Shown here: positions 1 to 64,000 of the stretch, in pieces | Layout of the letters: every line of letters starts with the position of its first letter | Numbering within the stretch: position 1 is the stretch's first letter | Assembly (NCBI GenBank): GCA_019914995.1 | Contig: CM034130.1 | Span: 3,472,001-3,536,000, forward strand | DNA length: 64,000 bases | From: Acanthochlamys bracteata | Taxonomy: Eukaryota > Streptophyta > Magnoliopsida > Pandanales > Velloziaceae | Reading direction: 5' to 3' | Made by a program: the position numbers and the translations under genes | Notes under the pieces: model-generated | Databases searched by the model: none | What the model was told of the DNA's origin: nothing | The model's input: the letters and a program-made list of their open reading frames with translations, nothing else

Positions 1-2604
1 GCCAATTGAATCGGCTTGCCATTCATTTGGCTAAGGACAAAATTCTATCCAGAGATCTAAACTTGCTGTTTGCATGAGCATCCTTGCCAAACTTAAGGAG
101 TCCCAAAGCACAATGTATATACATATGCCAAATGTTCACATAGCTGCTTCATACATTTACCAGTAAAATTCTGTAGTTCCTTAGCTCTCTGTGAGAAGAA
201 ACAAAGAGAAGTATGCAACTCTCTCAAATCTCTTAGATAAGTTACAACATGAAAGCTTCCACTATTGAAGCCTTTTCCTCATACTTACAAGCTATACATC
301 AGATGCATTAGAGAGAGACATGTTCAAATAAAACAGGAAGAGTTAACTACAGCCCTTGTACATGTAGAAAACATATACATTATCCCCTCTTCACCCAACG
401 AGTATCATTTCAAAAGTATTTAGCATCAAATCATATTGTCAATATGTGATTCAAGAAACTGATTCCTTAACTTCCAGCAGTCAAACAGAATTCGGATTAA
501 CCCCAGAATGTGGCACATTAGATAAAAGTATAACTTGACCTGACTAGCTTTACTAGCATCACATGTGCGACATGGCTTCTAGCACTTGCTGTAAGTTTTA
601 AAATTTTAAAAGGGAAAGGTGCCAATTCAGCCAACCACAAGGAGTAACTTAAACACTATAATCCATAAAATTTACAGGAAAATCATAAATGTGAAGTGAT
701 TCACTAAACTCAAGTCAGATATCCGAGAAACTGAGTAAAGTACAGTTATAAGCCTTGTCAAACTGGTTAACTCTGTTAGGTACCAAGTAGCCCCATGCAA
801 TGAAGGTATTCCATCAAAAGTTTGTGTCTACAAACAAATATGTTCTCATGACTGACTATTAAATGTATTAACCAAATGCCGTGGATGTTCCTTCAGCATT
901 GCAATTTCTTCTCTTAATTCCTAAGCAGGTGAATATATTCCTAAGCGTTGCAATTCTTTCAGCTTGACCCTGTCATCCATGTATTTGTAGTATGACCACT
1001 TCGCATACTACAAGCACTACCAGTTAATAAACTGATGATGGTTACAACAATTCACTTTCGATTCTATAAGTAGATAGCGTATCACCCAAATTCCATTTTC
1101 ACTTCCCCCATTTTGGAGGGTAAAAAAGTGGGGTCTTCTTGATCGGCAGTATGTTCCAAGTTATCCTTCTCCCTTGTCACACTGCATCTTTACTGAACCA
1201 GGTTTGTCTACCAACCTCAGAACTGTTTCAGGTATATTATATCTCCAACATAAGGCCGAACCCTCACCCCTCCTGGCCTATCCTGCTCCCATATTTCCAC
1301 CTGACATCTGCTCTAAGTCTTTGATATTTTACGCCTGTCCACTCGCTCCTTATCCATCATCATCTCAGATAATTGATATTCAGCATACAAGTAATAGTGG
1401 ATATCACAACGAAATGGATATAGACCTTTAAGGGACTTTCAGAGATTAAAAAAAACAAAGGAAAAACAGGCAAGAATACAAGCTCCTGGAACAGAATCTA
1501 TATAAGACAATGCACAGCCAAGAAAAAAGCATGGGACCTATAGCAATGATTTTTGATTTCTCAAGAATGACATAATGTACTAAATGATACATATGGTAAA
1601 GTTTTGAGGACTCCTGCTTGACAGAAAGATAACAGCAAACAAACAAGCACGTGATGTGTAGCACGGATTCCAGTTTAGACTTCTCAAGCCAAATTAACTA
1701 TGGTACATTATTGATATAATAGACTAGACATAAGGATGACCTACAAAAATGTTAATTGCTTATCTAGCAGCAATCACGCTCTTGTTACTTTCACGGCTGC
1801 AGCAACAACAGTACAGTCCAAAACAACTTCGAGAGTGAGCTCCATGTGGACGTTAAGTAAGCATAGAGAAATTCACGATAAAAATTCTCCCACATTGTGA
1901 AAGTTACACGTGCATAAAACTAAAGAAACCATCAATATTGACTTGTACTCTTAAAAAGAGTGAATTAAAGAACTATTGAATATGCAGATTCAATTGAAAG
2001 CAATATGAATAGAAAGCAATTCTTCCATCAATATGTCACATTGCATATGTAAACTTACATTAGACCGTGTTTCATTCTCAAACATCAACTACCAGTATTC
2101 TACCATTAGCAGGCAAAACAATATGAAAGCAATGCTTCTTTTCACTTTTACTGCTTTCTACAATCAATAGAAATATTCTGCTTCCTAATAGGTAGCTAAA
2201 ATGCCAACATCTACCAAAACATGGTTCAACCAGAACCACTTAGCAGTTGCAAGATCCAAGTTATGACATGTTGTATGATTTCTGATCTTCATTCATCCAC
2301 ACTACTAACTACTAATAGAATTTTCACTAGCAGCAACAAAATACCAGAGAGCCAATTCTTGAAACTATCACTGCATTCGAATGTTCTACTCTACTTTCTA
2401 TGGGATGGGAAACAATCAATACCCAATTTTCTCCCACTAAAAATGCAGCCATAAGTTATTGTGTTCCGATGCAGCAGCAAAAAACAGGAAAGATAAAATC
2501 ATTAACCAATCTAGCAATCTCCTAATCCATTTTACAGAATCATCTTGCAAATACTAGTAAAACAGTGTAAGATACAAATGTTGAGAAGGAGTAAAGCATA
2601 TCAC
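1..2604. other. Non-coding stretch left of the CDKA exons; probable long intron
   Basis: No exon with recognisable protein similarity is visible on either strand. I searched the minus strand for the next CDKA exon (the block that normally follows NIVR and begins LQDVVHSEKR) and did not find it. The stretch could therefore be one long CDKA intron running off the left edge, or unrelated DNA beyond a truncated gene. A block at about 1081-1430 is less AT-rich than its surroundings but gives no protein I recognise in any frame. The short open frames here look like chance. Confidence 0.4.
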
Positions 2605-2903
2605 CTCACAATGTTTCCATGTTGCATCTCTTTGAGCAGAGAGAACTCTCTGATTGCAGTGCTCGGCACACCTTCATCCTCCTGCTCCAGCCGGATTTTC
2701 TTAAGCGCAATTGTTTTATTTGTAACCTTATCCCTCCTTTATACACTACACCATACGTACCTTCCCCAATCTTCTCCACCTTCTCGTACTACAAAACCAA
2801 AAGCAAATCCTCATTACACACCAAAACAACCCGATCACAAATGAAACAGTAAAAACTCGAGCAAAACAAACTAATCAATCACAGGATTGCACACCTGGTC
2901 CAT
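2605..2903 (-). CDS. CDKA: A-type cyclin-dependent kinase (CDKA/cdc2), first two coding exons only, frameshifted
   Basis: Cell-cycle serine/threonine kinase that pairs with cyclins at G1/S and G2/M. Coding exon 1 (2895-2903) encodes Met-Asp-Gln and ends at a GT donor. Exon 2 (2605-2788) follows an AG acceptor, encodes [17 protein letters not shown], and after one frame change TIALKKIR and [18 protein letters not shown] ending NIVR. The glycine loop with Thr14/Tyr15, the ATP-binding Lys and the PSTAIRE helix are all present. The tiny MDQ exon is the known plant CDKA layout. Between VVY and RDKV there are five bases where six are expected, so a single base appears missing. Ile after PSTAIRE is replaced by Phe. 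The catalytic loop, T-loop and C-lobe exons are not in the window. It could be a decayed copy, or a real gene with a sequencing error. Family assignment is certain; functional state is not. Confidence 0.75.
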
Positions 2904-4557
2904 TATACCGACATGTAAAAACAAAATCCTCCAAAGCAGTCGAAACGAATCTGTACACATTACATGAACTGATAAAATAAAGAACCAACGCAAAACCATT
3001 CGATTAACAAATATTAGTACAGAAGTAGCTTTCCTGTAGAAAAATCAGAAATAACCGGAAAAAGTTTCACCAAAAAAAGGAATTGAAATACCGTTTGATG
3101 ATCAATTGCTTATGCGATACGGTGATCGATAACAGATCGAACGATCAAATCATAGTACGCTTGATGTTATCGACTAAATCGAAATCAAAGTAAAGAGAGA
3201 GCACGAACCCGTAATGAGAGACAGCGAGTGAGAGCTTGGGGGGTTTACATAAAGAGACTTAAAGAGAGAAGGCGTGAAATATGGCGCGCGCGAGAATAGA
3301 GAGGCAGCGGGGTTTGAGACACTTCAGTGAAGTCTGGTCGCTGTCGTACGACGGGATCTCGTTCAAGTTCGTTATTTGTTAGACAATTCATGCTCCGAAG
3401 CAAGCAGCGTCCGAATAAGTTCCGATTCAGACATGTCAACGCATATGTTTGCCGTCATTACTTTTCGAAGTTCTTTTATCTTATCAAAAGAGGTTTAGTT
3501 TTCTAAATTTTTTTTTCTTAGAAGGTTAGTTTTTAATTCTTAAGCATACATTTATTATATTTTTCACATTTCTTTTTAAGAAAAAAAAAATTCACATTTG
3601 TAATTTAATTTTTTTGGATAAACATGACTAAATTATTTTTTATTCTCAAGTAAAGTATAAAAAACAACACAAAAACTAAAATAAAAAGTTATATTGATAA
3701 CATTAACTAGACCTTAGTTTGTAAACACAATTTATAAATACAATATGGCTAATAATGTATATAAGTTAAATCGATAATGTATAAATTTAACTTCTGCTAG
3801 TTTTCTTTGCGAAGGTCTTCATGTAGAAAAACTTTATCCAGTTAAAAATATCAATAATAAATGTTTTTCCGAAGGTGTGACGATAGTGAGGATTATGATT
3901 CTACTAACATTGTTGCCTAATATGGACATGTTTGGGATCGCTAAACAAGTAGAAAAAGAATTTTAGATGTTTTAAAAAATTTTATAGATTTTGAAAAAAA
4001 AATTATCCGTATGATTATTCTATGATATAATTTATTTATATTTTATAAATTTTATTTTAAAATACTATGCATGATTTTTTTAAAATTGAAAAGAAATTTT
4101 TAGAGTTAAAAAGCAACCCCAAGATACTGCAATTCTTTATAGAAAACGCTAGTAAATAGCTACAAGTTTAATGCTGAAAATATTGATTCTCAAATTGTTG
4201 CAACTTTACTGATTACTGCAAGTATTGTAGAAATACTATACCTTACAATTGATATTTGTACAAAGAAAAAGCAAAAAAAGACAAAAAAAATTAAACAATA
4301 ATAACTACACTCTCGTCTATAGATTGCGCAAGGACTTGATTCTTATCAAGAAATAAGTAATCCAAAAGTGAATTTTTAAGAAGATAGTTTCTAAAAAATA
4401 AATTATTAAAAGTGAAATTTAAAAAATTATAAAAGTAAATACAAAAATTTAACCGAAACTCACTGTTGGCAAGAGAAATAAATTACGGATAAAGTAAAAT
4501 ACGTCCTAAATAAAACCACATTACACGTTTAGTTTGACTCCGTATTATGTTTCTTTC
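2904..4557. other. CDKA leader/promoter side and AT-rich gap before the transporter
   Basis: About 2904-3440 should be the leader and promoter of the minus-strand CDKA gene; it holds an untranslated GA-rich tract near 3190-3270 and a short alternating GC run near 3281-3292. From 3450 to about 4540 the DNA is very AT-rich with homopolymer runs. A degenerate AT-rich segment around 3930-4130 resembles the MITE family found elsewhere in the window, but I could not define its ends. The end of this stretch should hold the 3' UTR of the transporter gene. No gene seen. Confidence 0.4.
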
Positions 4558-7375
4558 TCATACCAGCTGCCTATTTTCTTCGTCGTCTTCCTTTAGTCCA
4601 TCAACTGAGTGCTGTTTTACATGTTTAGTTTCGTTTACTCTGCAGGAATTCGGGTCCTTGTACTCTGGTAGTAGCTTCAAAGTAATTCCCATGCCTATTA
4701 GTAGAAGCCCAGTCCCATGCTGCTCCGTCAAGGGTTTAGTGAATATCAGATATGACAGTAGAAGTGTTACGGCCTTTCTTGCAGTTGTTACCTATATAAT
4801 GCAAATCATCAAAAGTCACTACAGTATTTTGGAATTTGTTTGTAATGAAAGAAAAAAAAACCAATACAAAAAAGCGTTAAAATGTAAAGTTTACATATAT
4901 GTACCATGGCTGTGGTTGCTGCCCCAAAAAGTGCTATGAGAGATAACACAGAGATCTGGCCAACAAAGGTAGCTACTGCTTCAAAGACCAGGACGGCGTA
5001 GACGTAAAGATGCTGCATTAACGGACAGTAAAATAATTAATATATAATGTGTAGACATTTTCTTTCTAGATCAAACAGATGATGCAATCATGTATAGAAT
5101 CAATAAACTGAAAACTACATGAGAGGACTTTGACTTGTTCACTTGCTTAAACTCTCATGGCATCCACATTGGTTGAGTAGTCATTGTACGAATTCAGCAT
5201 ATGTTGCTGTCAAGTTAAATATATACGAGTACATGTAAATTACTTATATGTATTTTTTAGGAAAATCAAAGAAAGAATATGTGCTGATACATAAGGAGAA
5301 GGTCTGACCTAGTTAAATTGATTTTCAAAATTTTTGTAGGAGGTAATGTCTTCATACAATTAAAAAGGTTCAACATGTTACTTGTAAACTACAGCCTGCT
5401 GAATGATGAATATTAGTGAACATCCTTTGAATTGGACAATACATAAGCTAATAGAAGTTCCCTGCAACAAGATAAGCATGCAATAAACAGAACATCTTAG
5501 TCGGGTTCTTACCTGGGAGCAGGAAGTCCAAGCTCTGAAGAGCTCGCCTGTTAAAATCATAGGAACAACCAAGAAAGGCAGGCCCACAATGGTAGAGCAA
5601 AAGAGCATCTCCATCTAGAACAAGCAAGGGTCAATAAGAAACAATTACCTATGAGAACTTTGCTGATAAATCACACAGGAGATTTCTTGTCACCTGTGTG
5701 GTGGCTGGGTTCATAGTAAAAATGGCTTCTTGTAGATTACCAAGGAACGCATCCATGACTAGTGCGCCACTCACCATTATCACTCCAATTATGCTAAAAT
5801 TAGGCGATGTCTGTGCATCTGCCATTGTGAAAATGATAAGACCCACAACTAGAAGCACTGCAGAGATATATTCTTGGAGAGGATACTTTCTTCGAAGGCC
5901 AGGTATAAAAGCCCCCATTATCATCACCGGCAATACCTATGTTTCACATACATACATAGCCCAATGCATAGAAATATAAGATGAAAGAGCTATATTTCTT
6001 TAAGAAATAAGCAAATCAATCATCTTAAGTCCAGAAGACAAGAAACGTAACAAGGGAGATATCTAAAACTCATCATCCCATTCCAAAACTGTAAGCTTTG
6101 TCTTAACATTCTAAAGATAACATGTTTTTGTCAACAAAGGATTACTCTGCTATAAAGGGTCAGTTAGGTTCATGTTACATGATAGTTATTACATTGGACA
6201 GAATGCTCCTTGAATTCTGAGCTCGGGACGAGTTATGTAAAGCACTCATAAAAGAAAGGTCAATTTTTTGGTAATCACAAATATCCATAGACGCTAAAAT
6301 ATGCAGAAATTAAAAACTAATGCTGATGAATTACAAGTTATATTTACCTTGGTGGATTTGAACATGATTTGTGCTGGATAGTTGAGGAATGCAAGTGAAC
6401 TTTTAGTCAGGCCATGAGAGCCCATCAGTACTGCAGAAAGTTTGACATAAGTCTTCCATGGATTCACCATCTGTTTTGTTGTGAAGCCTTGCAACCGAAT
6501 AAGCCCCAGATAAACAAAGGCTTGAACAAATGTGAAGTACCAACCATAGCTGCAATAAACATGCCAAGAAACACTTCAATTCAGTAAACGCTGCTTTGAA
6601 TATAACCATAGCTATAAGAAAATCTCGGCAAGGAGAACAGAGAGGTAAAAGAAAACCTGAATTGAAGCCGATTGTAGACATATTCCTGTACCGGATGGTA
6701 AAAACAGTATACATTAGGTAGAGCATAACAGACGCATGATTAAATTTTCAAACCAGGAACTGGAGAATTGACCCAAGAGAACAATACACACAAAAAGAAT
6801 GTTGGTGCAGGTAGAATTGAAAAGAAATACACAAAAAACCAACATGAACAGGTAAACTGCAGAACAAAAATCAAGAGAGTTCACAAGAGTCTAGAATTAT
6901 ACATGCATGAATATTGTTGCAAAAGAACAAGAAAAAGCTCATGATATAGAGAGAAAATAATCAGCAAGAGAATCAATTCAATATCGATCATGGTTATCTT
7001 CGTGATTCATGAATATGAACTGACCATACATGAACAGATAAATTGCAGAACAAAAATCTTGGAAATTCAGAAAACAGAAATCAAGAAACTTCACAACAGT
7101 CCAGGATTATACGTGCACGAGTGTTTCATGCAGTAAAGAGAATGAACAGAGAGAAAATAAACACCAATTAACACAATAAATATGATGTTTTTTGTTATCA
7201 TAAGTGGGAAAAAAAAAAAAAAAAACAGGGAATGAAATTGATCAATTACCTCACAAATACCATTGACCAGGTACCCAAAGAAGAACCCAGAAGAACAAAT
7301 GAGAAATTGTTGCCACTTTGGCCTGTCACTGAGAGACACACCAAACAAAGACCTCACTTGTTCTTCCCCCTTCAT
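4558..7375 (-). CDS. UTR2: UDP-galactose/UDP-glucose transporter (UTR2-like, SLC35B family)
   Basis: Multi-pass Golgi/ER nucleotide-sugar antiporter that imports UDP-sugars for glycan synthesis. Seven exons on the minus strand, all GT-AG: 7250-7375, 6657-6685, 6348-6549, 5694-5936, 5513-5614, 4905-5012, 4558-4791. They join without a phase error into 347 residues, the usual length. The start [15 protein letters not shown] is conserved in the family. Further landmarks are [20 protein letters not shown] (membrane helix 1), [37 protein letters not shown] (loop), [27 protein letters not shown] and [18 protein letters not shown] near the C terminus. The tail is acidic and polar ([11 protein letters not shown]). 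The 29-nt exon 2, encoding EYVYNRLQF, is easily missed by gene finders. A GA microsatellite directly precedes the start codon. Substrate specificity (UDP-Gal, UDP-Glc or both) cannot be read from sequence. Intact and likely functional. Confidence 0.93.
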
Positions 7376-7393
7376 CTCTCTCTCTCTCTCTCT
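7376..7393. repeat. (CT/GA)n microsatellite in the transporter 5' UTR
   Basis: Eighteen bases of alternating C and T on the plus strand, which read as GA repeats ending immediately before the ATG of the transporter mRNA. GA/CT tracts in plant leaders are often GAGA-type regulatory elements; here the position is seen and the role is inferred. Confidence 0.85.
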
Positions 7394-8850
7394 TGATGTA
7401 TTTCTCAGTGAAGAAGAATTAATTAATCAAACTAACAAGAGAGAGAACTGAAGGAAAGAATAACACGCACGGGATGGGTCAGTTCAGAGCGAAATATATA
7501 AACACAAGAATGAAAGAAAAGGAAATTTAACAGATTGCTGTAGGTATATTCTAATCGTTAAGAAGGGAAGCAAAGTGAAATCTTTTCTTTTTCACTTTTT
7601 CTATTTTTTTTCTTTTTCTGCGCTAAACACAAGACATGTTCTGTTTTTTTCTTTCTTTCAACTAATAATTCAGAGTTACTCCTTTTTTATTTGGAAGAAA
7701 AGGGTAATGAATTCCATGCTATGGCCGCTTGCTCTCTGTTTTGTTGTTCTGGTTTCTATATAAACAAAAAGGTCAGGAGAGAATTTGGAACGGGAAGAAG
7801 CAGAGAAGATACTGGTCGTTGATGGCGTGGTTTGAACAACCACACGGGAGTGGAAAGAGCAAAAATTGTGTTTTAACTCAGAGATAAACTCACTTCAAAA
7901 TTAAATTAAAATTAAAATTTAAATTAAAATAGTTAATAAAAATAAATATATATTAATTTTATATTAATAATAAGTTTTAAATTTTAAAAATAATGAAAAT
8001 TATTTATTTATTTATATTAAAAATAAATTTTAAAAATAAAATTTGACTAGTAGATAAAGGCGCCAAAAATGTCACTACATTGGAATCGATTCGTATCAAT
8101 TCCCGTTTCCCATAAGATTTACCTATACAACTACAGCGAGCTTCTGCTGGAAAAAAGTTCATTTAGAAGGGAAACGATATTTAATTAAACACCGTCTCTC
8201 GATTCCCTAAAGCTACAAGGAATTTATTGATTGCATGCAACAGTCAAGAGTCAACTGAACCTCTAATTAACCTACAAATGTTCTACACCGAGTGCGTTTA
8301 TGATTCCATTCTTTCAAAATTAATTTTTAATTTATATTTTTCTATATTTTTTATAAATATTTAAAATTTTACTTAAAATTTAGAAAATATAAAAAAATTT
8401 ATATAATAAATTTTTTATTTACTATTTATTATTTTTTAAAATAAAAATAAAATATATATTTAAAAAAATATATTTCAAAATTACTTTCAAATGATTCGGT
8501 ATTGAGCTAACTACAATTGTTATCCACTTGATGCTACTACCATTTGTGGTCGACTACATTTGCAGAACTCAATCACCAAAGTTAAATTTGTTGGACAAAT
8601 TTAAAGCATTTTTTAGAAAATACAATATCAGAACATTCATTAAATAAATTATTTAAAGAATCTAATCCATACTTTAAAAACATTATAATTATGAACCTTT
8701 TTTTATTTTATTTTATTCAAATGAATGAATTTAACTTATTCTTATATCCAACACATTTAAATATAAAATAAACTGATAATTGAAAAAATGCAGAGTGATA
8801 TATAACAGTCCGGTGTTCCACGGTTTACATTTTGCGAGAAATTATTGTAA

Positions 8851-9099
8851 GACCGCCGTTTGGTAGCGAGTTTTCGAAAAATAATTTTTAATTTTTTTAT
8901 TCACATTTTTATATAATTTGTATAATATTTAATAAAATTTATATAAAATTTTAAAATATATAAAAATATGTATATTATACAATTTTAATAGTATTTGTTT
9001 TATTGCTATTTTTAGATAAAAAATATTATTTTTTTAAAATTGAATAAAAATTATTTTTGATTAAAAAAAAATATTCTTATAAGTACTTCAAATATCCAC
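8851..9099. mobile_element. Tourist/Harbinger-like MITE, TAA target duplication
   Basis: About 249 bp, extremely AT-rich. TAA flanks both sides (8848-8850 and 9100-9102). The ends read gaccgccgtttgg on the left and the inverse of gtggatatttg on the right, an imperfect terminal inverted repeat. The 3-bp TAA/TTA duplication is the signature of PIF/Harbinger elements. Related copies share the interior pattern of A/T runs. Confidence 0.6.
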
Positions 9100-10728
9100 T
9101 AAATAATAGAACTTTTAGGTTTCTAGTTATGTAAATTTGTGAAACATTTATTTAGTAGAGTTTTGAAAGCACTTATAAAATAAATTTTTTTAAAATAAAA
9201 AAATTAAAGAATAAATAATAATAAAATTTTACTATATAAGTTTTAAATTTTTAAAAAATTATAAAATTTTATTAAAAGAATAGAATAAAAAAGAGAATGA
9301 AAAATTGTTTGACGTCACTGCCAAATCAGTGCGTTAAGCAGTTCAATAATGCAAGGATCGATAGCGACTGAGCTGCTTCTTGAAATCGGAAATTTACGAG
9401 TTAAGTGGAAGGTAATCCGTCCATCTCTATCTGGTTAATTAATTGTTCCTAGTAAATTATTACTAGTCCAAGTCATCTAACTTATTGTAGTGATTAATGA
9501 TCATTTATATATTGAATATGTAATATTTTCAATCACTGACATTCATCAAATAGAAAAATCTAACAAATTTATTTTAATTTTTGGTATCATTTGACAATTG
9601 GCGAACTTGTAGTTCATCCAAAAATATCTCTCTCATTCGACAGCACTGTTTCTAGAAGTTCGTAACTGTTGACGAAGACAAGGATGGTGTATGGAATGAT
9701 TATGATACTAACAATAGCAGCCTCCCACATGGGAGAGAACTTGCCATATTTTAGTGATCCAACAATTTTAATCCAGTTCTCTACAATATAAACGTATTAA
9801 CAAAAAATTAGTTTTCTTATACGGAGCTATTGAAATAGCTAAAAGAAATAGAAAAAAAATTTTGTATTTTTGTATATACAATTCTCTCATATTTTCCATT
9901 TTTTTGAAAAATTGTGTTAAAAATTATTGGTTAAAAAAACGTTTATAAGGGAAGCGAAAAAAATATACATGTTATTACTCATATACTTATAAAATTGTTG
10001 ATAATAATGATATTTTTTTATATAAATATATTTTTATCTCTTTTTTCTTTTTTTATATATACAAAAAAGATATATATTTTTGCGCACCTTTTTAATTTAA
10101 TTGTCAAATTAATTTTTATAATTTAATCAAATGATGATATACACAGATAACAAATGAATTTATTTATAAGAATAATAATAAAATTATCATTATTCGATAC
10201 GTTTGATTGAACGCTAAATTATAGTAGTGCAAGAGTGTGGCATCTAGAAAAGGAGGAGATTTTGGGAACGTGATAAAAATAGTTTGGAATCTAAAACTTT
10301 TGTTTATGATATTGTGACGGAGGTGTTAGTTTTAATTACCTAGGAGCGTAGAAAATACGTCGCTGCGTTTGGTTCCGAGCAGCGTAACCCTCCAGCAACT
10401 TCTGCCTCTTATTTTCTAAGCGCATCCCTCTGCAAAGTCTTCACACGCAAGTTCACCATTAACAAACTGCCACGCCTTTAACTATTGCAATGTTGATGGA
10501 ATTTCATTGGTTAAATATATGCACCGTGTTTTATGTTATGAATTGATGGAGAGATTTTCTAGAGTAGCCAGTAGTGTGATGATAAATGTAAGAAATGTCA
10601 AACGCCGTTATAGGTGAAGTAAATAAATGATGAGTTTGTTGAGATAGGAAATTTCGAACGGGTTGTTTCATTCGATCAGTGATAAAAAATGGTTGCCTGC
10701 TGGCTGGCTGGCTGGCTTCGCAAAGTTA

Positions 10729-10892
10729 GAGGCTGTGTTTGACTTTTTATTTCAAAAAAATAAGTTCTAAATTTTTATTTATATTTTTTAATATATATTT
10801 TATAATATTTAAAAGATTTATTTAAAATTTAAAAAATATAAAATATTTTACTTAATAAAATTTTTTATTTAAAAGTACTTCTAAATATCTCC
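10729..10892. mobile_element. Tourist-like MITE copy, shorter
   Basis: Begins after TTA at 10726-10728 with gaggctgtgtttg and ends in an inverse of ggagatatttag. The interior matches the AT-rich core of the other copies. The right flank is not a clean TTA/TAA, so the boundary is approximate. Confidence 0.45.
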
Positions 10893-13800
10893 AAAAGCAG
10901 CACTAAATTTTATTTTATTTCACAACATTCAGTAATTACTTTTATAATATTATAATTTTAAAAAAATTTATATTATAAAATTTAATTATTATTTATTTTA
11001 TAAAATTATTTTGTATTTTGAAAAAACTATTTTATAAATACTCTAAAACACCACCACGGTGAGTTCAGAGGTGGTGTTTGCATTATTTTTCAATTATTTT
11101 TATTCTAATTTATTTCATATTATTTAATAATATTTTGTAATATTACAAAAAAAAAAATTTATTTTAAAAATATTTAAAATATTTTATTTCATAAATTATT
11201 ATTATTATTATTTATTGTTATTATATTTTAGTAAAAACATTAAAGCTTTTTCTAAATAATCTTCGATCTAGAAAATTTATTAGCACTTCTATACATCTTC
11301 TAAAAATACAAAGTGAATTTTATAAAAATAAACTTTTTAAGATTAGATTAAAAGTAAGTATTATTTTCATATTTTAATTTTATTTAAAGATAAATTAGAA
11401 GTGAAAAACAAATTTTTTAAAGTTAAAATAATGAATTACTGAATAATAGAATAAAGTTAGAGTTTTTAAAAAAGAATAACTGAAATATACAGAAATTTTT
11501 GAAATTTAAATTTGACGAAAAATTTTGAGTATGATGTGTTCTAATTCTGTATCGTATAATCCATAATCAATTTACAAAAATATATTAAAAACATTATGAA
11601 AGTTTAAGAATATGTGATGAAAGGTCAAATATATTTTTAAATGACATGAAATCTTTAAAGTCGTTTTTATAATTGAAGTATATACATTGAGCCTCTTTAA
11701 ATTATTTCAAATCATGAAATATCATTTGCAGATGTGCTAATGTTTAGGGTGTATTTATCTATAAAACTTAATTTTTGAAAGTGAGTTTTATAAATTAATT
11801 TTTTTAAAACTAAAATTAAAATGTGACTTTAATTTGTATATTTAATTATAGTTACAAATCAGATTAGAAGTGAAATATTTACTTTATTTTAAATTTTTTA
11901 ATTTTGAAATTGAAATTTCTAAAAAAATGAATTAGTATTTAATTTCTTTTAAAAATAAAATTTTTTGCTGAAAAAAGTGAGTTTAATCTTTAGTTAACCA
12001 TTTATGGAATATTTAAAAATGTTTATAAAATAGAATTTTTATAAAATAAAATATTTATATTTTTTAAAAATAAGTTTTATTTTTTTAATTTTTAAAAATT
12101 TAGATAAATTTTATAAATATTTATAAATATATATTTAAAAATTAAAAATTAAAAATTATTTCTGATAAGCTGAACCAGACTGTTTTTTAATTAGTTTAGA
12201 TGGTCTCGCCAATGTTCACTCAAACATACGATAGTAATTACATATTATTTTGTTATTTAACATATTTGTATATTTCGTAGTCGCTAAAATAATAGATAAG
12301 TTGAGTTATGCAAATACGTTTACTTTTACTTATGCTTCTTTACTTAGTAACTAACGATGATTCTATTAACTTTTTACTGTTACAAAACAAACAATAATAG
12401 GGCGATAAAAGATTCTATCAAAGATCTATTTTAAAAAAGAAAGTACTTTAGTGAAGAATCATTATATATTTAGTTTACTATAAACTTTTAGGAAAATAGA
12501 TTTTTAGATAAATATTACATCCATTTTAAAAAAATTATTAGGATAAATGTTGAAAGTTTAGATATTCCAAATTAATTTTAATTGATAGATTGAATTAGAT
12601 CTAACTAAAATTTGGTTTAGTGTTATTTAGATGTTTTTAGATTTCAATTTTAAGGTCGTAGATAACTCATTATTGGATTTGGATGTCCCCGATATTCCAA
12701 TTTGAAAAATTAATCGCACACATATGGTGCTGTTCTTGTGAAGAACATTAAATATGCAAGTTCGAACAGAGATAAACATACCACCCCACGGGTTGACATG
12801 TTCGGCCCGTGGATAATAATAGAGTCGGACCGATCCTATTTTATCCAAGACAGTATTTATAAAAATATATTACAATAGATGACATGTTGATCGATTAATG
12901 AAGATTAATTGCTTATCAATATTAATAATTGATCAAGTTAATTTTTAATAAAATTTTATTTTTAATAATAAAAAAATATTATTTTATTTTTATTTTAATA
13001 ATATTTTAAATTTAATTTAAAATTATTATTATTTATTTATTATAATATAAAAATAAAATAAATAAATAGGTAGAATCAGATTATAAAAAATATAATCCTT
13101 TTAAATCGGGTCGGTTCAACCGGCCTGCTCATTTGCTTCGATCTGTTTATAGTTTTATCTCTAAATAATACCGTAAATCTTTTTGTTTGTTAAATTTCTT
13201 CCATATAAGTTGCTTTTCTTAAAATTTAAAAATGAAAAGAAAATTTGATCTAGTGGTTAACTATTGTGATTAATCATAATTTTTGAGTTTGCAATATATA
13301 TCTAGTGTTATTATAATTGAAATATATGATCCATTTTAGAAGATTCTTTTCTTGTAAGGCTGAACTTAGCAATTTTCTAAACATCCGAAATTTTCAGTTG
13401 AAAAAACTGTCAGGTCAGAAAGATAGTTAGAAATTTAGTATTAGTCAAAAGATAATTAGAAATCATAACATGGTCTTCGACAAGTTCAACACAAACGATT
13501 TGGTCATAGAAAAATTGGAGGTTGTTTAAAATAAAAAAAATTTTAAAATCAATTTGAAATTTTATTAGAAATGAGTTAGTGTTTCTTTAGCTTAAATATA
13601 AAAATTATATAAATAAAATTCAATAACATATAATTTATAATATAATTTAATATTGTAGATGATTTTTTAAAAATAAAAAATTATAATGGAGATATAAAAA
13701 CATCCCATCCACAATTCAAAAGCAAAACTTAAGGCTAATATATCAGTACAAATGTCTCGCATAATTCTTTCGAGTGATAAACACACATAAATATGTTTTT

Positions 13801-14699
13801 GCATATAAGAATTATACTAAAGATGGTAATTTTATAAAGTAATCATACATAAAAAATATATTTATAAGAAAATCATGATCGAGAAGTATATGTAACCAGC
13901 TATATAAAAATATATTGAGAAGATCAATATTTTAAAAATACAGAGATCTAGAATTTAGAATAGAATTTTTCATTAGCGGCGAATATTATGACAAATTTGG
14001 CAGTGTGTTCACAGTTCACCTAACTATTTATTCAATTTTTTATTTTCTTTTTTATTATTTTAATAATATTTTATAAAATTTATTTTTAAATTTTGAGTAA
14101 TAAAAATATTATATATCATAATATTTAGAATTTTAAAAATATTTTCAAAATTGGCCGGTGTTTTAAAAAAAGTATTTCATAAATGTTTTAAATGTTTCTT
14201 TACTCTCCTGACCCAAATAAGGCCTGCGTTTGTTTCTGATGGGCCGTCCTGGACCGAAAATCGTATATCAAACGGTTTTAGGTCATCAGCATAGACTATA
14301 GAGTCGTTACTTTAATCATTTTTAAAATTACGTAACGCATACTAACTATAAGTGGCGTTTGTCTTTAAAATAAAGTTTTTTTAAATAAAAGGTATTTTAA
14401 TTTTAAAATAAATATTTTTTATCTAAAAAATATATAATTTAAAATAAAAATTTGAATTGTTTATAATTTTAAATAATTTTTTAACAATAATAAAATATAT
14501 TTACAAATATAAATAATTATAAAATTATTTTTAAAATAAGCAATGCCAAACGCTTCGCTTTTCGTCTTTCGTCTCCATGACCTAACTGGTTCTTCTTACT
14601 TGCTTGTTAACTCTTTCAAATTCAACCAAATTTCTCGGAAAAATAATTGTTTTTCTTTCATTTCGAAGATTGAAAATTGAACCAAACGGAGAACAACAG

Positions 14700-17600
14700 A
14701 TGGGAGTTGGTGGCCATTTCTGGGAAGCATTGAAGCCCTACGTTCGATTCGAAGGTCCAGATTATCTACGTGGTAAACGAGTAGCGGTGGATCTCTCCTT
14801 CTGGCTCGTTCAGCACGATGCCGCCCTCCGTTCACGTTTACCGCGAGCTCGATCGCCTCATCTCCGCATTACCTTCTTTCGAACTATCAATCTCTTCGCG
14901 AAGGTAATTGAACTCCGAATCATTTCTCTGGGATCAGTGGATACGAGAGTGATTGCTTACTAAATTTTCTGATATTTTATGGTTTGGGATTGATTTGGTA
15001 GATGGGAGCGTACCCAGTGTTTGTGGTGGACGGGGAACCCTCGCCGTTGAAGAACAGGGCAAGGGCAGAGAGGTTTTTCAGGTATTCAGGAATCGATCCT
15101 GCTGAGGTTGTTGCGGAAGATGTGCCGAATGGTGAAGTGAAGCAGAGGAATGGATATTTCAGCAAGTGCGTTCGTGAGTGTGTGGTGAGTTTGAAATAAT
15201 TAGGACCATTGTCTACTATTTTCCATTTGGCTAATTAGTACACGAAAATGTGTTTTTTATTTACCTATTACTATTTGCTGGCGTTGTTATCCATTAGAGA
15301 AATTGTGCATTTAGGTCAATTTAGTTCTGGAAGCTAATTGCTGGAGATTACTATGTTTAATATTATTAGAGATGGATTTGTTGGTTTTTCGTGATTTGTG
15401 ACCCCTTGCATGTATTCTGTTTTCCAAAATGTGTCTTGGCTGTTGGTTTAGGTAAGTTGTTTTGTGGTTTCCAAGTTATTGTGACTGCAGTCTTTTGTGT
15501 ACAGCATTTTTGCAGATAGTGGTAACATATGGTTCATAGTCGATGCCTCTGTGCTGAACTTTCTTGAGTGTGTTGTGTGTGCATTATAATTTTTTTGTTG
15601 CTCAGGCCGTAGTATATGTTTTTACATTTTTCAGTAAATTTGTGTGTAGGGCCTGTTTTAATCAAAGTGAATTTATCTTAACACCATCATGAGTTGAGGA
15701 TATTCTAAATATATTGAGCCTTGGAGTTGCTAAGTAATAATTCCGTGATTGCTGACTAGGAATAAAGGCTCATATATATTCTGTTACTTTAGGATTAACC
15801 AAATGCTCGAATAAAGTCTTAAACAGAATGAGTTAAATATAGACAGATTGCAAGACTGCGATTATCGGCTTTTATACTGATGGCCGGCACATCCTTTGTA
15901 GTAGTTGTATAGACATTTGTCATAGAAAGAGGTGCATAGCATCATTTTGTAAGATGGTTCAAAATTTGTGCAAACTGTGGATATATTTCAATGGACTAGG
16001 TCTTTCAAAAATCAGAAGCTTGATTTTAGGAGGTGGGTTGCTGTTGGCTCATTTCACTTCTTTTTGTGCTTGAAGCTCCAGAAAGGATAACGAAATTGGC
16101 TAGAAATATGTCCCTTAAAAAGGTTGTGGATATTTGTCTTCAGGGCCAACTGTTATACGCAATTTAGACCAAATTCAAATGAACACAGAATTTTGAATCT
16201 AGCCACTGGTATGTTTAATCTATTCATCGTCACAAGTCTTCTTAGGGAAGTGATGTAGTAAACACTACTTCCTTTTGAGGTTTTCTTTAGCTTTCAATAG
16301 AATAGTCTGGCAGAATGCTGTTATCATCCTTTCTGAAGTAGGATGTGGGATTGGTGTTAGTTGTAATTATACCCTTTTATATCCTCTTGCAGTTATGGAA
16401 AATGTGAAAGATGTGTCAGTTTTTCCATTGTGTACACAGCACTTGAGCAAAATATTAGGATAGATCAAATGGTTAATGAAATAACCCAAAGCAGATACCT
16501 TAGTTATTTAACTGTTGAATTTTTTAAGCAAGTGGCATCTTGAGATAGCAGAGAGGCTAAAAACAAGTGCAAAGATATTTGTATTTTGGTTCTTCTATGT
16601 GACAGGTAGCAAGAATTAGCGTCTGTATGATCACATTTTATGGATCAAATTGAATTGTGATGCCTGAGAGAGGAAGGGTAGTCCGACGTTAGTTGAACTA
16701 TATCTGATCAAATATGTAATCACTCTATTCTTATAGATTGGTATATGAATAAAAGACATGTTAGAGCATGTGTTCGCTGGCGTCATGCTTAACAAGTTTT
16801 TGATGTTGATATTGTTTGCATGCTTGTGTGGAGTTCCATTATTCACTATATGTTTTGCTTTCTTTGTTGATTGTGGTCTGGAGATGACTATTGTAAAAAC
16901 ATCCAGCGTAGATTTAGTTACTTAAATTGTGTATACAGGGAACTGGTCCCATTAGTATTTTATTGTTTCTTTTATTGCTTCTTCTACATTATTTATATAG
17001 TTCCCTTGCAGGAATTGCTTGAACTTCTTGGGATGCCTGTTGTATATGCACGTAGTGAGGCTGAAGGCCTCTGTGCTCAGTTAAACAGGGAGGGATATGT
17101 TGATGCATGCATTACTGCTGATAGTGACGCCTTTCTTTTTGGGGCCAAATGTGTGATAAAATCTCTCCGATCAAACTCCAAAGTAATTATCCACCTCTTC
17201 TCCTCCTACTTAACAAGTTACATGTTTCCTTTAGATGCTTGTATTAAAATTTAGAGTTAATGACATGTGAATCTCGGAGGATTTTTTTTAATTTGATTAG
17301 GCCACCATATCATTATCCAACTGGGTTGATCTCAGATTAGCATTTACTGTGGTAATAAAGAACTCATGGAAGTACATTTCTATGGACAGTAATGGAAGCT
17401 ATTTTGAACCACATGGACTATAAAATATTAAAGTTCTTGCAAACGCTTTTACCATCACCAGCTACTTGTTGAACTAAATTAGCAAGTTACTACAGCTAGC
17501 TATGGTCACTTTTGGGCAGAACTTACAGTTGACTGTTTTACATGTAAGTTTTATGAGTGTAAAGTTCAAAAATTCTATCTTCTTTTAAATGATTTATAAT

Positions 17601-20588
17601 GTTCTGATTATTGAGTTCTATCTTTTCCAAATTCTATATTAGTGTGATACTGGAACATTTTTTTGTCAATTTGGTGCAAAAGCATGACAACAATCTCTTT
17701 TGCAGGAACCCTATGAGTGCTACAATCTTTCAGATATTGAAGCTGGTCTTGGATTGAAACGTAAACAAATGATAGGTGTAGCCCTACTTGTTGGCAATGA
17801 TTTTGACTTGAATGGGATTGCTGGATTTGGAGCTGACACAGCTATCCGGTTTGTGAAGTTATTCGGCGAGGAAGAGGTTCTCGAAAGGTTTTGTAGTTCT
17901 CAGGCTAGTTTGAGTGGCATAGTTACTTTACGTTGTCTTATGATTGTATTTGACTAAAGGAAAAGATTTTCTAAGCTATGCAGATTACGTGACATTGGCA
18001 AAGGCTTATTCCCTGTTGAGAACGGGGTTGAGCCCATTGTTGATTTTGATATGGTTGTGTCAAGCGAGGGTCTGACCAAAGTAAGATCTCCACATTGCTC
18101 GTGTTGCGGCCATCCTGGAAGCAAGACCGTTCATGCGAAGTCAGCATGTGAAATCTGCTTGACAAGTGGATTGGAAAATTGCATAGAGAAGCCCAAGGGT
18201 TTCAGATGTGATTGTTTGTCCTGTGACCAGGTACAATTCATGCTTCTAGATCTTTGTTCCTGCAAAATTGGTTTTCCGTATATAGCTGATAAATCACGGC
18301 ATTCTTATTCTAATTATCTTTCTCTTTGCAGGATCACAAATCTAAGGAACATAAGAAGAAGACAAAATGGCAAATGAGACTGTGTAAGAAGATTGGTGAT
18401 GGAAAGGATTTCCCAAATAATGACATAGTTCAGATGTACTTAACTAAGAACCATGGATTCTATGATGGTAAGCTCAATGTTAAGCATGCGAAACTCTGCT
18501 TGGTTAGTCTTTTATAAGCATCTCTCCAGCATTACGAAGTGTAGAAAGATGTTTTGGCATTTTATAGTCAGCCAACCAACATTAGGCATTTCATGCCAAT
18601 GCTATTGCAATGCTGATCCCAAATCTGATTGAATGATTTAAAATTTGTCACTGGAAAATGGTTTGCTTCAGTTTTGTGCACATAAAAAAATGGTCATAGT
18701 GAATGCACTTGGCTTATTTTTGTTTCTGAGATAAGATCTTATGGAAATAAGTTTCAGAAGCAATATACATCACCATGAGTCTAGCCAGTCAAAGGTTTTA
18801 AAATTTTGTTGGGTGCATGAATCTGACTCCCTAAACGTACGCACATTAGATGCCCATGCTTGCATTCTTTGGCTAGATGGCGTGTATTTCTTTTTGCATC
18901 TTGTGATAGTGCCTGCTGTTTAATTGAAGATGCTGCTGATTGCCACAAGTTATAGTTGCTGGGTAATTGTGTTGGATGTATACAATCTACTTGGTATATG
19001 TTCTTCACTAAATAGTTTGAGAGTTCAATAACCTTAAGAAAACCACGTGAACTAGTCAGAGTACCCTGACTGGGTTGTGAAGCCATCCAGTTACAATTGA
19101 TGTTATATTTTCTTCAGACTTTAATTTTGATTTTCATTAATAAATGCATTCTCTTGTATAGATGAAGTTTACCTGCTTCTGTTATTTTCCCTTTGTTATC
19201 CATGCTATCATCCAAAATCTGCTAGGATTCTGTTAGAACTACACTGATGGGTTTATGATACCCTTATATATTGCAGTCTGTTTTGCATTGCTTATATCTC
19301 TAAAAATATTCTTGCATGCTTGTTTTTATGTCTTTGCAGATAAAGATGGCCCTGTCCTTACATGGAAGAACCCTAAAGTTGATGGGATATGTGACTTTTT
19401 ATCTTATCACCAACATTGGGAGCCTTCTTGTATAAGGCAAAGACTACTCCCTATGTTGTCAACAGTCTTTTTGAGAGAGAAGGTATCAAATTCCAGTAAA
19501 GGCTTTTTGCTGTGTGACCAGTATGACTTTCATTCCATTTCACGTGTGAAAATAAGATATGGTCACCCCTACTATCTGGTCAAGTGGAAGAGAACTAGTC
19601 CTGTTACCGTTGTTCATACACATGAGGTTACAGATGGTACTAGTCAAGTGCTGGCACTTGAGGAAGCCGAGTCAATTGAACCAACTGTATCTGATGATAT
19701 GTTAGATGAGCTTGATGCTCCTTCTATTCTTCTTGATGATGGATGCTGGTTTCTATTAACCGATGAAAATATGGAGCTTGTGCAAGCTGCGTTTCCCCAA
19801 GAAGTAGATAAGTTTTTAGAAGAGAAGGTAAGTTGTAGTTTTGTTTTTAAGTTATTATGCATCCCTTTTGTGTATCAAGCTGGATTTGAAGAGTCAGCTT
19901 TGCAATTTACATGCACATTGGTTATTATTCATGATTTTGCACTAATATTTTTGCCAAAGGTAAGCTTCTTTTGGTGCATGGTTTATTATTCACGCGTGTT
20001 AATGTCTCTATGGTGTTTATCACATTTACCTTGTATGGATTGCTTATGGCATAGCAGGAAAACTAAAGGTGGTGGTTTGCTGAAGATTGTGTAGTTTAGG
20101 GAAATCAACTTTTTGTCAACTGCTTCTTTGAAATAAACTATCAAGTGTTATCTTTGAACAAATTGACCTCGTTAGGAGCATATTCTTAACGTTCCTTTGA
20201 AATATCGTGCTTGTCCTGTTATGCGCATTCATGTGGTTATCCTGTAATAAGGCATGCTAGCTATTGAGTCTACTGGCTTTTTCTTCAAGAGCATATTAAA
20301 CTTGTAATGTATTTGCATTTTCACATTGCCTTTTTTTAACTAATTTTGTTGTAATATGTTTTTCCTCAGAGATTGAAGGAATCTTTGTCGAAAGAAAGAA
20401 AGTCTAGATCCGGAAAGAAAGCTAAAGGCTCTGATTCTCCAAGTTCTACTTGCTCACAGCTAAGCATCACTGAGTTCTACCGTTCAAGAAAAGTTACTGT
20501 GGAAGTGAGCCGTAAAGACAACGCTCAAAATAACTCAACAGATAAGAACTTCCCCAAGTCGGTGAGGAGGCGGCTTCTCTTTGATTAG
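14700..20588 (+). CDS. SEND1: SEND1/GEN-like single-strand DNA endonuclease (Holliday junction resolvase)
   Basis: XPG/Rad2-class structure-specific nuclease of the GEN1/Yen1 branch, acting in the nucleus on Holliday junctions and flaps. Eight GT-AG exons: 14700-14903, 15002-15184, 17012-17182, 17706-17887, 17984-18230, 18332-18467, 19340-19827, 20370-20588, joining in phase to 609 residues (Arabidopsis SEND1 is about 600). The start MGVGGHFW is the conserved GEN N terminus; an upstream in-frame ATG at 14604 is less likely. XPG-N: D31 in AVDLSFW and D78 in VVDGEPSPLK. XPG-I: E145 and E147 in SEAEGL, D166 and D168 in TADSDAF. Helix-hairpin-helix: D218 in VGNDFDLNGIAGFG. All expected catalytic acids are present. 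A Cys-rich segment (about 275-330) precedes a lysine-rich stretch. A chromodomain-like segment lies near 443-460 (RVKIRYGHPYYLVKWKR). The tail is basic and Ser-rich (SVRRRLLFD). Looks intact. Confidence 0.95.
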
Positions 20589-21221
20589 TTCTCAGTCAGG
20601 TTTCCAACTTCTTTTGTTGTAAATTGTTCTAAAAAGGTGCATATATTCTGTAAATTTCAGCGTTGAATTTAATCTGTAAATAGTATCTCTTTTGTTTTTT
20701 CTTGTAAGTGAGCAGCAATTTAGTAGATATCTAGGAAATTGCTGTCCTTTCCTTTGGATGGTTCATGCAACTTTTCATCTAGAATCATTTTATCTACAAA
20801 TTTTTCTCTTCCCTGGAAACAAAAGTTGACTGTAGCACAAGTATCCACTTGCTACTGTAGAAAGTACCTGGTCCTGCTCATCTAGAAACAGAATGATCTT
20901 TTGCTGTGGTACAGGTATCTAAGTCAAGACTTGACTAGACTTCCAACAGAATTATTTTTCTATGATGCTTTCAATCTACTGGACATATTTTGAATCGGTT
21001 AAAGAGGAACGCTATAAGAAAGAAACTAAGGTAGTACGGTATTGGTAAAGTTGTATATTTAAATTTTCCTGTGATTTCCAAAAACAACATCACATACTAA
21101 AAAATTAATAATAGAATGAATCATCCCTTAATCTTCCAGATCAAAAAGAAAAATTAAAAGTCAAAAGAATATGCTAGTACTTCTAACGACTCCTAAAATC
21201 ATAAAAGTATCCCGGTCAGCT
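20589..21221. other. Convergent 3' UTR region between SEND1 and the first CBF gene
   Basis: Holds the 3' UTR of SEND1 on the plus strand, with a T-rich run near 20690-20705, and the 3' UTR of the minus-strand CBF gene. No open frame of interest. Confidence 0.6.
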
Positions 21222-21890
21222 TCAAAAACTCCAGAGTGACCCATCAGCGCCGCCGTCCAGCTCATCCCAACCGAATCCATTCACCTGCTCCGACGGGGGC
21301 GGGTCGACTAACATTCCCTCTGCTAAGTGATAGTACCCTTGCAATCCCCAATTCACATCAGTATCGTACTCCGCATCAAACGCGCTGCTGCTCGCCGTCT
21401 CCGTTGTATCACCGGCTTTAGTAGCCGCGCAGCCTTCTCTCTGTTCTCGAGCAGGGTTAGTATCAGAATTGGACTCTTCAGAAGGCTTGAATTGCTCCGC
21501 AGCTAAAGCAGCAGCACTACGAATATCTTCATGACTACTAGAACTCGCCACAGGCAATCTCCAAGCAGAGTCAGCAAAGTTCAAGCAAGCATTCCTCCCA
21601 CGTAAAGCGATCGCAGCGACATCGTGAGCACGAGCAGCCATCTCTGCAGTAGCAAAAGTTCCAACCCAAATTCTCGACTTGTTATTATTCGGGTCTCTTA
21701 GTTCGCAAACCCATCTCCCTGCTCTGCCTCTCCGACGAACCCCTTTGAAAACAGGGTGTCTTGTTTCTTGAAACTTTGTTCTTCCGGCTCGACGCTTCGG
21801 CGGTGCCGATGAAACTGTCATGTATACTGGTGATTCTCCTGAGTCGCTACCGCTGCTGAATGTCTCCATTGAATTCGTTTCAGCTGCCAT
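21222..21890 (-). CDS. CBF/DREB1-like AP2/ERF transcription factor (copy 1)
   Basis: Intronless gene for a nuclear activator that binds DRE/CRT (CCGAC) elements in cold or osmotic stress genes. 222 residues. The AP2 domain spans about 48-105 ([10 protein letters not shown] to [11 protein letters not shown]). CBF signatures flank it: [17 protein letters not shown] upstream and FADSAWR downstream. The C terminus is acidic and ends LWSF, like the LWSY end of CBFs. The domain has the DREB-type Val (WVCELRDP), but Asp stands where most DREBs have Glu at AP2 position 19. The start could be residue 1 (MAAETNS) or Met8 (METFSS), which lines up with the start of copy 2. A near-identical paralogue lies 5.5 kb away on the same strand. 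A TATA-like box sits about 170 bp upstream. Stress-inducible expression is expected from the family, not shown here. Confidence 0.93.
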
Positions 21891-22055
21891 GCAAGTAATT
21901 TAACTGATTCTTCTTGTTATGATGTATTTCTTCTTCAGCTGGTTTCTTGTTTTAATTCTTTGATTGATCGATGAGCGATTTAAGAAAAGAGAGTGTGGAA
22001 TGAAAGTTCTTTTTGGTTTTTCGAAATTGAGAAGAGACGGCGGTTGGAGAGAGTG

Positions 22056-22064
22056 ATATATAAA
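22056..22064 (-). promoter_or_regulatory. Probable TATA box of CBF copy 1
   Basis: The minus strand reads TTTATATATC about 170 bp upstream of the ATG at 21890, the only TATA-like motif in the close upstream region. The intervening sequence would be a T/C-rich leader. Confidence 0.5.
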
Positions 22065-22323
22065 GGTGTTGAACGAAGCAACAGAAAACCCCCTCGCGAG
22101 CGACACGGGTTGAACGAAGTAAGAAGACAAGACGTGGCCAATTTAGTGTTTTGTTCAGAGCCCGGTTTCCACTCAGGTTCGTGAATCGTGAGGCGGTTTC
22201 GGGTTTACGAATCTTAGTTATTAAGAAAACGGGTCGGATCTAATATCTTTTTTCTTTACTTAATTTGCTGATGTAATGGCTGTCGTAGTACAGCTTAACG
22301 CAAGCATTTCGCTTTCAATTTTA

Positions 22324-22584
22324 GGAGCTGTGTGGGATTGCTTACCAAAAATTATTTTTCAACTTTTTTCTATTTCATATTTTTTAATATATATTTTATA
22401 AATATATAAAAAATTTATTTAAAATTTTAGAAAGTGTAGAAAAATTCTACGTAATGAGATTTTTTTATTGTATATTTTTATTATTTTTTTAGAAGTAAAA
22501 AAAATAAAACTCATTTTTAAAAAAGAACAAAAATATTCTTTATTTCACAAACGCTCTATTTTATAAGCAATTTCAAACGCTCCT
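22324..22584. mobile_element. Tourist/Harbinger-like MITE, TTA target duplication
   Basis: About 261 bp flanked by TTA (22321-22323 and 22585-22587). The left end ggagctgtgtgg and right end ...caaacgctcct form an imperfect inverted repeat around AGGAGCGTTTG. The interior has the family core of A/T runs and the motif attctattttataagca near the right end. It lies in the upstream region of CBF copy 1, about 430 bp from its start codon, so it could affect that promoter. Confidence 0.65.
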
Positions 22585-23745
22585 TTAGTAGCCATAATAG
22601 TTGATTACTTCTCTTTTGCTAATATTTCAAATTAGTTTATTAGTAGGATATTTTTAACATGTACCTAATAGAGTAGAGTAGTTTTAATAACAGCTGTATA
22701 TGACTCATTTGGAAGAACATCAAATTCGTTTGAACTCACGTTTTCCATTTTAAATATGTCCTATCTCCTTATTATCGAGTCTTACGGAATATTTTAGTGT
22801 GAGATTATTTTGGTGACATAAGTTTAAATAAGTTCTAAATGATATAAAAAAAACATTTAAGTGTGCAATTTATATATCAAATAATATATCCTAACACACT
22901 TATGAACATTAACTCATTATTTTAATTATTTTGTTTTCCAGATCCTCTAAACGGGCTATTAGTATCATTTGTGATAAATAAATAAATCCAAAATGTTATG
23001 ATATTATTTTAATATAGACACAATGAGCCTTACAATTTACTTTCAATAGTTGGATTGTGAGAATAAACAATCTCTTTGATAATTTATGGAGCTCTTGGAA
23101 TTCCTTGATATAAAAAAAAAAATTATGAAAAGATTTCGTTAAAATTGTTTGAAAATAATTTTATTTTTTATATATAAAGTTTTATAATATATTTATATTT
23201 TAAAATTTATAATACTATAAAAATAATTAGAAAAACAGTCAAGAACATAGCGTCATAACATCCTTAAAAAATAAATTTATATATTAATATAAGTTTTAAA
23301 TTAAAAAAATTAATAGAGAAAATTTTATGTTATTAAAAATAAATTGAAAAAAAAAAAATTTTAGATGTCTGCGCTCTAAGAACGGTTAGTTGTACTTGAT
23401 AGTTTGCATGTGAAGACAAAGATCAACTTTTTCGCACGTACGTCAACCGCAAACCTTTAATTTGACTGTTGAAAAAATAATAATAATAATAATCAAAGTA
23501 CGCGTATGACAGTTAGGATACGGCCGTGCGTTAATTGTTGCGAAAATGGTTCTTTGGTCGGTGGTCGTATCTATGGGATAACCAGAATTTGGAGCAACTG
23601 AAATTTCTAACTTTTTAGCTCACGTGTGAATTTTCTTATATGCTGACTTATTGTTACGTAAAGCATACAGTTATATTCTTCTGTCTTTACAAATCTATGT
23701 GATTGATTATTATTTTGCTCCACCATTATTTCATTTATTGCGTAA

Positions 23746-23992
23746 GAAAGCGTTTAGAATTACGTTTTTTAAACACTTTTTTTCAATTTTTTTATTTTTA
23801 TATTTTTTAATTTATATTTTATAAATATTTAAAAATTTAGAAATTATAAAAAAATTTATGTAGTAAAATTATTTTATTATATATTTTTATTATTTTTTTA
23901 ACATAAAAAATAAAATTTATTTTTTTAAAATAAACAAAAATATTTTTTATTTTAAAAAAATTCTATTTTATAAATAATTTCAAACGTCCACG
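23746..23992. mobile_element. Tourist-like MITE copy
   Basis: Family core is clear, including ttctattttataaataattt near the right end and an inverted gaaagcgttta / caaacgtcc pair at the ends. Flanks are TAA on the left and TTA-like on the right, so the exact duplication is uncertain. Confidence 0.55.
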
Positions 23993-25938
23993 TTTATTAT
24001 ATGATAGGCATAGTAATAAAATTACTACAAATTTAATGCAAGCGTTTATTTTGATTTAACATATGATGCAGAGTAGATTTCCTCCTTGTTTTTCTACTTG
24101 TTTTTAGTGAGAATCTTTTCTCTTGTCAAAGAAGATGCACTATTTCGGGCCAAAACAAAAGTACGTTATAAATTCAAGAAGACAACTTAAAAGAAGGCAC
24201 CAATGTCAAAATAGCAAGCTTGATAATTTGCTGAAATTTCAAATTTTAACTTTTCATCCAAAGCAAAGATAGCAATATATGACTCAATTTAAAATTTTAA
24301 TTTGAAATTGATCCATTCAATTAGAATTAGGATTAAAAATTTTAATCCGTATAATTATATAACTTAGAGTAGCATTGAACGAATTTTATTCGACTATTAA
24401 ATAGATCGATTCGAATCGATTTGAAATTAACTTATTATAAAAATTATTATATCTTAAAAAAATAATTTTTTAATTTTTTTATTATATAATAAATTTTTAT
24501 AAAAAAATTAATTAATAATAATAATTTATAAATTATAAAATTATATTTATAACTAATTATTTATTTTTATATTTTAATAAATTAATATAATATAAAAATT
24601 ATAATATTATCGAAATCAACGACATCTAGTCAATTCGTCTTTCAATCTTTTGTAAAGGATGAAACAGCAGAGATGTCCTTTGCTATTTGCGGAAGGATAT
24701 ATCCTGTACGAAAGCACCCGCTACTTTATATCTATGTGACATCAGAGGGTTTTTTATTTAAGAGTGAGTCTAGAAAAAAAAATTTGCGCGTTATTTTCTT
24801 TTGGTTTTCTCTGATGATGTTATGGCTCACGTCTTACATTGTCGCTTTCATTTAGCTGGTGGTCATAGTTTTCAAATTCTATTGCTTAAGTTTTAACTAC
24901 TATTTAAATTAAAAAGATTTAAGCATGTGTTCGATTGATGAATTCTCACACTGCCGTTTTAACTAACAAAAGAATTTGTGTTGACTTAGAAGAAACAGCT
25001 GGGAGTAGAACATTTTTAGACTCGTGTTTACCATTATAATCTAGTTTTCAGATGGCTTTTGACCGTAGAAAATTTGTCAGCGTCTTCACTACTCATGATT
25101 ATTTAACTTGCTTGAATCAAAAATCAATTTTGATTTAGATTAGCCAGGAATTAATTAGATTTGAATAAAATTGAAGTTCAATTCCAATTTTAATACAAAA
25201 AGGACATATGAAAGTGCTTACTTTTTTTGAAATTAAGAGAGCTTTGAAAATGTTTTGAAAAATAAATCTAATTTTTTGAATAAAAAATTAACAAAAATTA
25301 TATATATATATATGAAAAGAATATGAGTACTTTTTTTTTTAGGAGCATTTTCTTTCTGATTTATGGCCGAAATTCAAATTCAATCTCTACCGTTCGATAT
25401 AAAAATTTATGAGTTAAAAATATGTATTTTTAAAATAAAATTTATTTTTTAAATATTTATAAAAATGAGTTATTGGTAAGTAAATTATTATAATTAGTGC
25501 TTTTAAATATCTTTTATTTTTTTTTAAATGATCAAAATTTAATTTTTTATTTTGTTAGTATGTCGTGAAATAAGTTAGGCAGAATATTTTAGAAACGTAA
25601 CTTATAGAATTGAAAAAGATACACTCATAACGCCAAATGTTTACTACTATAATTTTTTCCTATACAGTCACTGTCCAAGTTGTATTTTGTGATTACCGGA
25701 TGATTTTGAAAAAAAAAATTTAGACGAACAATATTTTAGATTACGTTTTACTGTTGTGATTTCAAACAAAATAATAATAATATAATATAAAACTTTTTTA
25801 TATTTTAAAATTTTATTTCATTAAATTTATTTGAATATATAATTAAAAAATTAAAAAGCATTGCCAAATATCATCTAATATTTTTGTTTTAGCTACGAAA
25901 GAAAGTGAAATCAGTGATTGAAAGACGGTTGTATTTTT

Positions 25939-26138
25939 TGAGGGTGTTTAGGAAAGCATTTTTTAAAAATTTCAGTTTATTATTTTTTTATTTTTTAATA
26001 TATTTTTTAGATATTTTAGATAATTTATTTAAAATTTTAAAAAATATAAAAAATTTTACGTAATACAATTTTTTATTATTTATTTTTTTTATTTTTAAAA
26101 GTAAATAAACTTATTTTTAAAAGTGTTTCAAATGCTCG
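25939..26138. mobile_element. Tourist-like MITE copy
   Basis: Left end gagggtgtttagg and right end caaatgctcg are imperfect inverted repeats around an AT-only core of the same family. Boundaries are approximate; TAA follows the right end. Confidence 0.5.
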
Positions 26139-27404
26139 TAATTTTATTTTTTTATCAAATTTTGAATTCTGAAATAGTTCATATGTTTCAATTATATAAT
26201 AAATTCAGAATACTACTTTTTAATGCACAATTTCAGTTTTAATTTTTTTATTTATATATTTTTTAATATAATTATATTTTTCAATTTTCAACATAATTTT
26301 AAAATCTATTGAAATACAAATATTGAACTATACTTTCACTTTATTTTTTAAAAAATTTTACTTTTTATTTTTTATTTTTAAAAAATTTAATTACGAATAT
26401 TTAAAACACGTCCGTACGCTTTGCATGCACGCATGACTCAAAAAATTAATTAAGTAGTTGTGGTACTGCTACTTGCGGCAAACTGTGGTCCTTGCTTTCT
26501 GATAGAAGTAATGTTCCCAAAGTTATAACCCACCCCAATTTGAGTTAATTATATTATTTTGTCGAATTATTCTAAGTGGATATTCGAGAATATTTATAAA
26601 AAAAATTTAATAAAAACATTTTTAAAAATGAAATAAGTAATAATAAAAATTGTATAACCATATAGAAAATCTATAAAAAAAATATAAAATAAAAATATAA
26701 TAAACTCAAACATCACGTAACTCCGTTCAAATTCAAGAAAGACTTTGCAGTGAACAAATTTTCAGTGATATTAGAAAATTTATAAGCAGATGTATGCTTC
26801 TGTGGCACAAAGTCATTGTTGACTATGTTAAATATGGCTAGGTAACACTTTGTTATAGTTGAACTTTGGGCATGTTGGCAAAGATTTATTTTATTTTATT
26901 TTTAACAATTTTTATAATATTTTAAAATTTTTAAAAATTTTAATATATAAACACGTATACATCATAAACAATATTTATTCTTTTACAATAAAAAATGAAA
27001 TTTAATTTAAAATAAAATTCTCAAAATAAAGTTGTATTTAAGAACTTTTGAAACGTACCTTTTTATTGATTCATGGGATGCTGATCTATGGCTTTGCAAA
27101 ATTCCAGCCTTTAAAAAAATAGGAAGCTCAAATGCAGTTTGCAGTACAGTGATAACAGTCCAAAATCCAACTTTTTCTCATGCACAGTGGACTTCAAACT
27201 TCAGTCATAAAAAAGGCAAAATTTATTCGTACGACAGCTTGGGAATGATCAGCTGTCTGAAACATGAATCAATTATTGGATTCTACAGAACTTTTCCTTT
27301 TGATTCTCTCAAATTTGAGAAATAGAAACCACTGGTGAATAAATTTCCTCTGTACAAACAAAATGAAAGAATAAACAAAAAATAACATCCCATCCCAAGT
27401 TGAT

Positions 27405-28061
27405 CTAAAAATTATAGCTCCACAGTGATACATCAGCACCGCCGTCAATTTCATCCCAATTGAATCCGTTCAACGGCAACGCCGGCGGTTCAACTAGCAT
27501 CCCCTCCGCTAAGTAATAGTACCCTTGCAATCCCCAGTTCACATCAGTATCATATTCCGCATCGAACGTTCTGGTTGCAGTTACCTGAACCGATTCCGAA
27601 TCCCCAACAAATTCTTGCTTATCATCATCATCTTCTCCTTCATGATGACACTGTCCGAATTGCTCAGCAGCCAAAACCGCAGCACGACGAATATCGTCGT
27701 GATTCCTAGATCTCGCCGCCGGCAACCGCCAAGCAGAATCAGCGAAATTCAAGCACGCCTTACGACCTCGAAGCGCGATTACAGCGACATCGTGAGCACG
27801 AGCAGCCATCTCTGCAGTAGAAAAAGTTCCAACCCAAATTCTCGACTTGTTATTATTCGGGTCTCTTAGTTCGCAAACCCATCTTCCCGCTCTGCCTCGC
27901 TGACGGACGCCTTTGAAAACAGGGTGTCTTGTTTCTTTAAACTTCGTTCTTCCGGCGCGACGCTTAGGTGGTGCCGATGAAACTGTCATGTATTCTTGTG
28001 ATTGATCTACTGATGAAGAATCCTTGCTGCTGCTACTGCTGCTGTTGCTGAAGTTCTCCAT
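27405..28061 (-). CDS. CBF/DREB1-like AP2/ERF transcription factor (copy 2)
   Basis: Intronless paralogue of the gene at 21.2-21.9 kb, same strand, so a head-to-tail tandem duplicate. 218 residues from the ATG at 28061 ([10 protein letters not shown]). An in-frame ATG farther up at 28187 would lie upstream of the TATA box at 28171-28178, so the shorter start is preferred. Order: Ser-rich N terminus, [22 protein letters not shown]2 domain about residues 47-104 with [17 protein letters not shown], the FADSAWRLP signature, an acidic mid-region ([10 protein letters not shown]), and a C-terminal block [17 protein letters not shown] shared with copy 1, ending LWSYNF. Like copy 1 it has Val at AP2 position 14 but Asp at position 19. 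The segment after the AP2 domain is where the two copies differ most. Expected to bind CCGAC-type DRE sites; cold induction is inferred from the family. Confidence 0.93.
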
Positions 28062-28170
28062 GGGAACTTGAAGAAAATAAGAGTTCGTTTTTGCGATCTG
28101 AAGTGCTGTAATTTCAATGGAGAGTGATCGAGAGTGAAGTCTGTGGTTGAGTTTGGGAATTGGAAGGAGA

Positions 28171-28178
28171 TTTATATA
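28171..28178 (-). promoter_or_regulatory. TATA box of CBF copy 2
   Basis: The minus strand reads TATATAAA, a perfect plant TATA consensus, about 110 bp upstream of the chosen ATG at 28061. It lies between that ATG and the alternative upstream ATG, which supports the shorter protein. Confidence 0.75.
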
Positions 28179-28524
28179 GGTAACCATTTTGCAGAAGAAG
28201 AGAATTTGTCGCTGTCATGAATACGCGGGAGAGAAGCGGAAGCATGATAAGAATTGGAAAATGGAAAGACAGTTGGGTATTAAAAAGAAGGAAGGTGGCT
28301 GGGTCATGGTTTGAGATGTGGCGCCACGGTTTTTGGTAATGACCAATGAGTTGGATCAGAATATTCCATTTTTTAAAGACTAGAGATTGTCTTTTGTGGT
28401 TTCTGCTCTCTTTCCTGCATGCGATTTCTCTAATCAATTATTTATTATTTCTTTTCCAGAAAATATAAATATAACTTTTCCTTTTGCGTTTATTGTTAAC
28501 AGAGAATATTTTTAGTAAGATTTA

Positions 28525-28784
28525 GAACTATTTGATTTAATTTATCAGAAAAATAATTTTTTAAAATTTTATTTTATTTTATAATATATATTATATAAAT
28601 ATTTAAAAATTTTATTTAAAAATTTAAAAAATATAAAAAAATTTACATAATAAAAATTTTTTATTATATATTTTTATTTTAGAAAAATTTTATTTCAAAA
28701 ATATTTTTTATTTTAGAAAAATTTTATTTCAAAATATTTTTATTTTACAAAAATTTTATTTCAAAAATATTTTTAAACGCTTCC
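28525..28784. mobile_element. Tourist-like MITE copy with internal tandem units
   Basis: Left end after TTA (28522-28524) and right end aaacgcttcc before TAA (28785-28787). Inside, a unit of the type ttttatttcaaaaatattt is repeated about three times near 28680-28760, a local tandem expansion not seen in sister copies. It lies within 500 bp upstream of CBF copy 2. Confidence 0.55.
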
Positions 28785-29839
28785 TAATTAGTTACTAAGA
28801 AAAAAATTCTGACGTACTCAGCGATGTCTAGTTATTCGGATCTTATTTATTAATTAAGTAAATAGAGAAGCGACTTTTTTGAACCTTCTGTGGTTGGATG
28901 AGTTATTTAATAACTCTTCTACGTGCAAAAAAACTAGTAACAATCTTATACTATTCGTAAGAATAATAATGATTAAGTCATACATTTCTCACAAGGTATT
29001 AGTTATATTAGTACTATCACACTATTGTATATTACAATATTAAAATTAAATTGTCAAGTATAAACATGTTGAACTTTCTTCAATTTACCACATGTTTTGT
29101 TTGCATTATTTAAACTACTTTTTATTCAAATTTTTATTATATATTTTAAAATAAAATTTTAAAGTATTTTATAATTTTTTAAATTTAGAAAAAATAGGAT
29201 TTAGTTTAAAAAAACTTTAAAATATATTTCATTTTAGATTGACCTGTTCCTCAAAATGAAAATTCTCTTTAGTTGAAAAAAGGCCAGCTATAAAATCTGG
29301 TATGACAGTTGGAAAAAGGTTGTGTTAAACCGTCTAGAACACACTTGTTAAATGGAGACAGTTATGTTTTTCTGTGAACGAAGCTTCCTCCATGTTGATT
29401 TGGATTTGACAAACAGTTTTATATCAAAGGATTCACTTTTCAATGATTGACTCTCCAGTTGCGACCCATTTTGGAATCCTAAGAACAATTTTTTGCCCAT
29501 AATAGTCAGCATGATATGGTACAGTCAAGACCAAGTAACCTAAAATCAATTGAATCTAGTAGGTTTCTAATTTCTACGTTGGAATCGCATTTAGTATTAA
29601 AATTTTGCTTTTTAATACTAAATTAATATAAAAATTATTTTTTATGAAATATTTTTAATTTATTTTTATAAATTCAATTTTAAAGAGCGTATTTAATATC
29701 AAAGCAACACTCCTTAAGGGTTGGATGAATTGCAGCATGGGCTTAGATTGTGACAGCGATGCAGGGCACCAATTGGGTCCGGTTTTTAAACCTCAGGATA
29801 TTTAAAAATTTTTAAAATATATGGAGCCGAGTCCAATTA

Positions 29840-30049
29840 GAGGTCCGTTTGGCTCGGCGTTTTCTAAACACTATTTTTAACTTCTTTATTTTATATTTTT
29901 AAATATATAAAATAATTTTACATAATAAATTTTTTTTATTTTTTATTTTTATTTTTTTTAAATAAAAAATAAATTTTATTTTTCAAAATAAATAAAAATA
30001 TTTTTTATTTTAAAAAAATTCTATTTTATAAGCACTCCCAAATGTTCCT
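29840..30049. mobile_element. Tourist/Harbinger-like MITE, TTA target duplication
   Basis: About 210 bp flanked by TTA (29837-29839 and 30050-30052). Left terminus gaggtccgtttgg, right terminus inverse of aggaacatttgg. The interior carries the family core, ending attctattttataagcac. Confidence 0.65.
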
Positions 30050-30147
30050 TTAGTGCCCACAACAGTATTCCCTCCCGATCTCCTGCGATACAATAAAATT
30101 CGACCAGCTTGCTTAATTAAAATTTTAAAATTGTTATTCAACTAAGA

Positions 30148-30427
30148 GGGGTGTTATAATTATATAAAAATAAACTTTGTAAAATTAAATTTTATAAAGT
30201 AAAATTTTGGTGAAAAATAAAATTTGATAAAAATAATATTCAAAAGGACAAGTAAAATTTTAATAGAGGTAAATTTAGTAAGGTAAATTTAGTATGCAAG
30301 TAAATTTAAAATTTAGAAATAAAATCTAGTACGGAAGTAAACGTAAAAATTTAAATAATAATTAAAACACGTAAAATTATTTGAATTTTATAAAAAATTA
30401 GAGTTTCTTAATTTTAGAACACACCCC
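30148..30427. repeat. AT-rich MITE-like element of a second family (GGGGTGT ends)
   Basis: Begins ggggtgttataatt and ends ...ttagaacacacccc, so the termini are inverted copies of GGGGTGT. Interior is AT-rich with aaagtaaattt-type repeats, unlike the Tourist-like family. AAG flanks the right side and AAGA the left, a possible short duplication. Other candidates with similar ends are at 11745-11990, 31561-31777 and 57622-57890. Confidence 0.45.
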
Positions 30428-31095
30428 AAGCTGATCTTCTTAATGGTTGCCTCTTAGTGTTTTTGATAAGGCCTTTAGTTGCCCTCTTGGATGCCTTGAC
30501 TGCTCAAGAGTTTTGAAAGATACTGAGAGTGGGAAGAATGAAAAGTCTCTTACTTCCTTCTAGTCAAAGGTCCAGCTTTGAATGCTCCTCTGTGCATGTT
30601 TCATCATAAAAGATAGAAAACATAAAACTTGACTTTACATAAAAGATAGAAAAATGGTCTGCCACCATTAAAATATAAATAAGAAGGAATACAGAAAATA
30701 TAGTGGCTTTCTCTTAATATGCCATGATAATTTTTGACGAGCGACTATTTCAAATGAAAAATGAGTTACACTCTCTCGATGTGAGTGATTTGAAATGGAT
30801 GTCAAATTTTAAGAAGGGTATCTAAAAAGAGAGTAATCAAAGCCATAGGACTACTTATGGTCTTTTTCGTTACACAAGGTTAGATTATTTTTGGAAAGAG
30901 AAGTGCTATCAACCAAAAGTTGCTAGCCGGTTGCAGTGAGCTAAAAATAATAGTTTATTGAAATAAATAATATGCTTATTTTAATACAAAAAATATTTCG
31001 TAAATGTGTTTAATTGAAAAAAAAACAATTTATTATTTTCAAAATAGAGTGAGAATGGTGTTTGAATGAAAAAAATACTTCTAATCTGATGGTCA

Positions 31096-31275
31096 GGAAG
31101 GTCGCTAAGTAGTCATCAAGATTTTGCTGTGGACCAGTTCGATTTCTTGAAGAGATTGTTGCTTGTGCATGGGCATTGGAATTATCATCGTGTTGGCTAT
31201 CTAGTTCTGTATAATTTCTACAGTAATGCAGTTTTTTGTACTCATGCTTTTGCTCTTATGCTTTGGTTTAGATTA
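31096..31275 (+). pseudogene. Fragment of a P4-type ATPase (ALA1-like phospholipid flippase)
   Basis: One reading frame gives FLKRLLLVHGHWNY followed by HRVGYLVLYNFYSNAV, which is the conserved start of the C-terminal membrane region of ALA1-type aminophospholipid flippases (family pattern LLLVHGHWNYQRMGYMILYNFYRNAV). The upstream EGR, then a stop where the family has Gln, and a short deletion before DFA show it is decayed. Only about 60 codons of a protein of roughly 1,200 residues are present, with no neighbouring exons. It is a stranded gene fragment, next to three other unrelated fragments. Confidence 0.75.
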
Positions 31276-31372
31276 TGTTCTAGTAGTTCAGTATTTTAAA
31301 ATCCATTTTCCTTTTCTTCAGCTTCTGTAACAAAGAAGTGGTGCAAGACAAAGAAGCAGAAGAAGAGGAGAG

Positions 31373-31494
31373 ATGGTGTCGCGGAAGCTCTAGAAGCGGC
31401 TTGCCGCTAGTGTTCTCAAGTGCGGGAGGGAAAAGTTTGGCTTGATCCAATGAAGTCAATGAGATCTCCATGGGCACTCTCGAGTGTTTCGTTG
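31373..31494 (+). pseudogene. Fragment of 60S ribosomal protein L19 gene (RPL19e), 5' end
   Basis: Starts with an ATG and reads MVSRKL, a stop in place of Gln, then KRLAASVLKCGR. After a one-base shift it continues GKVWLDP and, after another, NEVNEISM. This is the strongly conserved N terminus of eukaryotic L19 (MVSLKLQKRLAASVLKCGRG). The sequence breaks off after about 40 codons. Purine-rich DNA before the ATG looks like the original leader. Clearly non-functional. Confidence 0.8.
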
Positions 31495-31560
31495 ATTCCT
31501 TTGATAGATGTTTTTTGTGCGTCTGCTTTTTTATTTTGTCATATTTTATTTTTATCCCAA

Positions 31561-31777
31561 AGATGTGTTTATTATTATCCCAAATTTTATTTTTAAAAAT
31601 TTATTTTAATATAAAATAAATATAAATTTTAAAATAAAACTTTTTAAACAGTTTTTTAAATTTAATTTTAAAACTTAATATTAATATAAATACTTATTTT
31701 GTATTAAATATTTAAAAAAAATTTAATTTTCTAAAAGTTTAAATTTATTGAGTTTAACTCGTAGATAAACACGCCCT
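31561..31777. repeat. AT-rich MITE-like element, second family
   Basis: Ends agatgtgtttatt on the left and agataaacacgccct on the right, an imperfect inverted repeat around GTGTTTAT. It separates the L19 fragment from the oxidoreductase fragment. Target duplication not resolved. Confidence 0.4.
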
Positions 31778-31904
31778 AAATCTATAATCGCTTACTTCCG
31801 TTATACTCTTTATTGTAAGTGAAAATTTCAACTTAGAAGGAATCAAAGGTTCTCGGAATATATAGCACTGTTCCAAAATCAGTTTTAAAATCCTATTTCT
31901 TACG

Positions 31905-32112
31905 CCGGAACTAAAACAGAGATACATTGCTCATGCTCGCAGGGGAGTTGCTGCGAAGAACCGGAAGCTTCTGATGAAGGGAACTAAGCTGGCCGAGTGC
32001 AAACCTAGAGCTACAATAGCCATTGTTTCTGTGGGAAGGAAAGAAGGTGTTGCTCAGGTTGTGCAAGTTCTTCCCTGGCTTGATCAAATCCAAGGACTTG
32101 TTTATCATATAT
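31905..32112 (+). pseudogene. Fragment of an AIFM2/FSP1-like FAD/NAD(P)H oxidoreductase, 3' exon
   Basis: The frame reads PELKQRYIAHARRGVAAKN, then RKLLMKGTKLAECKP and TIAIVSVGRKEGVAQ. This matches the C-terminal part of plant apoptosis-inducing-factor homologues (family pattern IPEIKQ...NLKLLM...MAIVSLGR..AVAQ). After VAQ a deletion changes frame, and a second frame continues PGLIKSKDLFI, which is the family's next motif. About 65 codons are left of a protein near 365 residues. No FAD-binding exon is nearby. It is a stranded terminal-exon fragment. Confidence 0.8.
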
Positions 32113-33127
32113 GTGCAAGTCTCTTCGTCGTTATTTTTTGTTGTGTTAATTCAGTTGTTCTTCATCAGTCTATAGTAAATTTGAATAATTTTGTTACTCT
32201 TTTTTTGAAGTTGATTCTAGCTTCTTTACTTGAAAAAGTTCAGGTTCTATAAAGGCAAACATCAACGAAATATATTATATATTTTACTATGCTCAGACTT
32301 TTAGTGTTTTACTGCACTTCACCAAATTAGAGTTTAGACTAAAATGCAAATTTTAGAAAAGTTTATAACTAACAGTTTAGTTATTATTATCGAATGTGGG
32401 TATTTGTAATAAAGATTATAGGCTATAGTTGTTGTGTAATATGTATTTGATATATAATTTGCAAGTATTTAAATTATTTTTGTTGTTAGAGTAATATGTC
32501 TTTGTTAAAGTGATGCACGGTGGGTTTCGCTTGTGATGCAAATGCAAATAAATTATACAGACGATTATGAATGTTATGCTAGTAGTTGTTCTTATGAATA
32601 TATTCTGAAATTATTTTTATATAAAAAATTTGTTTAATATTGTTAATTTTTTTAACTGCATTATTTAATTGTTATTATTTATTATTAATAAGTTATGATA
32701 ATAAAATATTTATATAACTAATAGAAATTAACATATTATTCAAATTTACTATTAATTTTCAATAAATTTTACTATTATAAGAAAAATGTAAATTTTATTT
32801 TATAAGAAATATTAAATTTAATAAAATCAAATAATTTAGAAAAAAGTTTAGAAATTTAATACCCTTAAGTATTAAATAACATAATATAACAAAATTTATT
32901 TAAATATTTTCTAATATAAAATTAACTTTTAATAAAATTTTTGCAACCGTTTAAACTTTAAAGCAGTATAAAATAGTTTTATTCTAAAATTTAAACGTTT
33001 AAGCACCAAATGGAGCCTTAATCGACCAGAATTCTAGTGTCCTCTTCGGCTTCAAAACCCTACGCTTCCGGTGCCATCTCGCCATCTAAGCCATCGCCAT
33101 TGACGGTGAAGAAGAAGTAGGTGCAAG

Positions 33128-33358
33128 ACGAGTCGTGGATCAAGCACTGCTGCTAAGGCATCGAAGAAGAAGGGTTCTAACTTCTCCATCAACTGCAGCA
33201 AGCCCGTGGAAGACAAAAGCATGGAGATTGCTTTGCTTGAGAAATTTCTTCATGAGAGGTTCAAGGTTTCTGGTGGAAGGCCGGTAATTTATGGGATGCT
33301 GTGACTGTTACTCGCGAGAAGGCCAAGATTACTGTTACCTCTGATGGACATTCTCCAA
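33128..33358 (+). pseudogene. Fragment of 60S ribosomal protein L22 gene (RPL22e)
   Basis: Reads [18 protein letters not shown], then [20 protein letters not shown], and after a one-base shift [18 protein letters not shown] and TVTSDG. These are the successive conserved blocks of plant L22 (KPVEDKIMEIASLEKFLQER, then VTVTREK.KITVTSD). The start codon position holds ACG instead of ATG. It lacks the C-terminal third. No intron interrupts the matched part, so a processed origin is possible. The stretch just upstream (33045-33127) resembles a plant ribosomal-protein leader. Confidence 0.82.
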
Positions 33359-33399
33359 ACGGTGTTGTAAAATCTTTTGTGTATGCTTTGTTTTCGAGT

Positions 33400-34650
33400 T
33401 TTCGGGGTTAATTGATTTACCGGGTTTTCAAATGTTGGGATTTATTGAAATTTAAGAAGGAAGGTGGCTAATTGGTGGAATGATTTTCAAATGGATTCAA
33501 AAGCTATGCATTGTTTTCTCCTCGGTCAGTACTGATACAGAATCGGATCGGACGTCGACCCAAAAATCTATTAAGATCGTATCACAGTTTGACCCGGCGG
33601 GTCAACGAGTCAACCCACCGAGTCAAAATGGTTGGCTTTATTCATATAAATCTTTTATGTTAATAACCACGCATCTACTGATAGATCGATCATAGTAGCA
33701 ACGAAACATTTCCTTATTCTTAGCTCCGGCGACAGCAATCAAACACCAATCTATGGCTCTTCTCTTGCATTTTCCTACAATCAACCTCAAGTCTCGTATC
33801 AAGATTTCCTGCTTTCGGACAGCGCCTGTGGAGATCGAGATCGAATTGCAGCAGCGGAGATTGAATCACGCCGGTGGAAATTAATAGAAGCAGTGGCGAG
33901 ACGAAGGCAGTGAAGTGGGGCGATCAGCGTTAGATCTGGTGATGGAGACGGCGGCTCGGTGATCGTGGCAGCAGAAGGCGATGGCAACACAACGGCGTTT
34001 GTGGCGGCAGAAGGCGGAGGACTCGTTGTTGTTCTTGAAACGAAAGCTCTGGAGAAGGAGAAGACATTATTATCGTCGTTTTTTCTTGAAAGAGAGCTTG
34101 TTAGGACAGAAAGCTTAGCCGATTAATTGGCTTATTTCGTTAGTGAGTGTCTGAATGCTTGAATTTTAAAATTTTGCAACGCCGTTGAGACTGAGTTTTA
34201 GAAGTCGATGGTTGAAAATCTGCATAAATGAACTCGTCGGACTGCGCCGATGCTCTGATGAACTCGTACAAGACAGCTGAAGAGGAAATACATGCGGAAG
34301 AAATAGAGCACAATGTTGACCAGAGAGTAAGTAAGTGCTATGTTCAACATGTTTGGTGAAACTTTCACCAAGCTCTTGTTCAGCAAAAATGCTACGATGA
34401 ATTTGCTCTGTTGTTCATACTTGATAGTAAATTTTTTTATTATTATTTCATTTGGGGTCGACCCGCCTAAGACAGGTTGACGATTTTTCAATAAACCTGA
34501 CCGAATTGATCAGGGTTAACCAGGTCCATGACAAACCGATTTAATTTGCAGTTCCGGAATTATTTATGCTCGGAATCAACAGTTTTTTAATCGATCTAAA
34601 CAGTTTTGTCCGAATCTGCAAACTATAGTCCTGATAGTAACGATCTTTAT
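33400..34650. other. GC-richer uncharacterised block with inverted motifs at its ends
   Basis: Base composition rises at 33530-34280. The left part carries cagaatcggatcggacgtcgaccc and gtcaacgagtcaacc-type motifs; the right part carries ggggtcgacccgcc and, inverted, cagattcggac near 34600. These look like imperfect subterminal inverted repeats of an unrecognised transposon. An ATG at 33753 opens a frame of about 44 codons (MALLLHFPTINLKS...), and 33980-34126 opens another rich in Arg; neither resembles a known protein. It may be another gene-fragment carrier. Confidence 0.3.
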
Positions 34651-35367
34651 TCAGAATCGCTATGCTCATGCCATGTTTAATTATCATATAAATTCACTTT
34701 TTTATCAATAATTTTTTACTTTCAGTTTAATTTAAAATAAAATTAAAAAAAGTAAAGTAAAACTTTTTGTCAAAAAAATTACTTTTAATTTGGAATTTAA
34801 AAAATATTTTTACTTTTACACTCACTTCTAATATAAATTCAATACAAACTTACTTTCAAATTTTCAAATTCATTTTTTATAAATTTATTTTTAAATATAA
34901 ATTTAAAGCTACGTAAATACAACCTTAGCAGCACAGTAGATATTTTCATGATAATAATTTTGGATAGCATGAAACTAATGTTTATTACATGATTAACCTG
35001 TTGTCCTCGCTCGGTGTTGATTCTCAATGCTTAGTGCACACTGTAAAGCATTTTGTATGCCCGTTTGGTGAAGCGCTTATAAGCCATTTATTTTTAAACC
35101 GCACGGTATTGTAAAAATAACATTTTAACTTTCAATTTTCTAAAATAATGCACGTCCCTAAATTTTATATAAAATTAACTTATTATATTTCACCAAATTT
35201 CATCGATCTTTCGACCATTATATGTAATATGAAAATATTATTTTTATTAAAAACTTGTTTTAAAATTAAATATATTTATAAATATGCTATTAAAAACTTA
35301 AATTATATATAAAAAAGTTTTACAAATTCAATATATATCATCTATTAATACATCTTTCAATAATTTA

Positions 35368-35637
35368 AGAGATGTTTGGAAGTGATTATTGAAAAGAATT
35401 TTTATGAGAAAAAGTGTATTTAAATTTTTTTTTAAAAACGAGCAATATTTTTTATGACGTAAAAATTTTTTATACTTTTAAAAATTTTAATTAATAATAA
35501 AAATAATTAATAATTAAATATCATAACATAATATTTTTTTGTATTTTTAAATATTCTAGAAACTATATTATAAAACATAAAATAAAAAAAAAAAAGTTAG
35601 AGTGAAAAGAAGATGCTAAATTCTTCAAGACATCTAC
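35368..35637. mobile_element. Tourist/Harbinger-like MITE, TTA target duplication (left of a back-to-back pair)
   Basis: About 270 bp. TTA at 35365-35367 and 35638-35640. Left end agagatgtttggaagtg, right end inverse of gtagatgtcttgaag: a good terminal inverted repeat of about 14 bp. It shares its right TTA with the next copy. Confidence 0.65.
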
Positions 35638-35640
35638 TTA

Positions 35641-35883
35641 CAGATGTTTGGAGTGCTTATTGAAAAAAAATTTCTAAAAAAAAATATTTTGAGATTTTTT
35701 AAAAATAAGTCCTATTTTTTTACTTCAAAAATAATAATAATAATAATTAATAATAAGATTTCACGATGTATAATTTTTATGTATTTAAAAATTTTTTAAA
35801 AAGATTTTTTAAAATATTATAAAACTTTATATTGAGAAACTTGAAATAAAAAGTTGGAATGAAAATGAGAAAAAAAGCTCTCC
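35641..35883. mobile_element. Tourist/Harbinger-like MITE (right of a back-to-back pair)
   Basis: Begins cagatgtttggagtgc directly after the TTA that ends the previous copy, and ends aaagctctcc before TAA (35884-35886). About 243 bp. Ten bases further on, a larger gene-carrying transposon begins, giving three elements in a row. Confidence 0.6.
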
Positions 35884-36714
35884 TAACCATATAGGCTCCA
35901 CTCCGTTTGGACGTACTGAATTTTTTGTGTTTTTAAAATAAAGTTGTTTTATAGTGCTGTAAATGGCTGTGAAGTTTCTGTTATAAAAATAGCTTTATAC
36001 TTTATTGTGCTATTTGATGTTGAAAGTTGAATAAAGTGTTTGGTTAAGCTTGTACCTATTTCTAAAATATGTATATAATGACCAAATTGTCTTAGTTATA
36101 TAATAATTGATATACAATAAAATTTTTAAATTCTTGTTCATATATTTTAAATTAAATAATTTTATAACATAATAATTTTAGTATATACTTTTCTTATATT
36201 AATATTTAAAAATTTAATAACAAATCTATTATTATTATAACATTATAATAATTCAAATTATATTTTAAAAATTATTAATATTATATTATTGGTATCGTAA
36301 TAATTCAAATTATAAATTCTGAAAAATGAATGCGTATATATTGTTTATATATAAAATAACTATACACATAGTAGTTTAACTTATGTTATTATGTATCAAA
36401 AAACGATTCGCATAAACATTATTTATAAAGAACTTGCATGTACACAACATTTATAATAGTTTTTGAGCTACTAACTAAGAATTCCACATATATTATTCAA
36501 TAGCATTACGAACATAACTACAAATATTTTTTTTAGCTACAATTTCTAAATCAACATAGGCTTTTGAAGTACCTCCAAAAAGTGCTTACTAAAAAATAAT
36601 CCTCCGTAAGCAGCAAATCAGTAAATAGCAAAAAAAAAAAAAAAAAAAAAAGAGAAAAGCCATAGACACTTGCATCTATTATTTTGCAAAGAAAATCATA
36701 CCATAAAAGCCCAA

Positions 36715-36814
36715 CTAACTACTCCCATCTCCACTTGTCATAAACTGAAGCCATTCCTCTAGAGGTACAGATTCTGCTCTTCCCAGTGAGTCAAGACAGC
36801 AAGATGCAAGGAAT
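36715..36814 (-). pseudogene. Captured terminal exon of an unidentified host gene inside E1
   Basis: The minus strand has a T-rich tract and AG acceptor at 36815-36816, then an open frame of 32 codons reading FLASCCLDSLGRAESV, PLEEWLQFMTSGDGSS and a stop. Composition is exon-like, while the minus-strand DNA before it (about 36.8-37.7 kb) is intron-like. I do not recognise the protein family. Together with the leader-like block at 38.08-38.35 kb this looks like a shortened genomic copy of one gene, though two sources are possible. Confidence 0.4.
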
Positions 36815-38083
36815 CTAAAATAAGTTGTAAGGATTTACAACTTCAAACAATGTTCTATGGAAATTACCACTATTGATTATCAGTTTAAAGCTAAAGAAAA
36901 TTTATAATAAATAAATTTCAACAGATATATAAAAAAAATGTAACATATATCCTAAAGTTGGTACACATACAATCTGAATAGCTAGAAAAATTTTATACCA
37001 CAATCTCAAGCAAAATAGTAAGAAGCAAATTGAACTAAAAAACAAAAGCAAACACATACGCAATCTAATAAAAAACAGAAGAAAATAAAAGCAAAAGAGC
37101 AAGAAGTAAATGGAACTCCTAAAGTTGCAACACATACAACCTATCAAGATTTCACTTCCTTTTATTTTCTTGACTTCTTTCCCAAAAGCTGAATCAAGAA
37201 GCAAATAGAATTCATAAACAGATGCAAATGGAAGTATAGGGGACATTCATTCTATATTCTTAGCAATTTTTTTTCACAAGAAAGTGAAATCTTGACACAA
37301 ATGATGCATTACTTAGATAAATAAATGCTTCACAGAATTATTGCGATTTAGAACTAAGCCAATACTTCAAATGGATCAGCTATGAAATGCCGAGAATATT
37401 ACATACTCTAGCTATGGAATGCCAACAGAATTTATCCACTTCAATGAACAAAGCTCTCGATTGAAGAACCAAATAATTCTATCAGTAACCAAAACACCAA
37501 AACTGAGGTAAAAATAAGCAGCGATAAGTTCAATCATTTATATGCAACAATACACATAAACAGTGCAAAACTATAAGTAAACCCAAAATCTTCAAACAAC
37601 TTCACCAAGAAATTCTTTTTAACAGAAAATAACTATAAAAATCTTTAAAATTATCAATTAATTCTCAATACCACTCAAAATTTTAACATATTTAGTTTTA
37701 CAAAGATCAAAGATTCGAATTAAGAAACTATAGTCATTTTTAGCCTTTCAAAACTATGCCATGTCTATAGCCACTGAAGGCGGCGAAGTGTGCACAGCGA
37801 CAATTGCACCGGTGATTTTTCGAAATCATTAGAAGCAATTGATTGAAGAAAGAACTCTAATTTTTTGTGAAGATTTTGATTGATTCAGATGCAAACAAAC
37901 AAGAAAATAAATTTGGAGATTGAATAAATGAACAAACTTGGGGAACGAAATCAACACGAACGAAAAATAAAAATTAATTAACGAATTCAGTCAATAACAA
38001 CAATCACACATATTTATCCGTCCATCCACACGAACGAAATCAACAAAAATAAACTAATTCATATAAAATCAACAACCAAACAA

Positions 38084-38350
38084 TTAAATTGAAGTAGGAA
38101 ACGAAATTTTTATTCTTTTTCCACGGCCGCTCTTTAATCCCGCTGCCGTCGAAATGAAAATCCTAAATTGACTCGAAGTTGAAAAAAATTCTAGAAGGGC
38201 GTAGAGATCAGAGTGGAAATGATTTACATGGACGGAGAGATTGGATGGAAAATCGATCGACGATAGAGACCGAAAGAATAGAGAAAAACATTGATCTGAA
38301 AAGAGAGGGTGAAGCGGCCGCAAAAAAATGATCGAGAGAAGAAAATAAGA
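38084..38350 (-). other. Captured 5' leader / first exon-like block in E1
   Basis: On the minus strand a pyrimidine-rich, leader-like stretch (ttctctattctttcggtctc) follows a TATA-like motif at about 38368-38378 and opens a frame of 79 codons beginning MRPLHPLFSDQCF. It is far less AT-rich than the DNA around it. The protein resembles nothing I know and may be untranslated leader. Its place, directly inside the shared right subterminal block, parallels the CUL4 exon in E2 and the leader in E3. Confidence 0.4.
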
Positions 38351-38603
38351 GTTATGGTAGTAGGTAGAAGATATATATTACTTTGTAATTTTGTAAAACT
38401 AATATAGATAAAATAGTATTTCCTTATATCTGAAGCGAAAAGTTGCGAGTGGCTTTATTTGAAGGCATTGAATCGATGCTTTTTCATTTTTAACTGTTGA
38501 AAATAGTTTTTTATAATTTAAAGCTATATTTACCAAACGGCTTTACTATTGTGCTGTGCTTTTCTCGAATTTAAAGCTTAGAAAAGCATAGCTAAACGGG
38601 GCT

Positions 38604-39362
38604 ATAATTTTGTTCAACTTATAGATATTTTCTATCTAAACTCTATACTTAGCTTATATAAAAAGGGAACTTTTCTCGTATCCAAACACATTTACAAATA
38701 AACTTTATTTTAAAAATAAATTTAAATTCATTATTTTCGAAATAAGACCTTATAAACACCATTTTTTAAACAATTCCAGACGGGCCATGATTTTCGAACC
38801 CGGTCAGGTTCGTGGGCCTGAAAATTTAATCCATGCGTCACCCAAAACACAACCGGCCACCGCTAACTAAGTTCTATGCCGTAAACATAGGCCCCCTGTT
38901 GGACTTTATTACGAGTTTGCATCCTGTTGCGTCTGGAATTTTCTTTTGTACATAACTCCTTGAGTGCCCTTAGGGCCTGAGCCTGACCGCAGTGTTAGCG
39001 CCCGCTGCTCCTGTTCTTTCTCTCGAGCTCAAGAACAACAACCAGACTGTTTTCGTGTTTGATTAATTTATTGAAAACAACTTATTCAGGTAACAGAATT
39101 TCGGTAGGGATTGTTTTGAATTCTTCTTCGGGTCTTTTTGTTCTCTGTTTATATCTTAAATTTGAATTTGTTTGTGTAATTCAAGAGAGAGTGCCCTAAT
39201 TTACAGTTTCTAGTTAGTGATTTCTTCTAATTCATTGCTATTTTTCTTCTAACTTTTTCATATTTCAATCATCTGTTTGTTTTCGTTGTTTTTGTCATGG
39301 TGATTTGTATTATGGCCGTTTTGTTTTTCTCTTAATTTCTGAAGGTTGTGGTTGCTGGAAGA
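38604..39362. other. Upstream region and 5' leader of the SR34a-like gene
   Basis: Contains an AT-rich 150 bp, then a GC-richer promoter-proximal part. A CAG|GTAACAG donor at 39090 and an AG acceptor near 39344 suggest a 5' UTR intron of about 255 bp ending 19 bases before the ATG at 39363. Many plant SR genes have leader introns. No TATA box is obvious. Confidence 0.4.
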
Positions 39363-42300
39363 ATGGGCCGCTCGAGCCGAACCATCTTTGTTGGGAATCT
39401 TCCGGGTGATATTCGTGAGCGCGAGGTTGAAGACTTGTTTTATAAGGTTATCTGACTATCATGCTTATAGTTTTCCTTATAATGCGTCCGAAATGGTATG
39501 GTTTTTTCTTTAATGATATTATTGAATGGAATCTCTAACTAGGTGTGCTGATAGTTTAATTTAAATAATGAAGAATGTGCTTGGCTATACTGTTTCGGGG
39601 ACCTCCTTTATACTGATTGGATTTTGTGTTTGTTAAACTTGAGGTTACACTTCTAGTTTGCGTGTTGGTAAGTAGTTGAAAATTGCTTTATGTGCTATAA
39701 CAAAATTGGAAATACGTCTCTTCGATTATACCTGTCTCGACAAGTTTACTAGGGGGTGGAATCTCCAGCTCTGTTTCAGTGTTATTCTCAAAGCTGAAAC
39801 TTGCTGGCTTCATGCAGTATGGAAGGATTATTGACATTGATCTGAAGGTCCCACCAAGGCCACCTGGTTTTGCCTTCGTTGAGGTAATTATGTATTGTAG
39901 AATCCTTAATTCTCTACAAAAAAAGAAGGAATTTGGACAAGGACATGTTGGTATTTTTCTTAGAGGATATTGCTTTTTTATGCTCTTGAACACGACATTG
40001 CTTTCTTGAACATGTTCTTCACTTTTGCATTCTTTTCCTATCTCAGTTTGAAGATTATCGTGACGCTGAAGACGCAATTCGTGGACGTGATGGTTACAAC
40101 TTCGATGGTCACAGACTTCGGGTAGTCTTTTGTGGCTTTATTTCACGAAAAGTGTCCATTTACAGTACAATCTGATTTTATTTTGCATCCAGGTTGAATT
40201 TGCGCATGGGCCACATAGTGGAAGAAGCCATTCTTCATCAGTGGACCGTCATAGTAGTTACAGCAAAGGGAGTAATTATCGCGGTAGCATTTCTCGCCGA
40301 TCAGAATATCGAGGTAAATTCTATTTAGGTGGCATCATTTTGACATGATTGTGCTTTCAGTCACTGGTTGCATGTATAGAAATCTTGAATCTTAACTAGA
40401 ATCTGTGACATTTACATAGTATTAAGTTTCTCTTTGCCTGATTTGCGCAGTTTTGGTAACTGGTTTACCTGCTTCTGCCTCATGGCAAGATCTAAAGGTA
40501 TTTCTTTTTTATTTCCTGCGGTTGTTATGTCATCATGATCTCTCTAAATAAACTTAGCTGTAAAGTTCTCGTGTTTGTACAGGATCATATGCGTCGGGCT
40601 GGTGATGTGTGTTTCTCTGATGTTTTCCGTGACAGCAGAGGTGAACTTCACTAGTTTGTATACCATTTTAATTTCTTTGAGAGTGGATATTCTGTTCAAT
40701 ATTTGTCCTGCATATATATCAAACTTCTGTTTCCATGGATTTTTGTTTGACCTTTTCCCCATGTTGGTTTAAGCCTAATTTAGTTATTCCAAAATGACCT
40801 CCTCTTGGAACACTTTCTAACCATAGCCGTTTCTGCACACACTAGATACCAAACAGGAACCATGAATTTCGATTACCCTACTACAACAATTCTGTATATC
40901 AGGTAGAACCGCATTCTTAGGGTCTAGTTTTACAAAATGGGACTATACTCTCTGATTGTAGCTTCCACTAAGCAGGCTTCTTCTACCTTTACAACTTTTA
41001 GGGTGGCTATCACAAATTATTAGACTGTTGTTTCTGAAAATTTGTTTGTTTTGACTTGACTAAACAGGACACTCAGTGTTCAACTTTTGGTATGACTTAT
41101 CTGTACTGTGGACTTTCGGAGTTCGATTTTGCTCGAGTAGAGCTGCTTTTGAGAAATATGGTTCTTGGTCAGATTAGTATGTCCATTTGGTGTCTGTATT
41201 GACAAATTGCTGCATGTGATGCTATTTATATAATAATATTTGGGAAGAGAAAATGCATCTTTTTTGTTGTTCTAAATGAAATATACAAATTGCAATTAAG
41301 CATCCAACAGAATGCTAAAGAAATCTACCAAAAGAAAAGATATGAAAGCTTTTAAAAAATACAAGTTAGCTAAGAAAGAAATCAAGAAAGTGACTAATTA
41401 GTATGTTTTACAGATTATGATTAAATTATATAATAATTTGGATACTAAGGTGATGCTTGGCTAAGCTTTTCATCTACCTTTCTTTCCAATTATATATTTT
41501 ATGTATTTCAATAAAAAATTTAGAAAATATAGAAAAATTCTACATCGTAAGATTTTATTATTACCTATAGTTATTATTTTTTTAGTGTAAAAAAAGTAAA
41601 ATTCGTTTTTCAAAAATCTTCAAAATATTTTTCGTTTCAAAAAAGCTATTTATTAAAAGAACTCTCAAACATCTCCTAAGGAGGGAGAGAATGCTATCTA
41701 ATAAAATTACACGTCAAGGAAAAAAAAAAGTAGCGATATAAATCAAATTAAATGCATTAAGGATGAGAATCATTCAGTTTTATTTCATAGTAGTGATATA
41801 GCATACAGGTGGAGGAACTATTTTGATAAATTATTTAATAAAAGACATTGTAATTATAACTGACTTGATGGATGTTACTGTAAATAAACATGTTAGTTAT
41901 ATTAGAAGAATCTAACAGTCAAACTTAGGGAGGCTTTGAAAAAATGAAGACAAGGGAAGCTATTGGTTCATATTGGGATCTCAATCGAACTATAGAGATG
42001 TTTAGGTCAAGTAGGCATTACTTGGCTAACAAAATTGTTTAATGTTATTTTAAAGAGTGAAAATATGCCAAATGAATGGAGAGAAAGTGTTCTAGTGCAT
42101 ATTAATGAACATAAAGGAGACATCTAGGATTGTGCGAATTATAGAGAGATTAAGCTCGTGAGCTATATTATGCGGGAGAGAGTTATGGAACATAGGCTAA
42201 GATGTAATTCGAAGTTTCAAAAAATTAATTTGATTTTATGCTAGGTAAATCTACTATAGAAGCGTTTTATCTATTTAGAAAATTGATGGAATAATAGAGA

Positions 42301-45040
42301 GGAATAGAAAAATATACATATAGAGAGGAGCGATTTATCTACTTTAGGAGATTGATGGAACTATATATAAAGGGTTAGGTTGTTGTTGTTGTTGTTGTCT
42401 TTGCTTCTCAATGGAGTTTAATATTTGTTTAGGAACTTAATGGCAAACCTCATATCTTGCACTTGAAGGCTTATTATATTTTCGTTGTCGGATATTAGTT
42501 ATTTGACAACGCTTCATTATATAAAAAATGGTTATATGGACGTCCTGTGTGTGCTCTAAGTTCTAAATTATTGAAGTTATTACCGTAGAAGCAATTATTA
42601 GGCCTTCTATACTGAGACTGAGAGCAGTCATATTGTTATCCTACAGACAAAGCCTTCTTTAAATTCACATCATTGTAATACTTGCTCTTAACTAGTCTCA
42701 TTGGAAGTGGTTTGTTTGTAGTGTACCCATTAGTTTCTTTGTGTGTAATTCTTCAGTGTGCTTTTGGAGCTATTGGGGTTTTGCTTTGAAATTTTTTTTG
42801 GCGGAGTAATCATAATTAAGTTTGTACTGATTGTCATGTTATATGAGATTCTTTGCGTCTCTTACAGGCACTACAGGTGTCGTGGATTACTCAAATTATG
42901 ATGATATGAAGTATGCAGTAAGTTGTTTTTACCGATGGTCATTATTTCATATTTGTATTTTGAACAGTAATTTCTCATATGAGCTCAACTTACCAGATTA
43001 AGAAACTTGATGATTCTGAATTTCGGAACGCATTTTCTCGGGCACGCATAAGGGTAATTTGCAAGTCCTCTCTTCCAGAATATTTTGCAGCGCTATTAAT
43101 AATATTCCATTACAAAAATGAGTATGTTTTAGGTGAGAGAGTATGATTCCTCGAGGAGCCATTCTTGCAGTCGCAGCCGTTCTTATTCAAGAAGCCCTAG
43201 CCGTGACCGTAGTTACAGCAGGAGCCCAAGCAGGAGTAAAAAGTATGTATGATTTGTGGTTTTTGGGTTTTGGTATAGTTCATATTCCAACATTATTGTT
43301 TCTCTGCAGTGACTCTCCTAGATCGAAGCCAGTACAAGGTAGTTTATCTAGATCTAGATCTAGATCAAGATCTGTTTCATCTCGTTCTCGTTCTGGTTCA
43401 AAAGAGAAATCACTGGAAGGGTATGTCTGTCTCCTTTCTGTGTATTTATATTGTCTATTTCGAAGTTTTATCTGTTGTGGTCTACACCGTGCCTACGTTT
43501 TGTCGTCTTTCTTTTTTTTTTTCCTGTTCATTTTTGTTTGGGAGTTACTGATTTTCTGTTGTTGATTTTGTTTTTTGCTGTATTCCTTTCTGAAGGTTAT
43601 CTTCAGGCCTTTAATTTAATATTTGAAAATGTTGGAAGCCATTATATTTATAAGTCCCCATCGAAGCTTTTAAACATTATTTCTCATCAGAAACTTGGCT
43701 TGTAGATCAGAGATTATAGTGTATACTGAATTTGACCATCCAATGCTTAGGGACCTCTGAGTGGACCCACAATGCAGTTTTTGCTTGACTTCATTTGATT
43801 GTATTTCTTCTTATGACGCAGTTCTGTTTGGTGGGTTTCCCCTCATATTTTGTTACACCTATATTTAAGTCTCTTTTCTATCCATGTATAATAAGAAAAG
43901 TTGAGATACCTTCTTTCCGAGTTGATGCCATGTCGCTTTTGACATTGAAGTCAAAGTTTAATGAATGGCTTCCTTCCAAATAATAACTGCAAATTTTACC
44001 TCTTGTTAAAAACCTGCAGTTATTGACCTTTTTTTTACCTGATCTCTGTGTTGCTCTTTTTTGGTAGTTGAGAGAGTCTGTTCTTTCCAATTTTTTCTTC
44101 TGTTCAACTTGCTCAATTTGAAATTATTGTTTTGGTTTGAGCATGTCCGTGCAGAGCAGAAAATGCCAGTGCATGCTGCAATATCTTTATTGTGTGACAG
44201 GATAATAGAGTCATCATTCCAAGTTGGATGGTGTGTTCCCTGTGGTCTTGATTAGAAGACATGGCGCCATGGTTATAATCTTCGTTTTTGAAAGTTACCT
44301 TCTTTCTTTTCTAGATTGGGACATGTGCGGTGATCTGGGAATTGCACATTAGGAATTGATGGGTTTACATGCGAAAAGATGCATCCTTGGGTCTTTTGAG
44401 GTATGATGTGTCCTAAAGCAATTTTGTGTGTGCAATTTGCATGCTGATGTTTGAGCAGCTAGCCAGCTGACAATACCTGATCCAGAAAGGACCAGGGAAC
44501 AACTTTGCCAAAAGAAGATAGTTAACCTTTTTGGTCTGGGTTGTAGATTGGGAAGTGGATTATTTGGGAGCTTAGAAGAGGAATGGCCAAGTCCAGAATG
44601 TTATAATGAAAGTGTATTCTCATTTGGCACAGTTAAAGTGGGTGTCTTGTGGCTTATGCTGTGGGGTTTGTCTTGGTTTTTATATTGATAGTCTGTGGGT
44701 AATGATGCGTGTCTAATTAACAGCTTAAGAAAGCAGTTATCATTTTGTTATCATTTATGATACCCATTCAGGTGAATCATTGGAGATTCTAATTGTGATC
44801 TAAAACAAGACTAGGTTGTAATGTGTCTATTGCTTGATCTTCTTGCAGATCCAGATCAAGGTCCAGGTCCAGATCACCTTCACCCTCTGTAAGTTCCTAG
44901 GATCTCTCTCTTTGTGTGTGAGCACATACACACGCCTCTTTGAGTAAGAAGTTGCATTTATTTTGCAGCCACCCCGTAACAAGAGCAAGAGCCCAAACAA
45001 GCGGAGCCCTAGCGGAAGCCCAGCTGTTTCACAGTATTAG
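39363..45040 (+). CDS. SR34A: SR34/SR34a-like serine/arginine-rich splicing factor (ASF/SF2 subfamily)
   Basis: Nuclear splicing factor that binds exonic enhancers. Twelve exons: 39363-39446, 39818-39883, 40047-40121, 40193-40313, 40451-40497, 40583-40640, 42868-42917, 42997-43053, 43133-43242, 43310-43420, 44849-44888, 44969-45040, all GT-AG and in phase, giving 296 residues. RRM1 (about 6-80): RNP2 TIFVGNLP, then [16 protein letters not shown] and RNP1 GFAFVEFED. Linker (about 81-114) is Ser/Tyr/Arg-rich rather than Gly-rich. The second, pseudo-RRM (about 116-186) carries the diagnostic ASF motif SWQDLKDH (126-133). RS domain 187-296 with [10 protein letters not shown] runs, SP dipeptides and end SGSPAVSQY. 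The Ser-rich linker and SP-rich tail favour SR34a over SR34/SR30. Intron 6 is unusually long (2.2 kb) through two transposon insertions; intron 10 (1.4 kb) could host the alternative splicing typical of the family. Confidence 0.94.
41449..41676. mobile_element. Tourist/Harbinger-like MITE in intron 6 of SR34a, TAA duplication
   Basis: 228 bp. Exact TAA on both sides (41446-41448, 41677-41679). Left end ggtgatgcttggc, right end inverse of ggagatgtttgag. This is the best-bounded copy of the family in the window and gives the consensus terminus GG(A/T)GATGTTTGG. Confidence 0.75.
41925..42397 (+). mobile_element. RTE-type LINE remnant in intron 6 of SR34a
   Basis: The plus strand, in shifting frames, reads [53 protein letters not shown] and a degraded GRSTMEA motif. 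This is the plant RTE reverse-transcriptase region (family pattern KMPDEWR..LVPIYKNKGD, NYRGIKL.SH, ERVIEHRLR, QFGFMPGRSTMEAI). It then jumps to the element end and a (TTG)n tail at about 42379-42396, the usual 3' end of plant RTEs. The N-terminal endonuclease and the rest of the reverse transcriptase are missing. It is 5'-truncated, internally deleted, full of stops, and inserted in sense with the host gene. Confidence 0.8.
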
Positions 45041-46909
45041 TCTTCACTTTAGAAACATTAATAATTGTTAGTGGTTTGTTTCTTGAGTTCTTTCAGAAGA
45101 GAAGGGTCTTACATCAGTTTTGTGACAGGTGATGGACCTGTGGAGTTCCTTTCTTACTAGATCAGTTTGGGAAAGAAGCTGTGGAAACCAGATGGTTCGA
45201 GAGATGGATGATATGCATTTTAGTTAATCCTGGCATTTTGTATGTGCTTAGTATGTTGTTGTAGACAGTGAAGACTTGTACTGATATGATCAACTGGATT
45301 TCCTCAATGCTAAACAAGTTAGAATGAATTGTATGCTTGTTATGTTTGTTCTGTACTGTTCATCAGTCCATAAGTAGATCTTATCTCTGGGGTGTTATTA
45401 TGATATTACTGCTGAGTATGCAGGGGTTGCAAGGATTGTGTGCGATGACTTGTATGAAAAATTAATTTCATGAACTCTTAACTAGCCTTTAACTGCGTAG
45501 CAACCTAATTTGTTTCCTGCATATGAAATGTTTTTCCTTGGTGAAATGCATTTCAACAGGAATTCGAAGTCGTCTGCAACTTATGGGACATTGCTTGTGG
45601 ACTCCCAAGGATATCTTTGGCCATTTTGTACAAAAAATCTACTTAAAGCTGAGGGATCTGGTGATTTGGTTTGGTGATGTGGGACGATCCTGTAGAGTTG
45701 TCTGTAACGAAATGGAACTGGAAGTCACGGGTGCTTTATTTCTAGTTTTAGCTACTCGTTCAGTGGAGATTCATGCCTTCAGTTGCTATTTACCTCCTAT
45801 TTCTTTCCTACTAATCTACATCTTTGTGATATGTGAATAGTGGCAATGGCCAATTACAGCCAAGAAAGTGGACCGTTTGAGTTCTTAAAATAAGAAATTT
45901 TTTGAATTTATTTTGAAATTTTCAGAAATGAATGACTTTTTTTTACTTCAAAAAATGATTTAAATTATATATCTAAATATTTTATGAGTATACGTTTATC
46001 TATATAATTTAAAATTTAAGAAAGTAGTTTTTTAAAAATTTTGTTTTATTTGCAATAGATGGAACACGTTTTAAAATCGCACTCGCAAAGTTCACTACTT
46101 CTCATCAGGAAAACAAGTTTAAATAGATGTAGTGCAACTTGGATGAGATAAAAATTACAAGTTTATTGACATAAGTAACTTATTTTTATATAAGAGTTAT
46201 TTTACAAGTATGTTTTCATGAAAAAAATTATATTTAAAATGAATTTAAAATGGTGCTTGAATCAATTTTTGTAAGCTTAAGGACGATATAAATGAGTGAG
46301 ATAATTCTATAAATTTGTGAATTTCTTTCATATATAATTTAATTTTGTTTATTGCAATATTTTTTAAGTGAATTATATTTTTAAATACTTTCTTAAAAAG
46401 TAATATTTTATACTGATACGTCAGTATATGTGTGAAATTTGGTGATATTAAGAACAATTTGTCAATAGTTTAGAGACATTTATTATTTTTTAAGTTATCG
46501 GAAAGAAAAATTATTTTACTGCACCTCGTGGCATAAACATAAGCCGCTTGTTTTAATAAGTATGCTGCCTTTATTTATAGGTGATCGTAACTTATTTTTT
46601 AATTTTATTTATTATAAATATTATATTATTTAAATTTAACTTAGTTCTCATTTTTTAATGTAATTGAAATAAAAAATTGAACTTTAACTCACTTTTAAAA
46701 ATAATTAAAATACAAAATTTGAATTTTATTTTCAATCTAATTCAAAAATTAATTGAAACGCAAAACTGAATTTCACTATTTTTAAAAAAAATTTAATTTT
46801 ACTTTTCATATTTACAAAATTCATTTATGTATATTTGAAATACCGCTATTAGTGAGTCCAAATAAATAAACAGGGCGCTTGTATTGTTCCTTTCGTACGA
46901 GACATCTAT
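45041..46909. other. SR34a 3' UTR and AT-rich spacer
   Basis: 45041 to about 45480 is the likely 3' UTR of SR34a. An open frame at 45523-45840 (MKCFSLVKCISTGI...) has no recognisable family and is preceded by AG acceptors, so it may be an alternative 3' exon or chance. From 45900 the DNA is AT-rich with short homopolymers and no gene signal. Confidence 0.4.
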
Positions 46910-47765
46910 TAGTGGTGGCATTATGGATTGGTGGATCAGTTTCGGGTTGACTTATTTAATAATCGGATCAAATTCGTTCAATCTTAACTCAACTCATAAA
47001 ATTATACGGGTCAAAATTTTCAACCCTAGCTCAACCTATTAATAACCGGATCAAATTCGGATCGATCTATTTAATAATTAAAATTATTAATTATTAATTT
47101 TATATTTTAAACTTCAGTGAAATTATAAGATTAGTTCGAATGAAAGTGGACGATATTTTTACTGACGAGATATAATTATGTCCGACAAAATATGCATTCC
47201 TTAATATCTTTATCGGTCCTTACAATATAAAAAAATATATTATTTTTATTTTTTAAAAATATATGATAATAGCTAAAATCTATGATTATAAATACATATT
47301 AATAATTTCGATACAATCTTTTATAAATATATCTATTTAACAAAATTTTCACAAAAATTTTTATACGAAATCTAATTTCGTCATTAAATACCTACATAGT
47401 AATACTTTCGATAATATTATAATTTTTATTTTACACTATTTTACTAAGATATAAAAATAAAGAATTAATTATAAATACAATATAATTTAATAGTTTGTAA
47501 ATAACTATTATCGATTATTTTTATTACTAATATTTTATTATATAGTAAGAAAAAATTAAGAATTGTTCCTTCAAAAGCTGACATTTCGAATTGGTGGGTC
47601 AATTTCGGGTTAACCTAGATCGACCTATTTAATAACCGGATCAAATTCGTTCAATCCTAATTCAACCCATATATTTATACGGGTCAAAATTTTCAACCCT
47701 AATACTGATTAAACATGTCAGTGTCGGATTAAATTTTCGTGTCGGATCATATATTGCCACCCCTA
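46910..47765. mobile_element. Non-autonomous hAT transposon with perfect 8-bp target duplication
   Basis: 856 bp. The 8-mer acatctat occurs at 46902-46909 and again at 47766-47773, exactly flanking the element. Left terminus tagtggtggcatta, right terminus inverse of taggggtggcaatat: the TAGGGGTGGCA-type end common in plant hATs. A subterminal unit of about 75 bp (aaccggatcaaattcgttcaatc ... cgggtcaaaattttcaaccct) occurs twice in direct orientation, near 46961-47031 and 47629-47703. The core is AT-rich with no transposase. The perfect duplication points to fairly recent insertion. Confidence 0.88.
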
Positions 47766-48223
47766 ACATCTATCTCACAGGGTAACTCAAGTAACAGCAG
47801 ATTGGTGTGGTTTCTAACTTGAAAAATACAACTAATACTCCATATATACATGTGCATGTTCGACAGACGGACAAGATTCAGTTACCAATACCATTGTCTA
47901 GTACATAACCAGATAGCGATTTAGCAGACCAGCTTTGAAATCTAGTATTCTCTCAACTCTCGTTAACGACATTCATCATATTTCCTACTCATTTAAAACT
48001 AATCAAAATTCTGGACGAGTCAATTTTCTGTAACGTAGTTAAAGGAACCAGCTCGGTGCTAGCTAGCTAGCTAACAGTGATACTTCAAGTTGGTTCGGCG
48101 CGAAAAGCGCGTGTTGCACACAAACTTCCCGCGAAAATTCCACTCCTTCAAATAGCTCTTAATTTCATGTGCTGAAACAAACTGAATGGATGTTATGATC
48201 TCTTTGATTTAACGAATAGAAAT

Positions 48224-48766
48224 ATGAATAGCAATAGAAGTCGGCAGCAGCAACCGCAGCAGCAGCAGCAGTACAGAGGAGTTCGTGTTCGCGCAGGCAA
48301 ATGGGTGTCAGAGATCAGAGAGCCAGGGAAAGCTTCGCGAATTTGGCTCGGAACTTTCCCTACTGCTGAGATGGCTGCAGCTGCTTACGACTCTGCAGCT
48401 ATTGCTTTGAGGGGAGAACATGCCGTGCTTAACTTCCCTGATTCTGCGTTCTCTCGACCAGTTGCTATGACCACTGCAGCTTCTGATATTCGTGCTGCAG
48501 CAGCAGATGCTGCTACTGCTATCGCTGCAGAGAACAGAAGAATGATTAATGATACAACTACTAATGCAGATCAAGGAAGTAGCAGCGTGCAGCAGGATGA
48601 TAATTGGTTTGTTGATGAGGAGGAAATATTCGAAATGCCAAAGCTGTTAGACGACATGGCAGAAGGAATGCTCATGCATCCGCCGAGGTTCAACCAAGAC
48701 TGTCCCGATCACTACTATGATTCCGGCAGCAGCTCATCAGGAGGGAATTTATGGAGTTACCATTGA
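48224..48766 (+). CDS. AP2/ERF transcription factor, DREB-type group III (ERF025/ERF027-like)
   Basis: Intronless, 180 residues. A Gln-rich N terminus (QQQPQQQQQ, from CAG/CAA repeats at about 48246-48270) leads straight into the AP2 domain (17-73): [19 protein letters not shown] and [19 protein letters not shown], ending [16 protein letters not shown]. Val28 and Glu33 are the DREB-specific residues at AP2 positions 14 and 19, so it should bind DRE-like sites, unlike the CBF pair in this window, which have Asp at 19. The segment 79-98 is almost all Ala. The C terminus carries the group III motif [18 protein letters not shown] and ends LWSYH. It lacks the CBF flanking signatures, so it is a TINY/ERF02x-type factor rather than a CBF. 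The start was chosen as the first ATG of the frame. Probably stress- or development-related; the target is not known. Confidence 0.9.
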
Positions 48767-49073
48767 TATCATCATGGAGATCGAAACAACGATCATCTTT
48801 TTTATTTCAATTCTCAAATATATTATGTGTCTTGTATTATGGATCGAAGGTTATGCATGGAGTAGTTTTTCCTATAGCTCATACCATGAAATACGTACGT
48901 ATAATTGTTGATGTGGTTATGTACAAACGAGTATAGCACCAAATGAATGGGCCAGGTGACCCAAAAACTGGGCCCAATAAAATTGCCATATAAATATCGG
49001 TCGTTGAAGCAGAGCAGTGCTCAACAATCACAAGTTCACAGCAATATCTATCTACCTTCTAGCCACAACACCA

Positions 49074-52000
49074 ATGGCAATGGCATTCAAAGCAATCCGC
49101 CCACCGCCCCCGTGTTTCAACTACCGCTCAGCGGTGCTAGCCGACACACGAGCTTCGGCGGCGACGTTGAAGTTGCAACCTGAGCTGATTGGTTTAATTG
49201 AAGCTGGTGATCTTGTACTGGTACCGAAGAGAAGGTTTGGGCCTGTGCCTGAGTGGAGGAAGGAGTTTGTGGAGCCGGAGCAGATTTGGCTGATTGGGAC
49301 TTCGCATGTTTCGGAATCGTCTGCTGATGATGTGGAGGAAGTGGTGAGAGCTCTCCGCCCTGAGAATGTTGTCGTTGAGCTTTGCCGTAGCAGGCAAGTG
49401 TAGTTTATTTGTTCGCCTTCCTGATTTATCTGGTTGTTTTTGATTGATTGCAAAGCATGTAAGCTAGTGTTTAATTTGTAGGAGTAAGCTTCTGTTTTTG
49501 CAATGCTATCTGGAAATTATCTTATCAAAATTGCTTCAAGATTCTAATTGGATTCATGAATTGCTTTGCATATTAAACTGTTGTGTAGGCAAAATTGTAG
49601 AATATTCTTAAGACTATGGGAATTTGTATGATTTATTAAAGAAAGTTTTATTTTATTTAGTTTGGGAAAAAACTGTGATATGTAGGTTTTGCCTTTGTTT
49701 TTTTAATAGTTTGGTTTTCTTTAAAGGTTTTCAAAGAAGGTTATGATTTCATTAAGATTACATGCTTGGATTTTCAAATTTGCTACTTCATAATTCTCGC
49801 TTTTTGCGAATAATAAAATGATTATCCTTTGTTTTTTCCCCCTCTCTTTTTTTTGAAGCAATTACAGTCTATAATAAGATGGTTTTATTTTTGGATGATA
49901 TGATGGTACTAAGTGCTGCTTTGATTTCTGGGGTTCACATGTTGGAATTTGGGTTATATGGAATCCCGAATGTGATGCAATCTTTCACACGAAGAAATAC
50001 TAAACAGTTTTATGATTGCACTTTTCTCATTCATATATTTCATTAGATTCTTAGGTCTATCTAATCTCACTAGTTGATGCCTGGACTTCTAGTGCAAAGC
50101 TGTCACATTAGACATACCCTTAAGAGCTAAACTGCAGTTTATGGAGTTGATTACAGAACATTCATGTAATTAAAGAAAGAAGACCAAATAGTTTGGTAGC
50201 AGGAGTTCAATATCATGCTTGAAATGTAACACAACCCATTTGATGCCTTTATTGGTAAAATTAATACAGTCCTGTCAGTTGATTTTCAGATTCAGTTTCT
50301 TGCCTTTTGTCCTCTCAAAATTGTATCTAACTTCTGCATCTGCAGAAGACATTTTCAGAGCAGGAATAATGTATGCCTCTAGCAACAATGACGATGCTCC
50401 ACTTCTGAAGTCCAATATGTTCTCCTTGAGCGGATCTAAATTTTTTGGGGCTGTCTATCGTAGCATAAATTTGGGTGAGTTTAATTGTGCTTGCTATTGC
50501 AAATTGTTTTAGCTTGCGTTAATGTGCTTATGCAATGGGAAAACAGTTTGCCTCCATGAAATTTCTACAGCTGCAACTGTGAAAGTCTACTAACTCAAAC
50601 TTTCATTTTTTTCTTTTTTTCCCTTACCTCTGAACATTTTGCTTTTAGTTTTTATGTGATTATTTAGAAAGAACAGGCTACTTGCTGTTTCTTAATAGTT
50701 CAAACAGTAGATAAATAGTGTATCCAATAAACCTTCTATTGTCTCATATCACTTCAGGTGGGCAAAGTGCTCTTGCTTTAAGGTTGCTTCTTGCTGTTTT
50801 CTCTTCCAAAGTTTCATCTGGAGCAAATCGTCCTTTTGGAGAAGAGGTAGAAATCCATTTAAATTTTCTGTTGGTCTTCAATGTGATGATTTTCTACTCA
50901 AATGTTAATCCTGGATTTGATTTTGGTTTACAACTGGAGTTCTACAGTTTCGAGCTGCCAGAAAAGTCTCTGAAGAAATTGGTGCTCAAATTGTCTTAGG
51001 AGATCGACCAATCGAGATTACAGTATGTAAATTATGTGTTATATGATAGAGTACTTATCTACAGGATGATTTTCAAGACTTGCATATGTGTAGAATTTAC
51101 CTAGACACCTTCCTTTGCTTTCAGCTTGAAAGGGCTTGGCGCTCTCTCAGTTTGACTGATAAAATGAGACTGGTCTCCTTACTCTTTCGTGGCATAGCTT
51201 CTCCAGCACTTGAACTGTCTAACAATAGCTTAAAGGTTCTTGTCTATGTCAGAATTATTTGGGTTGAAGTTACTATCTAACTTTGTTTATTTTCTTGTGC
51301 TTGCTCAAAGGATTTTATGTCTTAGTGCTGAAACGATTGGTGATAAGTTCACACTAGATGTTTAAGTTAGATGTGACACAATTGTGGCTACCTTACTCTA
51401 TTCTGAACTAACTGATGTGTATGGGGCCAGAGGATTAGCAACTCATTGGGAAGCATTCATAGAAGTTATGTCATTGACAAGGAATTATGCTGATGTTATG
51501 TGTCAAACATATACTGTAGATAGATTTCATTATGCATAGTTTGCAAAACAATGTTCCCTGGACCAATAACATCAAGGACTACAACACAATCTAGCATATT
51601 GATCTGCCTCATGTAAGATGTTTCTGCAATGCTGTTCAAAAGTTTGGTTTCCCATTTCATGCACCTCTGTACACTGCGATCACATTGACAACTGTATTGA
51701 TACATGCTTTAGTTCATCTAAACCCATTGAAAGCTCGACAGAGGTTTATGGTGCTGACTTTTCCACTTCTTTGTAGGATCACGAAATGCAAGACAGCCCC
51801 TTTCAGCTTTATGAACAGCTGAGCAGTTCATATCCTTCACTCGTGCAGCCTCTAATACATGAGCGCGATACAGTATTGATCTCTCCGTGAAGTTTGCGGT
51901 TGTATAAATCTTGTTGAAGTCAAATCATTTCATAAATCTGAAATTGCACATCTAATACGTGCAAGAAACAAGAATTCCGCATACCTTTTAGATGTTTCAT

Positions 52001-52330
52001 TCTGTTAACTAACAGAAGTTATTATTGTCTAGAGTACTTAAAGTAAATTTAATGCTAATTTTGCAGTATCTAGCGTGGTCTTTGAAGAGGAGCAAGGCTG
52101 TTAACAACTGCAAGAGGGTGGTAGGTGTGATTGGAAGGGGTCACCTGAATGGCGTAGTGTATTCATTGATCTCTGATCAGGGAAACTTGCGATTCCGTGA
52201 TCTTGTTGGCCAGTCACCTGAAGAAGGCTCGAATAGATGGATAACTTCGATTATCCAGAGTTTATCTAGGGACACTATTCTAGCTATTATACTGTGGGCT
52301 ATATATGAACTTTGGAAGAGTTCATCTTAG
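49074..52330 (+). CDS. TraB family protein (plant TRABD-like)
   Basis: Plant member of the TraB/PrgY/TRABD family, related to bacterial plasmid pheromone-shutdown proteins and TIKI-type metalloproteases; plant members are linked to mitochondrial or ER membranes. Seven exons: 49074-49393, 50359-50474, 50758-50846, 50948-51022, 51125-51235, 51777-51872, 52067-52330, giving 356 residues. The first intron starts GC, not GT; all others are GT-AG. Landmarks: QIWLIGTSHVSESS (GTSH at 75-78), the VVVELCRSR strand, RVVGVIGRGHLNGV (GRGH at 292-295, the second conserved His motif), and a C-terminal hydrophobic helix at 338-350 (DTILAIILWAIYELW). The N terminus is basic, Pro- and Ala-rich (MAMAFKAIRPPPP), a possible organelle-targeting peptide. 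An in-frame ATG at 49017 would add 19 residues; MAMAFK is preferred by its transit-peptide look. Biochemical activity in plants is not settled. Confidence 0.9.
49394..49399 (+). other. Non-canonical GC-AG intron donor in the TraB gene
   Basis: The exon end reads AGCAG|GCAAGT. Splicing here to the AG at 50357-50358 gives CRSRAGIMYAS, keeps the frame and leaves no inserted residues. The nearby GT would add a codon and lose the frame. AG|GCAAGT is the known consensus for the rare GC-AG intron class. Confidence 0.85.
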
Positions 52331-52363
52331 GATTGTAACATTGCATTATTGGAGAAAGTTATT

Positions 52364-53692
52364 GGCCCCGTTTGGATGTGCTGAAATTTTTGTGCTTTTG
52401 AAGTTAAGTTGCTTTAGAGTGCTGTAAGTGGCTGTAGAGCTTTTGCTATAAAAGTAGTTTTATCTTAAAAAATATTTGGATAAATTTTTTACTGAAAGCT
52501 GACCTAAGTGTTTGGTTAAGATTATGCTTATTTCTGCATAAAATACATAATGACTAAAGTACGTCTAGATATATAATAATTGATATATTATAAAATTTTT
52601 AATTTTTATATATTATTTATTTTTTAAATTTAATAATTTGATTATGTATAATTATATAAATAATTTTTTATATCAATATTTATAAATTTATTAACAAATT
52701 ATGTTAATGATATAAATCAATAATTAAATTTAATAATATTTATTATACAATTATTATTATATATTATATTTAAAAAATTATCAAAAGTTTTTTATATTAT
52801 CAAAATTTGAAAAATATACTTCACACCCTCAGAAGATGATTGAGGAGTGTTCTATCAATAGCCTCACCCAATCTGCTTAACGATGAAAATTATTAAATGA
52901 AAGCATTTAATAATTTTAGTAGCAAAATTCATCAACTGACATGTTCGAGTCCAATAGAGCCAGCAAAATTCAACAATTTGCTTCACTACAGAATCCCAAA
53001 CAGAGAGAGTCAAAAACTATCACCTTTGTTGAACTTAATAATGAGCTGCTTCTTCGTGGAAGGTTGCGGCGGGGTGGCCTTTCTCCTCGAAAGATTAGCA
53101 GCTCCACCAGTCGCAGCAGGCCCAGTCGCTCCGGCTTTGAGCTCTTCTTGGTCCAACAGCATGACGTCATCCTCCTCCGCGTGATGCGTGGTATGGTTTC
53201 TGTTTTTCTCCGGTGCAGGTTTTCTTCATGGCAGCGTTGGCGTTGGCGGAGGCGGCGGAGGAGGAAGGAAATGAAGCGGAGTTGATGGCAGCGAATGGAC
53301 GTTTGTGGTGAGTCATCAATTGAATCCTGGAGCATAAATCATCGCTCGTACGAACTGTATCGCTAGCGATGGCGGCGATGAGCAATCGCGCGACGATGAA
53401 GAGAAAAAGAGAAGCGGTGAAACAAAATTGGTCCTGATATCGGGTCTGCCTAAATATATATTGTAATTGTGCTAAATTATTTTGGGCAAAATAAATATTC
53501 CACAAACCCAGCGAGAAAAGCCCCGCGCGGATTTGCTTGAAAATCTTCGATTCAAAGCTTTTTTTTTTTATTTTTTACTATTCAAAGCTGCTTATAACGG
53601 CTAAAAATAGGTGTATCTAAACGAACGCCTACTTCACTATTTTGTACTTTTTTCGAACTTAAAATCTAAAAAAAGTAAAGCCAAACAGAGCA
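52364..53692 (+). mobile_element. 1.3 kb gene-carrying non-autonomous DNA transposon (copy E2)
   Basis: Left terminus ggccccgtttgg, right terminus inverse of tgctctgtttgg, a 12-bp imperfect inverted repeat; ATT on both flanks (52361-52363 and 53693-53695) may be the target duplication. The left 380 bp match the left end of E1 closely, and the right 150 bp match the right ends of E1 and E3 more loosely. It begins only 33 bp after the TraB stop codon, so it supplies part or all of the TraB 3' UTR. No transposase. The interior contains the first exon of a CUL4 gene on the minus strand. Confidence 0.7.
53024..53316 (-). pseudogene. CUL4: Captured first exon of CULLIN4 inside E2
   Basis: The minus strand starts at an ATG (53316) with MTHHKRPFAAINSASFPS, continues through an Ala/Ser run and MKK, shifts frame, then reads EEDDVMLLDQEELK and AANLSRRKATPPQPSTKK followed by QLIIKFNK. 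The block AANLSR.KATPPQP..KK is unique to the N terminus of plant CUL4, scaffold of the DDB1-based ubiquitin ligases. It stops at AAAG|GTGATA, where the CUL4 first exon ends with a GT donor, so genomic (not mRNA) sequence was captured. A TATA-like motif (tatatattt) lies about 140 bp upstream in the element. One apparent frame change and several substitutions mean it no longer encodes the authentic N terminus. Confidence 0.75.
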
Positions 53693-53850
53693 ATTGTAGA
53701 TAACTATAACTTAAAGCAGAAAACAAACAAGACTTAAACAAGTAATAACACGGTGATACATTAGCTTTTACCTGAAAAACTTTGAAGTGGGAAAAACCTC
53801 GGTAGAAATCACTAACAAAATATTTAAGCAGAAACCAGTATCAAAATATT

Positions 53851-56480
53851 TGAGGAGCAACGCTTTTTTCCTGCTTTTGACGAAAAAAAGCACAGCATAA
53901 TAATAAAGCCGTTTCACAAAGAGAGCTTTTGATCGCGAAAAGCGGCTTTCAAACAGTTAAAAACGAAAAGCATCGATCTTTTAAAGCCGCGCGACGGCTT
54001 TTAACTAGGACATATAAAATGACTTTTGTGTTCATCATAAGTTCATAAAATTACAGAGGTTGATATACCTTCTACCCACCAGTAACAGCTCTACAAAACT
54101 CATTTCTCTCCTTTCTCTTGCTCGCACCCGTTCACTACCGCTCTTCCGCGGCTGTGATTCTTTCTCTGTCAAATATGATTTGCTTTTTCAATGGCGATCT
54201 TTCCTGTTATCTTCCTTCGACTTGTTATTCTGACCACGATTTGCTCACCATTTCTTTCCTATTGTATATAGCTTCTCTTCTAGCATTACGTTCCTTTGTT
54301 CCAACACATCCCTTCTGACTCCGACGCGATTATTTTTATAAATTTAGGCCATTCCGTTCTCTCGCCTGCGGTTACCAATATTCCTTTTGCAATATGTAAT
54401 TCCGATCCCATCTTGCTCTCGTTGGTTTAGGGTTTCAATCCCACGGGTCTCTTCGTCGTTGAAATTTGTTTACTGAGGTACAAATTTGTTGAAAGTTGTT
54501 GCTTTTGTCGAATGAGTTATTTGATTAAAATCTCATTTTGTTGTTGTTGTTTTTTTAGGGATTTTTTTGATTGAAATTCACTGATTTTTCATTTACTTGT
54601 GCAAAAATTTTCTCCTTAGTTAAGCTATCTGCAATGACAAATCATACCTTTCTTGATGGATTGGTTTGAAGTTGAATTCAAGAAGAAGAAGAAAAAGAAT
54701 CAAAGGCACGGTAACATAAGCAACTTAAGCGATCAATCCAAATAAGTAATCTTTTATTTTTGTTTCTGAATCAAACCTTTTTATTCTTACCTTGTGCTAT
54801 AATATTCTAATTTTAGCAAGCTCTGTGTAGGATTGTTCTTGTTGTCGTTGTTGATTTTCACGACAATAGTGGCATTACAGACATGGTTGGTGGATGAAGT
54901 GGAGGAGCATAAGTAAATCAAACCAGTCATGTCCCTGATTCTTTCATTTCATGGTAAGCGAAAGTAGTTTAATTTCTAAAATACCTCAAAAAAACTCGCT
55001 TTTTTATTAATTGCACTTCCAACAGTTTCAATATGAGTAACTTGATGGTGTGATGGTTAAACTAGTGTAGAGATTGATCCTTCTTTGTATAGATCATTTG
55101 TTGGTATTAGCATTAGTTACATGTTGATCTAGAGATTTGAATGCTATTCTAGCTGGTGGACACTATTATTGTTGCTTGACTTGCAATATCATTGAATTAC
55201 TTAATTGGTTGGTTGGTGGGAAACTTTAAACTGATAAATTAGAGTTTGCTTAAGCTAATATTGTGAATAGCATTTATGGGGTTTTCTTGTTGGTAATACT
55301 TTATAAGTTGCTTATTGGTGGCTTTGCTTCTAATTTTATTTGATTCCTTCGATAGGTATTTTAATTGCATTGATACCCTACTTGAGTTATAAAAATATAA
55401 GTATGAATTCTATCTTTCATTCAAGATTAATGGCAAGTACTTGAAATGTTAGAAAGATATGATTATTTCATTGAAAGGTAGTTAGAAAAATATAAGTCAA
55501 TGGCATTATTTTCATGTCTGTTCAGTACTTGGTTTTAATCATTGAATCTTCTTTGATAAGCACCCAACTTGCACCCAACAGTTTTAAAGCATGTTAACTT
55601 TCAAGTCATTCAATTAATCCTTATAGGTTAATGAGTAGCTTCAATAATTATAAGAGATTATTTTGTCAAGTGTTGTATTTACAAATTTGAGACAGTGACA
55701 ATGTGTTTGAATTATTTGTTTTAGTTAATTGCTTACTGTCTGACGTATGTGCTTCTGCATGGGTATATTACGAAGTAGTTTTTGGAATAATAAGATTTGC
55801 TTTAACTTAGACCTATTGTGGATGGGTACACATGGGCATCCGTGTGTTTCCCACATTAAACTTTTCAACTTAACTTTGTTTTCTAACTTATGAGACAAAA
55901 TTTTTCTTTCTTTTGTTGCTAATCAATTGCTGCCACATTTTTTTTATTGATACCGGCTAGTTTTCTTGGTGGAGCATGTAACAAGTAAAGCATAGAGTCG
56001 AACAAAGCTGAAGCATAGAGTCAAGCAAAGCATGATTTTTTCTTTTTCTTTTCCAAGTAGGCTTTTTACGGTTCATTGAAATGTTTTTTGACATTGAGAA
56101 TGGGATCAGAAATTAATTTTTAGACTGGCTAATATATTTTATAATTGTATTTGAAATAGTTAGGTACTTTTTGTATTTTGTAATATGTTCGTACTGCTTC
56201 ACAATTTAAAATTTTAATTATGTTGAAAAGTTTAGTAAGTGCAACTTTGCAATTTGTTGTGTTTTTAAGTCCATAGACTTGATTCGGTAAGGATCAAAGT
56301 TGATCACTTAGCCAAACATATTTTTAATTTTTTTTTATGAAAGAGCTTAAACAGTAAAGTTTATTTAAACAGAACTAAAAAAAAACAGTTTTCTAATCAA
56401 AAGTTCAACAATCTTTTTTTTCAACAAAAGCATATAAACAACAGCTTTCGTTCAAAAATTTTTAATTTAAAGATTAGCCA
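53851..56480 (-). mobile_element. Third member of the gene-carrying transposon family (copy E3), inverted; right limit uncertain
   Basis: The left 250 bp match the right end of E1 in inverse orientation: aaaagcacagca.aata.taaagccgttt, then aacagttaaaaa.gaaa and agcatcgat, then aaaattaca and ataccttctaccca, in the same order. The left terminus is near gaggagcaacgc but is decayed. Inside follow a TATA-like motif (catataaaatg, 54009-54019), a pyrimidine-rich leader-like exon to about 54477 ending ctgag|gtacaa, and intron-like DNA. A short frame at 54656-54742 reads MDWFEVEFKKKKKKNQRHG. The other end may be at 56300-56480, where gttagccaaa-type motifs recur, but this is weak. Confidence 0.4.
54063..54477 (+). 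other. Captured 5' leader-like exon in E3
   Basis: Pyrimidine-rich and GC-richer than its surroundings, with ctctcctttctcttgctcg, the plant leader hallmark ggtttagggtttcaatccc, and a plausible donor (ctgag|gtacaa). No ATG frame gives a recognisable protein. It probably is the first, non-coding exon of a captured host gene, and could still be transcribed from the TATA-like motif just upstream. Confidence 0.35.
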
Positions 56481-57621
56481 AATATGTCCGCAATCTTCAT
56501 TCTATATATCAATTATATTTTTCAATTCTTAACATAACGGTCAAGCTGTTTGCTTGTTCTCAACATCTCTGATATTAGAAAGATACACTCGAGCAAGGAG
56601 CAGAATATGCATCAATTATTCATACCCCAACATGGAAAGTAGTTTCCTACCTCGAATCTCAGTCACATTCTTTAACATCTGCTAATTGTTTCGTGCATAT
56701 AACTATATTATTTTTTTCGTCATTTTGTGTAATCTAGCTGTGTGGTATACTTATCCTTGCTTGAGTTTCCTTTATTTTGATCTGGCAGACACATAATAGG
56801 TAATGTCAAATTGTTATCGGTGAAAAGTATTACAAAATATTATATACATAAAAGAAAGAACGGATTCTCTTCACAGAACAGATCATGCATTTTTATAACT
56901 TCATTTAGTTTCTCCAGAAAATGATTTTTCCCATCTTCCTGATAATAATCTTCTTCAGATTGATGCAGCTGTCATCAAGTTTAAACATACTCATTTGTGC
57001 TAGAAACACAAATATCAAATGCCAAATGAAGTGTTTGTATGGTGCAATATCACTATCATAACCTTTAAATCTGATATTCTATTGAAGAAATTATTTTAAT
57101 CATCATCAATATTATTAGACATTGTTGCTCATAATCCATGAACACAGTTATACGGAATTCCTTAACATGACTTTTGCATGAAAGTAAAAGATTCATGGTG
57201 GAGTAATGCCCTTGTTGGTTGTCGATATCTTCTTCAACTAAACCTTATCCCATTAATCCTTCTACAAAGAATCTATGTCATCAAAGTTTAATAGGATTTT
57301 GGAGGTGGCTACCAACCTTGTTCTCTTTTTCCCTGAGCGCTTGGAACCGAGGATGTGAAATCCCTCTTATTTAAGGACGAAAGGATGCTACTTTCAAATC
57401 TCTATTGGTTAGAGAGAACAGACAGTGAGGCTAAATCAGAAGTTCTTCACTACCATGTTTTACAGAACATGTTGTAACTGTCTAAAAGCTTGAAACCTTT
57501 TCTAACAAATGAAGCTTTCTGTATGGAAATTGAGATTCCTCTCAGGAAATAACGATAGTCTGATTTAAGGATGTAAAAAATAGACTTTCGAGAAATCTAT
57601 ACTCCTCGTGTTGTTGCTGAA

Positions 57622-57890
57622 GGGGTGTTTTTTTTATTTATTTTAAACTGAGTTTTCAAATCTGAATTATTTAAAAAGTGAAGTTTAAAAGTGAGTTCAT
57701 TTTTTTATTGTATTTGTTATTAAAATTCAGTTTGGAAGTAAAGTATTTAATTTCAAAATATGAATTTTGAAAATTGAGTTTTTAGCTGGAAAAATGAGTT
57801 GAATTTTTGTGTCAACTTTGATTTCAAAGTGAGTTAGGAGTGGAGTTTTGAAGAAAAAAAGTGAGGTAAAGTGTTGCTAAACAGACACTT
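57622..57890. repeat. AT-rich MITE-like element, second family
   Basis: Left end ggggtgttttttttattt, right end inverse of aagtgtctgtttagc. The interior repeats gtgagtt and aaaagtgag motifs on both strands, as in the 11.75 kb and 34.7 kb candidates. Boundaries approximate. Confidence 0.4.
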
Positions 57891-58090
57891 GCTTTCAGAT
57901 TTTGGGATGAATTATCTGGGACCGAATATTTCTAGTCATAATCATTCAATTACATCGATGTCTTAAAATTTTGTGATGAGGATTTTGGAGTCCCCGTTTC
58001 CTTCTTGATCTGTTTGATAATAATTGAAAGTTTTATTGTGGTTGTAGATAAATTCTGCGCTAAAGGGGAAGCGTAAACTGCTGAAGAAGT

Positions 58091-58339
58091 TTGGGCGTTT
58101 GAAAATACTTATAAAATAGAATTTTTTTAAAATAAAAAATATTTTTATTTTTTTTTAAAAATAAGTTTTATTTTTTTTTTAATTTTATAATAAAAATATA
58201 CAATAAAAAATTTATTATATAAATTTTTTTTATATTTTTAAATTTTTAAATAAATATTTTAAATATTTATAAAATATAAATTTAAAAATAAAAAATAAAA
58301 AATTGAAAAACTTCGTTAGAAAAATACAACCCCAAACGG
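58091..58339. mobile_element. Tourist-like MITE copy, inverted orientation
   Basis: Begins ttgggcgtttgaaaatacttataaaatagaat, the inverse of the right end of sister copies, and ends cgttagaaaaatacaaccccaaacgg. The core of A/T runs is the mirror of the other copies. Target duplication not clear. Confidence 0.5.
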
Positions 58340-58865
58340 AAACATATCATCATTCTTATTCTCCTTTTCTCTTGTAAAAACAAACAGTTAATGAAGCGTG
58401 ACATTGTTTATATTGCACTACGTGTGCTACTTAAGAGATTTGCAGTTATCTATATCAGTTAGTTAACTTGCAAATATGTTGGTTATCTGTTGCTCCAAAA
58501 TCAGTGAGTGGTGAAAATATCTGAGAGTATTTACAATAGAAATTGGAAAGTAGTATCTTCAAAGAAAGTGAAAGCCCCGATTTTGGAACGAATACAGAAG
58601 TGCATGTTGGATCTTGATATTGTTCATATCAAAATGAAAGCCCCGACATACTTTCTAGGGACTTCCTCAAATCAAATGTGATCTTGATCAACTCATTGAG
58701 CTCCAGCTGTTTCCCGAAATATCAGATAGAAATCATCTTTCGTAGCTTCTCCAGGAAACAGCCATGGCAGAATCATCTTCTAGACTAGCACCAAAATTCC
58801 ACGCAGCATCCGAGAGGGAAGTTATAGAACAACATTGCTTTTCCTCCTTCATAACCATTTCTTTG

Positions 58866-61800
58866 CTATCTCCTTGCTTCTGGGGTTTCACCAGGAGTTT
58901 CGAAAGTCACAGACAAGGATTCATACATATCTCGTCCACTTTGATCGTCTCTTGGATGCTGATTGTCAGTCAACCTCCAGTGAAAGGATCGATCGCTGCG
59001 GTAGGGAGGACTGGCAAGTGGTCGGAGGATGTGAAAAGATGAAGTGGTGCGTTTGACCTCAGACGATGAATCGCTTAGTGGTAAACGACAAATAGGGCAT
59101 GTGGATTGCTTCTGCAGCCACATGTCAATGCAAGCTAGATGGAAGCTATGCTTACATCTAGGCATTACACGAAGCACCTCTCTTTCTTGATATTCTCCTA
59201 GACATATAGTACACCTGTAACACAATAAAAAGCAGTTAACATACCAAAACATACAACATGGGAGGCAAAAAAAGTTTCGCATTTTGCAAGGACAATCCAA
59301 TGAGGATGAGTTCCAAGTAGAGCAATCCAGAGTACAGAGAATCCAGTAAAAACAAAGGAAAACGAAATTGTACATATCAATTGTTTTGCATAAAAATTAT
59401 CTTTTCAAAAAGTATCTTTAAACCTCTTGGTCATTGTAATGCATTATAAATAGCATTACAAAATGGATAGTGAACTATCTTCAACATTTATGAATCATTT
59501 GCAAATCATCATATTAATTTTTCTCTGACGTGTGATTCTGTCCCTCTCCAAGATTACCACTTTACTCATTCAACATCCACTAAGAAATAATGTTTCTAGA
59601 TCCAGAAAATTCAACCAAAACTTTGACATGTAGACGACATCAAGTCTTGAGGCAGCTCTTTTACATGGGATCCACATGAAACTTTTTAGCATCTGTTGAT
59701 TTTATTTTATTTTATTTTATTATTTTTTTAAGGCAGCTCTTTTCTTTTCTTTTCTTTTTTTAAAGAAAAGGAGCAACAGACGCCAAATGTTTCTAGACAT
59801 GTAAATCACAGGTAAGCATATGTTTTCAAAATCAAGCAAGTATACTGACAGCCAAAGATTTCAGGTAGTGTGACTTCCCTGGATATTTAGCTACAGTCCC
59901 TTGAAAGTATCTTGCAAAGATTTTGTTCGCTTTTGCTCTGCAATCATAACCAATTCATATTCAACCAAAATCACTTTATACTTGATTGCCCTACACCTAT
60001 ATTGTGACACCTGAATACCTATCACTATTGACAACTTGAATACACTGAATTATAGTGAGGTGTACCTCAAGATTGCTAAGGAACCATGTCAAGCTATAGG
60101 ACAGAGTAGCAAAGGAGCACCTATCAAGGACTCTATAGGGGATTGACATTAGTTATCAATATTGACATAGTATCGTGCGCTAGAGTTTATAGAATCTCAT
60201 TTCCAAGGAAACTTGCCAACGGAATGGCTTCAGCTAGTGACTTCAGCGTAAATAGATTCCTCAAATTCGTCTTTTCAATCCATGTCCACAACCACTTACG
60301 CATATAATACGACAATTTAACATCTAGTATGGACTTATGTATACTATGTTTATTTTCAGACCCTTGGGTGATAGCATGAATGACCTTTTTATAAAGAAAT
60401 TCAAAATGTATAGATTTTCCATTGGGGCTATTGGGAGGTAATTGGTGACCTTTTTTTTTCTTTAAACTTACTGCATATGAATCAAAGAAATAGCTTTTTG
60501 TTTTTAGAGCTACATAACATCTTAAACAAAACCTACAGATGGACAGAAATAACTCTAAGCATAGGCTGTTTAGTACAGGATTGTGTACCCACATCCACAT
60601 AGAGGTCCAGAAGTTTTATTATGTGCATCCAATAAGGTATACAGCATAAAAAACTTTCCATGCTTAACTAACGACTGTGCATGAGAGGTACTCATTAGAA
60701 GGAACGAGAGTCTGTATGATCAGGGCAGCTGATGTACTCATGGCTGCTATTATTATTGAACACATTTGCACTACCATCACATATCTTTGAGCTAAGTAAT
60801 ATATCTACGAGCAAAGAAATGAACAGATACAAATGCAGATTCCTCAGAGGATCAAATGACATAAACCTAAAGGTGCATATTTACTTGAAATTATATATAT
60901 CCAAAGTTTGACTTTACTTGAAAATGCATATTATCAGACATTAAAGCAACAAAAAGTGATTTCACAGTTGTTTCATGACTGAAAACTTATTTTTCATAGT
61001 AACTACGCCAGAGTCTCAAGGGATGCATAAATTTACTTAAGTAGCTACAGCAGTTGTGAAACATCAATGTTTGACAAAAGAGCTGTTAAACACTTTTAAC
61101 AAGCCCATATTAAACAGAGAACTTATAGCTCATATTAAACAAAGTAAAAGACATGGAAATTATATTAGAAAAAATGCAGCGCACTTACTGTGTATCCTCG
61201 CTGGATTTGAAGACCTCCTTACTGTACTTCGTTGTTGGAATTGTAGCAATCACAGCAGGTTCTAGAATGCTGATTGTGTGGTCTTCCTGATTAAAAGAAT
61301 ATATGTTATAACAAATGAAATGCCAATCAAGAGTTGTTCTAAGAAATGCTGAATTTCAAATTCTGATCATAACATGTTGATAAAAAATTATAAGAAATAA
61401 AATATATCCAGTAGATAGAAGCTTGCATCAGTCTGTCTTCGAAAAGTATTTATCTTCTGAAAAGTGGCTAGTATTTTCTCAACATAGACATACAACAAGC
61501 AAAAGCAATTATAGCCATCTAATAATTAGTCCAACCAGAGTTGCTGACACAGTGAATGAGTTCCCAATGTTCATCTCGGAATGCAACAAGAGGAGGTGGT
61601 AAACCTAATAAACAACATTCCTCTGAGGATTAGGACATAACTTTAAAGTCAGGTTCCCCGACTAGCTAGTTCAGATCAAGCGCTCTCCAGATAACAGATT
61701 GCAAGAGGCCTATTCGTGAATCACATATATGATATCGACATTTAAAAACTCACTGCGCATACCATCTTCAACATTTAAAAAGAAAAGAACAGCCTAGGAT

Positions 61801-62236
61801 GAACAACAGAAAACCCAAGCTTATCACCCAAGCACTAATTGCCATCAGCAACATGTCAAATCATAGATCAGCAGAAAGAAAGACATTTCCTCGCTTGATA
61901 CCAACTCAAATTCAAACAGAATCTATGCGCTGGTCAACCATGGCATCATATTACTACAAGTAACAAAGATCTCCTATAAACTGAATCTTGGTACCCTATT
62001 TAGTACAAATTATCAGAGCAGCAACACCAGTACTTCACAACACATTAAAAACTTTCAAATTCACTCACCGATTCATCGTCAGACCGGAGCTCACTATCTA
62101 AAGCAGCAGCATGAGCCTGAGAATCTCTGGACCTAATGCGACCGCAAATGAGCCGAGCGCAGACGAAGACTATGAATGTAGCACTCATCCCGAATCCAAT
62201 CACTGTTGTCACCAAATTCATCCCAGAACTCATCAT
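58866..62236 (-). CDS. Membrane-anchored RING-H2 E3 ubiquitin ligase (ATL59/ATL7-like)
   Basis: Three exons on the minus strand: 62069-62236, 61189-61286, 58866-59214, GT-AG, in phase, 204 residues. The N terminus MMSSGMNLVTTVIGFGMSA with FIVFVCARLICG is a single membrane helix (about 8-31). A short acidic linker (SELRSDDESEDH) and a PTTKYSKEVFKSSEDTQ segment precede the RING-H2: C90, C93, C109, H111, H114, C117, C128, C131, with Trp121 and Pro129 at the E2-contact positions. The C-terminal tail is Ser/Arg/Pro-rich. The N-terminal sequence and gene layout are those of the Arabidopsis ATL7/ATL58/ATL59 group; the GLD motif of classical ATLs is not evident. Function: E2-dependent ubiquitin transfer at an endomembrane or plasma membrane; substrate unknown. 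The 1.97 kb second intron contains an open frame (60187-60600) that looks incidental. Confidence 0.92.
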
Positions 62237-64000
62237 TCTTTTTCCCCTGTCTCTCTATCTACTTTACTTCTCAATCTCAAACAATCCCACAAAAGGAAAT
62301 AAGAAAGCAGCAATCGTTTTTCTCCAAATTCACTCTTTTCTTTTTCCAAAACAACTCCGAATATTTCTACAATAACTCTGTGGAAAAAAAAGAAAAAAAC
62401 CTCTCTTTTTTCCTAACTCTGAAACAGTTGGGAGTGTTTCAACTGAAGTGCTGAGAAGAGTGAACTATAAGCGCCGCCCGCGACGGCGGAGAGCAGTGGC
62501 GGCTACTTGTGATATAAAGAAACCCATAATAGAGTCAAAGGCGACTACTTCAACAGATCTAATCAAAGAAAGAAAACGAAAGACTGCAGTTTTCTTTCTT
62601 TCTTTGTTTCTTCTTCATCATAGAGAATTGAGAAAATAGAATTGGAACAGATATAGACAAGCAGGCTGCAGAAAGTCTTGATTCTCTACGAACAGTGCAA
62701 CCTTTTTAATTTTAATTGATGATTAGTTTCTTTGTTTTTTTTTCCTCAAGTCTCCCCTAACGAAGTGAAAAGTTGAGTTTTTCTTCTTCAATATTTTTGT
62801 TTTCTTTTGTTTATTGATGATGGGGAATTATATTAATACTATAATGTATCTATATTCTTTTCTAGTTGTTGCTTTAGTGATTTTTTTTAATTTTGTTTTA
62901 TCTTTTCTATATTTTTTGGTAATGTTGCTGGTTGTTGATTTTTTGACTTTATTTCTTCTCCAATTTTAGTGGGATTTTCTTTTTTATTTTTTAATTTAGA
63001 CGGACAAAATCTAGTGGGAATCTTCCGACGTTGCTAGACATCAATGGTAAATAAAATTATATGCAAGCTAACTAAGTTTGGAAAATTGTTCTAACTTCTC
63101 CTATTATGCAACAAATCTTAAAAGTAATGCTATTAGGGTATAGGTCTATTTTGACATATTCTAAATATCCGTAAATAAATTTAGTAAACATAAAAAATAA
63201 AAATAAAACTTTTTAAAAAATAAATTAGAAATAAAATTTAATTTTATATTTTAATAATTTTTAAAAATAAGTTAAAAATTGAAGAATAGAATTATATTAG
63301 AAAGTATGCAAATAAAAAAATTATAATTAAAATTTTATAATTAAATATGAAGTTCTGAATTTTTTATAAAAAAAATATATAAACTGTTCGAAACTCTAAA
63401 TTTGATGGAAGAAAATAAAATTACGTATGTTTGCAAAAATTTTCATTAAATCTAAAGGAAGTATTTTGTTGTTGAATCAATTTTAATAAAGTGGGAATTC
63501 AAAAATCAAACCCAAATGCTCAACTTGACAATATATATAATTAATTAATCAATTACCAGTTTATTAATATTTATGTCAAAGCTAACTCTACTGAAAAGCC
63601 AAAAGGTGCAGTTTTAATAAAAAACAAAATTGACCTTTCATCAACTGGTAAGTAACTGATAAATAACAAACGTATGTTTCATAATAAAATCAAAATAAGG
63701 ATGAGGATGTTGAAGAGTTTACTTTTTTTGTTAGTTGATATATGAGACCTCTGAGAGTGCTAAAATTTTCGGATGTTTTTTCAAAATATTAGCTTTATTT
63801 TTTATTACGTAATAAAAAATATAATTCATTTAAAAAAAAATTAAATACTTTTTCCAATTTTTTAAAAAAAGTACTTGAAACGATCACTAACAAAGAAAGC
63901 AGCCCTGAACTAATGAAGTTTTAGTTTGTTAAAAATTTTATAAAGTTTTAACAAAAACCTATGCGCAGTTTCATGCTAGTATAGTAGGTGGTCAAATATT
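62237..64000. other. RING gene leader/promoter and AT-rich right end
   Basis: 62237-62640 is the probable leader and proximal promoter of the RING-H2 gene, with a GC-rich patch at about 62470-62500. From 62.7 kb the DNA is AT-rich with long T runs. A Tourist-like core is suggested at 63770-63890 but is too decayed to bound. No further gene is visible before the window ends. Confidence 0.5.

What the first reader, a model, noticed from the sequence alone, without database searches (positions are those of the whole stretch)
35894..56480. Transposon family whose right end repeatedly abuts captured gene 5' ends
Three related elements (E1 35894-38603, E2 52364-53692, E3 about 53851-56480, inverted) share a roughly 150-250 bp right subterminal block. 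The block ends in an AAATTACA-type motif plus a TATA-like motif (tatatatc / gatatacc / tatatatt), followed by cttctacc in E1 and E3. In all three the next sequence inward is a different pyrimidine-rich leader or first exon reading away from that end. In E2 it is CUL4 exon 1. The interiors are otherwise unrelated. Known Pack-MULEs and Pack-TYPE elements capture host sequence, and rice Pack-MULEs prefer GC-rich 5' ends. A family that always places the captured 5' end beside its own TATA-bearing terminus would be a ready-made carrier of promoters and first exons. Seen: homology, order, orientation. Inferred: the mechanism and any bias.
Basis: partly seen in the sequence, partly recalled or inferred. 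Interest (0 to 1): 0.8.

Follow-up and report, generated by a model that had tools for sequence, protein, structure and literature searches.

The report
Plant jumping genes carrying gene pieces
A small family of defective plant transposons here has picked up pieces of ordinary host genes, a known habit of such elements; that they always set a gene's front end beside their own promoter is suggested but not shown.

Summary
E1 (35894-38603) and E2 (52364-53692) look like bounded elements: left ends 75% identical over 406 bp, homologous right ends, short inverted termini (GGCYCCGTTTGG type) and 3-bp flank matches (ATA, ATT). E3 shares E1's right block (about 225 bp), but its far end at ~56480 has no secure family homology and no target duplication. 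E2 carries two non-adjacent CUL4 pieces in sense order with intron sequence, so capture was from DNA. E1 and E3 interiors match no Pfam family; they only look like 5' leaders plus introns. I found a fourth family left end (E4, 33017), with fragments of a P4-ATPase and of ribosomal protein L19 (with ATG) within 1.9 kb of it; the P4-ATPase piece is internal to its gene. In all four the sense strand runs from right to left end (two by identified genes, two by composition), which chance gives 1 time in 8. The TATA-like edge is not conserved beyond chance, and TATA is common in this AT-rich DNA. Best reading: Pack-TYPE elements with PIF/Harbinger-like ends, a known kind. The promoter-carrier claim is untested without a genome.

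The parts
35894..36289 (+). E1 left terminus and left subterminal region; TIR GGCTCC-ACTCC-GTTTGG (read as GGCTCCGTTTGG with a 5-bp insert)
   Evidence: 75% identical to E2 left end over 406 bp; part beyond ~36080 is AT-rich and less telling
35891..35893 (.). ATA, candidate 3-bp target-site duplication of E1, left copy
   Evidence: sequence
36300..38345 (-). E1 interior; reads like a 5' leader plus intron on the minus strand; source gene unknown
   Evidence: pyrimidine fraction 0.733 in first 150 nt, reached by 0.05% of window stretches; T-A skew 0.237, reached by 0.5% of 2-kb windows; no Pfam family
38346..38603 (+). E1 right subterminal block and terminus (AATTACA/TATA-like motifs at inner edge)
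   Evidence: right-block profile 228 bits (sequence in model)
38604..38606 (.). ATA, candidate 3-bp target-site duplication of E1, right copy
   Evidence: sequence
52361..52363 (.). ATT, candidate 3-bp target-site duplication of E2, left copy
   Evidence: sequence
52364..52767 (+). E2 left terminus (GGCCCCGTTTGG) and left subterminal region
52824..52874 (-). Second CUL4 piece in E2 (RLGEAIDRTLLNHLLRV), from a later part of the gene, preceded by an acceptor-like CAG
52886..52917 (.). Perfect 14-bp inverted repeat (4-nt loop) in the chimeric intron of E2
53025..53111 (-). CUL4 exon 1 piece in E2 (TGGAANLSRRKATPPQPSTKKQLIIKFNK) followed by a splice-donor-like GTGATAG
53112..53440 (-). Rest of E2 captured stretch: presumed start of CUL4 exon 1 and 5' leader
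   Evidence: inference from position and GC 0.49-0.52; homology of the MTHHKRP..MKK part not significant (422 of 2000 shuffles)
53426..53692 (+). E2 right subterminal block and terminus
   Evidence: E1R-E2R 44 vs 21.8 +/- 2.6, 0 of 300; right-block profile 207 bits (sequence in model)
53693..53695 (.). ATT, candidate 3-bp target-site duplication of E2, right copy
   Evidence: sequence
53862..54086 (-). E3 right block (inverted); outer ~10-20 bp degenerate, no TSD
   Evidence: E1R-E3R 93 vs 20.6 +/- 2.5, 0 of 300; right-block profile 185 bits (sequence in model)
54087..56300 (+). E3 interior; reads like a 5' leader with a donor-like site and T-rich intron; source gene unknown
   Evidence: pyrimidine 0.700 in first 150 nt, reached by 0.28%; T-A skew 0.204, reached by 2.3%; no Pfam family above cut-off
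32847..33017 (-). E4: fourth family left end (inverted), TIR GGCTCCATTTGG, flanked outside by TTA
   Evidence: E2L vs E4L 52 vs 23.7 +/- 3.5, 0 of 200 shuffles; E1L 36 vs 23.2 +/- 3.3, 1 of 200; first profile search, without it, gave only E 0.45
31120..31296 (+). P4-type ATPase (flippase) internal coding fragment, presumed E4 cargo
   Evidence: Pfam PF16212 E 3.8e-17; DRS2 E 2.7e-8
31373..31472 (+). Ribosomal protein L19 N-terminal fragment with start codon, an in-frame stop and a change of frame, presumed E4 cargo
   Evidence: 48 PDB sequences, all named L19 or eL19, best E 9.3e-9 over residues 1-35 (pieces joined with X); PF01280 E 6.7e-5, below cut-off

Best explanation
E1 and E2, very probably E3's right block, and E4's left end belong to one family of non-autonomous plant DNA transposons with short PIF/Harbinger-like inverted termini and asymmetric left (~400 bp) and right (~260 bp) subterminal blocks. 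The blocks are the element's own conserved ends; the middle has been replaced by copied host DNA, that is, Pack-TYPE transduplication. Capture was at DNA level: E2 holds a CUL4 exon 1 piece, the start of its intron and a later CUL4 piece in sense order with the part between missing, which suits template switching during gap repair or fusion of neighbouring insertions followed by internal deletion. The common inner edge of the right block is most simply the edge of the retained ancestral end. Shown: family homology, termini of E1 and E2, gene fragments, direction of the identified fragments. Inferred: capture mechanism, the gene origin of E1 and E3 interiors, that the E4-side fragments belong to E4, any promoter role of the block.
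For: Left-end homology, right-end homology with shuffle controls, TIR tests (E2L-E1R 0 of 500, E1L-E2R 4 of 500, E2L-E2R 6 of 500 shuffles), 3-bp flank matches, CUL4 pieces, fourth left end, P4-ATPase and RPL19 fragments. No transposase family among 40 ORFs of 50 aa or more in and around E1-E4. Grapevine PIF elements carry transduplicated exons and introns (PMC2528002, section read), and Pack-PIF elements with one or two gene fragments are described in maize (PMC8903248, section read).
Against: E1L-E1R similarity alone is not significant (91 of 500), and whole-end left-right comparisons within E1 and E2 show nothing. Flank triplets ATA and ATT are not the TTA/TAA expected of PIF/Harbinger, and 3-bp matches are short. 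No parent genes and no further copies could be examined. E4 has no identified right end, so its cargo is assigned by position only.
Confidence: 0.75

Rival explanations
1. Promoter-trap family: the right block is a working transposon promoter, and the family preferentially acquires or retains host 5' leaders and first exons placed just downstream of it, so that it spreads ready-made transcription units.
For: In E1, E2 and E3 the stretch inside the right block is pyrimidine-rich on the strand reading inward (0.73, 0.60, 0.70 over 150 nt; background 0.50 +/- 0.065). T-A skew of E1 and E3 interiors (0.237, 0.204) is above that of three gene regions of the window (0.07-0.14). E2 has a CUL4 exon 1 piece, and E4 cargo includes an RPL19 start; sense direction is the same in 4 of 4. 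The inner edge ties for the best-conserved 20-column stretch. Promoters in MULE TIRs drive Pack-MULE interiors (PMC3310237, passages).
Against: Only one of three adjoining segments has an identified gene. Same direction in 4 of 4 has a two-sided chance of 0.125. E2's pyrimidine excess is unremarkable (6.6% of stretches reach it at 150 nt, 9.8% at 300 nt) and so are the T-A skews of E2 (0.043, 31%) and E4 (0.122, 12%). E3's TATA-like motif is GATATACC. Conservation at the inner edge does not exceed permuted columns (12 of 20; permuted mean maximum 11.7, P 0.54). E4 carries an internal P4-ATPase piece.
Confidence: 0.12
2. The right block is the retained promoter end of an autonomous ancestor's own gene. 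Its inner edge is simply where internal deletion and filling tend to stop, with no preference for captured 5' ends.
For: A similar inner edge in three copies, with E1-E2 and E1-E3 homology up to it (E2-E3 there not significant, 34 of 300). Breakpoints skewed to internal TE positions and microhomology are reported for animal Pack-TIRs (PMC8277862, passages).
Against: No autonomous copy was available; no transposase found.
Confidence: 0.35
3. E3 is not a bounded element: a solo or decayed family right end lies in front of an ordinary non-coding or unrecognised transcribed region.
For: No secure far-end homology, own ends not alike, no matching flanks, degenerate terminus.
Against: A weak TIR-like GGACATATTTGGCT at 56489 (rank 33 of all window sites); its first 45 bp reach E1R and E2R at the 5% and 11% shuffle level (25 and 53 of 500), and single tests over 170 bp reach 8 of 200 (E1R) and 7 of 200 (E3R).
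Confidence: 0.45
4. The shared right block is an ordinary host gene promoter copied by segmental duplication.
For: It holds TATA-like and AATTACA motifs in front of pyrimidine-rich sequence.
Against: In E1 and E2 it ends outward in an inverted terminus with a 3-bp flank match, and both are paired with a homologous left end.
Confidence: 0.04

Closest known systems
Pack-PIF / Pack-TYPE elements (maize Zm-Pack-PIF cluster 18; PMC8903248)
   Same: Short-TIR non-autonomous elements with conserved ends and host gene fragments inside, sometimes from more than one gene; related copies often near each other
   Different: Here larger interiors (E1, and possibly E4) and a proposed fixed placement of 5' gene ends, which the passages and the two sections I read do not report
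Grapevine Pifvine-3 with transduplicated exons and introns (PMC2528002)
   Same: Dicot PIF elements holding up to 3.5 kb of host exon and intron sequence
   Different: Pifvine-3 includes 33 copies with over 90% of the transposase; no transposase family was found here in the ORFs searched
Pack-MULEs
   Same: Capture of host gene fragments, with a preference for GC-rich sequence in rice and maize, and promoters in the TIRs (PMC3310237, passages)
   Different: MULEs mostly have long TIRs and 9-bp target duplications (9-bp figure recalled); here TIRs are about 12-14 bp and flank matches are 3 bp
Medicago PIF/Harbinger elements (PMC2213677)
   Same: TIRs such as GGGTCCGTTTGGTTC and GGCTMTGTTTGGATT, G(N)5GTT motif, 3-bp target duplication (passages)
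   Different: Their target duplications are TTA/TAA; E1 and E2 show ATA and ATT

Membership tests
Pack-TYPE transposon (E2) | Terminal inverted repeats with target-site duplication | tested here: met
   45-bp end test 6 of 500 shuffles, though the whole ends compared show nothing (283 of 300); ATT on both sides
Pack-TYPE transposon (E2) | Captured host coding DNA between the ends, no transposase | tested here: met
   two CUL4 pieces against a recalled reference; no transposase family in E2 ORFs of 50 aa or more
Pack-TYPE transposon (E1) | Captured host coding DNA between the ends | tested here: inconclusive
   no Pfam family in three minus-strand frames or in the 10 ORFs of 50 aa or more on either strand; only leader-like composition
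Pack-TYPE transposon (E3) | Two matching ends with target-site duplication | tested here: not met
   own ends 162 of 500; flanks do not match
Pack-TYPE transposon (E4) | Two matching ends with target-site duplication | tested here: inconclusive
   left end found with TTA outside; the best candidate partner, 29840/29841, also has TTA but may belong to a separate MITE and shows no right-block homology to E3R
PIF/Harbinger superfamily | TIR with G(N)5GTT motif | tested here: inconclusive
   met exactly by E2L (GGCCCCGTT); E1L only after discounting a 5-bp insert; E1R and E2R have A and T at the first base; E4L has ATT in place of GTT
PIF/Harbinger superfamily | 3-bp target duplication TTA/TAA | tested here: not met
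   E1 ATA, E2 ATT (3 bp, other triplets); E4 left flank TTA on one side only
PIF/Harbinger superfamily | Mobilised by a PIF/Harbinger DDE transposase | not testable with these tools
   no genome held
Pack-MULE | Long TIRs and 9-bp target duplication (9 bp recalled) | tested here: not met
   TIR about 12-14 bp; no 9-bp flank match by eye

The most novel reading that the evidence does not exclude
A family of short-TIR transposons whose asymmetric right end is a mobile core promoter, and whose capture step is tied to transcription start sites, so that copies regularly carry promoter plus host leader plus first exon in one fixed orientation.
Probability: 0.1. Interest if true: 0.7.

Novelty: new member of a known kind. 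Interest (0 to 1): 0.33.

Why it matters
Gene-fragment capture by TIR transposons is well known, but why particular gene parts are taken, and in which direction, is not settled. A family with asymmetric ends gives a natural direction marker (right against left end), so one genome-wide count would test whether capture is tied to gene 5' ends and orientation. If the bias held, such elements would be direct sources of new promoter-exon units; if not, this is an ordinary Pack-TYPE family.

Tried and rejected
Exact-pattern scans for the family ends gave nothing in viral contigs or genome contigs, and a CUL4-exon search of genome contigs confirmed none of 594 matching stretches; plants are not expected there, so this says nothing about the family. 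A text search for the terminus CCCCGTTTGG listed 15 papers, none on this by title (listing only).

A TIR remnant inside E2's intron (GTTTGGGATTCTG near 53000) was considered and dropped: it scores about -10 with the end model. Further end candidates: nine sites (eight high-ranking ones and E3's far end) were each compared with five known ends under two scoring schemes, 90 tests in all. Only 33017 stood out; isolated low values elsewhere (3 of 200 for 51795 against E1L; 3 and 3 of 200 for 45008 against E3R) were not followed, and site 1838, ranked between them, was not tested. Homology between E1 and E3 leaders beyond the block: 13 of 300 shuffles reach the score with a lenient scheme, 296 of 300 with a strict one; not accepted. 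Pairing E4 with 29840 was considered: TTA on both sides and the best end score on the plus strand between 27000 and 32900, but 29840-30049 may itself be a separate MITE, its body has about a dozen AT-rich relatives among the first 15 rows, and similarity to E1R and E2R is weak (12 to 109 of 200) and to E3R absent. TAL-effector hits for the 31920-32112 exon-like stretch are sums over many repeats of less than 5 bits each, judged chance and not followed. UBA2_C for the first CUL4 piece (E 0.033, 0.005, below cut-off both times), Hamartin in E3 (0.045) and CENP-C_mid near E4 (0.043), all below cut-off, were dropped.

PDB searches of E1 and E3 frames were not done, so the absence of protein matches there rests on Pfam alone; ORFs under 50 aa outside the frames were not searched.
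Full report
What was checked. The window looks like plant nuclear DNA, judged from its three AP2-domain ORFs, a RING-H2 ORF and genes split by apparent introns; the species is not given and no genome is held.

Ends. E1 and E2 share their left ends: 75.1% identity over 406 bp, E 2.6e-62, score 296 against 43.4 +/- 7.4 in 300 shuffles. The inner half is AT-rich and adds little. E1 and E3 share a right block of about 225 bp (score 93 against 20.6 +/- 2.5), and E1 and E2 align over 137 columns next to the terminus (44 against 21.8 +/- 2.6); E1-E2 homology also holds at the inner edge (124 against 71.6 +/- 12.8, 0 of 300). E2 against E3 is not significant directly (70 of 300; 34 of 300 at the inner edge). 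A profile built from the three finds these three strongly and otherwise nothing better than E 0.0014, which is the reverse strand of E1's own end.

Termini. E2L reads GGCCCCGTTTGG, E1R (inward) AGCCCCGTTTAG, E2R TGCTCTGTTTGG. E1L is GGCTCC-ACTCC-GTTTGG, which I read as the same end with a 5-bp insert. Pairwise 45-bp tests: E2L-E1R 0 of 500, E1L-E2R 4 of 500, E2L-E2R 6 of 500, but E1L-E1R 91 of 500; over whole ends there is no left-right signal in E1 or E2 (199 and 283 of 300). Immediately outside, E1 has ATA on both sides and E2 has ATT on both sides (sequences). Medicago PIF/Harbinger elements have the G(N)5GTT motif, TIRs such as GGGTCCGTTTGGTTC and TTA/TAA duplications (PMC2213677, passages). 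The ends here fit the motif well in E2L and less well elsewhere, and the 3-bp length but not the triplet, so I call them PIF/Harbinger-like and do not file them formally.

E3. Only the right block is secure. Its outermost 10-20 bp are degenerate, its own two ends do not match (162 of 500), the far end at 56489 has no significant similarity to E1L or E2L (profile E 0.64) and only marginal similarity to right ends (25 of 500 for E1R; 8 of 200 for E1R and 7 of 200 for E3R). The flanks do not match. E3 as a bounded element is not shown.

A fourth member. The first left-end profile had a sub-threshold hit at 33017-32892 (E 0.45), and BLAST a 41-bp match there (85%, E 3.9e-6). The 14-bp end model also lists 33017 on the minus strand (rank 11). 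The 170 bp inward from it match E2L (52 against 23.7 +/- 3.5, 0 of 200) and E1L (36 against 23.2 +/- 3.3, 1 of 200); of nine sites tested this was the only one to stand out. It is flanked outside by TTA. Within 1.9 kb inside it lie a fragment of a P4-type ATPase (31120-31296, PF16212 E 3.8e-17; DRS2 E 2.7e-8) and a fragment of ribosomal protein L19 with its start codon (31373-31472, eL19 residues 1-35, E 9.3e-9). Both read on the plus strand, toward the left end, and the RPL19 piece is broken by a stop and a change of frame. The right end was not settled, so the cargo is assigned by position.

Cargo of E2. The minus strand holds TGGAANLSRRKATPPQPSTKKQLIIKFNK followed by GTGATAG, and further on RLGEAIDRTLLNHLLRV after an acceptor-like CAG. 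The second piece has only one PDB hit, cullin-4B, at a non-significant E 1.6; the first has none and a sub-threshold rival, UBA2_C (E 0.005, 17.8 bits against a cut-off of 25). Two pieces of one gene in order make CUL4 the better reading. So E2 holds two non-adjacent CUL4 parts in sense order with intron-like sequence between: DNA-level capture with the middle lost. The stretch between the block and the first secure match (about 330 bp) would fit the start of exon 1 and a 5' leader, but its own homology is not significant (422 of 2000).

Cargo of E1 and E3. No Pfam family in pieces of three sense frames each, nor above cut-off in ORFs of 50 aa or more on either strand. The first 150 nt inside the block are pyrimidine-rich: 0.733 (E1) and 0.700 (E3), reached by 0.05% and 0.28% of window stretches on either strand; E2 has 0.600 (6.6%). 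The T-A skew over 2 kb of interior is 0.237 and 0.204, against 0.07-0.14 in three gene regions of the window; E2 (0.043) and the E4 side (0.122) are unremarkable. This looks like leaders and introns in E1 and E3, but does not prove a captured gene. The three interiors are not demonstrably related to one another.

No transposase. Forty ORFs of 50 aa or more overlapping E1, E2-E3 and 29840-33017 were searched one by one; the only family above its cut-off is the P4-ATPase one.

The special claim. For it: sense direction runs from right end to left end in 4 of 4 (two by identified genes, two by composition), and E2 fits a first exon. Against it: chance gives 4 of 4 in one direction with probability 0.125; E4's cargo includes an internal piece; 18% of 25-bp stretches of the plus strand hold TATA and 6.4% hold TATAWA; E3's motif is GATATACC; of 211 ungapped columns 95 are identical in all three, and although a stretch at the inner edge ties for the most identical columns (12 of 20), permuted columns do as well (P 0.54). 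One 64-kb window cannot decide it.

Mechanism. Two published models fit: fusion of neighbouring insertions with loss of inner ends (PMC8903248, section read) and gap filling or fork switching guided by microhomology (PMC8277862, passages). I found no strong internal TIR remnant, which slightly favours the second, but without parent sequences this is inference.

Literature. PIF elements with transduplicated exons and introns are reported in grapevine (PMC2528002, section read; passages) and Pack-PIFs in maize (PMC8903248, passages, two sections). In six searches on gene capture and TIR families (listings), the passages of a 2026 review (PMC13317346) and the passages and sections named above, I saw no report of a fixed 5'-end placement beside one terminus; the library holds open-licence papers only, and a 2011 paper on directional acquisition by rice Pack-MULEs (recalled) was not held.

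Changes made on checking. I added the whole-end left-right result, the marginal E3 far-end values, the E2 and E4 skews, the UBA2_C rival, the tie at the inner edge, and the ORF-by-ORF Pfam searches; the G(N)5GTT row moved from met to inconclusive.

Verdict.

Noticed in passing
29840-30049: Tourist-like MITE candidate (GAGGTCCGTTTGG...CCAAATGTTCCT) with TTA on both sides (read); its AT-rich body (about 29873-30048) has about a dozen BLAST relatives in the first 15 rows shown, e.g. 58108-58266, 23835-23973, 22414-22601.
   Followed up: partly
31557-31778: Another AT-rich MITE-like stretch, with GTGTTTAT-type ends and TAA after its right end, lying between the RPL19 fragment and a further exon-like ORF (read).
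   Followed up: no
31920-32112: Exon-like open stretch with acceptor- and donor-like ends (RYIAHARRGVAAKNRKLLMKGTKL...), no Pfam family.
   Followed up: partly
53804-53855: 26-bp tandem duplication (81%) ending just at the degenerate outer end of the E3 right block.
   Followed up: no
21222-21899, 27405-28214 and 48176-48766: Three AP2-domain ORFs, two of them close relatives that look like DREB1/CBF proteins (recalled label).
   Followed up: no
52886-52917: Perfect 14-bp inverted repeat inside the chimeric CUL4 intron of E2, possibly a scar of the rearrangement.
   Followed up: no
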